Positions 1 to 64,000 of a stretch of DNA of 64,000 nt are shown here, one piece after another. The notes below the pieces were generated by a model that was not told where the DNA came from, did no database searches, and was given only the letters and a program-made list of their open reading frames with translations. The DNA is from Odontesthes bonariensis. Taxonomy: Eukaryota; Chordata; Actinopteri; Atheriniformes; Atherinopsidae. Made by a program: the position numbers and the translations under genes. The stretch lies in the NCBI RefSeq assembly GCF_027942865.1, contig NC_134507.1, positions 38,784,797-38,848,796 of the forward strand, written 5' to 3'. Positions within the stretch are counted from its first letter, which is position 1. Every line of letters begins with the position of its first letter.

Positions 1-16
1 CAGGTGCTGTAAGCAT
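1..16 (+). rRNA. 5S rRNA, 3' end only (cut by window edge)
   Basis: The first bases match the last 15 or so bases of the 5S genes in the following units and lead into the same T-run, which is the Pol III terminator, and the pyrimidine tract. The rest of the gene lies outside the window. Confidence 0.85.
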
Positions 17-242
17 TTTTCTCTCTTCTCTTCTCTCTGCATGTCTTTTGTTGAAACATCTGTTGATCACCCTGTGATCCATCTTGCTGATCCTGGATCT
101 GCTAAGGTGTCCCAGGTCATGGTTGCCTTTGATCCTCATACATTTAACTTTGTCCTGACAAAGGAGCAGTTCCAAAAAGTCAAACAGGGACTGCCTTTGC
201 ATTTGACGCAGTCAAACTGCATGCGCCTGGAGAAGCCAAAAG

Positions 243-320
243 GCTTACAGCACCTGGTATTCCCAGGCGGTCTCCCCATCCAAGTACTAACCAGGCCCGA
301 CTCTGCTTAGCTTCTGAGAT
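243..320 (-). pseudogene. Inverted 3' fragment of 5S rRNA gene
   Basis: On the minus strand this is the last 78 or so bases of a 5S gene, from ATCTCAGAAGC to GTGCTGTAAGC. It lacks the first 40 bases. It carries one extra base in the GGGAGACC segment (GGGGAGACC). Unlike the array 5S it has the common ACCGCCTGGG version, so it did not arise by simple inversion of the present array gene. It keeps most of the internal Pol III promoter, but with the 5' part missing it is best read as a pseudogene. Confidence 0.85.
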
Positions 321-559
321 AAAACTCTGGCTTTTAGTCTGCGAAAAGAGAGTGAAAGTGAACTCCACTTTGAGATGGCTCTGGGATTGGGCCGACTGGG
401 AGAATTGCTTGAAAAAAACCTCTACACCCAATGAGCGGTCAGAACAAAGCCTCAAGACCCCTAGTCTTTTGCACAGAGTAAAAGACAAAGCAGCCATTGA
501 ATAGGGCCCGATTGTTCCTACCTGGTCGGCCGAGGAGCCAGCGTCTCAACCAAGCAAAG

Positions 560-578
560 CTCACCGTGGGGAAGGTGG
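560..578 (+). promoter_or_regulatory. PSE of U5 snRNA gene (unit 1)
   Basis: CTCACCGTGGGGAAGGTGG lies at about -65 to -47 from the U5 start. It resembles the vertebrate proximal sequence element (TCACC followed by a purine-rich half) that binds SNAPc. There is no TATA box 20 bp downstream, as expected for a Pol II snRNA promoter. The same element recurs at 2260, 3960, 5660, 7355, 9050, 10750, 12445 and 14140. Confidence 0.6.
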
Positions 579-624
579 CTATGCCAACTAGCCTGATGCA
601 CTGCTCCCGCAGTGTCAAATACTC

Positions 625-744
625 GTACTCTGGTTTCTCTTCATAACGTACAAGTCTTTCGCCTTTTACTAAAGACTTCCGTGGAGAGCAGCATTAATGA
701 GTTGTTTCTATTTTTGGAAGGCTTTACCTTTGCGGGTGAAGCCC
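625..744 (+). ncRNA. U5 spliceosomal snRNA
   Basis: U5 is the core RNA of the U5 snRNP; its loop I holds the exon ends during splicing. The sequence has the U5 start (TACTCTGGTTTCTCTTC), the invariant loop I CGCCTTTTACTAAAG at 660-674, the GTGGAGAGCA side of stem I, the Sm site ATTTTTGG at 710-717 and a closing 3' stem-loop with arms GGCTTTACC and GGGTGAAGCC ending near 743. Length is about 118 nt, against 116 in human. The 5' end is uncertain by a few bases because TACTC occurs twice (620 and 626). All nine array copies are identical through the RNA. A PSE lies upstream. Confidence 0.93.
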
Positions 745-979
745 ATTCTGTCTGTGCAAAGGAAATCTTCTTGCTGTGCCAAGTGACTTCTCGGAGTAGA
801 GTCACCTTATTTCTTGAGACCGTGCCCATGTTCAAAGCTGGAGCGCTAAATTGTTGTTGTTTGAATGGTGCTCAGTGGAGCGGGCGGGAGTGCAAAGTTG
901 TACCATCTGAAACGGCTGAAGAGTGCTCACTGCAGCGGGTGGGCGGAGGTGCAAAGTGACGCTTTGTAGGTAAAAAAAG

Positions 980-998
980 AGCACCGCCACAAGTGCGC
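980..998 (+). promoter_or_regulatory. PSE of U2 snRNA gene (unit 1)
   Basis: AGCACCGCCACAAGTGCGC lies at about -62 to -44 from the U2 start and resembles the U5 element (CACCG, then a GTG half). GC boxes of the form GGGCGG near 882 and 941 could serve as distal elements. The element recurs in each unit (2680, 4380, 6080, 7775, 9470, 11170, 12865, 14560). The copy before the U2 at 7837 has a C-to-T change inside it, at 7780. Confidence 0.55.
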
Positions 999-1041
999 AT
1001 TGTGCCAGGAAGGGCTCTCGGACGTGAAACAGTGGAGGGTT

Positions 1042-1229
1042 ATCGCTTCTCGGCCTTTTGGCTAAGATCAAGTGTAGTATCTGTTCTTATCAGTTTAATA
1101 TCTGATACGTCCTCTATATGAGGACTACATATTAAATGGATTTTTAGGCACAGGGGTTGAAAAAGGGGCTTGCTCCGTTCACTCCACGCATCGACCCGGT
1201 ACTGCAGTGCCGCCGGGAACGGTGCACTC
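1042..1229 (+). ncRNA. U2 spliceosomal snRNA
   Basis: U2 pairs with the intron branch site. The sequence starts ATCGCTTCTCGGCCTTTTGG as in all vertebrate U2, with the branch-pairing GTAGTA, the TATCTGATACGTCCTCTAT stem-loop II start, the ATTAAATGGATTTTT segment and the 3' stem-loop IV ending CGGGAACGGTGCAC. Length is about 186-188 nt, the usual size. The Sm region reads GGATTTTTAGG and not the usual GGATTTTTGGA, and the stretch after it (to GGGGCTTGCTCC) also departs from human U2. Otherwise the fold elements are kept. A PSE and GC boxes lie upstream. Eight of nine copies are identical. Confidence 0.95.
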
Positions 1230-1596
1230 TTCCCAACTCTTGTGAAATAACAAAACCAGCGGTACATGGTGGTAGTTTCAGGGAGCCATTGTATTCTGAC
1301 TTCTAAAATGGAACTATAATCTTTAGAAAAGACGCAGTTTATGAGCACGTCGTGGGATTGAGCTTCCCTGGTTTCTCTGTATGACCATGAACACCAAACT
1401 ACACACAGAGAACAGAGGAGCTTGACAGACACACACTAAGTTATCTGAGAGTCCCATTTTCAGCTGCAGAGAACAATCACATCAGGGAAGTCGACGTGCA
1501 GGCTCAACATCAGCCTCTCAAGCCAACTCTCTGGTAAAATAGGGGCAACGTATGGTTCCAGCACCTATGTAACACATATTTGTCACGGGGACTGTG

Positions 1597-1716
1597 GCTT
1601 ACGGCCACACCGCCCTGAACACGCCCGATCTCGTCCGAACTCGGAAGCCAAGCAGGGTCGGGCCTGGTTAGTACTTGGATGGGAGACCGCTTGGGAATAC
1701 CAGGTGCTGTAAGCAT
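1597..1716 (+). rRNA. 5S ribosomal RNA
   Basis: The sequence begins GCTTACGGCCACACC and ends GTGCTGTAAGC followed by ATTTTT, the length (about 118-120 nt) and ends expected for vertebrate 5S rRNA. The internal Pol III control region (box A, intermediate element, box C) is present. The 5' and 3' ends pair to form helix I. An AT-rich CATATTTG lies about 25 bp upstream, where fish 5S genes have a TATA-like element. Compared with the usual vertebrate 5S it reads CCGAACTCGG instead of CCGATCTCGG and ACCGCTTGGG instead of ACCGCCTGGG. The changes are shared by every whole copy in the array, so they look like the type sequence here and not decay. Its partners are ribosomal proteins of the large subunit and TFIIIA. 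Confidence 0.95.
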
Positions 1717-1942
1717 TTTTCTCTCTTCTCTTCTCTCTGCATGTCTTTTGTTGAAACATCTGTTGATCACCCTGTGATCCATCTTGCTGATCCTGGATCT
1801 GCTAAGGTGTCCCAGGTCATGGTTGCCTTTGATCCTCATACATTTAACTTTGTCCTGACAAAGGAGCAGTTCCAAAAAGTCAAACAGGGACTGCCTTTGC
1901 ATTTGACGCAGTCAAACTGCATGCGCCTGGAGAAGCCAAAAG

Positions 1943-2020
1943 GCTTACAGCACCTGGTATTCCCAGGCGGTCTCCCCATCCAAGTACTAACCAGGCCCGA
2001 CTCTGCTTAGCTTCTGAGAT
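1943..2020 (-). pseudogene. Inverted 5S fragment
   Basis: Same sequence as the inverted fragment at 243, with its 3' end 228 bp past the end of the 5S gene at 1597. Confidence 0.85.
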
Positions 2021-2324
2021 AAAACTCTGGCTTTTAGTCTGCGAAAAGAGAGTGAAAGTGAACTCCACTTTGAGATGGCTCTGGGATTGGGCCGACTGGG
2101 AGAATTGCTTGAAAAAAACCTCTACACCCAATGAGCGGTCAGAACAAAGCCTCAAGACCCCTAGTCTTTTGCACAGAGTAAAAGACAAAGCAGCCATTGA
2201 ATAGGGCCCGATTGTTCCTACCTGGTCGGCCGAGGAGCCAGCGTCTCAACCAAGCAAAGCTCACCGTGGGGAAGGTGGCTATGCCAACTAGCCTGATGCA
2301 CTGCTCCCGCAGTGTCAAATACTC

Positions 2325-2444
2325 GTACTCTGGTTTCTCTTCATAACGTACAAGTCTTTCGCCTTTTACTAAAGACTTCCGTGGAGAGCAGCATTAATGA
2401 GTTGTTTCTATTTTTGGAAGGCTTTACCTTTGCGGGTGAAGCCC
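2325..2444 (+). ncRNA. U5 spliceosomal snRNA
   Basis: Identical to the copy at 625: loop I, Sm site and 3' stem-loop all present. Confidence 0.93.
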
Positions 2445-2741
2445 ATTCTGTCTGTGCAAAGGAAATCTTCTTGCTGTGCCAAGTGACTTCTCGGAGTAGA
2501 GTCACCTTATTTCTTGAGACCGTGCCCACGTTCAAAGCTGGAGCGCTAAATTGTTGTTGTTTGAATGGTGCTCAGTGGAGCGGGCGGGAGTGCAAAGTTG
2601 TACCATCTGAAACGGCTGAAGAGTGCTCACTGCAGCAGGTGGGCGGAGGTGCAAAGTGACGCTTTGTAGGCAAAAAAAGAGCACCGCCACAAGTGCGCAT
2701 TGTGCCAGGAAGGGCTCTCGGATGTGAAACAGTGGAGGGTT

Positions 2742-2929
2742 ATCGCTTCTCGGCCTTTTGGCTAAGATCAAGTGTAGTATCTGTTCTTATCAGTTTAATA
2801 TCTGATACGTCCTCTATATGAGGACTACATATTAAATGGATTTTTAGGCACAGGGGTTGAAAAAGGGGCTTGCTCCGTTCACTCCACGCATCGACCCGGT
2901 ACTGCAGTGCCGCCGGGAACGGTGCACTC
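2742..2929 (+). ncRNA. U2 spliceosomal snRNA
   Basis: Identical to the copy at 1042. One C-to-T change lies about 20 bp upstream (GATGTG for GACGTG). Confidence 0.95.
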
Positions 2930-3296
2930 TTCCCAACTCTTGTGAAATAACAAAACCAGCGGTACATGGTGGTAGTTTCAGGGAGCCATTGTATTCTGAC
3001 TTCTAAAATGGAACTATAATCTTTAGAAAAGACGCAGTTTATGAGCACGTCGTGGGATTGAGCTTCCCTGGTTTCTCTGTATGACCATGAACACCAAACT
3101 ACACACAGAGAACAGAGGAGCTTGACAGACACACACTAAGTTATCTGAGAGTCCCATTTTCAGCTGCAGAGAACAATCACATCAGGGAAGTCGACGTGCA
3201 GGCTCAACATCAGCCTCTCAAGCCAACTCTCTGGTAAAATAGGGGCAACGTATGGTTCCAGCACCTATGTAACACATATTTGTCACGGGGACTGTG

Positions 3297-3416
3297 GCTT
3301 ACGGCCACACCGCCCTGAACACGCCCGATCTCGTCCGAACTCGGAAGCCAAGCAGGGTCGGGCCTGGTTAGTACTTGGATGGGAGACCGCTTGGGAATAC
3401 CAGGTGCTGTAAGCAT
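3297..3416 (+). rRNA. 5S ribosomal RNA
   Basis: Same sequence as the copy at 1597, including the two array-specific differences and the T-run terminator. Confidence 0.95.
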
Positions 3417-3642
3417 TTTTCTCTCTTCTCTTCTCTCTGCATGTCTTTTGTTGAAACATCTGTTGATCACCCTGTGATCCATCTTGCTGATCCTGGATCT
3501 GCTAAGGTGTCCCAGGTCATGGTTGCCTTTGATCCTCATACATTTAACTTTGTCCTGACAAAGGAGCAGTTCCAAAAAGTCAAACAGGGACTGCCTTTGC
3601 ATTTGACGCAGTCAAACTGCATGTGCCTGGAGAAGCCAAAAG

Positions 3643-3720
3643 GCTTACAGCACCTGGTATTCCCAGGCGGTCTCCCCATCCAAGTACTAACCAGGCCCGA
3701 CTCTGCTTAGCTTCTGAGAT
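3643..3720 (-). pseudogene. Inverted 5S fragment
   Basis: Same sequence as the fragment at 243. A C-to-T change lies just outside it, in the preceding spacer near 3624. Confidence 0.85.
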
Positions 3721-4024
3721 AAAACTCTGGCTTTTAGTCTGCGAAAAGAGAGTGAAAGTGAACTCCACTTTGAGATGGCTCTGGGATTGGGCCGACTGGG
3801 AGAATTGCTTGAAAAAAACCTCTACACCCAATGAGCGGTCAGAACAAAGCCTCAAGACCCCTAGTCTTTTGCACAGAGTAAAAGACAAAGCAGCCATTGA
3901 ATAGGGCCCGATTGTTCCTACCTGGTCGGCCGAGGAGCCAGCGTCTCAACCAAGCAAAGCTCACCGTGGGGAAGGTGGCTATGCCAACTAGCCTGATGCA
4001 CTGCTCCCGCAGTGTCAAATACTC

Positions 4025-4144
4025 GTACTCTGGTTTCTCTTCATAACGTACAAGTCTTTCGCCTTTTACTAAAGACTTCCGTGGAGAGCAGCATTAATGA
4101 GTTGTTTCTATTTTTGGAAGGCTTTACCTTTGCGGGTGAAGCCC
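4025..4144 (+). ncRNA. U5 spliceosomal snRNA
   Basis: Identical to the copy at 625. Confidence 0.93.
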
Positions 4145-4441
4145 ATTCTGTCTGTGCAAAGGAAATCTTCTTGCTGTGCCAAGTGACTTCTCGGAGTAGA
4201 GTCACCTTATTTCTTGAGACCGTGCCCATGTTCAAAGCTGGAGCGCTAAATTGTTGTTGTTTGAATGGTGCTCAGTGGAGCGGGCGGGAGTGCAAAGTTG
4301 TACCATCTGAAACGGCTGAAGAGTGCTCACTGCAGCGGGTGGGCGGAGGTGCAAAGTGACGCTTTGTAGGTAAAAAAAGAGCACCGCCACAAGTGCGCAT
4401 TGTGCCAGGAAGGGCTCTCGGACGTGAAACAGTGGAGGGTT

Positions 4442-4629
4442 ATCGCTTCTCGGCCTTTTGGCTAAGATCAAGTGTAGTATCTGTTCTTATCAGTTTAATA
4501 TCTGATACGTCCTCTATATGAGGACTACATATTAAATGGATTTTTAGGCACAGGGGTTGAAAAAGGGGCTTGCTCCGTTCACTCCACGCATCGACCCGGT
4601 ACTGCAGTGCCGCCGGGAACGGTGCACTC
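4442..4629 (+). ncRNA. U2 spliceosomal snRNA
   Basis: Identical to the copy at 1042. Confidence 0.95.
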
Positions 4630-4996
4630 TTCCCAACTCTTGTGAAATAACAAAACCAGCGGTACATGGTGGTAGTTTCAGGGAGCCATTGTATTCTGAC
4701 TTCTAAAATGGAACTATAATCTTTAGAAAAGACGCAGTTTATGAGCACGTCGTGGGATTGAGCTTCCCTGGTTTCTCTGTATGACCATGAACACCAAACT
4801 ACACACAGAGAACAGAGGAGCTTGACAGACACACACTAAGTTATCTGAGAGTCCCATTTTCAGCTGCAGAGAACAATCACATCAGGGAAGTCGACGTGCA
4901 GGCTCAACATCAGCCTCTCAAGCCAACTCTCTGGTAAAATAGGGGCAACGTATGGTTCCAGCACCTATGTAACACATATTTGTCACGGGGACTGTG

Positions 4997-5116
4997 GCTT
5001 ACGGCCACACCGCCCTGAACACGCCCGATCTCGTCCGAACTCGGAAGCCAAGCAGGGTCGGGCCTGGTTAGTACTTGGATGGGAGACCGCTTGGGAATAC
5101 CAGGTGCTGTAAGCAT
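4997..5116 (+). rRNA. 5S ribosomal RNA
   Basis: Same sequence as the copy at 1597, including the T-run terminator. Confidence 0.95.
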
Positions 5117-5342
5117 TTTTCTCTCTTCTCTTCTCTCTGCATGTCTTTTGTTGAAACATCTGTTGATCACCCTGTGATCCATCTTGCTGATCCTGGATCT
5201 GCTAAGGTGTCCCAGGTCATGGTTGCCTTTGATCCTCATACATTTAACTTTGTCCTGACAAAGGAGCAGTTCCAAAAAGTCAAACAGGGACTGCCTTTGC
5301 ATTTGACGTAGTCAAACTGCATGCGCCTGGAGAAGCCAAAAG

Positions 5343-5420
5343 GCTTACAGCACCTGGTATTCCCAGGCGGTCTCCCCATCCAAGTACTAACCAGGCCCGA
5401 CTCTGCTTAGCTTCTGAGAT
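5343..5420 (-). pseudogene. Inverted 5S fragment
   Basis: Same sequence as the fragment at 243. Confidence 0.85.
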
Positions 5421-5724
5421 AAAACTCTGGCTTTTAGTCTGCGAAAAGAGAGTGAAAGTGAACTCCACTTTGAGATGGCTCTGGGATTGGGCCGACTGGG
5501 AGAATTGCTTGAAAAAAACCTCTACACCCAATGAGCGGTCAGAACAAAGCCTCAAGACCCCTAGTCTTTTGCACAGAGTAAAAGACAAAGCAGCCATTGA
5601 ATAGGGCCCGATTGTTCCTACCTGGTCGGCCGAGGAGCCAGCGTCTCAACCAAGCAAAGCTCACCGTGGGGAAGGTGGCTATGCCAACTAGCCTGATGCA
5701 CTGCTCCCGCAGTGTCAAATACTC

Positions 5725-5844
5725 GTACTCTGGTTTCTCTTCATAACGTACAAGTCTTTCGCCTTTTACTAAAGACTTCCGTGGAGAGCAGCATTAATGA
5801 GTTGTTTCTATTTTTGGAAGGCTTTACCTTTGCGGGTGAAGCCC
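5725..5844 (+). ncRNA. U5 spliceosomal snRNA
   Basis: Identical to the copy at 625. Confidence 0.93.
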
Positions 5845-6141
5845 ATTCTGTCTGTGCAAAGGAAATCTTCTTGCTGTGCCAAGTGACTTCTCGGAGTAGA
5901 GTCACCTTATTTCTTGAGACCGTGCCCACGTTCAAAGCTGGAGCGCTAAATTGTTGTTGTTTGAATGGTGCTCAGTGGAGCGGGCGGGAGTGCAAAGTTG
6001 TACCATCTGAAACGGCTGAAGAGTGCTCACTGCAGCGGGTGGGCGGAGGTGCAAAGTGACGCTTTGTAGGCAAAAAAAGAGCACCGCCACAAGTGCGCAT
6101 TGTGCCAGGAAGGGCTCTCGGACGTGAAACAGTGGAGGGTT

Positions 6142-6329
6142 ATCGCTTCTCGGCCTTTTGGCTAAGATCAAGTGTAGTATCTGTTCTTATCAGTTTAATA
6201 TCTGATACGTCCTCTATATGAGGACTACATATTAAATGGATTTTTAGGCACAGGGGTTGAAAAAGGGGCTTGCTCCGTTCACTCCACGCATCGACCCGGT
6301 ACTGCAGTGCCGCCGGGAACGGTGCACTC
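6142..6329 (+). ncRNA. U2 spliceosomal snRNA
   Basis: Identical to the copy at 1042. Confidence 0.95.
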
Positions 6330-6696
6330 TTCCCAACTCTTGTGAAATAACAAAACCAGCGGTACATGGTGGTAGTTTCAGGGAGCCATTGTATTCTGAC
6401 TTCTAAAATGGAACTATAATCTTTAGAAAAGACGCAGTTTATGAGCACGTCGTGGGATTGAGCTTCCCTGGTTTCTCTGTATGACCATGAACACCAAACT
6501 ACACACAGAGAACAGAGGAGCTTGACAGACACACACTAAGTTATCTGAGAGTCCCATTTTCAGCTGCAGAGAACAATCACATCAGGGAAGTCGACGTGCA
6601 GGCTCAACATCAGCCTCTCAAGCCAACTCTCTGGTAAAATAGGGGCAACGTATGGTTCCAGCACCTATGTAACACATATTTGTCACGGGGACTGTG

Positions 6697-6816
6697 GCTT
6701 ACGGCCACACCGCCCTGAACACGCCCGATCTCGTCCGAACTCGGAAGCCAAGCAGGGTCGGGCCTGGTTAGTACTTGGATGGGAGACCGCTTGGGAATAC
6801 CAGGTGCTGTAAGCAT
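6697..6816 (+). rRNA. 5S ribosomal RNA
   Basis: Same sequence as the copy at 1597. The downstream pyrimidine tract is the short (5 bp less) version. Confidence 0.95.
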
Positions 6817-7037
6817 TTTTCTCTCTTCTCTCTGCATGTCTTTTGTTGAAACATCTGTTGATCACCCTGTGATCCATCTTGCTGATCCTGGATCTGCTAA
6901 GGTGTCCCAGGTCATGGTTGCCTTTGATCCTCATACATTTAACTTTGTCCTGACAAAGGAGCAGTTCCAAAAAGTCAAACAGGGACTGCCTTTGCATTTG
7001 ACGCAGTCAAACTGCATGCGCCTGGAGAAGCCAAAAG

Positions 7038-7115
7038 GCTTACAGCACCTGGTATTCCCAGGCGGTCTCCCCATCCAAGTACTAACCAGGCCCGACTCTG
7101 CTTAGCTTCTGAGAT
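7038..7115 (-). pseudogene. Inverted 5S fragment
   Basis: Same sequence as the fragment at 243. Confidence 0.85.
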
Positions 7116-7419
7116 AAAACTCTGGCTTTTAGTCTGCGAAAAGAGAGTGAAAGTGAACTCCACTTTGAGATGGCTCTGGGATTGGGCCGACTGGGAGAAT
7201 TGCTTGAAAAAAACCTCTACACCCAATGAGCGGTCAGAACAAAGCCTCAAGACCCCTAGTCTTTTGCACAGAGTAAAAGACAAAGCAGCCATTGAATAGG
7301 GCCCGATTGTTCCTACCTGGTCGGCCGAGGAGCCAGCGTCTCAACCAAGCAAAGCTCACCGTGGGGAAGGTGGCTATGCCAACTAGCCTGATGCACTGCT
7401 CCCGCAGTGTCAAATACTC

Positions 7420-7539
7420 GTACTCTGGTTTCTCTTCATAACGTACAAGTCTTTCGCCTTTTACTAAAGACTTCCGTGGAGAGCAGCATTAATGAGTTGT
7501 TTCTATTTTTGGAAGGCTTTACCTTTGCGGGTGAAGCCC
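7420..7539 (+). ncRNA. U5 spliceosomal snRNA
   Basis: Identical to the copy at 625. Confidence 0.93.
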
Positions 7540-7836
7540 ATTCTGTCTGTGCAAAGGAAATCTTCTTGCTGTGCCAAGTGACTTCTCGGAGTAGAGTCAC
7601 CTTATTTCTTGAGACCGTGCCCATGTTCAAAGCTGGAGCGCTAAATTGTTGTTGTTTGAATGGTGCTCAGTGGAGCGGGCGGGAGTGCAAAGTTGTACCA
7701 TCTGAAACGGCTGAAGAGTGCTCACTGCAGCGGGTGGGCGGAGGTGCAAAGTGACGCTTTGTAGGCAAAAAAAGAGCACTGCCACAAGTGCGCATTGTGC
7801 CAGGAAGGGCTCTCGGACGTGAAACAGTGGAGGGTT

Positions 7837-8024
7837 ATCGCTTCTCGGCCTTTTGGCTAAGATCAAGTGTAGTATCTGTTCTTATCAGTTTAATATCTGA
7901 TACGTCCTCTATATGAGGACTATATATTAAATAGATTTTTAGGCACAGGGGTTGAAAAAGGGGCTTGCTCCGTTCACTCCACGCATCGACCCGGTACTGC
8001 AGTGCCGCCGGGAACGGTGCACTC
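7837..8024 (+). ncRNA. U2 spliceosomal snRNA, diverged copy
   Basis: This is the only U2 in the array that differs from the rest. It reads GACTATATATT for GACTACATATT and AAATAGATTTTT for AAATGGATTTTT, the second change being just before the Sm site. Its PSE also carries a change at 7780, and its 3' spacer has several more. It may be a weakened copy. The branch-pairing and stem-loop IV sequences are unchanged. Confidence 0.85.
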
Positions 8025-8391
8025 TTCCCAACTCTTGTGAAATAACAAAACCAGCTGTACATGGTGGTAGTTTCAGGGAGCCATTGTATTCTGACTTCTA
8101 AAATGGAACTATAATCTTTAGAAAAGACGCAGTTTATGAGCACGTCGTGGGATTGCGCTTCCCTGGTTTCTCTGTATGACCATGAACACCAAACTACACA
8201 CAGAGAACAGAGGAGCTTGACAGACACACACTAAGTTATCTCAGAGTCCCATTTTCAGCTGCAGAGAACAATCACATCAGGGAAGTCGACGTGCAGGCTC
8301 AACATCAGCCTCTCAAGCCAACTCTCTGGTAAAATAGGGGCAACGTATGGTTCCAGCACCTATGTAACACATATTTGTCACGGGGACTGTG

Positions 8392-8511
8392 GCTTACGGC
8401 CACACCGCCCTGAACACGCCCGATCTCGTCCGAACTCGGAAGCCAAGCAGGGTCGGGCCTGGTTAGTACTTGGATGGGAGACCGCTTGGGAATACCAGGT
8501 GCTGTAAGCAT
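8392..8511 (+). rRNA. 5S ribosomal RNA
   Basis: Same sequence as the copy at 1597, with the short downstream pyrimidine tract. Confidence 0.95.
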
Positions 8512-8732
8512 TTTTCTCTCTTCTCTCTGCATGTCTTTTGTTGAAACATCTGTTGATCACCCTGTGATCCATCTTGCTGATCCTGGATCTGCTAAGGTGT
8601 CCCAGGTCATGGTTGCCTTTGATCCTCATACATTTAACTTTGTCCTGACAAAGGAGCAGTTCCAAAAAGTCAAACAGGGACTGCCTTTGCATTTGACGCA
8701 GTCAAACTGCATGCGCCTGGAGAAGCCAAAAG

Positions 8733-8810
8733 GCTTACAGCACCTGGTATTCCCAGGCGGTCTCCCCATCCAAGTACTAACCAGGCCCGACTCTGCTTAG
8801 CTTCTGAGAT
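8733..8810 (-). pseudogene. Inverted 5S fragment
   Basis: Same sequence as the fragment at 243. Confidence 0.85.
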
Positions 8811-9114
8811 AAAACTCTGGCTTTTAGTCTGCGAAAAGAGAGTGAAAGTGAACTCCACTTTGAGATGGCTCTGGGATTGGGCCGACTGGGAGAATTGCTT
8901 GAAAAAAACCTCTACACCCAATGAGCGGTCAGAACAAAGCCTCAAGACCCCTAGTCTTTTGCACAGAGTAAAAGACAAAGCAGCCATTGAATAGGGCCCG
9001 ATTGTTCCTACCTGGTCGGCCGAGGAGCCAGCGTCTCAACCAAGCAAAGCTCACCGTGGGGAAGGTGGCTATGCCAACTAGCCTGATGCACTGCTCCCGC
9101 AGTGTCAAATACTC

Positions 9115-9234
9115 GTACTCTGGTTTCTCTTCATAACGTACAAGTCTTTCGCCTTTTACTAAAGACTTCCGTGGAGAGCAGCATTAATGAGTTGTTTCTA
9201 TTTTTGGAAGGCTTTACCTTTGCGGGTGAAGCCC
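9115..9234 (+). ncRNA. U5 spliceosomal snRNA
   Basis: Identical to the copy at 625. Confidence 0.93.
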
Positions 9235-9531
9235 ATTCTGTCTGTGCAAAGGAAATCTTCTTGCTGTGCCAAGTGACTTCTCGGAGTAGAGTCACCTTAT
9301 TTCTTGAGACCGTGCCCATGTTCAAAGCTGGAGCGCTAAATTGTTGTTGTTTGAATGGTGCTCAGTGGAGCGGGCGGGAGTGCAAAGTTGTACCATCTGA
9401 AACGGCTGAAGAGTGCTCACTGCAGCAGGTGGGCGGAGGTGCAAAGTGACGCTTTGTAGGCAAAAAAAGAGCACCGCCACAAGTGCGCATTGTGCCAGGA
9501 AGGGCTCTCGGACGTGAAACAGTGGAGGGTT

Positions 9532-9719
9532 ATCGCTTCTCGGCCTTTTGGCTAAGATCAAGTGTAGTATCTGTTCTTATCAGTTTAATATCTGATACGT
9601 CCTCTATATGAGGACTACATATTAAATGGATTTTTAGGCACAGGGGTTGAAAAAGGGGCTTGCTCCGTTCACTCCACGCATCGACCCGGTACTGCAGTGC
9701 CGCCGGGAACGGTGCACTC
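9532..9719 (+). ncRNA. U2 spliceosomal snRNA
   Basis: Identical to the copy at 1042. Confidence 0.95.
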
Positions 9720-10086
9720 TTCCCAACTCTTGTGAAATAACAAAACCAGCGGTACATGGTGGTAGTTTCAGGGAGCCATTGTATTCTGACTTCTAAAATG
9801 GAACTATAATCTTTAGAAAAGACGCAGTTTATGAGCACGTCGTGGGATTGAGCTTCCCTGGTTTCTCTGTATGACCATGAACACCAAACTACACACAGAG
9901 AACAGAGGAGCTTGACAGACACACACTAAGTTATCTGAGAGTCCCATTTTCAGCTGCAGAGAACAATCACATCAGGGAAGTCGACGTGCAGGCTCAACAT
10001 CAGCCTCTCAAGCCAACTCTCTGGTAAAATAGGGGCAACGTATGGTTCCAGCACCTATGTAACACATATTTGTCACGGGGACTGTG

Positions 10087-10206
10087 GCTTACGGCCACAC
10101 CGCCCTGAACACGCCCGATCTCGTCCGAACTCGGAAGCCAAGCAGGGTCGGGCCTGGTTAGTACTTGGATGGGAGACCGCTTGGGAATACCAGGTGCTGT
10201 AAGCAT
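10087..10206 (+). rRNA. 5S ribosomal RNA
   Basis: Same sequence as the copy at 1597, with the long downstream pyrimidine tract. Confidence 0.95.
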
Positions 10207-10432
10207 TTTTCTCTCTTCTCTTCTCTCTGCATGTCTTTTGTTGAAACATCTGTTGATCACCCTGTGATCCATCTTGCTGATCCTGGATCTGCTAAGGTGT
10301 CCCAGGTCATGGTTGCCTTTGATCCTCATACATTTAACTTTGTCCTGACAAAGGAGCAGTTCCAAAAAGTCAAACAGGGACTGCCTTTGCATTTGACGCA
10401 GTCAAACTGCATGCGCCTGGAGAAGCCAAAAG

Positions 10433-10510
10433 GCTTACAGCACCTGGTATTCCCAGGCGGTCTCCCCATCCAAGTACTAACCAGGCCCGACTCTGCTTAG
10501 CTTCTGAGAT
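10433..10510 (-). pseudogene. Inverted 5S fragment
   Basis: Same sequence as the fragment at 243. Confidence 0.85.
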
Positions 10511-10814
10511 AAAACTCTGGCTTTTAGTCTGCGAAAAGAGAGTGAAAGTGAACTCCACTTTGAGATGGCTCTGGGATTGGGCCGACTGGGAGAATTGCTT
10601 GAAAAAAACCTCTACACCCAATGAGCGGTCAGAACAAAGCCTCAAGACCCCTAGTCTTTTGCACAGAGTAAAAGACAAAGCAGCCATTGAATAGGGCCCG
10701 ATTGTTCCTACCTGGTCGGCCGAGGAGCCAGCGTCTCAACCAAGCAAAGCTCACCGTGGGGAAGGTGGCTATGCCAACTAGCCTGATGCACTGCTCCCGC
10801 AGTGTCAAATACTC

Positions 10815-10934
10815 GTACTCTGGTTTCTCTTCATAACGTACAAGTCTTTCGCCTTTTACTAAAGACTTCCGTGGAGAGCAGCATTAATGAGTTGTTTCTA
10901 TTTTTGGAAGGCTTTACCTTTGCGGGTGAAGCCC
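10815..10934 (+). ncRNA. U5 spliceosomal snRNA
   Basis: Identical to the copy at 625. Confidence 0.93.
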
Positions 10935-11231
10935 ATTCTGTCTGTGCAAAGGAAATCTTCTTGCTGTGCCAAGTGACTTCTCGGAGTAGAGTCACCTTAT
11001 TTCTTGAGACCGTGCCCATGTTCAAAGCTGGAGCGCTAAATTGTTGTTGTTTGAATGGTGCTCAGTGGAGCGGGCGGGAGTGCAAAGTTGTACCATCTGA
11101 AACGGCTGAAGAGTGCTCACTGCAGCGGGTGGGCGGAGGTGCAAAGTGACGCTTTGTAGGCAAAAAAAGAGCACCGCCACAAGTGCGCATTGTGCCAGGA
11201 AGGGCTCTCGGACGTGAAACAGTGGAGGGTT

Positions 11232-11419
11232 ATCGCTTCTCGGCCTTTTGGCTAAGATCAAGTGTAGTATCTGTTCTTATCAGTTTAATATCTGATACGT
11301 CCTCTATATGAGGACTACATATTAAATGGATTTTTAGGCACAGGGGTTGAAAAAGGGGCTTGCTCCGTTCACTCCACGCATCGACCCGGTACTGCAGTGC
11401 CGCCGGGAACGGTGCACTC
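11232..11419 (+). ncRNA. U2 spliceosomal snRNA
   Basis: Identical to the copy at 1042. Confidence 0.95.
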
Positions 11420-11786
11420 TTCCCAACTCTTGTGAAATAACAAAACCAGCGGTACATGGTGGTAGTTTCAGGGAGCCATTGTATTCTGACTTCTAAAATG
11501 GAACTATAATCTTTAGAAAAGACGCAGTTTATGAGCACGTCGTGGGATTGAGCTTCCCTGGTTTCTCTGTATGACCATGAACACCAAACTACACACAGAG
11601 AACAGAGGAGCTTGACAGACACACACTAAGTTATCTGAGAGTCCCATTTTCAGCTGCAGAGAACAATCACATCAGGGAAGTCGACGTGCAGGCTCAACAT
11701 CAGCCTCTCAAGCCAACTCTCTGGTAAAATAGGGGCAACGTATGGTTCCAGCACCTATGTAACACATATTTGTCACGGGGACTGTG

Positions 11787-11906
11787 GCTTACGGCCACAC
11801 CGCCCTGAACACGCCCGATCTCGTCCGAACTCGGAAGCCAAGCAGGGTCGGGCCTGGTTAGTACTTGGATGGGAGACCGCTTGGGAATACCAGGTGCTGT
11901 AAGCAT
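11787..11906 (+). rRNA. 5S ribosomal RNA
   Basis: Same sequence as the copy at 1597, with the short downstream pyrimidine tract. Confidence 0.95.
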
Positions 11907-12127
11907 TTTTCTCTCTTCTCTCTGCATGTCTTTTGTTGAAACATCTGTTGATCACCCTGTGATCCATCTTGCTGATCCTGGATCTGCTAAGGTGTCCCAG
12001 GTCATGGTTGCCTTTGATCCTCATACATTTAACTTTGTCCTGACAAAGGAGCAGTTCCAAAAAGTCAAACAGGGACTGCCTTTGCATTTGACGCAGTCAA
12101 ACTGCATGCGCCTGGAGAAGCCAAAAG

Positions 12128-12205
12128 GCTTACAGCACCTGGTATTCCCAGGCGGTCTCCCCATCCAAGTACTAACCAGGCCCGACTCTGCTTAGCTTCT
12201 GAGAT
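12128..12205 (-). pseudogene. Inverted 5S fragment
   Basis: Same sequence as the fragment at 243. Confidence 0.85.
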
Positions 12206-12509
12206 AAAACTCTGGCTTTTAGTCTGCGAAAAGAGAGTGAAAGTGAACTCCACTTTGAGATGGCTCTGGGATTGGGCCGACTGGGAGAATTGCTTGAAAA
12301 AAACCTCTACACCCAATGAGCGGTCAGAACAAAGCCTCAAGACCCCTAGTCTTTTGCACAGAGTAAAAGACAAAGCAGCCATTGAATAGGGCCCGATTGT
12401 TCCTACCTGGTCGGCCGAGGAGCCAGCGTCTCAACCAAGCAAAGCTCACCGTGGGGAAGGTGGCTATGCCAACTAGCCTGATGCACTGCTCCCGCAGTGT
12501 CAAATACTC

Positions 12510-12629
12510 GTACTCTGGTTTCTCTTCATAACGTACAAGTCTTTCGCCTTTTACTAAAGACTTCCGTGGAGAGCAGCATTAATGAGTTGTTTCTATTTTT
12601 GGAAGGCTTTACCTTTGCGGGTGAAGCCC
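12510..12629 (+). ncRNA. U5 spliceosomal snRNA
   Basis: Identical to the copy at 625. Confidence 0.93.
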
Positions 12630-12926
12630 ATTCTGTCTGTGCAAAGGAAATCTTCTTGCTGTGCCAAGTGACTTCTCGGAGTAGAGTCACCTTATTTCTT
12701 GAGACCGTGCCCACGTTCAAAGCTGGAGCGCTAAATTGTTGTTGTTTGAATGGTGCTCAGTGGAGCGGGCGGGAGTGCAAAGTTGTACCATCTGAAACGG
12801 CTGAAGAGTGCTCACTGCAGCGGGTGGGCGGAGGTGCAAAGTGACGCTTTGTAGGCAAAAAAAGAGCACCGCCACAAGTGCGCATTGTGCCAGGAAGGGC
12901 TCTCGGACGTGAAACAGTGGAGGGTT

Positions 12927-13114
12927 ATCGCTTCTCGGCCTTTTGGCTAAGATCAAGTGTAGTATCTGTTCTTATCAGTTTAATATCTGATACGTCCTCT
13001 ATATGAGGACTACATATTAAATGGATTTTTAGGCACAGGGGTTGAAAAAGGGGCTTGCTCCGTTCACTCCACGCATCGACCCGGTACTGCAGTGCCGCCG
13101 GGAACGGTGCACTC
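12927..13114 (+). ncRNA. U2 spliceosomal snRNA
   Basis: Identical to the copy at 1042. One T-to-C change lies in the 3' spacer (GGGACTGAGC). Confidence 0.95.
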
Positions 13115-13481
13115 TTCCCAACTCTTGTGAAATAACAAAACCAGCGGTACATGGTGGTAGTTTCAGGGAGCCATTGTATTCTGACTTCTAAAATGGAACT
13201 ATAATCTTTAGAAAAGACGCAGTTTATGAGCACGTCGTGGGACTGAGCTTCCCTGGTTTCTCTGTATGACCATGAACACCAAACTACACACAGAGAACAG
13301 AGGAGCTTGACAGACACACACTAAGTTATCTGAGAGTCCCATTTTCAGCTGCAGAGAACAATCACATCAGGGAAGTCGACGTGCAGGCTCAACATCAGCC
13401 TCTCAAGCCAACTCTCTGGTAAAATAGGGGCAACGTATGGTTCCAGCACCTATGTAACACATATTTGTCACGGGGACTGTG

Positions 13482-13601
13482 GCTTACGGCCACACCGCCC
13501 TGAACACGCCCGATCTCGTCCGAACTCGGAAGCCAAGCAGGGTCGGGCCTGGTTAGTACTTGGATGGGAGACCGCTTGGGAATACCAGGTGCTGTAAGCA
13601 T
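13482..13601 (+). rRNA. 5S ribosomal RNA
   Basis: Same sequence as the copy at 1597, with the short downstream pyrimidine tract. This is the last undamaged 5S of the array. Confidence 0.95.
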
Positions 13602-13822
13602 TTTTCTCTCTTCTCTCTGCATGTCTTTTGTTGAAACATCTGTTGATCACCCTGTGATCCATCTTGCTGATCCTGGATCTGCTAAGGTGTCCCAGGTCAT
13701 GGTTGCCTTTGATCCTCATACATTTAACTTTGTCCTGACAAAGGAGCAGTTCCAAAAAGTCAAACAGGGACTGCCTTTGCATTTGACGCAGTCAAACTGC
13801 ATGCGCCTGGAGAAGCCAAAAG

Positions 13823-13900
13823 GCTTACAGCACCTGGTATTCCCAGGCGGTCTCCCCATCCAAGTACTAACCAGGCCCAACTCTGCTTAGCTTCTGAGAT
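13823..13900 (-). pseudogene. Inverted 5S fragment
   Basis: Same as the fragment at 243 except for one G-to-A change on the plus strand at about 13880. Confidence 0.85.
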
Positions 13901-14204
13901 AAAACTCTGGCTTTTAGTCTGCGAAAAGAGAGTGAAAGTGAACTCCACTTTGAGATGGCTCTGGGATTGGGCCGACTGGGAGAATTGCTTGAAAAAAACC
14001 TCTACACCCAATGAGCGGTCAGAACAAAGCCTCAAGACCCCTAGTCTTTTGCACAGAGTAAAAGACAAAGCAGCCATTGAATAGGGCCCGATTGTTCCTA
14101 CCTGGTCGGCCGAGGAGCCAGCGTCTCAACCAAGCAAAGCTCACCGTGGGGAAGGTGGCTATGCCAACTAGCCTGATGCACTGCTCCCGCAGTGTCAAAT
14201 ACTC

Positions 14205-14324
14205 GTACTCTGGTTTCTCTTCATAACGTACAAGTCTTTCGCCTTTTACTAAAGACTTCCGTGGAGAGCAGCATTAATGAGTTGTTTCTATTTTTGGAAG
14301 GCTTTACCTTTGCGGGTGAAGCCC
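14205..14324 (+). ncRNA. U5 spliceosomal snRNA
   Basis: Identical to the copy at 625 within the RNA. One T-to-A change lies a few bases past the 3' end (CATTCAGTC), in the zone where a 3' box would act. Confidence 0.93.
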
Positions 14325-14621
14325 ATTCAGTCTGTGCAAAGGAAATCTTCTTGCTGTGCCAAGTGACTTCTCGGAGTAGAGTCACCTTATTTCTTGAGAC
14401 CGTGCCCATGTTCAAAGCTGGAGCGCTAAATTGTTGTTGTTTGAATGGTGCTCAGTGGAGCGGGCGGGAGTGCAAAGTTGTACCATCTGAAACGGCTGAA
14501 GAGTGCTCACTGCAGCGGGTGGGCGGAGGTGCAAAGTGACGCTTTGTAGGCAAAAAAAGAGCACCGCCACAAGTGCGCATTGTGCCAGGAAGGGCTCTCG
14601 GACGTGAAACAGTGGAGGGTT

Positions 14622-14809
14622 ATCGCTTCTCGGCCTTTTGGCTAAGATCAAGTGTAGTATCTGTTCTTATCAGTTTAATATCTGATACGTCCTCTATATG
14701 AGGACTACATATTAAATGGATTTTTAGGCACAGGGGTTGAAAAAGGGGCTTGCTCCGTTCACTCCACGCATCGACCCGGTACTGCAGTGCCGCCGGGAAC
14801 GGTGCACTC
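14622..14809 (+). ncRNA. U2 spliceosomal snRNA
   Basis: Identical to the copy at 1042; the last U2 of the array. Confidence 0.95.
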
Positions 14810-15176
14810 TTCCCAACTCTTGTGAAATAACAAAACCAGCGGTACATGGTGGTAGTTTCAGGGAGCCATTGTATTCTGACTTCTAAAATGGAACTATAAT
14901 CTTTAGAAAAGACGCAGTTTATGAGCACGTCGTGGGATTGAGCTTCCCTGGTTTCTCTGTATGACCATGAACACCAAACTACACACAGAGAACAGAGGAG
15001 CTTGACAGACACACACTAAGTTATCTGAGAGTCCCATTTTCAGCTGCAGAGAACAATCACATCAGGGAAGTCGACGTGCAGGCTCAACATCAGCCTCTCA
15101 AGCCAACTCTCTGGTAAAATAGGGGCAACGTATGGTTCCAGCACCTATGTAACACATATTTGTCACAGGGACTGTG

Positions 15177-15286
15177 GCTTACGGCCACACCGCCCTGAAC
15201 ACGCCCGAACTCGGAAGCCAAGCAGGGTCGGGCCTGGTTAGTACTTGGATGGGAGACCGCTTGGGAATACCAGGTGCTGTAAGCAT
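15177..15286 (+). pseudogene. 5S rRNA with 10-bp internal deletion
   Basis: This copy lacks about 10 bp found in all others: it goes from ACACGCCCGA directly to ACTCGG, dropping the TCTCGTCC part of the helix II/III region. The ends and the T-run are normal. One base just upstream also differs (CACAGGG for CACGGGG). The deletion removes bases needed for the 5S fold, so a functional product is unlikely although box C survives. It is the edge copy, where homogenisation is expected to be weakest. Confidence 0.85.
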
Positions 15287-15540
15287 TTTTCTCTCTTCTC
15301 TTCTCTCTGCATGTCTTTTGTTGAAACATCTGTTGTGACACATATTTCTGAATAATATGCATCCTATTCTAATACAAAGATTTTATACTAGTCTCATGCC
15401 ATTACTACATGGAACAATTTTCTATTAATATCCCATAGTTATACAGATTTATAACTACAGTAATGCAATCGTGTCAGCCTCTTTGCTTTTTTCCCCTCTA
15501 TAACTTGTAAACTAAACAACTGGTTATACTATACAGGATG

Positions 15541-15592
15541 GCTGTGTGTGTGTGTGTTAGTTTGTGTGTGTCTGTCTGTGTGTGTGTGAAGC
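15541..15592 (+). repeat. (TG)n microsatellite
   Basis: A run of TGTG with a few interruptions lies directly before the first coding exon of the next gene. The 200 bp before it (15336-15540) are AT-rich, with no feature I can name. Confidence 0.8.
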
Positions 15593-15594
15593 AA

Positions 15595-17684
15595 ATGGAT
15601 CCTCTGATGCCTGTGCTGTCCATCCTGGACACAAGCTTCCCCAAGGACAGGCAGCAGTGTGTGCTTGGGATGACCAAGGAGGCCAAGGACTTCCTTAAGG
15701 CACATGCACGGGACCGTGAGACAGTGGACAGTAGGCTGAGAGACTCAGACAAGGCTTACAAAGAAGGTGAGAAGAGTGCATGCACAACCCTGTGCTTACA
15801 ACTGCACTACTGTCTAGGCATGATTACTTTAATTTTGTTCCCCCTTATTTATCTGTCTACAGCTTTGAAGAAATGCCAGATCGTCACACCCTCTCCAACT
15901 GAGGCGCAAGTCCTGGGGCAGCTGGTGATGACCTTTGGCCAGTACACCAGCAAGAGCTTCAAGTGGCTGGTCGAGAATGATGTCGGCTACTGCAAATAGT
16001 AAGTGTGGTACACTAAATGTGATCGCCATGTGAATAGTGTTATAACTTAATAGTACTGTATCACTATGTTACATTACTATGCCATTTCAGCATCGTCGAC
16101 CGCCACATGAAGGAGATGAGGCACCCTGAGAAGAGGAAGACCATCAACGACGAGTGGCTGAAGGAGCAGCTGGTCAAGTACGCGCACCTCTTCACCACCG
16201 TCTCGTGCCACCTGGAGGTGAATGTGGACCGGGCCATCTATGGACAGGGGAGGTTCAAGTCGTTCACCTACCTGGAGATGTGGCAGTGGTACAGCCTGTA
16301 CAAGAGGCTCCTGGCGGATCCTCAGGCTGGCAGCGACGCTGAGAGGAAGAGGGCGCAGGAGGCCTACACGTCGGTGACACAGTGGCTCCTCATGAAGGAG
16401 GATGACATCAATTCAAAGGCCCTGAAGAGGTTCAGAAAGTACATTATGGACAAGGAGGTATGTGTGCAGGTGAACATGTGTATAAAGGAATAACATAACA
16501 AATGTATTGAGCACAACTGAAATGTAATATTCCTCCTAATACCTCAGCAGGGTGTAGCCACTCCTTCCACCGCATCTGCTTCCTCCAACAAGCCCCCAGC
16601 AGCATCTGCAGCAGCAGCAGCAGCACCACCCACCACCAGCAATGCCCTCCATCACCTCCTCCTCCTGCATCTCCCTCCATCACCAGCAAGGCCCCAGCAG
16701 CATCTGCAGCAGCAGCAGCAGCAGCAGCAGCACCCACTGCCACCATCAGCAAGGCCCCTCAATCACCTCCTCCTCCTGCACCTCCCTCCATCACCAGCAA
16801 GAATCGTCCATCAGCCACACCTACCTCCACCACAAAGCCCCCTTCAGCACCAGCAGCAGCAGCAGCATCCCCCACCACCACCGCGAAGCCGAAGAAGAAG
16901 GCCTCCTCCAAGTCGGCTGCCCCAACACCATCGCCTGCCACCCCAGCACCCCGTGCAGCTGTGCCTACCTCTTCACCGGTACCCTCCTTCTTTGCGCCCC
17001 GTCCATCAGCCACCACTCCCAGCTCAGCAGACCCCAGCTGGGAAGACGACGCTCTGCTTGTGGAGGCTCTGTCCACCTACGAAACACAAGGTACATATTC
17101 ATTTAACACAAGTTGTATTAGTTTACTGGCTAATAGCACACAGATCGTGCATGTCACATCCAGTGGGCTGCTGTAATGAAAAGCCTCATTCCACAGTGTG
17201 GATATACTATAATCAATGTGTTTTGGGTTTTTTTGTATTTACAGAGAGCCAGTCACAGAAGGCAGTTGGTGGTGAAGACGCCATCCTGTTTGAAGGATGG
17301 CACAAATCCTGGGAGGCTGAGGACAGCGGGCTGCCCGAGCAAGACATTAAGTGGCTGAAGGAGGATGAGGAGAGGGGGCTCTTTCTGAAGCCGCGGCCCT
17401 TCTCTGACATGTACGGCAGGAAGAGGTGGAGGAAGATCCTGAAGAGTGAAAAGATGTGGTTCCACCCTCCCGAGATGCCCGGTGTGGTGGATGGCAGCAC
17501 GGTCCCCGTGGCAGACAGTTTCTTCCGACACCGCGTCTTCTTCTGGAGGCCAGTTGGTGTGTGGCGCTACAGCGTCCGCTGCACTGAGCCCGGCTGCCCT
17601 GCCAAGGACAACCCGAAGGCTTTCCTGTACCGCTGTGGCTACGGCAACACGGTGAGGCCCATCTGTGACATCAACGGCTGGTAA
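15595..17684 (+). CDS. Five-exon gene, ExoX-C-like motif plus DUF6729-like C-terminus
   Basis: Exons are read as 15595-15766, 15863-15998, 16091-16457, about 16548-17090 and 17245-17684, each with GT/AG borders (GTGAGA, GTAAGT, GTATGT, GTACAT donors). Phases agree across the first three joins and the last. Exon 2 encodes TFGQYTSKSFKWLVENDVGY, resembling the F-G-K-y-k-G-K-t-w pattern of the ExoX-like C-terminal domain. Exon 3 is charged and helical. Exon 4 is Ala/Pro/Ser-rich, with CAG-type runs. Exon 5 encodes WFHPPEMPG and RVFFWRPVGVWRYSVRC with spaced cysteines, typical of the DUF6729 region of teleost proteins. Function unknown. In exon 4 the frame that fits exon 3 (SNKPPAASAAAAAAPP) differs from the frame that fits exon 5 (SADPSWEDDALLVEALSTYE), so there is either another acceptor in the AG-rich tract, a repeat-length change or a broken gene. 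The end GGCTGGTAAATG could be a stop or a splice donor. Confidence 0.55.
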
Positions 17685-17859
17685 ATGACTGATACTGAGG
17701 CCCAGTGACTGATCTTGACTTGTCTGAACTTTTTTTTTCTCTTATCTTTGATGTCACTTTATGTTGTTGTTTGTGTATATAGTTTCCTGATTGCACTCCT
17801 ACATGCACATGTATACAGTTCTCATTTTTATTGTTCGCTTACACTTGATTTCTTGTTTG

Positions 17860-18265
17860 TTCCCATATCTGCTGTGGCACATACTCCACATGGCTCTTCT
17901 GTCTGCCGACTGCTCCTGGTCAGTCAGTCTGTTTGTCTCTCTCTCTCACACACACACACACACTTAATTTCAAATATCTTTTCATGACAAATGTGCACTA
18001 TACATGTCTTCACTTTGTTTACCAAATGAGCATGCAACTTGTTTGTTCCCATATCTGCTGTTGCACATGGCTCTCTCTCCTGTCTGCCCACTGCTCCTGG
18101 TCAGTCAGTCTGTCTGTCTCACACACACACACTCTCCCTCCACCTCCACCTCACCCCCCCCCCCCCTTCTCGCTCTCTCTCCCCCTCACACACTTAATTT
18201 CAAATGTCTTGTCATGAAAAATGTGCACTATACATGTCTTAACTTTGTTTACTAAATGAGAATGC
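17860..18265 (+). repeat. Imperfect direct duplication in 3' UTR
   Basis: Two copies of a segment of about 180-230 bp run in tandem. Both have TTGTTCCCATATCTGCTG, then CTCCTGGTCAGTCAGTCTG, a CT/CA-rich run, CACACTTAATTTCAAAT and AATGTGCACTATACATGTCTT. The second has an extra (CCACCT)/poly-C insert near 18140-18170. Confidence 0.75.
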
Positions 18266-18270
18266 ACTTG

Positions 18271-18276
18271 AATAAA
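18271..18276 (+). promoter_or_regulatory. Polyadenylation signal AATAAA
   Basis: AATAAA lies about 590 bp past the last codon of the DUF6729-like gene and is followed by a GTGTGTTGTGTC stretch that could be the downstream element. It makes a 3' UTR of about 600 bp likely. Confidence 0.5.
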
Positions 18277-18299
18277 TGCACTTCAGCCATTAAAGTGCC

Positions 18300-19056
18300 T
18301 TGAATCGCAGTAGCAGTGTGTTGTGTCATTTCTTATTCCAAGTCAACACTTTCAATGTTCTCCTTCAATCTATTCATTATAATGTAACCTACCAGTAATT
18401 ATAATCATTCATGATATACCATCATCTGTAATAATAAACACATGAACAGCATACAACTGTGAAGAAATAAAAAAGTTTATTGACTTAATAGACAATGTTG
18501 CAGAGGTAACAGTGTGTCATTTCCCCCATAATCAATGTCTCCATCACCATGTAGGCCTCAAACCAGCGGGTCGACCAATGGGAAGACAAAAATAAGAGCT
18601 TTAGAGGTTTTGTTTACGTTCACATCCACATGTTTCTAAAAATAGCCACACCAATTAGTCTCATGTCTTTTTTTAACCACCTTTTTCTTTTTTTCATACA
18701 ATACCAAGTACCAGCTGGTGGGTGAAAATAAATAAATCACTCAAATGAAGTGATCAATAGACAGCAATGCAAGCATTAAAACACGATTCAATGTCCAACA
18801 CTCCCAATTAGACAAAACACTTGTATAAAACGTTCATTTAAGTCGTATTTTGTACATTTCCCTAGATTCACCCTGAAACAAAACTTCACCACATGGCCTG
18901 GCAGCTTTTGACAGCTAATTGACCAATAGTACAGCATGCCCATGATTTCCCATCCCTCCCTCTCCATGGATTTGATTGACAAATCTTTTAGCCAATAATA
19001 TGCCTTATTTGTCTTACAGTCTACATCCGATTTTGCACTTTGTACGCGCTGAGGGC
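18300..19056. other. Unassigned stretch
   Basis: I recognise no gene here. On the minus strand GTCAATAAACTTTTTT near 18470 could be a poly(A) signal of a leftward transcript, but no convincing coding exon follows to the right. The sequence from about 18780 may be flank of the U1 repeat that has lost similarity. Confidence 0.4.
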
Positions 19057-19153
19057 CATTCGCAAGAATCAGCACAGCCGGTGTGCAATGGCTGAGCCTC
19101 ATCCTGGGTGAACCACCTTCTTGATCATGGTATCTCCCCTGCCAGGTAAGTAT
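19057..19153 (-). pseudogene. Truncated U1 snRNA gene
   Basis: The first 97 or so bases of U1 are present in normal order: the 5' splice-site-pairing ATACTTACCTG, the U1-70K loop GATCAAGAAGG and the stem-loop II CATTGCACAC. Similarity then stops, so the Sm site and stem-loop IV are missing. The promoter is retained, with a PSE-like element on the minus strand at 19196-19214. A transcript could not form a normal snRNP. Confidence 0.85.
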
Positions 19154-19701
19154 GGGTTGGAACTGTCAGAGGCTGACACCTCTTTTCCACGTGCCTCACT
19201 CGGCCAGACGGTGCAGCAAATTCAACTGTCTGCAGTGCCATGCCAGCAGCTAACCTGAATCTGAAAAGCTTGCAGATTAAAACACTCCGGCTTTTCTTCA
19301 TCTTTCTGATCAGTTCTTGTTTCAACAACCAAGGAACTTGGAGCACAAATTGATTTAGTTTTTCCACTCTCCCCATCTCTAGAGCCACACCCACCCACAC
19401 TGGGAAAATTCTTAGTTGAGGCAAACCCTCACGGCTTAATATCTCCAGTGCAGAAATGCTGCCGTATTCTCATCTCGTTGTTGCCATCACTAAGGCAATG
19501 CCCACCTGCCTGGGGTGAGTGCACTGTATGACCTCACCTGACAACTGCGCAGCTGCATATCAGCTGTGCAGACCTGCCGCAGCATTCAGCAAACCTTGCA
19601 AAACATGGGTTTTAAAGATGGAAAGGTGTCGTTAAAGCAGCAACACCAGGACGAAAACCAAGGTAGAGTTGCCCAGGGATATTCACGTTATACAGTCAAA
19701 T

Positions 19702-19866
19702 CAGGGGAGAGCGCGAACGCAGTCCCCAACTACCAGAAATTATGCAGTCGAGATTCCCACATTTGGGGAATTTCGCAAGGGTCAGTACAGCCAGTGTGCA
19801 ATGGCTGAGCCTCGTCCTGGGTGAACCACCTTCTTGATCATGGTATCTCCGCTGCCAGGTAAGTAT
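19702..19866 (-). ncRNA. U1 spliceosomal snRNA
   Basis: U1 pairs with the 5' splice site. Read on the minus strand it starts ATACTTACCTGGCAG, has the 70K-binding loop GATCAAGAAGG, the U1A-binding loop within CCATTGCACACTGG, the Sm site AATTTCTGG and the 3' stem-loop GACTGCGTTCGCGCTCTCCCC, 165 nt in all. Human U1 is 164 nt. One change (GGCAGCGGAG for GGCAGGGGAG) falls in stem I. The U1A loop reads ATTGCACAC instead of the human ATTGCACTC. A PSE lies at -61 to -43. It is the best candidate for a working U1 in the window. Confidence 0.9.
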
Positions 19867-19908
19867 GAGTTGGAACTGTCAGAGGCTGACACCTCTTTTC
19901 CAGGTGCC

Positions 19909-19927
19909 TCACTCGGCCGGACGGTGC
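19909..19927 (-). promoter_or_regulatory. PSE of U1 snRNA gene
   Basis: Minus-strand GCACCGTCCGGCCGAGTGA lies at -61 to -43 from the U1 start. It shares the CACCG start and GTG half with the U5 and U2 elements of the 5S array. Equivalents lie at 19196-19214 (one base different) and 20621-20639. Confidence 0.6.
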
Positions 19928-20414
19928 AGCAAATTCAACTGTCTGCAGTGCCATGCCAGCAGCTAACCTGAATCTGAAAAGCTTGCAGATTAAAACACTC
20001 CGGCTTTTCTTCATCTTCCTGATCAGTTCTTGTTTCAACAACCAAGGAACTTGGAGCACAAATTGATTTAGTTTTTCCACTCTCCCCATCTCTAGAGCCA
20101 CACCCACCCACACTGGGAAAATTCTTAGTTGAGGCAAACCCTCACGGCTTAATATCTCCAGTGCAGAAATGCTGCCGTATTCTCATCTCGTTGTTGCCAT
20201 CACTAAGGCAACGCCCACCTGCCTGGGGTGACTGCACTGTATGACCTCACCTGACAACTGCGCAGCTGCATATCAGCTGTGCAGACCTGCCGCAGCATTC
20301 AGTAAACCTTGCAAAACATTGGTTTTAAAGATGGAAAGGTGTCCTTAAAGCAGCAACGTCAGGACAAAAAACAAGGTAAAGTTGCCCAGGGATATTTACA
20401 TTATACATTTAAAT

Positions 20415-20578
20415 CAGGGGAGAGCGCGAACGCAGTCCCCCACTACCAGAAATTATGCAGTCGAGATTCCCACATTTGGGGAATTCGCAAGGGTCAGTAC
20501 AGCCGGTGTGCAATGGCTGAGCCTTGTCCTGGGTGAACCACCTTCTTGATCATCATATCTTCCCTGCCAGGTAAGTAT
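20415..20578 (-). ncRNA. U1 spliceosomal snRNA, variant in stem-loop I
   Basis: Full-length U1 (164 nt) with a normal 5' end, Sm site and 3' stem-loop. Just after GGCAGGG it reads AAGATATGATGATC where U1 normally has GAGATACCATGATC, so stem-loop I is altered, although the GATCAAGAAGG part of the 70K loop is intact. A PSE lies at 20621-20639. It is either a variant U1 or the start of decay. Confidence 0.85.
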
Positions 20579-20969
20579 GAGTTGGAACTGTCAGAGGCTG
20601 ACACCTCTTTTCCACGTGCCTCACTCGGCCGGACGGTGCAGCAAATTCAACTGTCTGCAGTAACATGCCAGCAGCTAACCTGAATCTGAAAAGCTTGCAG
20701 ATTAAAACAGTCTGGCTTTTCTTCATCTTTCTGATCAGTTCTTGTTTCAACAACCAAGGAACTTGGAGCAGAAATTTATTTAGTTTTTCCACTCTCCCCA
20801 TCTCTAGAGCCACACCCAACCCACACTGGGAAAATTCTTAGTTGAGGAAAACCCTCACGGCTTAATATCTCCAGTGCAGACATGCTGCCGTATTCAGCAA
20901 AACTTGCTAAACATCCACTTCATTGTTCACATGTGCTCTTTTTTTTCATCTTTTTGCTGCCATCTCTAA

Positions 20970-21371
20970 TAGTGATGTGTCGGTCGCGAACGATCCGGCT
21001 CTAAGAGCCGGCTCTTTGAAGTGAACGACAGGAACCGGCTCCATAATGGGAGCCATTTTGGGATCCTATTTGGGAGATGTTTTTTTTTCTTTCAGTATCT
21101 CGCTGTCTCTCTGCCTCCCTGTCAGTGCCACAGAGCCGACAGTTTTTTTCCCACGTCATTTTTTTTGTCCTTCGGACCGGTGCCTCGCTGTCTCTCCCAT
21201 CTCCCTCCCCCTCACTCTCACTCTCCCTCTCCTTGCGCGTTTTTCTCTGCTTCTGCCAGTGCTAGACGGGGATATATGGGGAGCCGTTGTGGAGCCGAAA
21301 GAGACAGCTCTCCACAGTAAGTCGAGCCATTAGAGCCGCATCTGGAAAAAGACCCGAAAATCCCATCACTA
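20970..21371. mobile_element. Non-autonomous hAT transposon (402 bp)
   Basis: The ends are TAGTGATG and CATCACTA, inverted copies of each other, flanked by a perfect 8-bp target duplication ATCTCTAA (20962-20969 and 21372-21379), the hAT signature. Inside are GAGCCGGCTC motifs and pyrimidine-rich filler but no coding frame of a transposase. It sits at the edge of the last U1 unit. Confidence 0.85.
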
Positions 21372-21379
21372 ATCTCTAA

Positions 21380-22037
21380 GATCCCAGAGCAGGTGCCTCA
21401 CCGACTCGGGCACGCCACAACCAGGTCGCGGGCAGGTTGAGATCGCTGACATGCCCCGGGAGTGCATAACGGACCTGACTGGCAGGATCTCATGAGCCAC
21501 CATCCATGACAGGTCCCGGAGTTTGTTTGGAAGAGCGGAATGGTTGACGTTGCACCAAACTGTTTAGTGCTCGCCAAACGCGAGCCCACGCACTGGACTC
21601 ACTGGTTCCCGCTCCTGCACAACAGAGATCAGAGAGCGGTGGTTTGTTAAAACATGCAACTCCTCTGCCTCCAAGTTAAAATGCTTTTAGAACGTCTGGA
21701 TAAAAGCATAGGATGGTGGCAGGCTAAAAGACACAGGCACTTTTAGGTCGGTGGGTAAAATCTTCAGTCTTCTGAGGTAAGAACCCATCCAGAATCGTGT
21801 CATTGCTTTAGTTTTGGGGTTTCCGGATGGGTCTGTGGCCTGTAGGATGTGCAGTGTAGTGTATCTGCTTCCTAAAAACAAATAAAAATCAGGCACTCCC
21901 TTTCCTCCTTTCTCTGTTTGTTTCTTCATTACATCTCTCCTCAGTCTATCCCACTTGGAGCCCCACAGAAAATAAAAAATGGCTCGGTCCAGGTCTAAAA
22001 GCACTTTCCTAGGTGGGATTAAAACAGAACTGATTAG
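21380..22037 (-). mobile_element. 3' part of Tx1-type LINE
   Basis: On the minus strand this continues the LINE found at 29098-32300. It encodes the C-terminal part of ORF2 (LDLDRAIFYFLWGSKWDRLR and KGGKGVPDFYLFLGSRYT), typical of the segment after the RT in L1/Tx1 elements, up to about 21687. The last 300 bp read as decayed coding or 3' UTR. The LINE was cut in two by an LTR element at the TTAG site 22034-22037. Confidence 0.75.
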
Positions 22038-22482
22038 TGTCACAGCCCCTGGGGCTTGTGCTGGGCATGTCTCTCTCCTCCCTCTTTCTTTGTCTCCTCC
22101 CTCAGACCAGGAAGCTGATTGGAGTATGCAGCAGTGATTCCGGCAGCTCGTACACCTGGCCGTCTGTGGGAGTGGTTTTAAGCCGCCTTATTTTGTTAAT
22201 TCTTCCCTTTTGGTTCCTGGCTGGGTTTGTGAGAACAGCATTGTGTTTTGGGTTTGTTTGGTTTATCCTTTTGTTATGTTTCGCACCATACAACACCTTT
22301 GCCGTACATTTATGCTCCATAACACCATTACACTACTGATGACTGATTGCCACATCCCATTGTTTTACTTTTGTTGAATTCGTAGCTTAAGTTCGAATTG
22401 TTTAAATAAATTTGATTTCCTTATAACTTACAAACCGCGTGCTTCCTCCTTTTTGATAAGGCTTTTGAGCCTGGTCGTGTCA
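22038..22482 (+). repeat. 5' LTR (445 bp)
   Basis: Direct repeat of the LTR at 28101-29097. It begins TGTCACAGCCCC, ends GTCGTGTCA and contains an AATAAA near the end (22406). Confidence 0.85.
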
Positions 22483-22485
22483 AAT

Positions 22486-22498
22486 TGGGGGCTCGTCC
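22486..22498 (+). other. Primer binding site, tRNA-Pro type
   Basis: TGGGGGCTCGTCC starts three bases past the 5' LTR and matches the complement of the 3' end of vertebrate tRNA-Pro, as in several retroelements. Confidence 0.5.
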
Positions 22499-23238
22499 TT
22501 GTTCTATTTGCTAAAGTTTATTGGGTAGTTTCTGAGCTTGGGGTTGTTGGTGGTGGGTTGATTGCTGCGCACCTGAGTGCTGATTACCCGCTGCCCTGCT
22601 GGGGGAGGGGTTGTTGGAAGTTTGCATGGCTTCAGTGGTTAGGTGAGGAGTTTCTCCTGGTGGTACTATTGTTGGGGGTAGGTTGAAACTCTGACCTGGT
22701 TGTTTTGAGGAAGTGCATGGTTTGGTATTGAAGTTGATTTGGTTCTAGTTTGAAGGTAGTTTGTGTTGTGGTAATTTAGTTTATGCGCGCTGTTTGTTAA
22801 TGTTTTGGGCTGGTTGTCAGGGTAAATGTTGGTTGGTGTGTCACATTGGACCGTGTGTTCCCTCTGTTAGGCTAAGTGCATTTTCCCTTTGGTATCTGCT
22901 CATCTGTCCGTAGTGTGGGGTGACGGCGGTTAGAGCAGTTGTCTCGGGGGCATGTCCATGGTTTTGGTGGTGTTGCCAGATGACTGGTCGCATCACCACA
23001 CCAGTGGGTTTCAGTGCATAAATACCCGCTGCCAGATCCCCTGAAGACTAGGGTTGAGTTGGTTTAGGTTAGTTTTGGTTAGGCAGTTTAGTTAGTGGGG
23101 GGACACACACTGAGTAGGGGTCAGTGATGACCTTTGGCACACTGGCTACACTTGCTTTGTGACGCAGCACAGGTCTGGTTAGAGCGCCTGAGTGTTTTTC
23201 CTTTCACTGCTCTTTTTCTTAATTAGTATTGACCTGGC

Positions 23239-24610
23239 TTGTATGTTGGGAACTTTTCTAGCTTAGAGATGGCTAGCATTGCTGAGTTTGTGGAAGCTCC
23301 GAGTTTAGAGTTATTGAATAGATTCACCAAAAACCAGTTACTCCGAGTAGCAGACCACTACAAGATAGGGATTAATGATAAAAAGTCAAATAAGGAGGTA
23401 CTGAAGTCTGAGATTAAAGCCTTCTTGAGTGATTTAGGAATCCTGACCCTGACTGAGGAGGAGCCTCATCCGGATCCAGAGGAGAAGTGGCCTGGTGAAT
23501 CTGGTGATGGTTTGGGCCAGCATTTTAATAAAGGAACTGGTAATTTAACATTTGAGCAGCAGAGGGAGCTGTTTTTTTTAAAGTCCCAAGAGAGAATTGA
23601 GGTGGAGAGGTTGCGGATTGAGCAGTCCAGACTTGACATTGAGAAAACTAAACTGGAACTGATAAAACAGGGGAAACTTGCAGCTGGGGAGGCTGGGGTA
23701 ACTGGTGGTCGGTCAGGGGTTTCAGGGTCGAATGATCAGGACTTTGACATTTTTCGCAATCTGCACCTGGTACCAAAGTTCAATGAAAAAGATCCAGAAA
23801 CATTCTTTTCTCTTTTTGAATGCGTTGCTGAGGTCCGGAATTGGCCGGAGTCTGTGCGCACATTGATGTTGCAGTGCGTATTTACTGGAAGAGCTCAAGA
23901 GGCCTATGCAAGTTTAAATTCAGAGGATAGTAAGCAGTACGCCTTAGTTAAAAAGGCAGTGTTAAGAGCTTTTGAGTTGGTGCCTGAGGCGTACCACAAA
24001 CGTTTTCGTACGTGGCGGAAAAACGAGAAGCAAACCCACTTGGAATTGGCGGGTGATTTGGCGAGGCATTTTGACCGTTGGGTTGCTGCGCTGGAAGTCA
24101 GTGATTATGAGGGGTTGTGTGAACTTATAGTTCTCGAGCAATTTAAGAACATGTTACCTGAACATATTGCTAATTACATCAGTGACCAGAAAGTGAAAAC
24201 AGTTGCGAACGCTGCGGCATTAGCAGATGAATATGTGCTCAGGCACAGACGTGGGTTTAGTGAGCGGCGTCTGTTTAGCCGGCACCCACCTGTCTGGTGG
24301 TAATGGTCATGGAAACGGGGCACGTTCCGATTTATATGCAGTGGGTAGCTCAGTTAAAGTTGTTGCTACAGAGGATCATGGTGTTCGTAGCCGTGAGGAA
24401 AGAACCTGTAATTACTGTCATAAAAAGGGCTATTTACAAGCTGACTGTTATGCTCTTAAGGCTAAGTCAAACTCTAACCAGTCTGTCTCTCAACCTAGGG
24501 CTAGAGGGGTGTCTATGGCTGTCTCAGTGCCACCTTCGCTGCCTTTGGTGGTGAAGGGGGGGTTTCAGGTTGGGACTCATCAAAGTCCGGAACTGGAAAG
24601 TTAGACATTT
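23239..24610 (+). pseudogene. Gag-like region of the LTR fossil
   Basis: The region has a charged N-terminal part, a coiled-coil-like stretch rich in E, R and L, and a capsid-type segment (LVPKFNEKDPETFFSLFECV, then a segment of the SCAN/retrotransposon-gag kind). A C-x2-C-x4-H-x4-C-like knuckle lies near 24410-24455. It is part of the broken element. Confidence 0.7.
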
Positions 24611-25339
24611 TGTTAGTGATGGTTTTGTGTCTTTGGTGGGGAGTGACAAAAAAGTACCAGTAAAGATATTGCGTGACACTGCTGCTTATGATACTTTTAT
24701 CAAAGCATCAGTTTTGCCATTCAGCAGTGAGAGTGATACTGGGTCTTGTATTCCTGTGTTGGGTATGGGTTTAAATGTACTTCAAGTTCCCGTGCATAAC
24801 ATCATGTTGTACTCCGATCTTTTCCAGGGACAAGCAGTTGTGGGGGTGCGTCCTGCTTTCCCAGTGGAGGGTGTCAATGTGCTTTTGGGTAATGGCCTGG
24901 CTGGTGCCTGTGCGTGGGTTGACGTGCCGCCACAGTTAGAGGTGGACACGGTGCCAGTGGTAAGACAACAGCCTGATGATAGTCAATCAGCATTCCCTGA
25001 AGAGTTCACAGCATGTGCTGTAACGCGTGCTATGACAGGGGATAAGTTTAATTCCAGCCTGTGTGAATCAAATAAAAATGTGGGGTCGTTATCTATGTTT
25101 TCTTTGTCTGACTATCCCTTGTCAGTTTTGCAGGAAGAGTTGAAGGCGGAGCAAGAGGCTGATTGTTCCCTGCAAGGTTTGTTTGACCAGGTGGTAACCG
25201 GTGCCCAGATAGAGAGCAGTGCTCGGGGCTATTTCCTTAAAGACTACCTGTTGGTAAGGAAATGGGTCCCGCATGGTCAGAGTTTTGTGGGTGATCCGAT
25301 TATCCAAATCGTGTTGCCTGAGAGGTTTCGTGAACCTGT

Positions 25340-26235
25340 TTTAAAACTAGCTCATGAGGGGTCGGGGCATCTTGGTGTTCGGAAGACATACGACCGGATT
25401 CTGAGGCATTTTTTCTGGCCTCGGTTGAAACATGACGTATCGGTACACATAAAAACTTGCCACACATAGGTGGTGAGAGCGTTGTCACAATTCATCTCTA
25501 TATTTGGCATTCCAAAAATCATTCAAAGTGACCAGGGTTCGAATTTCTCCTCACACCTTTTCTCTCAAGTGTTGAAGCAGCTTAACATCAAGCATAACAA
25601 AGCATCTGCGTATCATGCACAAAGTCAGGGAGCATTAGAACGTTTCCATCAAACGTTGAAGTCGTTGCTACGTTCTTATTGCATTCAAATGGAAGGTGAC
25701 TGGGAGGAGGGTTTGCCCTGGTTAATGCTTGCAGCTAGGGAAGTAGTTCAAGAGAGTACAGGGTTTAGCCCAAATGACTTGGTGTTCGGCCATACTGTAC
25801 GAGGTCCGTTAGCCATTTTGAGGGACCAGTGGATGGGGGAGGACCCTCCCCGGAACGTGTTAGACTATGTGAATGGTTTTTGGCGTAGACTTTATGCAGC
25901 TGGCGAACTGGCCAGGGAGAAAATGGAGCATGTGCAGGGAAAAATGAAAAAGCTCTATGATAGACGTACGGAACGGTGGGTTTTCAGTCCTGGTGATCGA
26001 GTACTGGCGCTGTTGCCCATCATAGGCTCGCCATTTCAAGCCAAATTTACTGGCCCATGCACAGTTTTAAGGAAGCTTTCTGATTTAAATTATTTGATTT
26101 CGACTCCAGAGCGCAGGAAAACCACCCAATTGTGTCATGTGAACCTGTTAAAACCATATTATGAGCGTGCGTCAAAATCACCTGGGTATGGTGCACAGGT
26201 TATCGCGGCGATTTTCTCATCCAGCATATTTAGCG
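25340..26235 (+). pseudogene. Integrase region of the LTR fossil
   Basis: An H-H-C-C zinc-binding segment (HEGSGHLGVRKTYDRI) is followed by core motifs FGIPKIIQSDQGSNF and YHAQSQGALERFHQTLKS and a C-terminal chromatin-side region. The family is Gypsy-type integrase. It lies upstream of the RT region. A protease-like segment may lie before it, about 24.6-25.0 kb. Confidence 0.75.
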
Positions 26236-26599
26236 ACTAGAGCATCAGCGGTCACTACACCTTTGTTGGTGAGTGAGGTGGAGGTGGAGGCGGATGGGTT
26301 ACCAGCTGTTGATCAAGCATTAACACATGGGCGGTTGAAAAACTCTGAGGCTCTCTGTAACCTTGAGGCATTGTTGCAACATCTGCCAGAGTTAGAAAGG
26401 GCAGAGTTGGCAGAGTTGATTAGGTCTTTTCCATGTTTGTTTGGTGATACGCCTACTCAGACCCTCCTTATTGAACACGATATTGAGGTGGGAGATGTTC
26501 AGCCTATTCGTCAACGTTTTTTTCGTGTCAATGCTGAAAAACGCAGGTATCTGGATGCCGAAATTAAGTATGTTGGAGAATGACATAGCTGAGCCATCC

Positions 26600-27170
26600 T
26601 CCTCAAGCTGGGCATCGCCTTGCATCACGGTACCCAAAGCAGACGGCACACCAAGGTTTTGCACTGACTTCAGGAAAGTTAATGCTGTCACCAGACCTGA
26701 CTCGTTCCCACTTCCTCGTATGGAAGATTGTGTAGATGAGGTTGGTCATGCTAAGTTTGTAAGTAAGTTTGATCTATTGAAAGGGTACTGGCAGGTCCCT
26801 TTAACTCAGCGGGCCCATGAAATTTCTGTATTTGTGACACCGAACGGTTTGTTTTCTTACAAGGTTATGCCTTTTGGCTTGAGAAATGCGCCAGCGACAT
26901 TTCAACGCCTTATGACTCGTGTTCTGGGGGACCTGGAGGGTTGCGCTGTCTATTTGGATGACGTGGTGGTGTTTTCTGACTCTTGGCCTCAGCATGTCGA
27001 GCGCATCAGGGTGCTGTTCGGTCGCTTGGCTGAGGCCTGTCTCACCATTAACCTCTCAAAATGTGAGTTTGCCAAGGCGACAGTGACTTATCTTGGCCGA
27101 GTTGTGGGTCAGGGGTGCGTCCGTCCTGTGGCTGCTAAAGTGAGCCCGGTTAGAAAATTATCCGGTACCA
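26600..27170 (+). pseudogene. Reverse transcriptase region of the LTR fossil
   Basis: The Gypsy RT motifs are readable: RFCTDFRKVNAVT, FDLLKGYWQVPLT, MPFGLRNAPATFQRLM and the catalytic VYLDDVVVFS. Confidence 0.85.
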
Positions 27171-27219
27171 ACCACGAAAAAGGAACTGTTGCGGTTTCTT
27201 GGATTAGTGGGTTACTACA

Positions 27220-27762
27220 GGTGTTTTTGTCGCAATTTTTCCACTGTTGCATCGCCACTCACTAACCTTTTGAAGGCAAAGGCAGTGTATATATGGACCC
27301 CTGAATGTCAACAGGCTTTTGAGAACATTAAAGCCTTGTTATGTACAGCTCCTGTTGTTGAGGCACCACGGTTTGACCGCCCTTTTTCACTGCAGGTAGA
27401 TGCGAGTCACGTGGGTGCAGGTGCTGTTCTATTGCAAGCTGATGATCTGGGTGTTGATAAGCCAGTGAGTTTTTTTTCCCAAAAAGTTTAACTCCTACCA
27501 ACTAAATTATTCAACCATCGAAAAGGAGGCACTAGCTTTGATATGGGCTTTGAAACATTTTGACGTGTATGTAGTTTCAGGCACTACACCCGTGGTGGTC
27601 TACACGGATCACAATCCACTAACCTTTTTGAACTCCTTGCAGTGTCCAAACCAGAGACTGATACGATGGTCTCTGATGTTGCAGTCTTATGGGTTGAACA
27701 TCCGATACATAAAAGGATCAGAGAATGTGGTGGCGGATGCCCTCTCTCCGGCCCATTAGAAG
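27220..27762 (+). pseudogene. RNase H region of the LTR fossil
   Basis: Motifs of Gypsy RNase H: LQVDASHVGAGAVLLQ, a TDHNPLTFL segment and SENVVADALS near the end. It is the last coding part before the 3' LTR. Confidence 0.8.
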
Positions 27763-28100
27763 TATGGGTTGGCGAGGGACCTGGTGTGTTAGGACAACTT
27801 TGATCGGTTGATGTCCCCTTCCAGTTCCGCTTGCGGTGTCTGTTCCTGCCTCCTGTCTTTCTCCTCTTAAATGCTCACAGAAATCCTAGGCAAATCTCTG
27901 TTGCTGAGGAGCAAGAGTTTGGTGTGCTGGGGGCAGATGGCAGTGGTTGGACTTTAAACTGCTAATGGGGCAAGTGTTTTTTTTCTGATTTGTTTTTTTT
28001 GATAACTTTTCATTGAGCATTTAATAGTGCTGGTTGTGTGTTGTACCTACTAGGTTTTAAACATATTTCGGTTCCCTATATTGAACCTCTTTTTAGGGGG

Positions 28101-29097
28101 TGTCACAGCCCCTGGGGCTTGTGCTGGGCATGTCTCTCTCCTCCCTCTTTCTTTGGCTGTGTTCGAAACCGCCTACTACATACTACATACTTGAAAACGG
28201 CATACTCATCGATCTGACAGTATGCAGAGCGTTTACACACAGTGCACTTCACTCCTGCCCGAGCCGAAATCAGCCGGCCTGAAAAGCTGATTTCGCTTAA
28301 GCTATAAACTCTGTAAATATATAACTTTAGCAACATTTGAAACATTTTCAGGTGAGAAAGTAGTCATTTAGACCCCCAAGGTGTTGAAAATCTGACAAAA
28401 TACCGGCTATTTACAATTTTGTTCCCACGAATTCGGCGCTACAAAAGCTAGCCGCAGTGAGCAACGCACTTCCGGTTATGCCGTTTTGACTGCTCTCGTC
28501 CCGTTAACGGAATTTGACCGTTCAAATGGCGATGGGCGACGTCACGTTACGTTGCATCTTGGGTAGTTTGAGTGTGACAAGTAACCTCATGATGAATACT
28601 CAACATTTCGGCGAATCTAGTATGTATCTAGTGTACATCCGGGAACTTAAAAAAGTATGACTAGTAGGAATAGTAGGAGAAGTAGGCGGTTTCGAACACA
28701 GCCTTTGTCTCCTCCCTCAGACTAGGAAGCTGATTGGAGTGTGCAGCAGTGATTGCGGCAGCTCGTACACCTGGCCGTCTGTGGGAGTGGTTTTAAGCCG
28801 CCTTATTTTGTTAATTCTTCCCTTTTGGTTCCTGGCTGGGTTTGTGAGAACAGCATTGTGTTTTGGGATTGTTTGCTTTATCGTTTTGTTACGTTTAGCA
28901 CCATACAACACCTTTGCCGCACATTTATGCTCCATAACACCACTACACTACTGATGACTGATTGCCACATCCCATTGTTTTACTTTTGTTGAATTTGTAG
29001 CTTAAGTTCGAATTGTTTAAATAAATTTGATTTCCTTATAACTTACAAACCGTGTGCTTCCTCCTTTTTGATACGGCTTTTGAGCCAGGTCGTGTCA
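28101..29097 (+). repeat. 3' LTR, split by a MITE
   Basis: 28101-28154 and 28704-29097 together equal the 5' LTR in length (445 bp after removing the insertion and its 3-bp duplication). Confidence 0.85.
28155..28703. mobile_element. 549-bp MITE inside the 3' LTR, Harbinger-like
   Basis: The inverted termini GGCTGTGTTCGAAACCGCCT match for about 23 bp. A TTT duplication on each side gives a 3-bp target site, as in PIF/Harbinger elements. No coding frame. The intact 5' LTR shows the empty site, so the boundaries are certain. Confidence 0.8.
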
Positions 29098-31546
29098 TTA
29101 GTAAAAGAAAAGGTAAAATCACGGCTTTGATGATTAAAACCTTTCCTTCAATGGTCAGTCCTCTAAGTCCCCAGTATCCTAGTCTTTGCTTGACTTTCTC
29201 TACCACGTCTGGCCAGTTTGATGTCCCTCCTCCTTTCCTGTCAAAATTAATCCCCAGTATTTTCTGTTTTGTCTGGGTTATAGTCACGGGGAGTCCTGCA
29301 GTCTCAGTCGCTGTCCATGGCCCGTAAAATTGGGCTTGGGTCTTGTTTCTGTTTAGTTTTGCCCCAGAGGCCCGTCCATACCAGTCAGTCAAGTCCAGAG
29401 TCCTATTGATGGATATTAGGTCTGTATATAAAATGTTCACATCGTCCATATATAAAACACACTTTGTCGATTGTCCCCCGCTCCCCGGGACTCTCACCCC
29501 ATTGATTCGGTGGTCCCTTCTCAAGCTCTGTGCTAGTGGTTCGACACAGATGATGTAGAGGAGGGCAGATAACGGACAACCCTGACGGACACCGCAGTGG
29601 ATGTTTACTGCTTTTGTCAGATGCCCGTTAACAAGGAATTTGCTGGTAATGCCCCGGTACAGCAGACCCACCCAAGCTATAAACCTTTCTGGGAACCCCA
29701 TTTTTTGCAGTACCATGAAAAGGTACTGGTGCGAGACCCGATCAAAGGCTTTCTCAAAGTCTAAATTTAGGACTGCTAGCCGAATGTTTCTGTCTCTCGC
29801 ATAACAGATGGTGTCTCGGATCAGTACGAGGCTGTCGGTTATCTTCCTCCCCGGGATGGCACAGGCTTGATCCGGGTGAATCAGGTCTTCTAAAAACAAG
29901 GACATACGTGAGGCTAAAAGTTTACTAAAAAGTTTACAGTCAAAGTTTAAAAGTGTAATCGGTCTCCAATTCTTCAAGTCAGTCTTGTCTTTTTTTTTGT
30001 GAAGAAGAGTCACTATCCCTGCTCTAAAACTGTCAGGAAGTCGCTCAAGTTGCTCAAATTCCATAAAAACAGTAAACAAGTCAGGTGCTAAAATATCCCA
30101 AAAGGTCAAATAAAATTCTACGGGAAGTCCATCTTGTCCTGGGGACTTCCCTTTCTTAAAATTTGTAAAACATTTATTTAACTCTGAAATTGTAAAATCT
30201 TGGGTTAAAAGCACACTGTCTTTTACTGTTTTTTCTGTGAAATTTAAAACTTCTGTCATGGTGTCCATTTCAACAGGTTTTTGTTCGTACAGTTCACGAT
30301 AAAATTGTTCAACAGCTTGTTTAATTTCTTCCATTGTATCAACTGTGCACCCGTTTTCTTTTGTTAGCTTTAAAATGGCCCCCCCTTTATTTACAATTTT
30401 CTTAAAAAAATACCTTGTGCACTTCTCTCCTTCCTCTATTTCTCGTTCCCTGCTTCTTAAAATGACACCCTTACTTTTAATATCTGCTAAAACCGACATC
30501 TCTGTTTTCACTTGTTTAATTTCATCATTAAAATCCATCCCTTGTTGGTTTAATTTAAAATAGCGCTGTAGTCGCTTCTGCAGTCCCATCATGCGTCTGT
30601 TTTCCCTATTCTTTTTTCTCCTACCTGCCTGTCTAAAGAAAGTCTGGGTCTTTTCCTTCACCATTTCCCACCAGTGTGCACGTGTATCGTAAAAGTCTTG
30701 AAGGGTCTGCCACTCGTGGTACTGCTCCCGGTACTGACTAACTATTTCATTTTCTTTTAAAAGGGAGCAGTTTAGTTTCCACAGACCACTTCTGGAAGTC
30801 ACACCCGAAGAGAGTGATAGGGTGCAGGAAAGCATCAGGTGATCAGAAAAGAAAACGGGGGTCAATCTAGCATCGGTTGGTGGGCAGTCCCGTGTAAAAA
30901 GGTAATCTATATGAGAGGCTCTGGTGCCATCACCACTGAACCAGGTGAAGCCCTCCTCTCTGGGATGCATGGTTTTAAAACAGTCCTGAGGTTTAAAATC
31001 CTTGCATATGCCCTGTAATAAAACCGATGTTTTGTCAACTTTAAAAAATTCCCCTGCTCTTTTTCTGTCACTCCTGCTTAAAATACAGTTAAAATCACCC
31101 CCTAAAACTAGTGGTGCCCTACCTAGCATGTGGGACTGCAGGTCTTCTAAAAGGTCATACCGGTCATTTTTTTCGTTAAAGCCATAAATATTTAAGAGGT
31201 TAAAATCTTGTCCCATAAAAGTCAAATGTGCTAAAAGTGCCCGTCCGTCTCTCACCACAGTGCTGCCCTTCACCAGAACCTGAGGGTTTTTGATTAAAAT
31301 GGCCACTCCATCATTTTTGTTTTGGTTGGATCCACTCCACAATGATGTCTGTGGCCACATCTCCTCCCACTGTCTGTAGTGCTTTAAAAACGGTAGGCCG
31401 CATTCCTGTATTAAAAGAACATCTGACTTAAAAGAACTAAGAAAGGATAAAACACTCTGGGCTCTAACTTTCGACTTTACACTTCTCACATTAATAGTTG
31501 AGAGAGTGAGTGTCATGAGTATGGTTAAAAACAACAGGTATGACAT
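29098..31546 (-). pseudogene. ORF2 of Tx1-type LINE (endonuclease-RT), interrupted
   Basis: The open frame of over 800 codons starts at 31546. The AP-type endonuclease shows STINVRSVKSK, LLIQECGL, LVLGGDFNCIL, ASHIDYLF and FFSDHLML. The RT shows NWRPITLLNFDCKLFSK, NLDFEKAFDRVSHQYLF, GVRQGCPLSALLY, the catalytic VLYMDDVNIL and the ILGINF motif. The motifs fit the L1-related Tx1 clade common in fish. The frame runs without a stop from endonuclease to RT. It is cut at 29098 by the LTR element, and its continuation lies at 21380-22037. It cannot encode a whole protein now. Confidence 0.8.
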
Positions 31547-31595
31547 CTTAAAAGACTAAAAGAGGGTTAAAACATTTAAAATGTCTTAAAAGCAG

Positions 31596-32300
31596 TTATG
31601 TAATTTCTTGTGAACGGAGCTCTTCCTTCACTTCTACAGGTGAGAGGCGAGGGTGTTGAGCTCTATTCCCCGGTCGGACTCTGGGGGTCGGCCTCTGTTG
31701 CAAGGTTTTGTTAAACTTTGAGTCTCTAGGGGTTGATTGCAGAACTACATTTAAAAAAGAGACCTCATTTGGTGAATTGGAGGGGAAGACTCTGGGCTCC
31801 TCCACAGATGAACTGTCTGAGGTAGTCCCAGCTCTTCCCCTCTTCTCTGAGACTATAGGAGAATCAGAGGACAATTCTGATGCAAGCCTCTTTGTTTGCT
31901 GGGCATCGGGGAGGGAGGCATCCTCGCTATCATCGTGTGATTGGACTTCTTCACATTCTGAACTAGCTCCGCCTTCTGCCTGCACCACCTCCTCCTCCTC
32001 TCCAGAACTCTCCATTGGTGGGGGTGTAGCAGGCCCCTCCCCCTCCTCGGCCTCACCTAACTGCTGTCCACCATTCAGGGATTTTGGCGGGAAGTTTGAA
32101 TTTTCCAGCCCAGCTGTTTCAAGTAGCTCGTTAACTGCCTCGGTCTGCCCTCCATTTCCTTCCCGCGTTTTTTTTGGATTTCAATTTGTTGGCAAAGGAT
32201 TTTGGGCAATCTCTGAAGAGGTGGTTTGATTCTCCACAGAGATTGCACTTTCTGCCATGAGTACACTCTTCGAAGGTGTGACCGATTCCTCTACATTTGC
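31596..32300 (-). pseudogene. ORF1 C-terminal part of Tx1-type LINE
   Basis: It has two zinc-knuckle-like segments, [11 protein letters not shown] and [14 protein letters not shown], near 32200-32300. A Ser/Glu-rich tail follows in another frame (MESSGEEEEVVQAEGG onward, 32015-31596), so there is at least one frameshift near 32020-32090. The N-terminal gag-like part is absent, which agrees with 5' truncation. It ends 50 bp before ORF2. Confidence 0.65.
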
Positions 32301-32312
32301 TCTACATTTGTA

Positions 32313-32376
32313 CAAGTATTTAAAACATTACAACAATACATGCCCAGTAATATTGTTGCAATGTTTTAAATACTTG
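32313..32376. repeat. 64-bp near-perfect palindrome
   Basis: CAAGTATTTAAAACATT and AATGTTTTAAATACTTG are exact inverted copies. Almost the whole stretch pairs, with a loop around CATGCCCAGT. It lies directly at the 5' end of the truncated Tx1-type LINE. Confidence 0.8.
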
Positions 32377-32984
32377 AGCGCAGTTTTTCTAGAGAAGATA
32401 ATTGTTTTGTTTATGAGATTATCGTCCATCGACTCTTTTGGGCTTTCACATGCGCGAGCCTACCAACAAGAGGTAAGTGACATGCTGTTTATAAAGTTGT
32501 TTTGTAACGTCCCCATGCCAGTAATGTGAGAACCATGCATATGGTTTTGATGGTAAGGCTTGTGACTTTATTGTCGGATGGTTTATAAAGTGGTGTGACG
32601 TTTCTGCAGTGTGCAAGTTGTTGTTTTACGTGGAAGGGTTAGCTCTTGCCCCTTAGCCACCACGTATTAGCCTCACATGACAGGGTGTCCGAACAGCGCG
32701 ATCTCCACACAGGGAGCGCAGATTTGCACCTCTCTGTGTCCTACTATCAGTATTTGACAACCTCTAGCAATGGAAACGCGCTTCAAATGCCCCGGAGTTC
32801 CCCTTTAAAGTCCAACTGGATGCAGGAGGGGACTTCCTGCACACAACACCCTACAGCAATGTAGAAGTAAAAAGCATTCTAATTCATCTAATCTAAAAAC
32901 ACATTCTAATCAGAATCAGAATGAGCTTTATTTGCCAAGTCGGTAGGCACATACAAGGAGTTGTTTTCTCTATGGTTTAAACAT
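32377..32984. other. Mostly unassigned; dispersed-repeat fragment at 32907-32972
   Basis: 32907-32972 (CAGAATCAGAATGAGCTTTA through GGCACATACAAGGAG) resembles a dispersed repeat I associate with many teleost genomes; the family is not certain. The rest shows nothing I can name. Confidence 0.4.
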
Positions 32985-33415
32985 GTAAAAGGCCACATGA
33001 AGTTTGGAGGTCTGCAGCAATGGACTCTGCAGAAAGGTCGCCAACCTTCTGCAGAGTCCATTGCTACAGACCTCCAAACCCCGCTCTGTCATTTTACGTG
33101 GCCGACCACTTGGTGGCTGAGCTGCTGGCGTTCCCAGTCGCTTCCACTTTGTTCTAACACCACTGACAGCTGACTGTGGGATATTTAGGAGCGAGGAAAT
33201 GTCTCCACTGGACTTGTTGCACAGGTGGCATCCTATCATGGCACCACGCTGGAACCCACTGAGCTCCTGAGAGCGAGCCATTCTTTCACAGATGTTTGTA
33301 GAAGCAGTCTGCATGCCGAGGGGCTTGCATTTCTACACCTGTGGCCATGGAAGTGATGGGAACACCTGAATTTAATTATCTGGATGAGTGAGTGAATACT
33401 TTTGGCAATCTAGTG
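32985..33415 (-). mobile_element. Tc1-type transposon fragment
   Basis: On the minus strand it starts with the terminus CACTAGATTGCCAAAAGTAT next to a TA, then encodes the N-terminal helix-turn-helix region of a Tc1 transposase (MARSQELSGFQRGAMIGCHL, then SGRPRKMTERG). After that point, where the normal protein continues through a second helix-turn-helix, the DNA turns into an inverted duplication (about 33005-33080). The catalytic DDE part is missing. It is a dead fragment. Confidence 0.75.
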
Positions 33416-33522
33416 TATATTATACAGACATAAAATGGCAAGTGATCTGACACAATTGAGAAAGAGATTAAAGAAATAAACAAGGAGTAAGAAAGGGGTT
33501 TAATATCTAGCTGCAAGGTATT

Positions 33523-34800
33523 ATGGGACATAAGTGCTGTTTGTTTTGGCAGGTGCTGATTGTGGGGGGGTGGGGAGCGGGAGTAAGAGGAATGGCGTCT
33601 TTGAGTCCTGGAGAGGAGGAAATGGAAAGTGCATCTGAAAGAGAAGGAGGATGGAATGAAGTAAGGAAAAAGACATCAAGAAAGAAGATAGATATGTCAA
33701 GTGACAGTCTCAGTGAATCTGATTCACAGAATGAAATGAAGAGAACAAAGAAAAGGATTGAGAAGGAAGAGTGGAAAGTGATTGTGGAGTTTGGTGAGCA
33801 ATCCGCAGCTAAGCTACATCCAGTGGCCCTGACTAAAGCGATGCACAAAGAAATTGGAGCGATAAAGCAAGCAAGATTTCTGAGCAAAGGACGGATGTTG
33901 GTAGAAATGATAAATGCAAAACAACAGGAAAAGTTACTGAAAATGAAGACCTTGAATGAAGTTCAAATTAAATGCCATGTCCCTGGGGCAAATTGGAAAA
34001 TACTTGGAGTTATCAGTGGAGTTCCGGTAGAAATCAGCATTGAAGATCTAAAGAAAGAAATTAAAGGGGGAAAGGTGTCTGTAGTTAAGCGTCTTCCTAC
34101 TAGGTATCAGGGCAAGATAGTGGATAGTTTGTCTGTTCTTCTTCAGTTTGAAAAAACAATCCAACAGAAAATAATGATAGGTTGCATGAGCTTTCCAGTG
34201 AGAGAATTCATCCCTAAACCTCTGCGGTGCTTTAAATGCCAAAGGTTTGGGCATGTGGCAGATAAGTGCAAAGCAACTAAGCCCAGGTGTCCAACATGTG
34301 CAGGGGAACATGAATATGGTAGTTGTGATGCAGGGGCGAAGGTGAAAAGTTGTAACTGTGGTGGGGAACATAGTGCTGCATATCAGGGATGTGAAGTGCA
34401 GAAAAAGGCTAAGGAGGTGCAGAGATACAAAGTGCAAAATAAAGTCTCATATGCTGAAGCAACAGAAAAGGTATCATTAAACATAGCTAGAAAATCCCAA
34501 GTAGCAGCAAATATATTCTCGTCAAAAGATTTTCCCAAACTCCCACAGGCAAAGGAAAGCCCCACAAAGTGTTCACATAAGTGTGTGATAGGAGAGGATG
34601 CATTGATTGTTAATAAGTACAAATTTGTGGCATTTATTGGAAAAGTGGTGAATGTTGCTTTACAGCAAACAAAAAAGAGGTCAAGACTGAAAACAATAGT
34701 GGAAGCAGCAGGTGAATTTTTGGGGATAAAGGATATAAACGTTGAAATGATACATGATATGCTAGCCACCAATAATGATGAGTCACAGATAGGTGAGTAG
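33523..34800 (+). CDS. ORF1 of I/Nimb-type LINE, CCHC RNA-binding protein
   Basis: The frame is 425 codons. ATG at 33523 opens it, but the ATG at 33592 (MASLSPGEEEME) gives a more typical N-terminus and may be the real start. Order: acidic/basic N-terminal region, an RRM-like middle part (residues 90-220), then three cysteine knuckles near residues 235-290: CFKCQRFGHVADKC, CPTCAGEHEYGSC and CNCGGEHSAAYQGC. Such proteins coat the LINE RNA in the RNP. The stop TAG at 34798 is four bases before the ORF2 ATG, which suggests reinitiation by the same ribosome. Confidence 0.75.
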   Translation: MGHKCCLFWQVLIVGGWGAGVRGMASLSPGEEEMESASEREGGWNEVRKKTSRKKIDMSSDSLSESDSQNEMKRTKKRIEKEEWKVIVEFGEQSAAKLHPVALTKAMHKEIGAIKQARFLSKGRMLVEMINAKQQEKLLKMKTLNEVQIKCHVPGANWKILGVISGVPVEISIEDLKKEIKGGKVSVVKRLPTRYQGKIVDSLSVLLQFEKTIQQKIMIGCMSFPVREFIPKPLRCFKCQRFGHVADKCKATKPRCPTCAGEHEYGSCDAGAKVKSCNCGGEHSAAYQGCEVQKKAKEVQRYKVQNKVSYAEATEKVSLNIARKSQVAANIFSSKDFPKLPQAKESPTKCSHKCVIGEDALIVNKYKFVAFIGKVVNVALQQTKKRSRLKTIVEAAGEFLGIKDINVEMIHDMLATNNDESQIGE

Positions 34801-34804
34801 ATTA

Positions 34805-37800
34805 ATGGTTTTTCTCATTCTGCAATGGAATGCTAGAAGCCTTATTGCAAATGGACAAGAATTCAAGACCTATATATACCAGTTAAAAGAAAAACCAGAC
34901 GTTATTTGTATCCAAGAAACATGGCTGAAGACTCATTTGGACTTCAGTATTGGGGGATATAGTGCTATAAGACAAGATAGAAATAATGGTCAGGGAGGGG
35001 GATGTGCAATCTTTATCAAAGAAGTAATGTCTTATAGTAGGATAACATTTAAGAACAATTTTGATTTAGAAATAGTGGGTGTAGAAGTTTGGATTAATAA
35101 AAGGAAAACTAGTGTCCTGAATTTTTATAATCCATGTAAAAAACTCAAAATAGAGGAATTAGAAAGACTCAGTCAAGGAAATGAAGTAATATGGTGTGGT
35201 GATTTTAATGCACATAATACAATATGGGGAGGGAAATCAACAGATTACAATGGACAGGTAGTGGAGGAATTAATGGAGGCAATGGAATTAGTTTGTTTAA
35301 ATAATGGGCAAGGTACAAGAATCAATTTTAGAGATGGAACAGAGTCTGCGATCGATCTAACTCTGGTAACAAGTGAATTAGCTTCTGGTAGCAGGTGGGA
35401 AATATTGGCAGATAACAGTATTGGGAGTGATCATCTTCCGATTATAGTCAAGTTTAATATAAGTATTGTGGTTGAGCTAGACGGTATCATGAGATGGACT
35501 TTTTCTAAATCAAATTGGGAGGTGTTTGCTAAGTTGTGTGATAGTGAATTTGTTAAGATAGATATGGCAGGAAGTATTGATGAAATAAATGAGCAATTTA
35601 CGTCAAATATAATTAAAAGTGCTAATCAAACTATTGGGAATAAAACTGGTAAACTTAGTAAATGTGTTAAGATGGTACCTTGGTGGAACAAAGAATGTAA
35701 TGATGCAATCCGAAGTAAAATCAGGCTGTTTGGAAAGTTAAGAAAAACACATTCAGTATACAATTTATTAGAATATAAAAAGGCACAGGCTCAGGTAAGG
35801 AAAATTGTTAAAAGAGCAAAAAGGGAGTGTTGGAGAGGATTCTGTTCAAGTATTGGGAGAACTACGCCATTAGATAAAGTATGGGGAATGATTAAGAAGA
35901 TGAGGGGAATTAGACAGCAGAGTAACCTGCCAGTGTTAGAGAAAGGAGGGGAAATTGCCAATGGTGCTATGGAGAAGGCAGAAATTCTAGCTAAGAATTT
36001 TGTCAAAGTTCATTCATCGGAAAATTTGACAGAAGAAGGTAAGATCAGGAGACAGGAAGTGTTAGAGGAGCACCCTAATGTATATGAGGAAAGAAGTTTG
36101 TCACAGAGTGTTGTAAATGTACCTTTTTCTATTCAAGAGTTGAGAAGAGCACTAAGTAAGTGTAAAATGACTGCTCCTGGGAAGGATAATGTATGTTACA
36201 TAATGTTGGCCAAATTAAGTGAATTTGCATTAGGAAAGCTGCTGGAGATGTACAATAAGATTTGGGAGAAAGGGAAGCTGCCAATAATATGGAAAGAGTC
36301 TGTCATTATTCCTATTAGAAAACCTGGGAAAGATCCAACCAGTCCAGACAGTTATAGACCTATAGCTCTGACATCGCACTTATGTAAAGTTATGGAAAGA
36401 ATGATAACAGAAAGGCTGACATACTATGTTGAAAAAAATGAATTGATGACTCCTTATCAGAGTGGGTTTAGAAGAGGGCGGAGTACGTTAGATCCACTGT
36501 TGTGCCTGGAAACTGAAGTCAGGAAAGCCCAAGCGAACAAGGAGTGTGTTGTAGCTGTGTTCTTTGATGTGGAGAAAGCTTATGATATGATGTGGAAGGA
36601 AGGATTATTAATTAAACTGGATAATATGGGTCTGGGAGGTAACGTATATAATTGGATTAAGGATTTTTTGTTTGGCCGTGCTATCAGAGTCCGAGTTGCC
36701 AATTCATATTCTCGAAGGCATGAAGTTGAGAATGGAACCCCGCAGGGGAGTGTAATTAGTCCTCTTTTGTTTTCTATTATGATAAATGATATATATACAC
36801 AAGTAGGATCTCATATTGGTAAGTCACTGTTTGCAGATGATGGAGCTATTTGGAAAAGGGGCAGAAATATAAATTATATTGTAGGTAAGATTCAGGAAGC
36901 CATCAAGGAAATTGAAAGCTGGTCTCTGACATGGGGGTTTAGATTGTCGGTGGAAAAAACTGAAACGTTATTTTTTACGAGGAAAAGGATAGGTGAGGAG
37001 GTTAGGTTAAAACTTTATGGACAAGAACTAAAGAAAGTCAAGACATTTAAGTTTCTAGGAATATGGTTGGATGAGAGAGTCACATGGAGTATTCACATTG
37101 ATAAAGTAGTAGATAAATGTAAAAAGGTTTTAAATGTTATGAGGTGCTTGGCAGGCACTAAGTGGGGGGCTGATAGAGCTGCTTTGAGGAACATATACAC
37201 AGCCTTAATTAGATCAGTCATAGAATACGGACTAATAGTGTATGGGTCAGCTGCATACTCGTCACTACAAAAATTAGATAGAATTCAGGCACAAGCACTA
37301 AGGATATGCTGTGGGGCAGTCAGATCTACACCAGTGTCGGCACTTCAGGTAGAGGTTGGAGAAATACCAATTTCTTTAAGGAGAAAACAGTTAATTGTTA
37401 ACTACTGGGCAAATCTACAGGGCCATAAAGATACTCACCCAACTAAACAAGCTGTAAAAACAAGTTGGGAAAGTAACAAAATTAAAAAAGAAAGTTTTTG
37501 TGGTTGTGTTTCGGAGTTATGTAAGGAATTCAAAGTTAAAGAATGGAATATTAGTCCGACGGTGGTGTTAGCAGCTGTTCCACCATGGGTGCTACCTCAA
37601 CCTATAGTAGATTTAGCATTATTAAAACAGGTACAGTCAATGAAAAATAAAATCAATGTGCAGGCTTATGTGAACACTGTTATACATGAACAATATGGGC
37701 AGTTTATACAAGTCTTTACAGATGGATCCAAAAATCCAGAAAGTGGGCAAACTAGTTGTGCATTTTATGTTCCGGAATTAAAGGTCAAAGTGGGGAAGCG

Positions 37801-38569
37801 AGCGAGTGATCACTTAGCAGTATACTCAGTAGAGATGATGGCTATCTCACTAGCACTTCAGTGGATAGAGGAAGTACAGCCAATGCGAGTGGTCATTTGC
37901 TCTGACTCAAGCGCAGCTTTGGAGAGTATAAACAACTTCTCTTCAGAATGTCGGCAGGATATTTTACAGGAAATTATACACATCATGTTTAGGCTACTTC
38001 ATTTGGGAATTATTGTTCAATTTGTGTGGGTTCCAGCGCATGTGGGAATTAGAGGGAATGAGATAGTGGATCAAATGGCAAAATGTGGCTTGAAAGAGAA
38101 TCAGATTGATATAATGGTACCCATCAGTAGAGCAGAAATCAAATCGGTTACAAAAGCTGTCATCAAGCAACAATGGCAAAAGGGGTGGGACAGTAACACT
38201 AAAGGAAGACATTTACACCAGATACAAAGGGAAGTAGGAATGGAAAGCACTTGGGGGAGTAGTAGAGGAGAACAGAGCATTAATAGCAGGATAAAATTAG
38301 GACACACTGGGTTAAATTCAACAATGCATCTGATTGGAAAACATCCAACTGGCAAGTGCAATGGTTGCCAACAACAAGAGACAATACATTATGTATTTTT
38401 TAGCTGCCCGGAATATACAAGGCAAAGACTCATGCTGAAAACTGCACTGGAACACCTTAACATCAAGGACATGGACTTCAAGGCAATATATGAAAGTAAA
38501 TCCAGAAAAGAAGTAAACAAGCTGATCTTCACGTTCCTCAAAAACACTGGTCTGAGGACAAGGATTTAA
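34805..38569 (+). CDS. ORF2 of I/Nimb-type LINE: endonuclease, RT, RNase H
   Basis: The frame is about 1254 codons from the ATG at 34805; it is open from a GTG at 34793, but ATG is the likelier eukaryotic start. The APE-type endonuclease shows LQWNARSL, CIQETWL, IWCGDFNAHN, SAIDLTLV and GSDHLPIIV. The RT shows YRPIALTSHLCKVMERM, VVAVFFDVEKAYDMMW, GTPQGSVISPLLF, the catalytic SLFADDGAIW and FKFLGIWLDE. RNase H shows QVFTDGSKN, YSVEMMAISLAL, VICSDSSAAL and WVPAHVGIRGNEIVDQMAK, with D, E, D and H/D residues present. The C-terminus has a CNGCQQQETIHYVFFSC zinc motif. All key residues I can check are in place. Confidence 0.85.
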   Translation: MVFLILQWNARSLIANGQEFKTYIYQLKEKPDVICIQETWLKTHLDFSIGGYSAIRQDRNNGQGGGCAIFIKEVMSYSRITFKNNFDLEIVGVEVWINKRKTSVLNFYNPCKKLKIEELERLSQGNEVIWCGDFNAHNTIWGGKSTDYNGQVVEELMEAMELVCLNNGQGTRINFRDGTESAIDLTLVTSELASGSRWEILADNSIGSDHLPIIVKFNISIVVELDGIMRWTFSKSNWEVFAKLCDSEFVKIDMAGSIDEINEQFTSNIIKSANQTIGNKTGKLSKCVKMVPWWNKECNDAIRSKIRLFGKLRKTHSVYNLLEYKKAQAQVRKIVKRAKRECWRGFCSSIGRTTPLDKVWGMIKKMRGIRQQSNLPVLEKGGEIANGAMEKAEILAKNFVKVHSSENLTEEGKIRRQEVLEEHPNVYEERSLSQSVVNVPFSIQELRRALSKCKMTAPGKDNVCYIMLAKLSEFALGKLLEMYNKIWEKGKLPIIWKESVIIPIRKPGKDPTSPDSYRPIALTSHLCKVMERMITERLTYYVEKNELMTPYQSGFRRGRSTLDPLLCLETEVRKAQANKECVVAVFFDVEKAYDMMWKEGLLIKLDNMGLGGNVYNWIKDFLFGRAIRVRVANSYSRRHEVENGTPQGSVISPLLFSIMINDIYTQVGSHIGKSLFADDGAIWKRGRNINYIVGKIQEAIKEIESWSLTWGFRLSVEKTETLFFTRKRIGEEVRLKLYGQELKKVKTFKFLGIWLDERVTWSIHIDKVVDKCKKVLNVMRCLAGTKWGADRAALRNIYTALIRSVIEYGLIVYGSAAYSSLQKLDRIQAQALRICCGAVRSTPVSALQVEVGEIPISLRRKQLIVNYWANLQGHKDTHPTKQAVKTSWESNKIKKESFCGCVSELCKEFKVKEWNISPTVVLAAVPPWVLPQPIVDLALLKQVQSMKNKINVQAYVNTVIHEQYGQFIQVFTDGSKNPESGQTSCAFYVPELKVKVGKRASDHLAVYSVEMMAISLALQWIEEVQPMRVVICSDSSAALESINNFSSECRQDILQEIIHIMFRLLHLGIIVQFVWVPAHVGIRGNEIVDQMAKCGLKENQIDIMVPISRAEIKSVTKAVIKQQWQKGWDSNTKGRHLHQIQREVGMESTWGSSRGEQSINSRIKLGHTGLNSTMHLIGKHPTGKCNGCQQQETIHYVFFSCPEYTRQRLMLKTALEHLNIKDMDFKAIYESKSRKEVNKLIFTFLKNTGLRTRI

Positions 38570-38736
38570 GGTGAACATCAAATAAAACAACAGTAGGTGG
38601 CGATATATGCTCCAAGGGGATGCGATTCGCCATTAAAGAAAAAGAAGAAGAAGAAGAAGAAGAAGAAGAGAGCGCGCGAGTGGTGGTGGGCAACCTGAGC
38701 TGGAGCCCATTGAAAACACTGTGTTTTGTCTGCCAC

Positions 38737-39112
38737 TTTTTTGCCCAAAATCCCTCAGTTTTGTGGATGTAGCAATCGGTCTAACCGAGAGAAGGGAAAG
38801 GGTTACTATGGAGTACCTAAGGTAATCGCCCATAGAGGTGAGAAATGGAAAAAAAACTCAAAGAACAACGCCGCAAAAAGTGGATAGCTAACCTACGTTT
38901 ACAGACTGGAGGAGCTGGATATGCGGTGACCACTTCGTCAAAGGTATGTGCGAAATCTAACTGTTTAGTAGTAGTACAGTAAAGTATTATGTTGTTAAAA
39001 AACAGTAATGTAATACGGGCTACGTTTGGGCTTTGTTTTGAAGGCTTTCCCAGCGTGTTGTTAGCTACTGAGTCAGTGGACTGGGCTCCAACGGTCAGGC
39101 TGGGTTACCAAA
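38737..39112 (+). pseudogene. THAP-domain gene remnant (two exons)
   Basis: Exon 1 (to about 38943, donor GTATGT) has the THAP zinc-finger pattern: FCGCSNRSNREKGKGYYGVP at the start and KKWIANLRLQTGG then CGDHFVK at the end. Two extra A in the run after AAATGG (about 38849) shift the frame between the halves. Exon 2, from about 39043 after TTTTGAAG, reads with DWAPTVRLGYQN, the short motif that follows THAP domains in many fish THAP proteins. No further exon is seen. THAP transposase genes pair with YqaJ nuclease genes in ISL2EU elements, and a YqaJ-like remnant lies next door. Confidence 0.6.
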
Positions 39113-39553
39113 ACACAGAGCTAAGACAGCGCCAGCGGTGTTTCATGCGATCTCTGAGAGTGGCTGATCTAAACAAAACAAATTTGTCACGTCGTCACAA
39201 TCTTCACGTTTCAGTAGTATCCACGAAGTGCTTAAGTGCTAACAGGGCACATTAGCTCCCAAGTACTTGCCAACAGAATCTCTCTCTCTCTCTGCCTCGT
39301 GCATTAGGCTAACAAAGACACAATGTCAGCATTTGGATCTCGGCATTTTATCAAAACATAAACATTTTTTATTGTTATTTGAGTGCCAACATTCACAGCT
39401 CGGCCTTCAACATGTTAAGTTCTGCTTTACTGCCCAGACCCGCACTACACACTGCATTTTCCACTGGGATAATACACCATAAACAACACAGAAAACAAGC
39501 TTACCCTGGCCAACACCAAAACACAATCATTCTGTAGACGTTTTAAGGCGGTA

Positions 39554-40215
39554 GCATGGTTGCCGCGTCTGTCACGGCGGTGGTGGACCGTGACGTCAAA
39601 ATGACGTTTCAGGCCTGGCGCTTGCCTTGAAAAGACGGCGCAGCGCGTTGTCGTGCACCAGTCGATTTTTGTAACTTGGCGGCGCCGAGCACAACGAACC
39701 GGATGGACCGATGTGAGAACAGGCTCAGTGAGGAGGTGCGTTTGTACAGGCAGCTGTACGAAACTGCAGTGAAACAGCACAGGGAGCACGTAAACTCCCC
39801 AAACTGGTGCACAGAGATGGGCAGAACTTTGGGGAAAGAGGGAGAGTTCTGTAAGAATGTGTGGAAGAAGCTACGGGACAGATACGTGAAGGCAAAGAAG
39901 AGGGCAGAGACTCTGTTGATGCCGGGGGCTTCAAACCTTCCCCTCTTTTAACTGAATTAAAAAATTAAAATGATCCGAAAACTGCAGCAGTATCATTAAT
40001 TACAGTATTCTTGCTCTTGACAGCGGCATTGTTTTCTTCTCCACTTTCGTGGTTGTAGAGTAGCGGTAACCTTCACGTAGCAGCGCCACCTCTGTGACGG
40101 AGAAAATTGCAACTACTGGCGCGCAACGACTTGTGCCACTATATAGGGTCCTATGGCGGGCACAAACTCGTGACGTCATCAACACCGCTCGCGCGAGCAG
40201 ACGCGGCAACCATGC
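39554..40215. mobile_element. 662-bp TIR-bounded insertion carrying a MADF gene
   Basis: The ends GCATGGTTGCCGCGTCTG and CAGACGCGGCAACCATGC are exact 18-bp inverted copies. TGACGTCA-like CRE motifs lie inside both ends. It interrupts the YqaJ/SWIM-type exon. I find no convincing target duplication, so the superfamily is open; Harbinger relatives often carry a Myb/MADF gene. Confidence 0.65.
39703..39951 (+). CDS. Short MADF (Myb/SANT-like) protein
   Basis: 82 codons from the ATG at 39703. The sequence MDRCENRLSEEVRLYRQLYE and the later NVWKKLRDRYVKAKKR carry the spaced tryptophans and basic end of a MADF DNA-binding domain, about 65 residues long. The protein stops soon after the domain, so it lacks the acidic or BESS tail of most MADF proteins and may be a truncated accessory protein of a transposon. 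Confidence 0.55.
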   Translation: MDRCENRLSEEVRLYRQLYETAVKQHREHVNSPNWCTEMGRTLGKEGEFCKNVWKKLRDRYVKAKKRAETLLMPGASNLPLF

Positions 40216-40598
40216 AAGAGCCTTTACTCCCAGTTTGCTGATCCGTCCGCTGTGGTAATAGTTGTATGCCCCCAAACTTTTGCGGGCCTTCATCTGTTGC
40301 TTGATGTAGTAAGAAGTCTGAAGAACCAGGTAGCTCGTTATGTCCACAGCCTCTATTTTCGGCAAATCGTTCCAGTCCACTAAAGCTGCAGTTTTCTTTA
40401 CTTCTTTCTGCAGTTTCGCTGAAATCTTTTTTGATTTAAAAAGTTTGATGATCAATGTCAAATACAGAATGGTTCTTTCCAGACTTATCTGAGTATCATT
40501 TGGCTTTTTGATAGAAGTGTGCAGCCAAAACATGTGATTAGATGTGTTTAACGTACACAATATGCCATATTTCATGGTTGGATCTTAAAATGACTTAA

Positions 40599-41602
40599 AG
40601 TGGAATTCACCCTTTAAACAACATCGTGCCCAATCACTATATTTGACCATAATATAATAGTGAATTGTGCTGCCACTGGGTATTATGTCTTCATATTAAA
40701 TATAAAACCTTTTCATTTTTTAGAAATGGTGATTTGACACGTCATGAAATCACCGGAAGAAAAAATAACAAACTACAACGGTTATGTCACTTTGATGACA
40801 CAAGAGGGCGCAAGAACACATACAAATGATGGCAGTATGGATGTACATACCGGTAATGTATTTTGACACACTGGACTATCCGTAGTCGGATATTTGTGTG
40901 TGCAATTCGCATTGATGCGTGTATAGTCCAACTGTTGTGGTTGTGGAGGATGACAATGGTTCATTTTTGCCTCAAATAAATAAGCCGAAAATGGCTACAA
41001 GATCGCGGAGGAGCACAATGAATTCACATTTTGACTTGACGTAGGCTACTCGTCCATCGAACACAGGCAATATCATCTCGCCATCGAAATGACCAAAGTT
41101 TCATCCCCATCTTTCTCCTAAGTGCACCGTGATGACTGTGCGCAACTCTACGGTAAAACTCAACTTTAATAATGTATTCTTGAATTTACTTTGTTGTAAT
41201 CCTACTTTGCTACACGGTGCGGTGTGCTGGTTTGGTTAGCACTACATGGGAAGTGTATACGCCAGCCGCTCTGCTCACCCTATTCTCCATTCATAGAAGT
41301 TGAGAGGGGCCGGCGTATAGTCGTATAGTCTCTATCTCTCTATAGCTGTCTCTATCGCTGTCTCTCCGCTCTGCAAATTGCTTCGGCTTGTCGCGTTGGT
41401 ATGGCAACGGCCTGGTTACACGCAATGCATTCTGGTTAGTTGAGCCAATCAATACAGTAGTGAAAATTACGGCTCAAGACGCAATTGTATACAATTTTAC
41501 AAAATAACGCAAAATCTTTTTTTTTTTTTTTTTAATTAAAATACCAAGTAAGAGTACATTATCCATGTTAATAGTGCACGATGGCTAAAGGTGAATTCCA
41601 CT
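40599..41602. mobile_element. 1004-bp TTAA-flanked transposon, Kolobok/piggyBac type
   Basis: The termini AGTGGAATTCACC and GGTGAATTCCACT are exact inverted copies, flanked by TTAA at 40595-40598 and 41603-41606. No transposase frame is present, so it is non-autonomous. A TTAA target fits Kolobok or piggyBac; the AG start favours Kolobok. Confidence 0.8.
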
Positions 41603-42003
41603 TTAATTATGGTCAATATAAATACTTTAATTACATTAAGAGTTTAAGTTGTGTGAAGAGGAGTCATAGCATTATTATAAAGACTTGTGGGTGATCCAGG
41701 AAAGTATCACAGGAGCAGTAGAAATCCAGTTCTCCTCAGTATCAGTGTGTGATTTCTCAGATTTACACTCAGAAGCCCATTAAAAGTCAGTCTGGCTGTC
41801 CTCTTCAGAAGTGTCTCATGAAAGCTTCATTATTCAGTTTCCTTTACATATCCAATATTTTCTTTTATCCACGAATCAACAAGGACTGAGCACATGATGA
41901 AAAGGTTCTGGAAATGAGAACAGGTTTAGAAACGGAGAGAATCTGAACCTCAGTCTTTGGGATGATATTGGGACCCTTTCCTCAAACAGGATCATTGTCT
42001 TAA
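41603..42003. other. Unassigned 400-bp stretch between two TTAA elements
   Basis: I see no gene or known repeat in this AT-rich sequence. Confidence 0.4.
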
Positions 42004-42531
42004 AGGTAGGGTAGGAGATCCTGGATTTTGAGTCCAGCGAAGCTGCATTTTGAAAATACACAGGTAAAAAGTCCCAACCCTTTTCTTCACTTTCCCCCCG
42101 AAGGCATGCCTCTAGAGTACATGAACGTGCACGAGCGCTGTTCTGACAGCAAGCATCGATCGTTGCCGTATTTAGTATATGATAACTATACATTTAATAA
42201 TGCTAGGTGCTAGCCAAGCTGGCTCTAGTTTAGCTTCCTGCCAAGCTTCTGGACACGTAATTCGTTGACGGAGCAGGGTACGTGCACAGGGGGAAGGAGG
42301 GGGAGGGAGGAGCAGATTGCAGTTTGATAGACGGCATCAGTATCCAATCATTGTGAACGGTCCGTTCAGTATGATTGGACACTGTTTTTCCTAGATTGTA
42401 CGTTCTATAGGCCACTAAAACTTTTCATATTTGTATCAAAACTTTTAATTAATTGGTTGCAATGGGGGTGCGAAGAGTATTTCAAGCAATATGTAAAAAA
42501 ATGTTCCAGAAAAAGATCCCCTACCCCACCT
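42004..42531. mobile_element. 528-bp TTAA-flanked MITE
   Basis: The termini AGGTAGGGTAGGAGATC and, inverted, AGGTGGGGTAGGGGATC agree at 15 of 17 positions. TTAA lies at 42000-42003 and 42532-42535. No coding content. It is a different family from the neighbour at 40599. Confidence 0.8.
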
Positions 42532-43179
42532 TTAATGTAGTAAAATGATTTAAGTTGATCGTGTTAATTCAATTCAATTCATTTTTATTTATATAGCACC
42601 AAATACAACAAATGTCATCTCAAGGCACTTAAATAATAAAGTCCAATTCAAGCTAATTGGAATTCAATTCATTGTAATCATAATTATTTATAAAATAATC
42701 CAATTCATTCATATAGAGCCAATTCAAAAACAATTTCCTAGCTAAGGAAACCAACAGATTGCACCTAAACTTGTGTTTAGTCCAATCTCCCGTCCTGAGT
42801 GTGCCTGAGGCGACTGTGGAGAGGAACGACTGCCTTTGAACAGGAAGAAACCTCTGGCAGAACCAGAACCAGGAAGGGTGGCCATCCGCCTCCACCAGCT
42901 GGGGGTTGAGAAGAAAGAAAGGGGGGGGTTACTCTATACCATTCAAAAGGTACCTGTTGGAACAGGGAAACATGAGTTAATGACCACAATAATGTCACAT
43001 ATACATAAAGTGAGGAAAGGTGTGACAGATGAGCTCCCCCAGCAGGCTGGGCCTATAGCAGCTTAACTATGGGATGTTTCAGGGTCACCTGAGCCATCCC
43101 TAACTATAAGCTTTATCAGGAAGGAAAGTTTTAAGCCTGATCCTAAAAGTGGAAAGGGTGTCTGCTTCCCGGACATTTA

Positions 43180-44671
43180 CTGGCAGCTGGTTCCACACAG
43201 AGGGGCCTGATAACTGAAGGCTCTGCCTCCCAAACTGGCAGCTGGTTCCACACAGAGGGGCCTGATAACTGAAGGCTCTGCCTCCCAAACTGGCAGCTGG
43301 TTCCACACAGAGGGGCCTGATAACTGAAGGCTCTGCCTCCCAAACTGGCAGCTGGTTCCACACAGAGGGGCCTGATAACTGAAGGTTCTGCCTCCCAAAC
43401 TGGCAGCTGGTTCCACACAGAGGGGCCTGATAACTGAAGGCTCTGTCTCCCAAACTGGCAGCTGGTTCCACAGAGAGGGGCCTGATAACTGAAGGCTCTG
43501 CCTCCCAAACTGGCAGCTGGTTCCACACAGAGGGGCCTGATAACTGAAGGCTCTGCCTCCCAAACTGGCAGCTGGTTCCACACAGAGGGGCCTGATAACT
43601 GAAGGCTCTGCCTCCCAAACTGGCAGCTGGTTCCACACAGAGGGGCCTGATAACTGAAGGCTCTGCCTCCCAAACTGGCAGCTGGTTCCACACAGAGGGG
43701 CCTGATAACTGAAGGCTCTGCCTCCCAAACTGGCAGCTGGTTCCACAGAGAGGGGCCTGATAACTGAAGGCTCTGCCTCCCAAACTGGCAGCTGGTTCCA
43801 CACAGAGGGGCCTGATAACTGAAGGCTCTGCCTCCCAAACTGGCAGCTGGTTCCACACAGAGGGGCCTGATAACTGAAGGCTCTGCCTCCCAAACTGGCA
43901 GCTGGTTCCACACAGAGGGGCCTGATAACTGAAGGCTCTGCCTCCCAAACTGGCAGCTGGTTCCACACAGAGGGGCCTGATAACTGAAGGCTCTGCCTCC
44001 CAAACTGGCAGCTGGTTCCACACAGAGGGGCCTGATAACTGAAGGCTCTGCCTCCCAAACTGGCAGCTGGTTCCACAGAGAGGGGCCTGATAACTGAAGG
44101 CTCTGCCTCCCAAACTGGCAGCTGGTTCCACACAGAGGGGCCTGATAACTGAAGGCTCTGCCTCCCAAACTGGCAGCTGGTTCCACAGAGAGGGGCCTGA
44201 TAACTGAAGGCTCTGCCTCCCAAACTGGCAGCTGGTTCCACACAGAGGGGCCTGATAACTGAAGGCTCTGCCTCCCAAACTGGCAGCTGGTTCCACACAG
44301 AGGGGCCTGATAACTGAAGGCTCTGCCTCCCAAACTGGCAGCTGGTTCCACACAGAGGGGCCTGATAACTGAAGGCTCTGCCTCCCAAACTGGCAGCTGG
44401 TTCCACACAGAGGGGCCTGATAACTGAAGGCTCTGCCTCCCAAACTTTCAGCTGGTTCCACACAGAGGGGCCTGATAACTGAAGGCTCTGCCTCCCAAAC
44501 TGGCAGCTGGTTCCACACAGAGGGGCCTGATAACTGAAGGCTCTGCCTCCCAAACTGGCAGCTGGTTCCACAAAGAGGGGCCTGATAACTGAAGGCTCTG
44601 CCTCCCAAACTGGCAGCTGGTTCCACACAGAGGGGCCTGATAACTGAAGGCTCTGCCTCCCAAACTGGCAG
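43180..44671. repeat. 55-bp minisatellite, about 27 copies
   Basis: The unit runs from CTGGCAGCTGGTTCCACACA through GAGGGGCCTGATAACTGAAG to GCTCTGCCTCCCAAA, exactly 55 bp, with very few changes between copies (mostly CACACA versus CAGAGA or CAAAGA). Because 55 is not a multiple of 3 and no unit phase holds a stop on the minus strand, all three minus frames stay open for 400-500 codons; these are artefacts. The edge shows the origin: on the minus strand VWNQLPV is followed by NVREADTLSTFRIRLKTFL, the C-terminal end of a LINE RT. Confidence 0.9.
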
Positions 44672-44689
44672 GAGAATATTACGATATTA

Positions 44690-45230
44690 GGAGGATTTGC
44701 TCCTTTTGTGTTAATTGTAAATTAGAGGAACGCCACTGTCTCTCCAGCTTTCTTGCAGTCTGCTTTAAAGCACGCAGCTGTGAATTATACCAAGGAGCCA
44801 ACCTCTTCTGACTGATTACCTTCCTTTTCAGAGGGGCAACATTGTCCAGTGCTGTACGCATTGAAACTATAGTGCTGTCAACAAGAGAGTCAAGTGCTGC
44901 TGGAGTAAAGTTTATGTAGTCGTCCTCTGTCATATCTGCACATGGCAGTGAAGAAAAGGATGATGGAATTAATTCTTTAAATCTGGTTACAGCATCCTCT
45001 GATAGACACCTTCTATACGTAAATTTCTTCTCAGAAACTGTATAGTCAAGTAACGTAAACTCAAAAGGTTGTTGATTCATTAATGCTAACATGATCCTCC
45101 TGCTGCAGCCAGGTTTCTGTAAGACAAAATATATCAATATGATGATCACAAATCAACTCATTCACTAACAGAGACTTGGAAAGGAGAGATCTGATATTCA
45201 GCAAAGCACATTTAATAGTTTGTTTTTGTT
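44690..45230 (-). pseudogene. L2-type LINE ORF2 fragment
   Basis: The endonuclease start ([31 protein letters not shown]) is joined with most of the endonuclease missing to the endonuclease-RT linker (DNVAPLKRKVISQKRLAPWY and RALKQTARKLERQWRSS). It is internally deleted and followed by a poly-T tract (poly-A on the minus strand, 45250-45273). Confidence 0.65.
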
Positions 45231-45429
45231 CAGTTAAAGTTTTTGTTTTAATTTTTTTTTTTTTTTTTTTTTTGCACAAGAGGATTTGCTCCTTTTGTGT
45301 TAATTGATTGGGTGGGTAGCAGTAGGTGGGAAGCTGCAGAGAAGTGTGTAAGACTACAACTCTGCATCCTGGTCTGAGCCCTGGGTTGTCATGTTTTAGG
45401 GTGGCAAATAAATTCATCCATATTTCTAA

Positions 45430-45690
45430 AAAATGAGAGCAGCTCCTTCCAAAGTGGGATGGATGCCGTCTCTCCTCATCAGACCAGGTTTTCTCCAGAA
45501 AGATTGCCAATTATCTATGTAGCCCACGTTGTTTGCTGGACACCATCTAGACAACCAGCGATTGTAGGACGACATGCGACTAAACATGTCATCACTGGTC
45601 AGATTTGGCAGGGGTCCAGAGAAAACTACGTGGTCCCACATTGTTTTGGCAAAATCATCACTGATTAGGGTGCGCCGTCTTGCGTTGGTC
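45430..45690 (-). pseudogene. LINE ORF1 fragment with SGNH/GDSL esterase block
   Basis: [10 protein letters not shown] and the later [14 protein letters not shown], with the D-x-x-H of esterase block V, match the esterase-type ORF1 of CR1/L2 LINEs. The front part of the domain is cut at about 45690. Confidence 0.65.
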
Positions 45691-46445
45691 ACTGGTCTCG
45701 GGCTTCCGGCGGGCTCGGACACAAATATTTTAATTAATGTCGGACTCGGGTCGGATTCGAGCACTTTACTGTCGGTTGAGGGCCGGGCTCGGACAGAAAA
45801 ATCCGGCCCGAGCCAGGCTCTAACCAGTAGTCAAAAGATTAAGGTCCAGCAAATATTTATTAAAAATAAAGACATAAACTGTCACATGAAAAACAGTTTT
45901 CCACGGCTCACTTTTTCCTGAAAAACTATTAAGTTTGTAGCTTTGAGCCTATTAACTAGCCATATCTTGTATGAATGAGCCAAATGCATGGGTAACTTAC
46001 GTTGACTTGGTGAAATAACCTCTTATGTCCGTCAGTTTTCTTTTCCTGCCCGAGTCAGACATGATGACTCCGAGCCAGTGAACAAAAGACCGGTCATCTC
46101 GTCAGCTGTTTTCCCGCTATCACCGCTTAGCAACCAACCTAGCAACAACAAGCCAGGCATAGCGCTACAGAAGGTGAGCCAATCACAGACAGCAAGGCTG
46201 TCCCCACCAATGACGCGCCGTTTTTTGAGAGAGGGAACTGCGGAAGGGGAAAATTAACCCTTTGTTTCGCCCGTGCTCTGCTGTGGTCCATGAGTTTAAG
46301 CATTCGGAAATTATAGAACGAGTGAAAAAAATCAACACAGAAAGAAAAAATTATTTAGCGTGAGATTTCTTTGTTAAGTGTGAGAGCGTGACACTAAGTC
46401 TGAAAGAGTGAGTGTCACGGCAGATGCGTGAGAGTTGGTAACCCT
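45691..46445. mobile_element. Insertion with a hAT-like right terminus
   Basis: Between two parts of the LINE ORF1 lies unrelated DNA whose right end, read on the minus strand, is CAGGGTTACCAACTCTCACG, close to a hAT terminus I know from fish genomes. The left border and an 8-bp duplication are not clear; CTGGTCTC on the left and CTGGCTCG on the right are similar but not equal. Confidence 0.35.
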
Positions 46446-46638
46446 GCTGGCTCGCTATCGGTTGATTTTCAACAGTGCAGAGCCGAGCTTCCAATTCAGA
46501 TAACCTCGCCTCCAAAACTACAAAAAGACTACATTTGTTACATGTAGCATTATCGCTAAAGGAGGCCGAGGAGTACCTAAACATCTGACACGCGGAGCAG
46601 GTGAAAGCAGGAGATGGAGGGAGAGAACTGGTAGCCAT
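46440..46638 (-). pseudogene. LINE ORF1 N-terminal fragment
   Basis: MATSSLPPSPAFTCSACQMF, a second cysteine pair (CNKC), then a heptad-like LEARLSELEARLCTVEN coiled coil: the zinc-plus-coiled-coil head of CR1/L2-type ORF1. Confidence 0.6.
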
Positions 46639-46660
46639 GCTAAGCTAGAGAACCAGACAC

Positions 46661-47205
46661 ACCGCTAAAAAGTGAGAATAAAGATTAAAGATCTGTAGGA
46701 GTGTGTTAGAACAGAACGGTAAGCTATAGAGTTTAACTATACAAAATTGTGTAAGTTATAGGTAGAAATAAAGTGATTATCAGTAGTCCAAGAGGAGCAA
46801 GAAATTCCACAGTGCACAAGCAAGGTAACAGGAAGTGATGCAACACGTCTTACCGCAAAGCCTTACACTGACTCAGATGAGATTTATGGGATATTGCACA
46901 CAGTGGGTGTCGGTCTACAGAGTATATTATTAAATTTTTTTTATGAATTTGATAAAAAAAAAAAAGCTACAAATATTTTTAACTGTGACCTTAGTGGGTC
47001 TTTAAAGAAGCATTTTACAGTTCACAGGGATTTAAATAAAAAGCACAGTAATGAGTTTAATGGAATGTGACTGGATGGTTAAAAACTGTGCAGAAAGGTT
47101 ATCAAGAGAAGAAGAAAAGTGGGTGTGGTTTAACACGCTGCACGCCACAGCTGGATCTTATCGTATGGGCTGACTGTTGCAGAGTCCATCAGTCGGAGAA
47201 CCAGA
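46661..47205. other. AT-rich stretch before the zinc-finger gene
   Basis: No recognisable element. The last 120 bp, up to the ATG at 47206, may be promoter and 5' UTR of the zinc-finger gene. Confidence 0.35.
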
Positions 47206-47661
47206 ATGGAGCAGCAGGAGCAGAACCAGGAGCAGAACCAGGAGCTGAAGCAGGAACAGAACCAGGAGGTGAAGCAGGAGCAGAACCAGGAGCTGATGCA
47301 GGAGCTGAAGCAGGAGCTGAAGGAGGAGCTGAAGCAGAACCAGGAGCAGAACCTGAACCAGGAGCAGAACCATGAACTGAAGCAGGAGCAGAACCAGAAC
47401 CAGAACCAGGAGCTGAACCAGGAGCAGAACCATGAACTGAAGCAGGAGCAGAACCAGGAGCTGAACCAGGAGCAGAACCAGGAGCTGAACCAGGAGCTGA
47501 ACCAGGAGCTGAACCAGGAGCTGAACCAGGAGCTGAACCAGGAGCTGAACCAGGAGCTGAACCAGGAGCTGAACCAGGAGCTGAACCAGGAGCTGAACCA
47601 GGAGCAGAACCCCTCCACCAGGAAACGAGCCCGCTCATCCTCTGGGTCCTCCGGGCCACAG
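47206..47661 (+). CDS. Exon 1 of a probable C2H2 zinc-finger gene (E-L-N-Q repeat)
   Basis: 152 codons from ATG, made of E/Q/L/N/K tetrads encoded by a 12-bp minisatellite (consensus GAGCTGAACCAG or GAGCAGAACCAG), followed by NPSTRKRARSSSGSSGPQ with a basic nuclear-localisation-like patch. The exon ends CACAG before GTCGGTGT at phase 0, and the acceptor at 55279 opens the finger exon at phase 0. E/Q/P-rich first exons of this kind are familiar in teleost zinc-finger genes. The repeat is predicted to be a long charged helix. The other frames are also open only because the unit is 12 bp. The join across 7.6 kb is inferred. Confidence 0.5.
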
Positions 47662-48416
47662 GTCGGTGTGAAGGACGTTTTTATTTTATTTCTTATTTAT
47701 TTGGTTAGGACACTGCACATTAATCAACATTTCAGCAAAGCATCAATGTATCTAAATTACATCTGTTGTCCTCAGGCAGGTATCATAAAAACATACAGAC
47801 AATACACCATGACAAAAAACTAAAAAACAAACAAACAGAAAATATCTGGAAGGATTCACATCAAAGTTAAGAGTCCGTACACAAAAGAGAAAAGACGCAG
47901 AGGTGACCCATGAGAGCAGCTCTGGCTGTTTTCAACCACTGTTTAAGGGTCTTTTTAAAGGTGGTGGAATTGTCCCAGTTTCTAACACGAGTTGGCAGTG
48001 TGTTCCAGCACTGTTCCTCTGATGGACTCCACCACTTGGCCAAACTTAGTCCTGCATTATTGCACATCAGTGTCCTCTAGTGCTCTGGGGCCTCATGTAC
48101 AAAGCGTGCGTACGCACCTTTTCACGTCAACGATCAGATGTATCAAGAACGAAATGATCGTGGAAATGTGCGGTGCTTCAGGGCTGGCATACGCACATTT
48201 CTGCAGCTGCTGATTCTTTGGCGACACCTAAGGTGATGTTGGGAAACTGTTATAATGAATAAATGTGAAAACAATTAGTCCTCAGACATTGATGTGCACA
48301 TTTGAGATAGATGAACAATTAATACTGATAAACAATTAACACACCCATGTGTCTCCATTTACACGAGTGGATATAAAAGCAGCGCAAAGTGGTGCAATGC
48401 ATACCATTTAAAAACA

Positions 48417-49576
48417 ATGGCTGCTTTAAAAGTATTAGAAGACTTTGCAAATGGTGCATTTCGAAGAGAGCATGTGTTCACTACAACAGAGAGGATTAGC
48501 TGGCATATGATGGCGACTGGAGACCGACCGATATGGTTTTTACTAAAGCCGATACCGATATTTAGCGGTCAGAGTCAGCCGATGGCCGATGTGACCTGCC
48601 GATTTTTAGGGCCGATATGCTATTGTATTATCCTTAATTGGCATGCAAACAAACATACTAGTAAGAGGAGGCACAACACTTGTAAACTTCACACGATTTA
48701 TTGAAAATTGAACAACTGTTGAACAACTATTGTTGAAAAAACAACATGAATTAAATATAAAATAAATAAATACCAACTATAATAATATAGTTACTATATA
48801 TATCAGTGTTTCCCGCAGGAAATTGCTTAGTCAAGGTGGTGAGTCGTCAGCCGGGACCAGGGGTTTTGCGCGGATAGCGTTCTGTCGGGTGTCTTTTAAT
48901 GTCTGAGCATTATTACTCGGTTTAAAAAAATAAAACAAAAATAAATAAAAATTTAATAAGAAAATCGGCCGATGCCGATTGATTCAAAAATGGCAAAAAT
49001 CGGCCGATTAAATCGGCTGGCCGATCGATCGGTCGGTCTCTAATGGCGACTGATTACTCATTAGCCGTTTTGAGGGAAATCCTCCTGGAACTGTGCGCAG
49101 AGCTGCGGCCGGCGTTGGAGCACAACACAGCGAGGAGCCATGCGCTGCCTGTGCTCACAGGTGATGTGCACACTGGGGTTCCAACCGGAGCATTCCAGGG
49201 GCAGATCGCCAACCGATTGGGACTGTGCCAGCCGAGCCATGCCAGCCGTGTGGGACAGAATTATCCGCATCTCAGCCACGTATATCAAATTCCCAACAGG
49301 CCAACATTAAAGCTCAATTTGAAGCGAGAGCCGGTTTTGTAATCGGAGTTATCGACTGCACACACATTGCTATAAAAGCGCCATCACATGAAGAATTTGT
49401 ATGTTGACAGGAAACATTTTCATTCGATCGATGTACAGATCATATGTGATGCATAAATGCAATTAACCAAAAGTGTGGCGAGGTGCCCTGGTTCAATGCA
49501 CGATTCATACATTCTGAGTAACAGCATGTTGGGAACAGACTACAGGGTGGCACTGTGCGTGATGGGTGGCTTCTTG
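48417..49576 (+). pseudogene. Harbinger transposase remnant
   Basis: It starts MAALKVLEDFANGAFRREHV, the HARBI1-like N-terminus, is cut by the hAT MITE at 48518, then resumes with LELCAELRPALEHNTARSHA, GVIDCTHIAIKAPS (first catalytic D) and VARCPGSMHDSYILSNS. The second D and the E region are missing, and the frame changes several times. Confidence 0.7.
48518..49042. mobile_element. 525-bp hAT MITE inside the Harbinger transposase
   Basis: The termini are TGGAGACCGACCGAT and, inverted, TAGAGACCGACCGAT. A perfect 8-bp duplication ATGGCGAC lies at 48510-48517 and 49043-49050. The interior is rich in CCGAT/ATCGG motifs and has no coding frame. Confidence 0.85.
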
Positions 49577-49969
49577 GTGAGTAACTTTATTCTTGTAATG
49601 GTCCTAATATTATTCCCCGTGACGCGCATTGAGTATGTGCGCCCCCAATTTCTATCCCGTCTTCACAGCATCATTATATTATATATATTAGTCGGTGGTT
49701 AAAGTTAGTTTCTTGCTGTTTTTTGCTGGTTAAACTTCAGTTTAAGATCTTTCTAACAAGCCCCTGATCGTCTCTGTGGGCATATATTAATAACCCCGTG
49801 CGTAAAGTGTGAAATGTCTCAATCAGCCTTTTCCCCGGCGCACTTCTGCACGTTACTGTATGAACACGTTGTTCTGAGTTACACAAAAACATCAGTATTT
49901 AGCTTGGGGGTAATCGGAGTCCCCCACATGAGCTCCCACCACCCCAGAGAGAGCAGTGTCACCCATAGT

Positions 49970-50282
49970 TGCGCCGACTCTCTATTCAAACAGAGTCGGT
50001 CACCCCCCCACCCGCCTGTTTTGGCCACACTGCGGCAGTGGGCAGCCAGTCTGTTTCACATCCACCTTAATTTTGGACCACTTCTTCTTCACCTCTGCTT
50101 GTGAGGCTTCTCAGACCCCACAGCATTAACCCACTCTCATTATCCCGCCCACTCCTCTTGCGTTTGCTGCTAATGCCGGATGACAGCGTGCCAAAGAGTA
50201 CATTTTTGCGCGCCTCCACTTCGGACAGTAGCACTTCCAATTCACTTTCAGTGTAATTTTTCTTTTTTCCCGTCTTACTCAT
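49970..50282 (-). pseudogene. Harbinger Myb-like protein remnant
   Basis: MSKTGKKKNYTESELEVLLS, then a VEARKNVLFGTLSSGISSKR segment, matches the Myb/SANT-like second protein of Harbinger elements, which recruits the transposase to DNA. The frame shifts after about residue 45. Confidence 0.6.
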
Positions 50283-51295
50283 GCTTTTTTTCTTTATTTT
50301 CTGATCGTGCAGAGAGGGGAATTGCAGGTGCAGGGCTCATTTAAATATGATTTGCGTATTTAAGTAGGGGCGTGGACAGGGAGGAGTTGGGTGCTCCGAC
50401 ATGTGCGCTCAATTCCACGTTGATTGGGATGTACAAACGAAATGTGCTTGGATACATGCGTGCGCACAGATTCGTACATCCGACGTTGGAGGGCATTTGG
50501 GTTTGAGCGTACGCCAAGTTTCAGTAGGAAATCCACGCAAGTCTTTGTACATGAGGCCCCTGGTGTTTACTCTAGAGGATTCTGTCTTTATGAAATCCTG
50601 TAATAGTGGAGGGGCTAATCCTTTGGAAACCTTAAAGATGAGACAGACATCCAAAAACAGCTGATAGCTATCAAAGTCCAAGATTTTGCACTGATGTATG
50701 TGACCATGTTGTATAACAGTAGGAAATACGAGTAAGTATCACTGCATGCGCAGAAGTCTTCGCTGACTCCATAGTCAGGAAGGGTCTCGCATGTTTGAAA
50801 TTTGATAAGTTCAATTTAATTGTATTTGTGACTTTTTTAACGTGTTGCTTAAAATTGAGATTAGAATCAAAGATTACCCCGAGGGACTTAAAGTGTTGAA
50901 CCACATCAAGTGTCTCTGCATCCACCATGACTGATGGTTGCTGTCTCTCTGCTGGCTGCCGGGAGTAAAACATACAGGCTGTTTATTTTTTTTATTCAAA
51001 TGTAAACAACAGTTTTGGAGCCAATGGGACACTGGCACCGTGGCTCCTGAGAGAATTGCAGCAGCTTCTTGAATTTGAATTGGCATGACAGTATAATGCA
51101 GTGTCGTCAGCATATGGTTGCATCTTTATTTCTACAGACATGTGGTAAGTTATGGACATTTAGGCTGAATAAAACAGGACCCAATATTGAGCCCTGTGGT
51201 ACTCCAGCCGAAGAAGTGAGGTATGAAGATGGCAAATCACCAATTTGAACTGCCTGTTTCCTGTGCGAGAGGTAAGACTTCATCCAGCAGAGGGC

Positions 51296-52640
51296 ACTAT
51301 TTTAAAAGTTGAAATGGGAGCTGAACCAGAGAGGGCAGGGACACGAATAAACATGTTGTTTTTTACAATTTGTTATACAAGATATACATCACGTTACAAA
51401 TTATGTAAAATGACATTAGGTACACCTGAGAAGAGAAGGAATAGCAGAGGCAGCTGTGAAAAATAAACTAAATTCAAAATAAAATCCAAAATAAAACTTA
51501 ATTGCAGTGAGAAAGGTATGCGTGGGGTTATTACACTATTGTATTGAAGCACTCGACACGGCAATTGCAACAGTCTCAGGATTAAATGACTATTGTTTGG
51601 ATAGGAACCAAAGTTTACATGTCTGTTTCCGCAAACCCCGCGGATTGTCGGACCCCTACAATCTGTGGATTGTCATTGGTTTTCGCCGAACCGCGTCATA
51701 GCTCATTACCATAAAGTTAGCTTGAGTTTAATCGCTGGAATCCGCTCTGGTCGTTCAGTTCTCTCACCTTCCATAGAGAAATAATGATTTCCGGCGCTCA
51801 GGTAGCGTAGGTCGCTCTTGGTGTACAGCATGTGGCCGCCGTGGCAACGCGTACAGTGCTGGGAAGGGGACGGAGCCTAGTGGACCAGAAGGAGCGACTG
51901 TTTGTATTGCTGTTGTGTTGAGTGTAGTGAAAGTTCCGTCCAGAGCCTCGGTGGATGTATCTTGGTCGTTTGAGAATGTAGTGATGGGATACAAGCTGGG
52001 GAGGGGGGGTTAGAGATGCGCTCGCCAGAGTCAAACACAGCGCAATCCAGAGGAACAGATTAAAAATCCACATGGTGTGAGATCGGCAGCAACGTAATCC
52101 AACGGTGGATGGTGAAGCCACAGAGCCAGCGCAGCGGAGGCAGAGGAGTGGGGCGTGCTGGTTGTAGCTTCGCTGGAAATGGGGGGCGGCGTTGGGGATT
52201 AGCAGCAGGCTAGCCGGCCGGCAGGTGGACACCGTCGGTGTTACAGGGAGATGGCGTCCCACGCACTGACAGCAATCCACGGGAGCAGACGGGCTCCCAG
52301 GAGAGCCGGCTGGCAACAGACCGGCCCAAACCGGTGTGCTTCGAGGGGCGCACCAGTACAGACTTATCCAGCCACAGGAGTCCCGTACAGGTGAGCCCTG
52401 TACAGGTGTAGCTAGCTGCTGGATAACGAGTGGCGAGGCAGTGGCAGCAAACAGGTAGAGACCGTTGGCTACTGATTCGGTGTCGCAGAGTGCTGGGTCC
52501 CGCATTCTGGACCTTCTCAAGCAAGCCGATTCTAGCAGATGGGTTTAAAATCCAACGTTAAAACTAGACTTAAAATAAAAATAACGAATACAGCGTGGAG
52601 GCGCGGCAGCAGCTTGCCAGCGGTCCCTCCCACGTCTACC
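51296..52640 (-). other. Unassigned insertion in the LINE, with a 240-codon frame
   Basis: This block separates two RT segments that should be about 20 codons apart. On the minus strand a 240-codon frame runs from 52520 to 51798; it includes a hydrophobic stretch MWIFNLFLWIALCLTLASAS after a Cys/Ser/Pro-rich region. I do not recognise the protein. It could be the leader of another LINE or a chance frame in GC-rich DNA. No terminal repeats are seen. Confidence 0.35.
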
Positions 52641-53635
52641 AATAAGTACATCATGATTAATGGTGTCAAAAGCACGCTTTAAATGAAGAAATACAGCAGC
52701 TACAAAGCCACCTTGATCCAACAAGCTCTTTAAGTTTTCTAGGAAATAACAGGTAGCTGTCTCTGCTGAATGAAATTTCCTAAATCCAAACTGCATTGGA
52801 TGAAGAGTGGCATGGCCATTATTTCAGTGTTCAGTCAGTTCTGTGGTAACCCATTTCTCCGCTACTTTGGAAATTCTAGGAAAAATACTTATGGGTCGAT
52901 AGATTTTGTCAGCCTTAAAGACGGGGGTGACCCGAGCAATCTTCCATGTCGATGGTACCGTTCCTTGTTTTATGGATAGATTTACAAGATGTGCAACTGG
53001 GTCAGCAAGAGCCTGTTTATTGGTCTTTAAAAGGTCACTAGTAAGACCAAATTAATCTCTGGCCTTTTTAGAGATGAAATATGTGAGCATTTAAAGGGCT
53101 TCGCAAGTTCCTCAACTGAGCCAATGAAAAATCTATTGATAACTCACAGTAATCCCCAGATTGTCAGTTAGCTCATCATTTACCTGGAGCTGTAGATCAC
53201 TAAGATGGGGAGATAACTCATTTAGATTGTTCCATATTAGCTTTTAATTACCATTTGCCCCATTTATGGCCTCAAAATAGAATCTGCTTTCACCTTACGG
53301 GTCATCCTTAAGACTTTATCTCTATTTTTCATTTATTTTATAATTTCATTGTTCAACCAGGACAGATTATTTCTATGTTGCTTGGATTTACCTTTTTTTT
53401 TGTGAAGTGCGTCATAATATCATTGACTTTTTTAATAAAGTTATCTGAGCTAGCCTCAATGTCGTTATTTTCCAGAATATCAGACGTTCTAGATTTTGGA
53501 TTTCCTCATTCAGGAAGTGTTGCTGGCTTTTGGGTATGAAGTAGGACTGGTGACCTCTGGTGGATGCCAGAGATCACCAGTTGCACCAGATGCCTTTGGA
53601 ACAAAGAAAAAAACAAAACAAAATTCCCACCCCTA

Positions 53636-53735
53636 CTGATTATATCGAATCGCAATACTTGTAGAATCACAATTATCAAGAATTGTGATACAATCGAATC
53701 GTGACCAAAGCATATCGTCCCACCCCAATTTGTGT
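53636..53735. repeat. Short MITE-like fragment
   Basis: It has repeated ATCGAATCG and TATCGTCCCACCCC motifs, which I associate with fish hAT-type MITEs, within the LINE endonuclease region. The ends are unclear. Confidence 0.3.
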
Positions 53736-54292
53736 CAAATTGTACTCATCCATCAGCTGTTTAAGTTTTTTTCCTGACTTGATGTCCCAGTTGATATTAA
53801 AATCAGCGAGTAGGATGATTTCCTTTTTCGAGTTGCAGTGATTTAAGATTGTCTGAAGATGATTATAAAACACATCCTTTGCTGAGGTGGATCCACACAA
53901 ATCGCAGTAAAATATATTGCAGAGCAGAGTGATGCATTTAGACCAATACACTCAGCGTTAATGTCTTTAGGCCACCTTATTAGTTCATGTTGAAACTTCT
54001 CTCTGACATAGATTAATACTCCCCCACCTCGCCCAGCTTCTCTAGCCTTTCTAAATACATTATATCCTGGAATGCTGGTAGCTGCTGTAGATGATGATGA
54101 ATGTGTCAACCAACTTTCAGATATTCCAAGTATATCAATATTAGAGTCCCTTAATAAATGTTCCATCAGCTCAACTGGTTAAAAACAGCAAAGTGTTTCC
54201 TGGTTCCATCTCCTCTCTCTGAGCTGCAGATCCAGATGTGCTCAGACTCAACATGTGCTGCAGGCTGAATGATCTGCGGGCAGATTGTTGTG

Positions 54293-54700
54293 GTGGGACG
54301 TTTTCTGGCTGAGCTGGCTGGGGCAGCTTTCACTACATTAAGTAGTCTAAAGACGCACCAACGTATTCACACAGGAGAGAAGCCTTACAGCTGTGGTCAG
54401 TGTGGGGCAGCTTTCACTACATTAAGTAGTCTAAAGACGCACCAACGTATTCACACAGGAGAGAAGCCTTTCATCTGTGGTCAGTGTGGGGCAGCTTTCA
54501 CCCAATTAGGTAATCTAAAGAAACACCAACGTAGTCACACAGCAGAGAAATGATTGGCTTAAATCAACAACAATTTTTACGGCAGATAAGCAAACATTCA
54601 CCTGAGAGCAGCAACAGGAACTACCAATCAGAAGCCTTGCATTTGTTCAGATTAAAAATCTTCTTTGTGGATCACCACCTTTTCTTGTTAGGACTTTAGT
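54293..54700 (+). pseudogene. Truncated duplicate of the zinc-finger gene 3' end
   Basis: It starts abruptly inside a finger ([20 protein letters not shown]), continues through two more fingers to HQRSHTAEK stop at 54553, and goes on with the same 3' UTR as the gene downstream (ATTGGCTTAAATCAACAACA to about 54700). The matching gene segment is at about 56150-56550. It lies in the intron, in the same orientation, about 1.85 kb before its source. It has no start codon or acceptor of its own. Confidence 0.8.
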
Positions 54701-54879
54701 TCTGAATTATTATTATTGTTATTTTAACAAAGAGAAACAAAGGTTGAGTTAAAATGTTAAAAAGTGTTTCCCTGGTGGCTGTTGATCTGAATGGCTGCAG
54801 ACCTCTGAGTTGTAAGCTGGAACAGAGGGTTAGTGTAAAGAATGTCATGTATTACCACCACTGTTACTTTTATTCCTTT

Positions 54880-55270
54880 AAACCAGCGGTCATCAACCTT
54901 TTTCAGCCCAACCTCTACATGGTGTTTAAGTGAACAACTTGGACAAGACTCTGGTTCCTTCCATCATTTAGGAATATTGTAGCTCAAGTTCCTTTTCAGA
55001 GTTTCATCATGACAAAAAGAATTAGTGAAAGAGCAAAAAGCAAGAGTTTACTGCTTAAAAAGCTGAACGTGTGCAGAACACATCAGAGCACAGTGCTGAT
55101 AGCTGAGGGCACTTATAAACGCACCCTCAGCGTTCACGTTTGATCTGTGATATTGAGACCTGTGTGGCTCGGTCTGTCCAGGTCCAGTTAGAATATGTTG
55201 GTTAGCGTAGGTTAGCTTAGAGAAATCTTTTGTGTGAACTTCAAAAGGATCGAAGTCTTCTTCCTCTCTG
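54880..55270. other. Intron end with possible hAT fragment
   Basis: CAGCGGTCATCAACCTTTTT near 54888 resembles a hAT terminus. The rest up to the acceptor shows no element I can name. Confidence 0.3.
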
Positions 55271-55279
55271 TCATTGCAG

Positions 55280-56398
55280 AAACATGGAGCCCAAGAGGGA
55301 TCCAGATGGCACTGCTGTAAGGACTGTGGGAAAGTTATCAAACGATCAAATCTGAGGTATCATCAGAGGCTTCATACTGGAGAGAAGCCATACAGCTGTG
55401 ACCAGTGTGGGGCAGCTTTCACTACATTAGGTAGTCTAAAGACGCACCAACGTATTCATACAGGAGAGAAGCCATACAGCTGTGGTCAGTGTGGGGCAGC
55501 TTTCACTCAATTATCTGATCTAAAGAAACACCAACGTATACACACAGGAGAGAAGCCTTTCAGCTGTGGTCAGTGTGGGGCAGCTTTCACTAGATTAGGT
55601 AATCTAAAGACACACAAACTTATTCACACAGGAGAGAAGCCTTTCAGCTGTGGTCAGTGTGGGGCAGCTTTCACTACATTATCTAATCTAAAGACACACC
55701 AACGTATACACACAGGAGAGAAGCCGTTCAGCTGTGGTCAGTGTGGGGCAGCTTTCACTCAATTAGGTAATCTAAAGAAACACCAACGTATACACACAGG
55801 AGAGAAGCCGTTCAGCTGTGGTCAGTGTGGGGCAGCTTTCACTACATTAGGTAGTCTAACGACACACCAACGTAGTCACACAGGAGAGAAGCCGTTCAGC
55901 TGTGACCAGTGTGGGGCAGCTTTCACTACATTAGGTAGTCTAAAGACACACCAACGTAGTCACACAGGAGAGAAGCCGTTCAGCTGTGGTCAGTGTGGGG
56001 CAGCTTTCACTACATTAGGTAATCTAAAGACACACCAGCGTATTCACACAGGAGAGAAGCCTTTCAGCTGTGGTCAGTGTGGGGCAGCTTTCACTACATT
56101 ATCTTATCTAAAGACACACCAACGTATTCACTCAGGAGAGAAACCTTTCAGCTGTGGTCAGTGTGGGGCAGCTTTCACTACATTATCTAATCTAAAGACA
56201 CACCAACATAGTCACACAGGAGAGAAGCCTTTCAGCTGTGGTCAGTGTGGGGCAGCTTTCACTACATTAGGTAGTCTAAAGACACACCAACGTATTCACT
56301 CAGGAGAGAAGCCTTTCAGCTGTGGTCAGTGTGGGGCAGCTTTCACCCAATTAGGTAATCTAAAGAAACACCAACGTAGTCACACAGCAGAGAAATGA
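55280..56398 (+). CDS. Exon 2 of the C2H2 zinc-finger gene (13 fingers)
   Basis: The acceptor CTGTCATTGCAG ends at 55279. The exon opens KHGAQEGSRWHCCKDCGK at phase 0 and stops with TGA at 56396. It encodes 13 tandem C2H2 fingers of 28 residues joined by TGEKP (SGEKP twice). The first is divergent (CCKDCGKVIKRSNLRYHQRLH). The rest share the frame [16 protein letters not shown]. Helix positions -1, 2, 3, 6 are mostly T-G-S-T or T-S/G-N-T, with Q-S-D-K, R-G-N-T and Q-G-N-K variants, so the array is young and little diversified. It is presumably a nuclear DNA-binding protein. No KRAB or BTB domain is seen. With exon 1 the protein would be about 524 residues. Confidence 0.85.
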   Translation, partial: KHGAQEGSRWHCCKDCGKVIKRSNLRYHQRLHTGEKPYSCDQCGAAFTTLGSLKTHQRIHTGEKPYSCGQCGAAFTQLSDLKKHQRIHTGEKPFSCGQCGAAFTRLGNLKTHKLIHTGEKPFSCGQCGAAFTTLSNLKTHQRIHTGEKPFSCGQCGAAFTQLGNLKKHQRIHTGEKPFSCGQCGAAFTTLGSLTTHQRSHTGEKPFSCDQCGAAFTTLGSLKTHQRSHTGEKPFSCGQCGAAFTTLGNLKTHQRIHTGEKPFSCGQCGAAFTTLSYLKTHQRIHSGEKPFSCGQCGAAFTTLSNLKTHQHSHTGEKPFSCGQCGAAFTTLGSLKTHQRIHSGEKPFSCGQCGAAFTQLGNLKKHQRSHTAEK

Positions 56399-57196
56399 TT
56401 GGCTTAAATCAACAACAATTTTTACGGCAGATAAGCAAACATTCACCTGAGAGCAGCAACAGGAACTACCAATCAGAAGCCTTGCATTTGTTCAGATTAA
56501 AAATCTTCTTTGTGGATCACCACCTTCTCTTGTTAGGACTTTAGTTCTGAATGTTCTGTGGGGAGCACATGTTTGAAGAACGATTGAAAGTGTTTTATAA
56601 TTTGTTGGGATTGTTTTAACTGGGGACGGATCTCCCGATGTTTGATGTGAAGTCGAGCTTTACACTCGTCTGTATTTCATTGTTCTGCATTTCATTAAAG
56701 GTCAGATGTTAACTTTTCTCGTGCTTTTCCTGTTCTTGCTACACAGATATTTTTGAAGAAAATGTGTGTTTGGTTATGAGGGAAAGTTGACCCTTATCAT
56801 CTTCCCCAAAGACCCAGAAATCTTTAACGCAGTCTGAAAAAGGTTTGGAGTTGTTCCCTGTACTTCCCAGACAGCTGTATGATGCTCATGACTGAAGCTG
56901 AAAGTTAAGGCTGTTCCAACACTAAAAGGGCACAAGGCTCAACTTCAAGCTGTGAAACTCTTTCAAATGTCTGTTGTGTTGGAATCAGATGTGTGAACGC
57001 ATTTTAGTCCAAACGTCATGGCTGCACTGAGGGAAAAGGCAGCTAAGCAGGCTAACGGTACTTTGAATTGAACCGTTTAACACGAGAAAACTGAACTGAT
57101 CTGTTTGTTGCTTCTACAACTGCTCAGTTACTCACACAATCAGGTACTGAGCAGATTTACCAAACAGACATTCTGCTGTAATCTCAGATGCTCTCA
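56399..57196 (+). other. 3' UTR and flank of the zinc-finger gene
   Basis: An ATTAAA at 56694-56699, followed by a T/G-rich stretch, is a likely poly(A) signal. Beyond it up to the Harbinger terminus I see nothing recognisable. Confidence 0.5.
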
Positions 57197-57389
57197 GGCT
57201 ACGTGCCCACGACAACGCTCTGAAGCATAAACGCAGATGTCCGTTTTTTTCTCCACAATTTATCTGCGTTCTCACGAGCGTTTTGGGGTTGGATATCTGT
57301 CCATCCATGGGAACAGTGAAAACGTATAAAATTCTTAAAACTGGCAGTTTGCCGATGTAGTATGCACGCACCGCGTCAGTTGGAAGAAA

Positions 57390-58244
57390 ATGGCAAAGCG
57401 CGGCGGCAACAACACTCCTTCTAACTTTGTTTGGACCGATGATGAGGTCCAGTTGCTCCTCAACATGACACAGGACTACAAAACCAGGAAGGCAGTGGAG
57501 AATGTCGATTGGGAGAGTATTCAAAACAAATATTGTGAAATATGGGAGTCGTTCATGGAGAACTACCCACTTAACGACCCAAAGTACCCTCATGCTAAGG
57601 ACCAGGTTAGCAAAGTTCATGTCGCAACGAAAATTAAAGCCGTGCGGATTAAATATAGGCAGGCTGTGGACACCCAGCGCCGTAGTGGGCACGGGAGGGT
57701 GGTGTCTTTGTTTTTTGAACTATGTGATGAAATTTGGGGAACCACCCCTGCCTCCACAACGGTGGAGCATGGTCTCGAAACGGCTGAAGTAAATGATGAT
57801 GGGGCAGCAGAGCCGGGCGGTGTAGAACTAGCAGAAGAATCGGTGCAGGAGGACACCTCATCTTCGGAGCCGGCCGGAGAAACTCTTGCGAGGAGGAGAT
57901 ACTTACTTCAGGTAAAACTATGTGTTTGACGCTAGTGTTAGCCCCAACCATCATGGCAATGTAAGGGGCACCTGTCCTGTTCCGGGTAATGTGTGTGTGT
58001 GTGTGTGTGTGTGTGTTTTTTTTCATAATGACAGTGAGTAAAAATATTGTTTACACGAATTACAAAGGACAGTTGTGTTTGCCAGATGCACAATTACACT
58101 CGTTATTGTTTGGATGTTGAAATGTTTTGGATGTCACAATGTTCCAGTCCTACCGTTTTGACACAATTCAAGTGAAGTGTAGCCCACTTTATTGGTATCC
58201 ATATTGGTCTGTAACTGACAATGGCACAATATTTGAAATCGCGT

Positions 58245-58306
<62 letters not shown>

Positions 58307-58977
58307 CAAACGCATAAAGACAATATTTTGCACACAACCGAAATTGCATACAAGACCTACAACTTAGCACTTGAACATTGCTCTGTTTCGGACACAGAAT
58401 TATTGAAATATTTTCATTAAGATATTGTAATATTGTCATGAAGGTGGATTGTGCATGCATGTTGTACAGGACAAGGACAGATGAACGATTATAAGTCCAC
58501 TAATGTTTGCTTTGGTCTGTTATTTTGTAGGCCAAACTCAACAGCTACAAGACAACCAGGCTGCAGAAGAAAGTGCGGAGCGATGAACACCATGAAGACC
58601 TCCAAATTAAAAAGAGGATTGCCGACATCATGGAGAATGCGGAAAGGGAACACAGTTCCAGGATGGATGCATTAGTGACTGCCCAAATCAGGATGAGCCA
58701 GTCTTTTGAAACTCTTGTGAGACATTTCACCTCACCCTCATACCGACCAAACATGGCTTTCCCACACAACGCGCCCACATACCCACAGCCCATGGCCTCC
58801 TCAAGCTCATACTTACCACCTGCCATGCCCTCCTCCTACCAATACATACCACAAGAACCACCCATGCCCTCCTGTAACCCATACTTACCACAACCACCCA
58901 GGGCCGCCTCCTACACACACCAGCTGGTTTCAGAAACCACTGAGGAAGAAGACCAGGTTGATCTTCTTTCATTGTAA
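57390..58977 (+). CDS. Harbinger Myb/SANT-like protein, two exons
   Basis: Exons are 57390-57911 (donor GTAAAA) and 58531-58977 (acceptor TTTTGTAG), joined in phase 0 for about 322 residues. The N-terminal half has FVWTDDEVQLLLNMTQDYK and the W-E-S-I pattern of a trihelix/Myb-SANT domain (residues 12-110), then an acidic linker, a basic coiled-coil region (KLNSYKTTRLQKKVRSDEHH) and a Pro/Tyr/Ser-rich tail. In Harbinger elements this partner takes the transposase into the nucleus and onto the ends. No damage is visible. Confidence 0.8.
58247..58292 (+). repeat. (AC)n microsatellite with an (AG)n end
   Basis: About 23 AC dinucleotides are followed by a short AG run to 58305, in the intron of the Harbinger Myb-like gene. 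Confidence 0.9.
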
Positions 58978-59779
58978 GTAGCCTAGCCGTGCTTACATAC
59001 TGTCAAATGACACTTGTTCTGGGAGGGGGGGTGTTCAACGTTGTTGCTGTTGATGCCACCTCATGTGGCTATGCAGGCCGATTTTCGAGTGCAATTTCTA
59101 TTTCTATTTCTGTACAGTGTTACTGTATATTTGGTTTATGGCTGTCTTTGCATGATGTTCACATGCACTTTATGTCCTGAATATTTGACATAAAAAGGTT
59201 TTTTAGTAAAACTGTCATTTGCACTATATACATTTTTTTGTGGATTTATGTTTTCTGTATTTATGTTTAAACAAAGTAAAATACTTTATTTCCCCCCTGA
59301 TTTGCATGTGTTATTGAGAAAAGTCTTACACACCTCATTTTGACAGGTCAAGAAAATCTACTGGACAATCAGTTACTAACTGCTCCCCCTTGTGGTCCTC
59401 ATTTGTCATCATGTCTGCTAATTCTATGTAGTTACACAGAAAGTGTTACAACTGAAATAATAGGAGATATGACGTTTAAACAGTTGTCATATTGCAGAAC
59501 CACTAAACATAGTAATCATAATCATAGTAAATGAATGCAGGTTATTTTGACAAAAAAGGGTTTTATTCATTACCTGTTACTGAGAATGAGTACATAAAGT
59601 CATGAACACAGAACACAAACGCAAAACATAACATGACAAGTTCTGGAAGACTGAACACAGTTCATAAGTCATGAACACAAAACTATATGAACACAAAAAA
59701 ATAATGTGCATAAACATAAACACATGTGTCACCAGTAACTGTTTTACTTTGGCAAACAAGCTGATTTTAAAAGAACATG

Positions 59780-61337
59780 TTATGGGTCCAGATACTTGGT
59801 GAGGACTCTCCTCACCCGCTTTCCACCTGCCTCGTTGCAGTCTGTGGTATAATTGTTTCTCTGTGTGGGAGGTTGCTGGTCCCGCTCCCTTTGCATGGCT
59901 TCCTCTTGTGCATGGTGATTTACGGTGTCGTGGCAAGCCTCACAGTAGTTGTTGAGGACAAAACAGGCATAAATCACAGTAGGCAGGTCACTGAGATTTA
60001 TGTCCATTTGTCGCTTCAGGCAGGCGAACCTGGCCTTGAGGCGACCAAATGCACACTCTATGACCATGCGTGCCTTGCATAGGGAGAGGCCAAAGTACTG
60101 CTCTGAAGGGGTTGCGCCTCCGTTTGAATATTCCTTCATCAGGTATGGGAGGAGGGGATAGGCCGGGTCTCCCAACAGGAAGATGGGGATGGCTTCCTCA
60201 TCCTCCACTATCTGCTTCTCCAGTGAGGGAATCTTCCCAGTCTTCAAATGACTGTTGACTTTCGAGTTGGCGAATATCCGGGCATCATGCACACTACCTG
60301 GCCATTTCACCACCACATCCATGAATCTGCAACACAAATGAAGCATCATGACTTCAGTTTTTTTTATAACAGAAAACCCACACAACTTGTAAATTTCTAA
60401 CAAAAATAGATTAATGAATGGGTGTGTAAATATAGCTAAATGTTGTGTCAATATGGTACTGTAGGCCTATTAATATATAGACTACATGTATATTGGTGTA
60501 TATTGGCTACATTCTGTTACATTTTTTGTTACAAGGCTATTGGATGGGACAGACTGCTCTGTGCCCAAGTGAGTGATGGTGGTGTATAGCTGATGTCTTT
60601 GGAGTAATAAACTGCCTGTAGCCTTACCTGTACTTGTGGTCACATACAGCTTGGACGTTCAGCGAGTGTCTTCTCTTCCTGTTGATGTAATCAGTGGCGT
60701 TCACAGACGGCTGTTTGATGTCAATGTGTGTCCCGTCTACTGCTCCCAGACACTGGGGCATCCCATGGTCTTCTAGGAACCCAGCCACTAGCTCCTCAGT
60801 ATCCGGGACAGTGAATGGCAGCTTGATATATTTGGGTCCGAGATGAACCGTAATTGCACGGCACGTGTCTCTTATGATTGTTGACACTGTAGATCTCCCC
60901 AGGCCAAATGAATTCGCGGTTTTGCGGAGGCGCCCCTCATCGCTTAGGTAGTACAATGTACATGCCACCTTCTTCAGAGCCGGCACTGGCTGTCTCATAT
61001 TTGTCCATTGACCCTCGACGTGAGGACGAAGTAGGTCAGTCAGGGCATGAAGGGAGTCTTTGGTCATGCGGAAATTCTCGTACCACGCTTGCTCGTCCAC
61101 CACATCATTCACGAAGTTATCCCACCATTCGGAGCTTCTCCCTGGCCTCGTCCACACTCGTCTCTCACTTCGTCGGGTCTCCTCCGGTGCGTTAATAATG
61201 TCCAATAAACGCTGATATCGTCTCATATGATTTAAGTGACTCTCGGTCAAGAGTCTCGCCATTTGTTGGCATGATTCATTCATGGTATTTAACGTGGCTA
61301 CTGCTAAACGTTCATCCATATTGTATACCAGGCTCAA
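59780..61337 (-). CDS. Harbinger transposase (DDE), two exons, intact
   Basis: Exon 1 runs from 61337 to 60628 (donor GTAAGG) and exon 2 from 60326 to 59780 (acceptor GTTGCAG). The join completes an Arg codon and gives 418 residues, a normal length; a second ATG six codons in is also possible. The helix-turn-helix part reads [20 protein letters not shown] and [17 protein letters not shown]. The catalytic triad is in place: [14 protein letters not shown] (D1, about residue 200), [15 protein letters not shown] (D2) and [15 protein letters not shown] (E). Cut-and-paste transposase of the HARBI1 family. Confidence 0.9.
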
Positions 61338-61675
61338 ATTTGTCGCTAAAACGTCAGTTGGCTACTTCCAGACAGCAACTGACAGCATCAGCCGTTTAAA
61401 CGGCTCTGCTTCCAGATGCGCGTGCAGAAAGAAACGTGTGCAAAAAACGCACTTCTGCGTTTTGAACTGTTCATACGGCGATGAGAGGTTGGATCGTTTT
61501 CAAGATCTCCACTCTGGAGGGCGTTTGCGTTTTCTCCGTTTTGAACTCCTAAAAACGCCGTCGCCGTGTGAAAGATAGGCACATCTGTGGAAATGTTCTG
61601 CGTTTATCTGTCGTTATCGTTGTCGTGGGCACGTAGCCTCAGTCGCGCTGCTCAAGTTGTTTTAGTCCACAATTC

Positions 61676-61706
61676 TTCTTTTTCTTCTTCTTCTTCTTCT
61701 TCTTCG
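61676..61706 (+). repeat. (TTC)n microsatellite
   Basis: About ten TTC units lie between the Harbinger element and the LINE leader. Confidence 0.85.
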
Positions 61707-62368
61707 AGTGAGAGGAGTGTGAGTGGAAGAGCTGAGAGACAGGCTAAGTGTGAAAGTGGTTTTTCTGCCCTTTATTCGCTATCCTTGTTTTCTCTGGTTA
61801 ATGTTTAATTAGTTGTGTTTGTTCTGCGTACTTTGTGTAGTGTTGTAGGGTTAATTTCGACGTTTTTTTCTTAATTGTTTGTTGCGCTTCCCGGCCGCAA
61901 TGGCGTCTAGCGGCTTCTCCGCGCTGTCCCGGAAGCACGGCATCCGAGTTGGTGCCGGTTCCCTGTGCAGCGTGGAGGAGGTTGCACTGGCCGTGGGGCA
62001 GGTTATCGGGCACGGGTCGGTAAAGTCCGCTGCCCGCATGAACAGCGCGGTAGTTTTATTTTTAGCAAAGGTGGAGCAGGTGCACAGCCTGGTGGAGGCG
62101 GGCATCACTGTTAATGGGCAGTTTGAGCCGGTGATGCCGCTAACGCAGCCGGCTACTAAGGTCACGCTATCCAACGTGCCTCCCTTCATCACAGACGAGT
62201 TCCTGGTGAAAGAACTGTCGAAGCACGGTAAGGTGGTGTCGCCCATCAGAAAGGTGCTGTCCGGCTGCAAGTCCCCGCTGCTGCGCCACGTGGTGTCTCA
62301 CCGCTGGCAGCTGTTCATGATCCTCAACAACCGGAATGAGGATCTTGACTATCACTTCCGTGTTCGTG

Positions 62369-62734
62369 GACTCAGGTCAGCTGGTTCAGTCCAGAGTCCA
62401 GACTAAACATGGAGAAGCAGCATTTAGCTGTTATGCTGCTAACAAGTGGAACAAACTGCCAGTGGAGATTAAACTTTCAGCAAATGTAGACATTTTTAAA
62501 TCCAGGTTAAAGACATTTCTGTTCTCATGTGTCTATGCATGAAATATCTTTTAACTTATCTAGACTGTTGCCTGTTTTTAAATTCATTTAAATGATTTTA
62601 TTTGTTTCTTTTTATATTCTTTTATGTATTTTTAATGCTTCTTGCACTCCCTGCTGCAATGCTTTTATTTTATGTAAAGCACTTTGAACTGTTTGTACAT
62701 GAAATGTGCTATATAAATAAATTTGATTTGATTT
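62369..62734 (+). mobile_element. 5'-truncated L2-type LINE end
   Basis: It encodes the RT C-terminus (YAANKWNKLPVEIKLSANVD, then FKSRLKTFLFS), then a 3' UTR and the end CTATATAAATAAATTTGATT with a short TTTGA-type repeat tail. A CGTG duplication lies at 62365-62368 and 62735-62738. It is inserted in the Tx1 ORF1. Confidence 0.75.
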
Positions 62735-62820
62735 CGTGTGGATGAGTTTGAGTATATTTTGTTTGCAACATCGTCCACTGTGAAATGTTTCTGTTTTGGT
62801 GAGGAGGGGCATTTAATTAA

Positions 62821-63476
62821 AGGATAAGACGGTTTTTTTGACATTGGGCCCTTGATTTCACATTATAACATGATGTTCTTCTCACCCCTGCTTGTTGTTG
62901 GTCATTTGGAGCTGTTCCGACGATATTCGCGGGGTGTCTGGCTGCTCTCTTGAGATATTCGGCCATGAAACGGTTTCCTATGGGCAACGTTATACAGGCA
63001 CAAACTATGCTGTTTATAATTTATTAATTACTGTACACTAGCACTGATAACGTGGAGGTGCGTCGTTTACTTAAAAAAATCCGGGTTACTGTAATTTTGA
63101 TTTTTTTTGTCGTAAAGTGGGTGTTACTGACGTCCTCGTCGTGCTACTGCCACAGACAGCCCACAGACCTGCTGCCTATTTATTCATTCGGCTAAAAATC
63201 AAAATTAGTAACCCAGATTTTTTTAAGTAAGCGACGCACCGCCACGTTATCAGTGCTAGTGTAGAGTAATTAATAAATTATAAACAGCATAGTTTGTGCC
63301 TGTATAAGCTTGCCCATAGGAAACCGTTTCATGGCCGAATATCTCAAGAGAGCAGCCAGACGCCTCGCGAATATCTTCGGAACAGCTCCAAATGTTCAAC
63401 AACAAGCAGGGGTGAGTAGAACATCATGTTATAATGTGAAATCAAGGGCCCAATGTCAAAAAAACGGTCTTATCCT
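62821..63476. mobile_element. 656-bp foldback element at a TTAA site
   Basis: Two arms of about 270 bp are inverted copies of each other (AGGATAAGACGGTTTTTTTG at one end, the inverse with one difference at the other), with an unpaired middle of roughly 90 bp near 63110-63190. TTAA lies at 62817-62820 and 63477-63480. No coding frame. Confidence 0.85.
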
Positions 63477-64000
63477 TTAAGGCCTGTCCCGGCCGCGCTG
63501 AGCCGGCTGCACCCGCGGAGCGGCGGGCGGCGGCCATTACCGCCGCTGGGCCGGCTGCGGGGCCGCAGGCGGCGGCTCCCGCGGTGTCGTGGGCGGCGGT
63601 CGCGGCTGGCAGAGCCGGTGCAGCAGAGAAGGGGAGAGCCACAGGAGCTGCGGGGAAGCGGCTGGCTGATGATATGCAGAGCCAGGTTGCAGAGAGCGCT
63701 GAGGGGAACGGTGAGAGGGAGGAGGTGGGAGGAGAAGCAGCTGAGGTGAGTAATAACACCTCAGGTCAGTCAGCTGATAAACTGGTGGAGGATGTGAGTG
63801 TTACAGGTGCCCAAGGTGTTTCAGGTGGGAGTTCTGGGGAGGTGAGTGGAGCACATATAATGGGAAGTCAGCTAGGGGGGGGCAGATGGACCAGGTGAGA
63901 TGGAAGAGGCAGGTGAGCCTGCAGGTGTGCTGGAGGGAGCAGGTAAGGCGGCGGGTGGGCTCTGCGGAGGGTCTGAGGTCGCTGGGGGCTTGTGTGCAGT

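Follow-up and report, generated by a model that had tools for sequence, protein, structure and literature searches.

The stretch of DNA analysed here, termed the window, comprises 64,000 bases of contig C2 and was examined together with a 150 kb flank. A covariance-model search of the window (cmscan with Rfam) returned 30 matches at or above the gathering score: nine 5S, nine U5, nine U2 and three U1. The 5S, U5 and U2 genes, all on the + strand, form a tandem array with a unit period of 1,700 or 1,695 bp, in which the order of genes is U5 - U2 - 5S and the spacing of all three is fixed in 9/9 units. Chance matches are ruled out as an explanation of these RNA genes, since 29 of the 30 scores are far over the cut-off and the spacing does not vary. 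The original prediction of one 5S, one U5 and one U2 gene per ~1.7-kb unit, in the same orientation, is borne out by every unit in the window, and a Pol III gene (5S) is indeed joined with two Pol II snRNA genes (U5 and U2). The array and its first unit contain the following features.

1 to 15335, + strand: tandem array of 5S-U5-U2 units, the right-hand 60% of an array starting at C2:38,774,323
239 to 320, - strand: inverted truncated 5S, 3' part, in unit 1
563 to 580, + strand: PSE-like element of U5, ACCG at -62, no TATA
625 to 744, + strand: U5 snRNA gene of unit 1 (RF00020 match at 625-737; the 3' hairpin folds to ~743)
983 to 1000, + strand: PSE-like element of U2, ACCG at -59, no TATA
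1042 to 1232, + strand: U2 snRNA gene of unit 1 (RF00004, 185.9-187 bits across copies)
1597 to 1715, + strand: 5S rRNA gene of unit 1 (RF00001, 112.3 bits), with a T-run directly after
15177 to 15285, + strand: last 5S copy (93.3 bits), with a 10-bp internal deletion in the alignment

The other U5 copies in the window start at 2325, 4025, 5725, 7420, 9115, 10815, 12510 and 14205 (86.1 bits each), the other U2 copies at 2742, 4442, 6142, 7837, 9532, 11232, 12927 and 14622, and the other 5S copies preceding the last one at 3297, 4997, 6697, 8392, 10087, 11787 and 13482, with eight 5S copies scoring 112.3 bits. The last copy, judged by its deletion, is probably a dead gene. Any two of the nine units differ at 1 to 21 of the 1,700 columns of their alignment, gaps included. 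The array extends 10.5 kb to the left of window base 1, and with this extension it holds 17 5S, 17 U2 and 13 U5 genes; four of its units are without U5, three of them 931 bp long and the fourth a piece of ~0.9 kb at the left end. One inverted 5S fragment is present in each full unit, making 13 in the whole array.

Beyond the array, the nearest U1 match starts at 19011, 3.7 kb from the array end at 15335, and all three U1 matches lie on the - strand, as had been predicted. The region between array and U1, and the U1 copies themselves, are composed as follows.

15588 to 17690, + strand: protein-coding gene or its remains, with DUF6729 near the 3' end
19011 to 19153, - strand: U1 pseudogene, 5' part only (77.9 bits), Sm site and 3' stem-loop lost
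19702 to 19866, - strand: full-length U1 copy (147.1 bits), four canonical stem pairs lost, 1-base insertion
20415 to 20578, - strand: full-length U1 copy (141.9 bits), five canonical stem pairs lost

The DUF6729 match (Pfam PF20499) occupies 17241-17684 with an E value of 2.7e-13, while the two frames upstream of its frame gave no Pfam match. The covariance models, proposed earlier as a check, accepted both the U5 and the U1 copies, the truncated U1 narrowly, this being the lowest-scoring match in the window (77.9 vs a gathering cut-off of 69.5 bits). The 5'-splice-site arm is kept in all three U1 copies and the Sm site in both full-length ones, which have lost 4-5 stem pairs compared with one in the two better U1 copies on C2. 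As read from these changes, the window copies are decaying and fall short of a functional U1 gene. Membership of U1 in the repeat unit is ruled out, with no U1 in nine units. The claim that four RNAs are joined here is partly sustained: U1 adjoins the array, but it lies outside the unit and its window copies are in decay. A misassembly as the sole link between U1 cluster and array is extremely improbable. Near-identical tandem units are difficult to assemble, but the window has no N and so none between array and U1, the 150 kb flank has only one N run, of 78 bases, both array ends run into other sequence, and U1 clusters and 5S-U5-U2 arrays recur along C2. The same 78-base N runs occur at U2 gene starts in other C2 arrays, and for that reason they are read as masked stretches and not as assembly gaps.

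Two complements of these RNA genes, at separate places, are directly observed in the genome. The canonical set consists of U1 and U2 on C14, U5 on C15 and 5S on C16, and a variant, amplified set of 5S, U1, U2 and U5 occupies ~8 Mb of C2 (32.1-40.1 Mb). The arrays are spread over this distance, and the earlier idea of clustering at one 21-kb site has to be given up. The genome profile searches score the best candidates only, so that the counts of U1, U2 and U5 are lower bounds, the canonical ones included: 10 U1 on C14 and 32 on C2 among 42 matches scored, 9 U2 on C14 and 37 on C2 among 46, and 4 U5 on C15 and 43 on C2 among 47, the window's own U5 copies excluded. Masked stretches also hide parts of many U2 copies in the searched sequence. 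The 32 U1 places on C2, again the best candidates, fall into 10 scattered clusters between 32.25 and 39.80 Mb. A fifth canonical U5 was found on C15 beside the four scored, giving at least five, to be set against 487 genome copies of an exact 29-mer of the variant U5 (reversed control 0). An exact 28-mer of the variant 5S has 345 genome copies (control 0) vs 235 copies of the canonical 5S. Arrays of a variant U4 lie on C22 instead of C2, and none of 11 U6 matches is on C2, canonical U6 being possibly masked in the searched sequence.

Retention of RNA structure was assessed with a random-decay test based on a simple substitution model and Rfam consensus pairs. The variant U2 differs from the canonical one at 28 aligned positions and has lost 0/45 pairs, the changes that keep pairs comprising two double and three single ones; under random decay a mean of 8.0 pairs is lost, and none of 20,000 trials lost no pair. 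In the 5' domain of the variant U5, 14 differences cost one pair vs a null mean of 5.4 (P 0.006), and in the variant 5S 6/6 differences fall at unpaired positions (P 0.04). In this test pair-keeping of the variant U1 was not above chance (P 0.49). Two further U5 3'-stem pairs were scored as lost by the covariance alignment, and these apparent losses are ascribed to misalignment. The array U5 keeps the loop CGCCUUUUACUA, the Sm site AUUUUUGG, a compensatory pair at 30-52 and a 10-bp 3' hairpin. The array U2 is identical to the C14 copy over bases 1-71, with its PSE-like element at -59. A PSE-like ACC[AG] at -59 to -62 is directly observed in 10/10 of the snRNA promoters compared, the ten that also served to choose the motif, and TATA in none. 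By these features the array U5 has the loop, stems, Sm site, 3' hairpin and PSE-like element expected of a functional gene, and the array U2 the 5' part, stems and PSE-like element. The folding of the variant U2 and U5 is kept, which is counted as a sign of selection on the RNA, as judged by the pairing.

These results bear on the possibility that 5S and snRNA genes merely landed in repeat-rich chromatin, where unequal exchange and segmental duplication multiplied them passively, the majority of copies being silent and without a stage-specific role. Six reverse transcriptase and two DDE transposase frames among the 20 long frames searched in window and flanks would suit such an origin, as would the decaying U1 copies, the damaged last 5S, and the U5-less units and inverted 5S fragments, which would reflect sloppy rearrangement. 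A long-dead family, however, would be expected to lose both its pairing and its PSE-like elements, whereas the variant U2 and U5 have kept their pairing through many changes and the elements are in place, so that passive accumulation is considered unlikely, although it retains appreciable weight. A second alternative is that most cells express the two complements side by side, the C2 arrays raising dosage only, with no division into maternal and somatic types. Both 5S types are numerous (345 and 235), and fly snRNA isoforms are described as co-expressed at early stages (PMC4291461). Against this, the U2 and U5 variants have diverged strongly from the canonical genes, and developmental switching of snRNA isoforms is described in fly and mouse and, as cited there, in Xenopus and chicken (PMC4291461); such joint use is regarded as improbable.

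The neighbourhood of the arrays was also characterized, and in the window it includes the following feature.

55238 to 56395, + strand: C2H2 zinc-finger array (Pfam zf-C2H2, 12 stretches)

Zinc-finger genes are directly seen around the RNA arrays. The family found in the window has 63 of its 146 genome matches on C2, all within 32.10-40.11 Mb and at 44 loci, with 51 of the 146 on C24, 15 on C16 and more on other contigs. No 5S, U1, U2 or U5 is on C24 among the matches listed, so that the family is not invariably accompanied by RNA arrays. Nine tRNAs (ARAGORN; eight by Rfam) and one SRP RNA lie in the 150 kb around the window, and no tRNA in the 64-kb window itself or in 50 kb taken from other arrays on C2. 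C2 shows no enrichment of NLR (FISNA) genes, having 4 of the 150 matches scored. For miR-430, 318 places were found in all; among the 100 listed, 89 are on C16 and nine on C2, the C2 cluster being at 43.88 Mb, ~3.8 Mb past the end of the block. Because scored NLR matches and listed miR-430 matches are both most numerous on C16, which has a 5S array of its own as well, that contig was considered as possibly a closer counterpart of zebrafish Chr4R than C2.

Taken together, the array is somewhat favoured to be one of many in an ~8-Mb block on C2 that holds a variant, amplified RNA set, probably serving supply of the oocyte and early embryo, and within this joint reading its genes would be of working-type 5S, U5 and U2. 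One point against it is that at the Sm-site position the variant U2 carries AUUUUUAG in place of the canonical AUUUUUGG. According to this reading, the units would be homogenised by unequal exchange, and the variant set would provide bulk splicing and ribosomal RNA to oocytes and early embryos, as do the zebrafish Chr4R block and the oocyte and embryonic gene sets of frogs, leaving the canonical set to somatic cells. Each gene would yield its own transcript, with Pol II acting at the PSE promoters of U5, U2 and U1 and Pol III at the internal promoter of 5S. The shared unit would tie the copy numbers of 5S, U5 and U2 together, and U1 genes would amplify separately, near the arrays. More tentatively, the 5S, U1, U2 and U5 RNAs of the block, whose genes lie among zinc-finger genes in a manner comparable to Chr4R, could be specific to the egg, for which 5S, U5 and U2 would be multiplied at a constant ratio. 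Confidence in such a maternal block is lowered because the zinc-finger family is almost as dense on C24, which is without 5S or snRNA among the matches listed. A 5S copy-number imbalance was rejected as proof of maternal type: with 345 variant vs 235 canonical copies there is no zebrafish-like lopsidedness, and copy number does not tell which 5S would be maternal.

Linkage of 5S with snRNA genes alone has precedent, and the wider block of variant RNAs matters more. A second fish genome with variant 5S and snRNAs in a zinc-finger block would help to tell whether the zebrafish block is peculiar to its lineage or one instance of an arrangement that recurs, and the differences between the C2 and canonical RNA types allow a direct test of whether the egg has spliceosome RNAs of its own. 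With genes for Pol II and Pol III side by side in hundreds of copies, these arrays likewise offer a case for studying how mixed arrays are transcribed and homogenised.

Among known systems, U2 of a toadfish is described as without linkage to another snRNA (PMC3544641). In Merluccius, U1 and U2 are co-located and U5 lies in the U2 spacer (PMC4696792), a linkage of several snRNA genes that resembles the canonical U1-U2 cluster on C14, in a unit which, as described there, is without 5S. Tandem U2-U5 linkage is reported in Plectorhinchus, Moronidae, Engraulidae and Oreochromis (PMC3464664), and here too U2 and U5 share one repeat, each with a PSE (PSE-like in the present case); unlike those repeats, the Odontesthes unit has 5S added, whereas the 5S and U2-U5 probes in Plectorhinchus marked different chromosomes according to the same source. 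Closest in composition is Solea senegalensis, in which 5S is linked with U1, U2 and U5 (Manchado et al. 2006, Genome 49:79-86; as cited in PMC3464664, PMC4696792, PMC3544641 and PMC4233971), so that the same four RNA families are closely linked in a teleost. Since this 5S-U1-U2-U5 linkage was already published (PMC3464664), the linkage seen here is not the first of its kind. Set against Solea as cited, U1 of Odontesthes is outside the repeat, 3.7 kb off, on the other strand and decaying in the window, and the arrays are spread over ~8 Mb with a canonical complement elsewhere. The oocyte 5S and embryonic U1 gene sets of Xenopus (PMC5513064, PMC4291461) offer a likeness of another kind, the early use of a variant set of RNA genes next to a second one, known there from expression and proposed here from sequence; those accounts do not describe 5S and snRNA genes in one unit.

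The zebrafish Chr4R maternal-to-zygotic block contains maternal 5S, U1, U6, tRNA and zinc-finger genes; zebrafish 5S genes number 2,330 maternal vs 12 somatic. C2 differs from it, as it is described, in that U2 and U5, not U6, were found on it and in placing 5S, U5 and U2 in one repeat unit, as well as in its few NLRs, in listed miR-430 mostly on C16 and in a zinc-finger family as prominent on C24. Full likeness to the NLR-rich Chr4R is ruled out by the FISNA count on C2. In both, a region of several megabases brings together amplified variant genes for 5S and U1, members of a zinc-finger family and some tRNAs, the other RNA set being elsewhere; the C2 block would extend the zebrafish arrangement from U1 and U6 to U2 and U5.

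The whole window was scanned with cmscan against Rfam, which gave 30 matches above the gathering score: nine each for U2, 5S and U5, all on the plus strand, and three for U1 on the minus strand. All four RNAs named in the original prediction are thus recognized, and the proposed union of 5S, U5 and U2 in one orientation within a unit of about 1.7 kb is borne out by nine copies of each at fixed spacing. The order in each unit is U5, U2, 5S, with spacers of approximately 298 bp between U5 and U2, 364 bp between U2 and 5S, and 609 bp from 5S to the U5 of the following unit. The period is 1,700 or 1,695 bp, the difference being a 5-bp TCTCT indel. The nine window units differ pairwise by 1 to 21 per 1,700 columns, gaps included, and the largest values are accounted for by the last unit, which has a 10-bp 5S deletion. 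Every full unit additionally carries an inverted 3' fragment of a 5S gene. Reading 100 kb of left flank and 50 kb of right flank placed the start of the array at C2:38,774,323, where C2 is contig NC_134507.1. The complete array contains 17 5S, 17 U2 and 13 U5 genes; U5 is missing from four units, of which three are 931 bp long and the fourth is a piece of roughly 0.9 kb at the left end. There is no N anywhere in the window and a single N run, of 78 bases, in these flanks; in other C2 arrays, runs of this length mask U2 copies over their initial 78 bases, so these runs are taken for masked sequence and not for assembly gaps.

Features of the window and right flank (window coordinates unless stated)
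1-15335, plus: tandem 5S-U5-U2 units
15588-17690: DUF6729-domain gene, lying between array and U1 copies
19011-19153, 19702-19866 and 20415-20578, minus: U1 copies
29039-31555, minus: LINE-like long frame with endonuclease and reverse transcriptase domains, 839 codons between stops
34793-38566, plus: LINE-like long frame with the same domains, 1,258 codons between stops
43179-44671: 55-bp minisatellite, 27 copies, 98% matches
47215-47611: 33 copies of a 12-bp repeat, with several frames open
55238-56395: zinc-finger frame
57339-61361: Myb/SANT-like frame (plus) and DDE_Tnp_4 frames (minus), which we take to be Harbinger-like
2323-7258 of flank piece L031 (C2:38,868,797-38,878,796): six-tRNA cluster (Asp, Thr, Thr, Pro, Pro, Ser) and SRP RNA gene, some 65-70 kb to the right of the U1 cluster

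A second flank piece, L032, carries a frame of equal length and start to that at 34793-38566. Among ten frames searched in the flanks and window, four encode reverse transcriptase and one a TRIM-PRY-SPRY protein.

U1 had been described as a separate tandem cluster 3.7 kb past the array, on the other strand. The 5' ends of the three window matches are 712-713 bp apart. The copy at 19011-19153 is without the Sm site and 3' stem-loop, while the other two are full length and have lost 4 (19702-19866) and 5 (20415-20578) of the 44 pairs of the Rfam structure formed by a canonical copy on contig C14. In the better-scoring C2 clusters at 37.94 and 39.80 Mb, the two U1 copies compared have lost one pair. 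Because of these losses, the window cluster is a decaying member of a family with better copies elsewhere on C2. Genome-wide, 42 U1 places were scored; 32 are on this contig, in 10 clusters (gap <20 kb) scattered over 32.25-39.80 Mb. U1 is therefore a neighbour in the same block, at varying distances, rather than a member of the repeat unit.

The search of the genome (945 Mb, 187 contigs) reveals two complements, for which RNA counts cover the places scored and copy numbers so given are lower bounds. Canonical U1 (10 scored) and U2 (9 scored) lie on C14 at 4.65-9.07 Mb, U2 standing about 1.4 kb ahead of U1 in one of the pieces examined. Canonical U5 is on C15, with four scored and a fifth found in a piece read. 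Canonical-type 5S occupies C16 from 12.53 to at least 12.76 Mb in a 1,697-bp unit; six C16 pieces out of ten were scanned, and in these the unit has 5S genes on both strands, at a distance of 471 bp, and neither U2 nor U5. The variant complement is on C2, with 32 U1, 37 U2 and 43 U5 places scored. Exact strings occur 345 (variant 5S), 235 (canonical-type 5S) and 487 (variant U5) times in the genome, against 0 for each reversed-string control; the first 100 locations listed for each are on C2, C16 and C2, respectively. Six consecutive units of the 32.71-Mb C2 array show a constant distance of 759 bp between the 5S and U5 strings, and units of this type, incomplete in some cases, recur in the pieces read at 32.37, 32.38, 32.64, 35.27 and 36.06 Mb. 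Since about 220 bp of upstream sequence is common to the C2 and C16 5S genes (84.6% over 344 bp with the gene counted in), the two modules are related, one derived from the other or both from a common ancestor. The inverted 5S fragment of the C2 unit may have survived from a C16-like opposed pair. U4 repeats the two-complement pattern on contigs other than C2: four higher-scoring copies are on C12, and a variant tandem array of 38 scored copies, mostly of 1,131-bp period, is at C22:3,417,213-3,473,012, with 25 differences in the one pair compared.

Variant and canonical U2 differ at 28 aligned positions. None of 45 pairs is lost; both partners have changed in two pairs and a single partner in three, two pairs are gained, and one is unpaired in both RNAs. 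Random decay of the same size loses 8.0 pairs on average, and 0 of 20,000 trials lost none. The U5 5' domain has 14 differences, including one double change from A-U to G-C, and has lost one pair, against a null mean of 5.4 (P 0.006). Two more pairs of the U5 3' stem are counted as lost by the covariance alignment, yet the strand folds into a 10-pair hairpin. In 5S, the six differences leave all paired columns untouched (P 0.044). Variant U1, with four differences and one pair lost (P 0.49), shows pair-keeping not distinguishable from chance. The Sm site of variant U2 is AUUUUUAG, compared with canonical AUUUUUGG. The element ACC[AG], picked from these same promoters (so that the shuffle values for single promoters, 0.01-0.06, serve for description only), is located at -59 to -62 in all ten snRNA promoters compared (window U5, U2 and three U1, one further C2 U1, C14 U1 and U2, and two C15 U5), and TATA is absent from all ten. 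It is likewise present in both U4 genes examined. Such an element without TATA is expected of PSE-driven Pol II genes.

The window zinc-finger frame has 146 genome matches, of which 63 (44 loci) are on C2, all within the RNA-array stretch at 32.10-40.11 Mb; C24 has 51, C16 15 and seven other contigs 17. The C24 concentrations, at 2.0-7.0 and 23.4-25.4 Mb, stand without 5S or snRNA among the matches listed, which speaks against a strict tie between this family and the arrays. Across both flanks (150 kb), nine tRNA genes were found by ARAGORN and eight by Rfam, together with SRP RNA. A miR-430 precursor string has 318 genome matches, and among the 100 listed, 89 are on C16, nine on C2 (43.88 Mb) and two elsewhere, the identity being backed by Rfam RF01413 at two places read. 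The clusters at C16:24.6-28.6 Mb and C2:43.88 Mb are tandem, spaced about 1.1-1.7 kb, with two alternating mature forms. FISNA-type NLR genes show a large expansion; among 150 scored matches C16, C13, C26 and C12 are richest, C16 first, and the four on C2 are all inside the block. None of 11 U6 genome matches is on C2, and canonical U6 may lie outside the sequence searched; six, at C22:24.26-33.38 Mb, score 63.4-72.5 bits, where the best match reaches 97.5, and are possibly pseudogenes or a variant type.

In the available parts of PMC11075544 and PMC3392230, zebrafish Chr4R Region-2 is described with maternal genes for 5S, U1 and U6, numerous tRNAs, zinc-finger genes and adjacent miR-430, the zinc-finger genes being turned on at zygotic genome activation (also PMC10547256, in part). 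Amplified variant 5S and U1 and a zinc-finger family are common to this region and the C2 block; U2 and U5 are added in C2, whereas the NLR concentration of Chr4R is not shared (four of 150 scored). For tRNA and miR-430 a likeness is at most suggested. Early and late snRNA isoforms differ in frogs, mice, chicken and flies (PMC4291461, as far as available), and oocyte and somatic 5S are separate in frogs and zebrafish (PMC5513064, likewise). From these comparisons, we lean slightly towards an oocyte or early-embryo RNA supply set as the likeliest use of the C2 arrays. It is possible, alternatively, that the C16 5S is the maternal type, C16 being richest in scored NLR and listed miR-430.

The four-RNA arrangement is real, but it is not the first of its kind, as 5S-U1-U2-U5 linkage in Solea senegalensis is attributed to a 2006 report in the accessible part of PMC3464664, which also gives U2-U5 linkage in Moronidae, Engraulidae and Oreochromis. 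In hake, according to the portion seen of PMC4696792, U1 and U2 are at one place and U5 is inside the U2 spacer. Among the matches listed from the open-access literature (titles and abstract openings), a block of amplified variant 5S, U1, U2 and U5 among zinc-finger genes is undescribed outside the zebrafish papers. Within that literature, as far as its accessible parts go, 5S-snRNA and U2-U5 linkage in fishes is already known, and the variant four-RNA block among zinc-finger genes is what appears to be new here.
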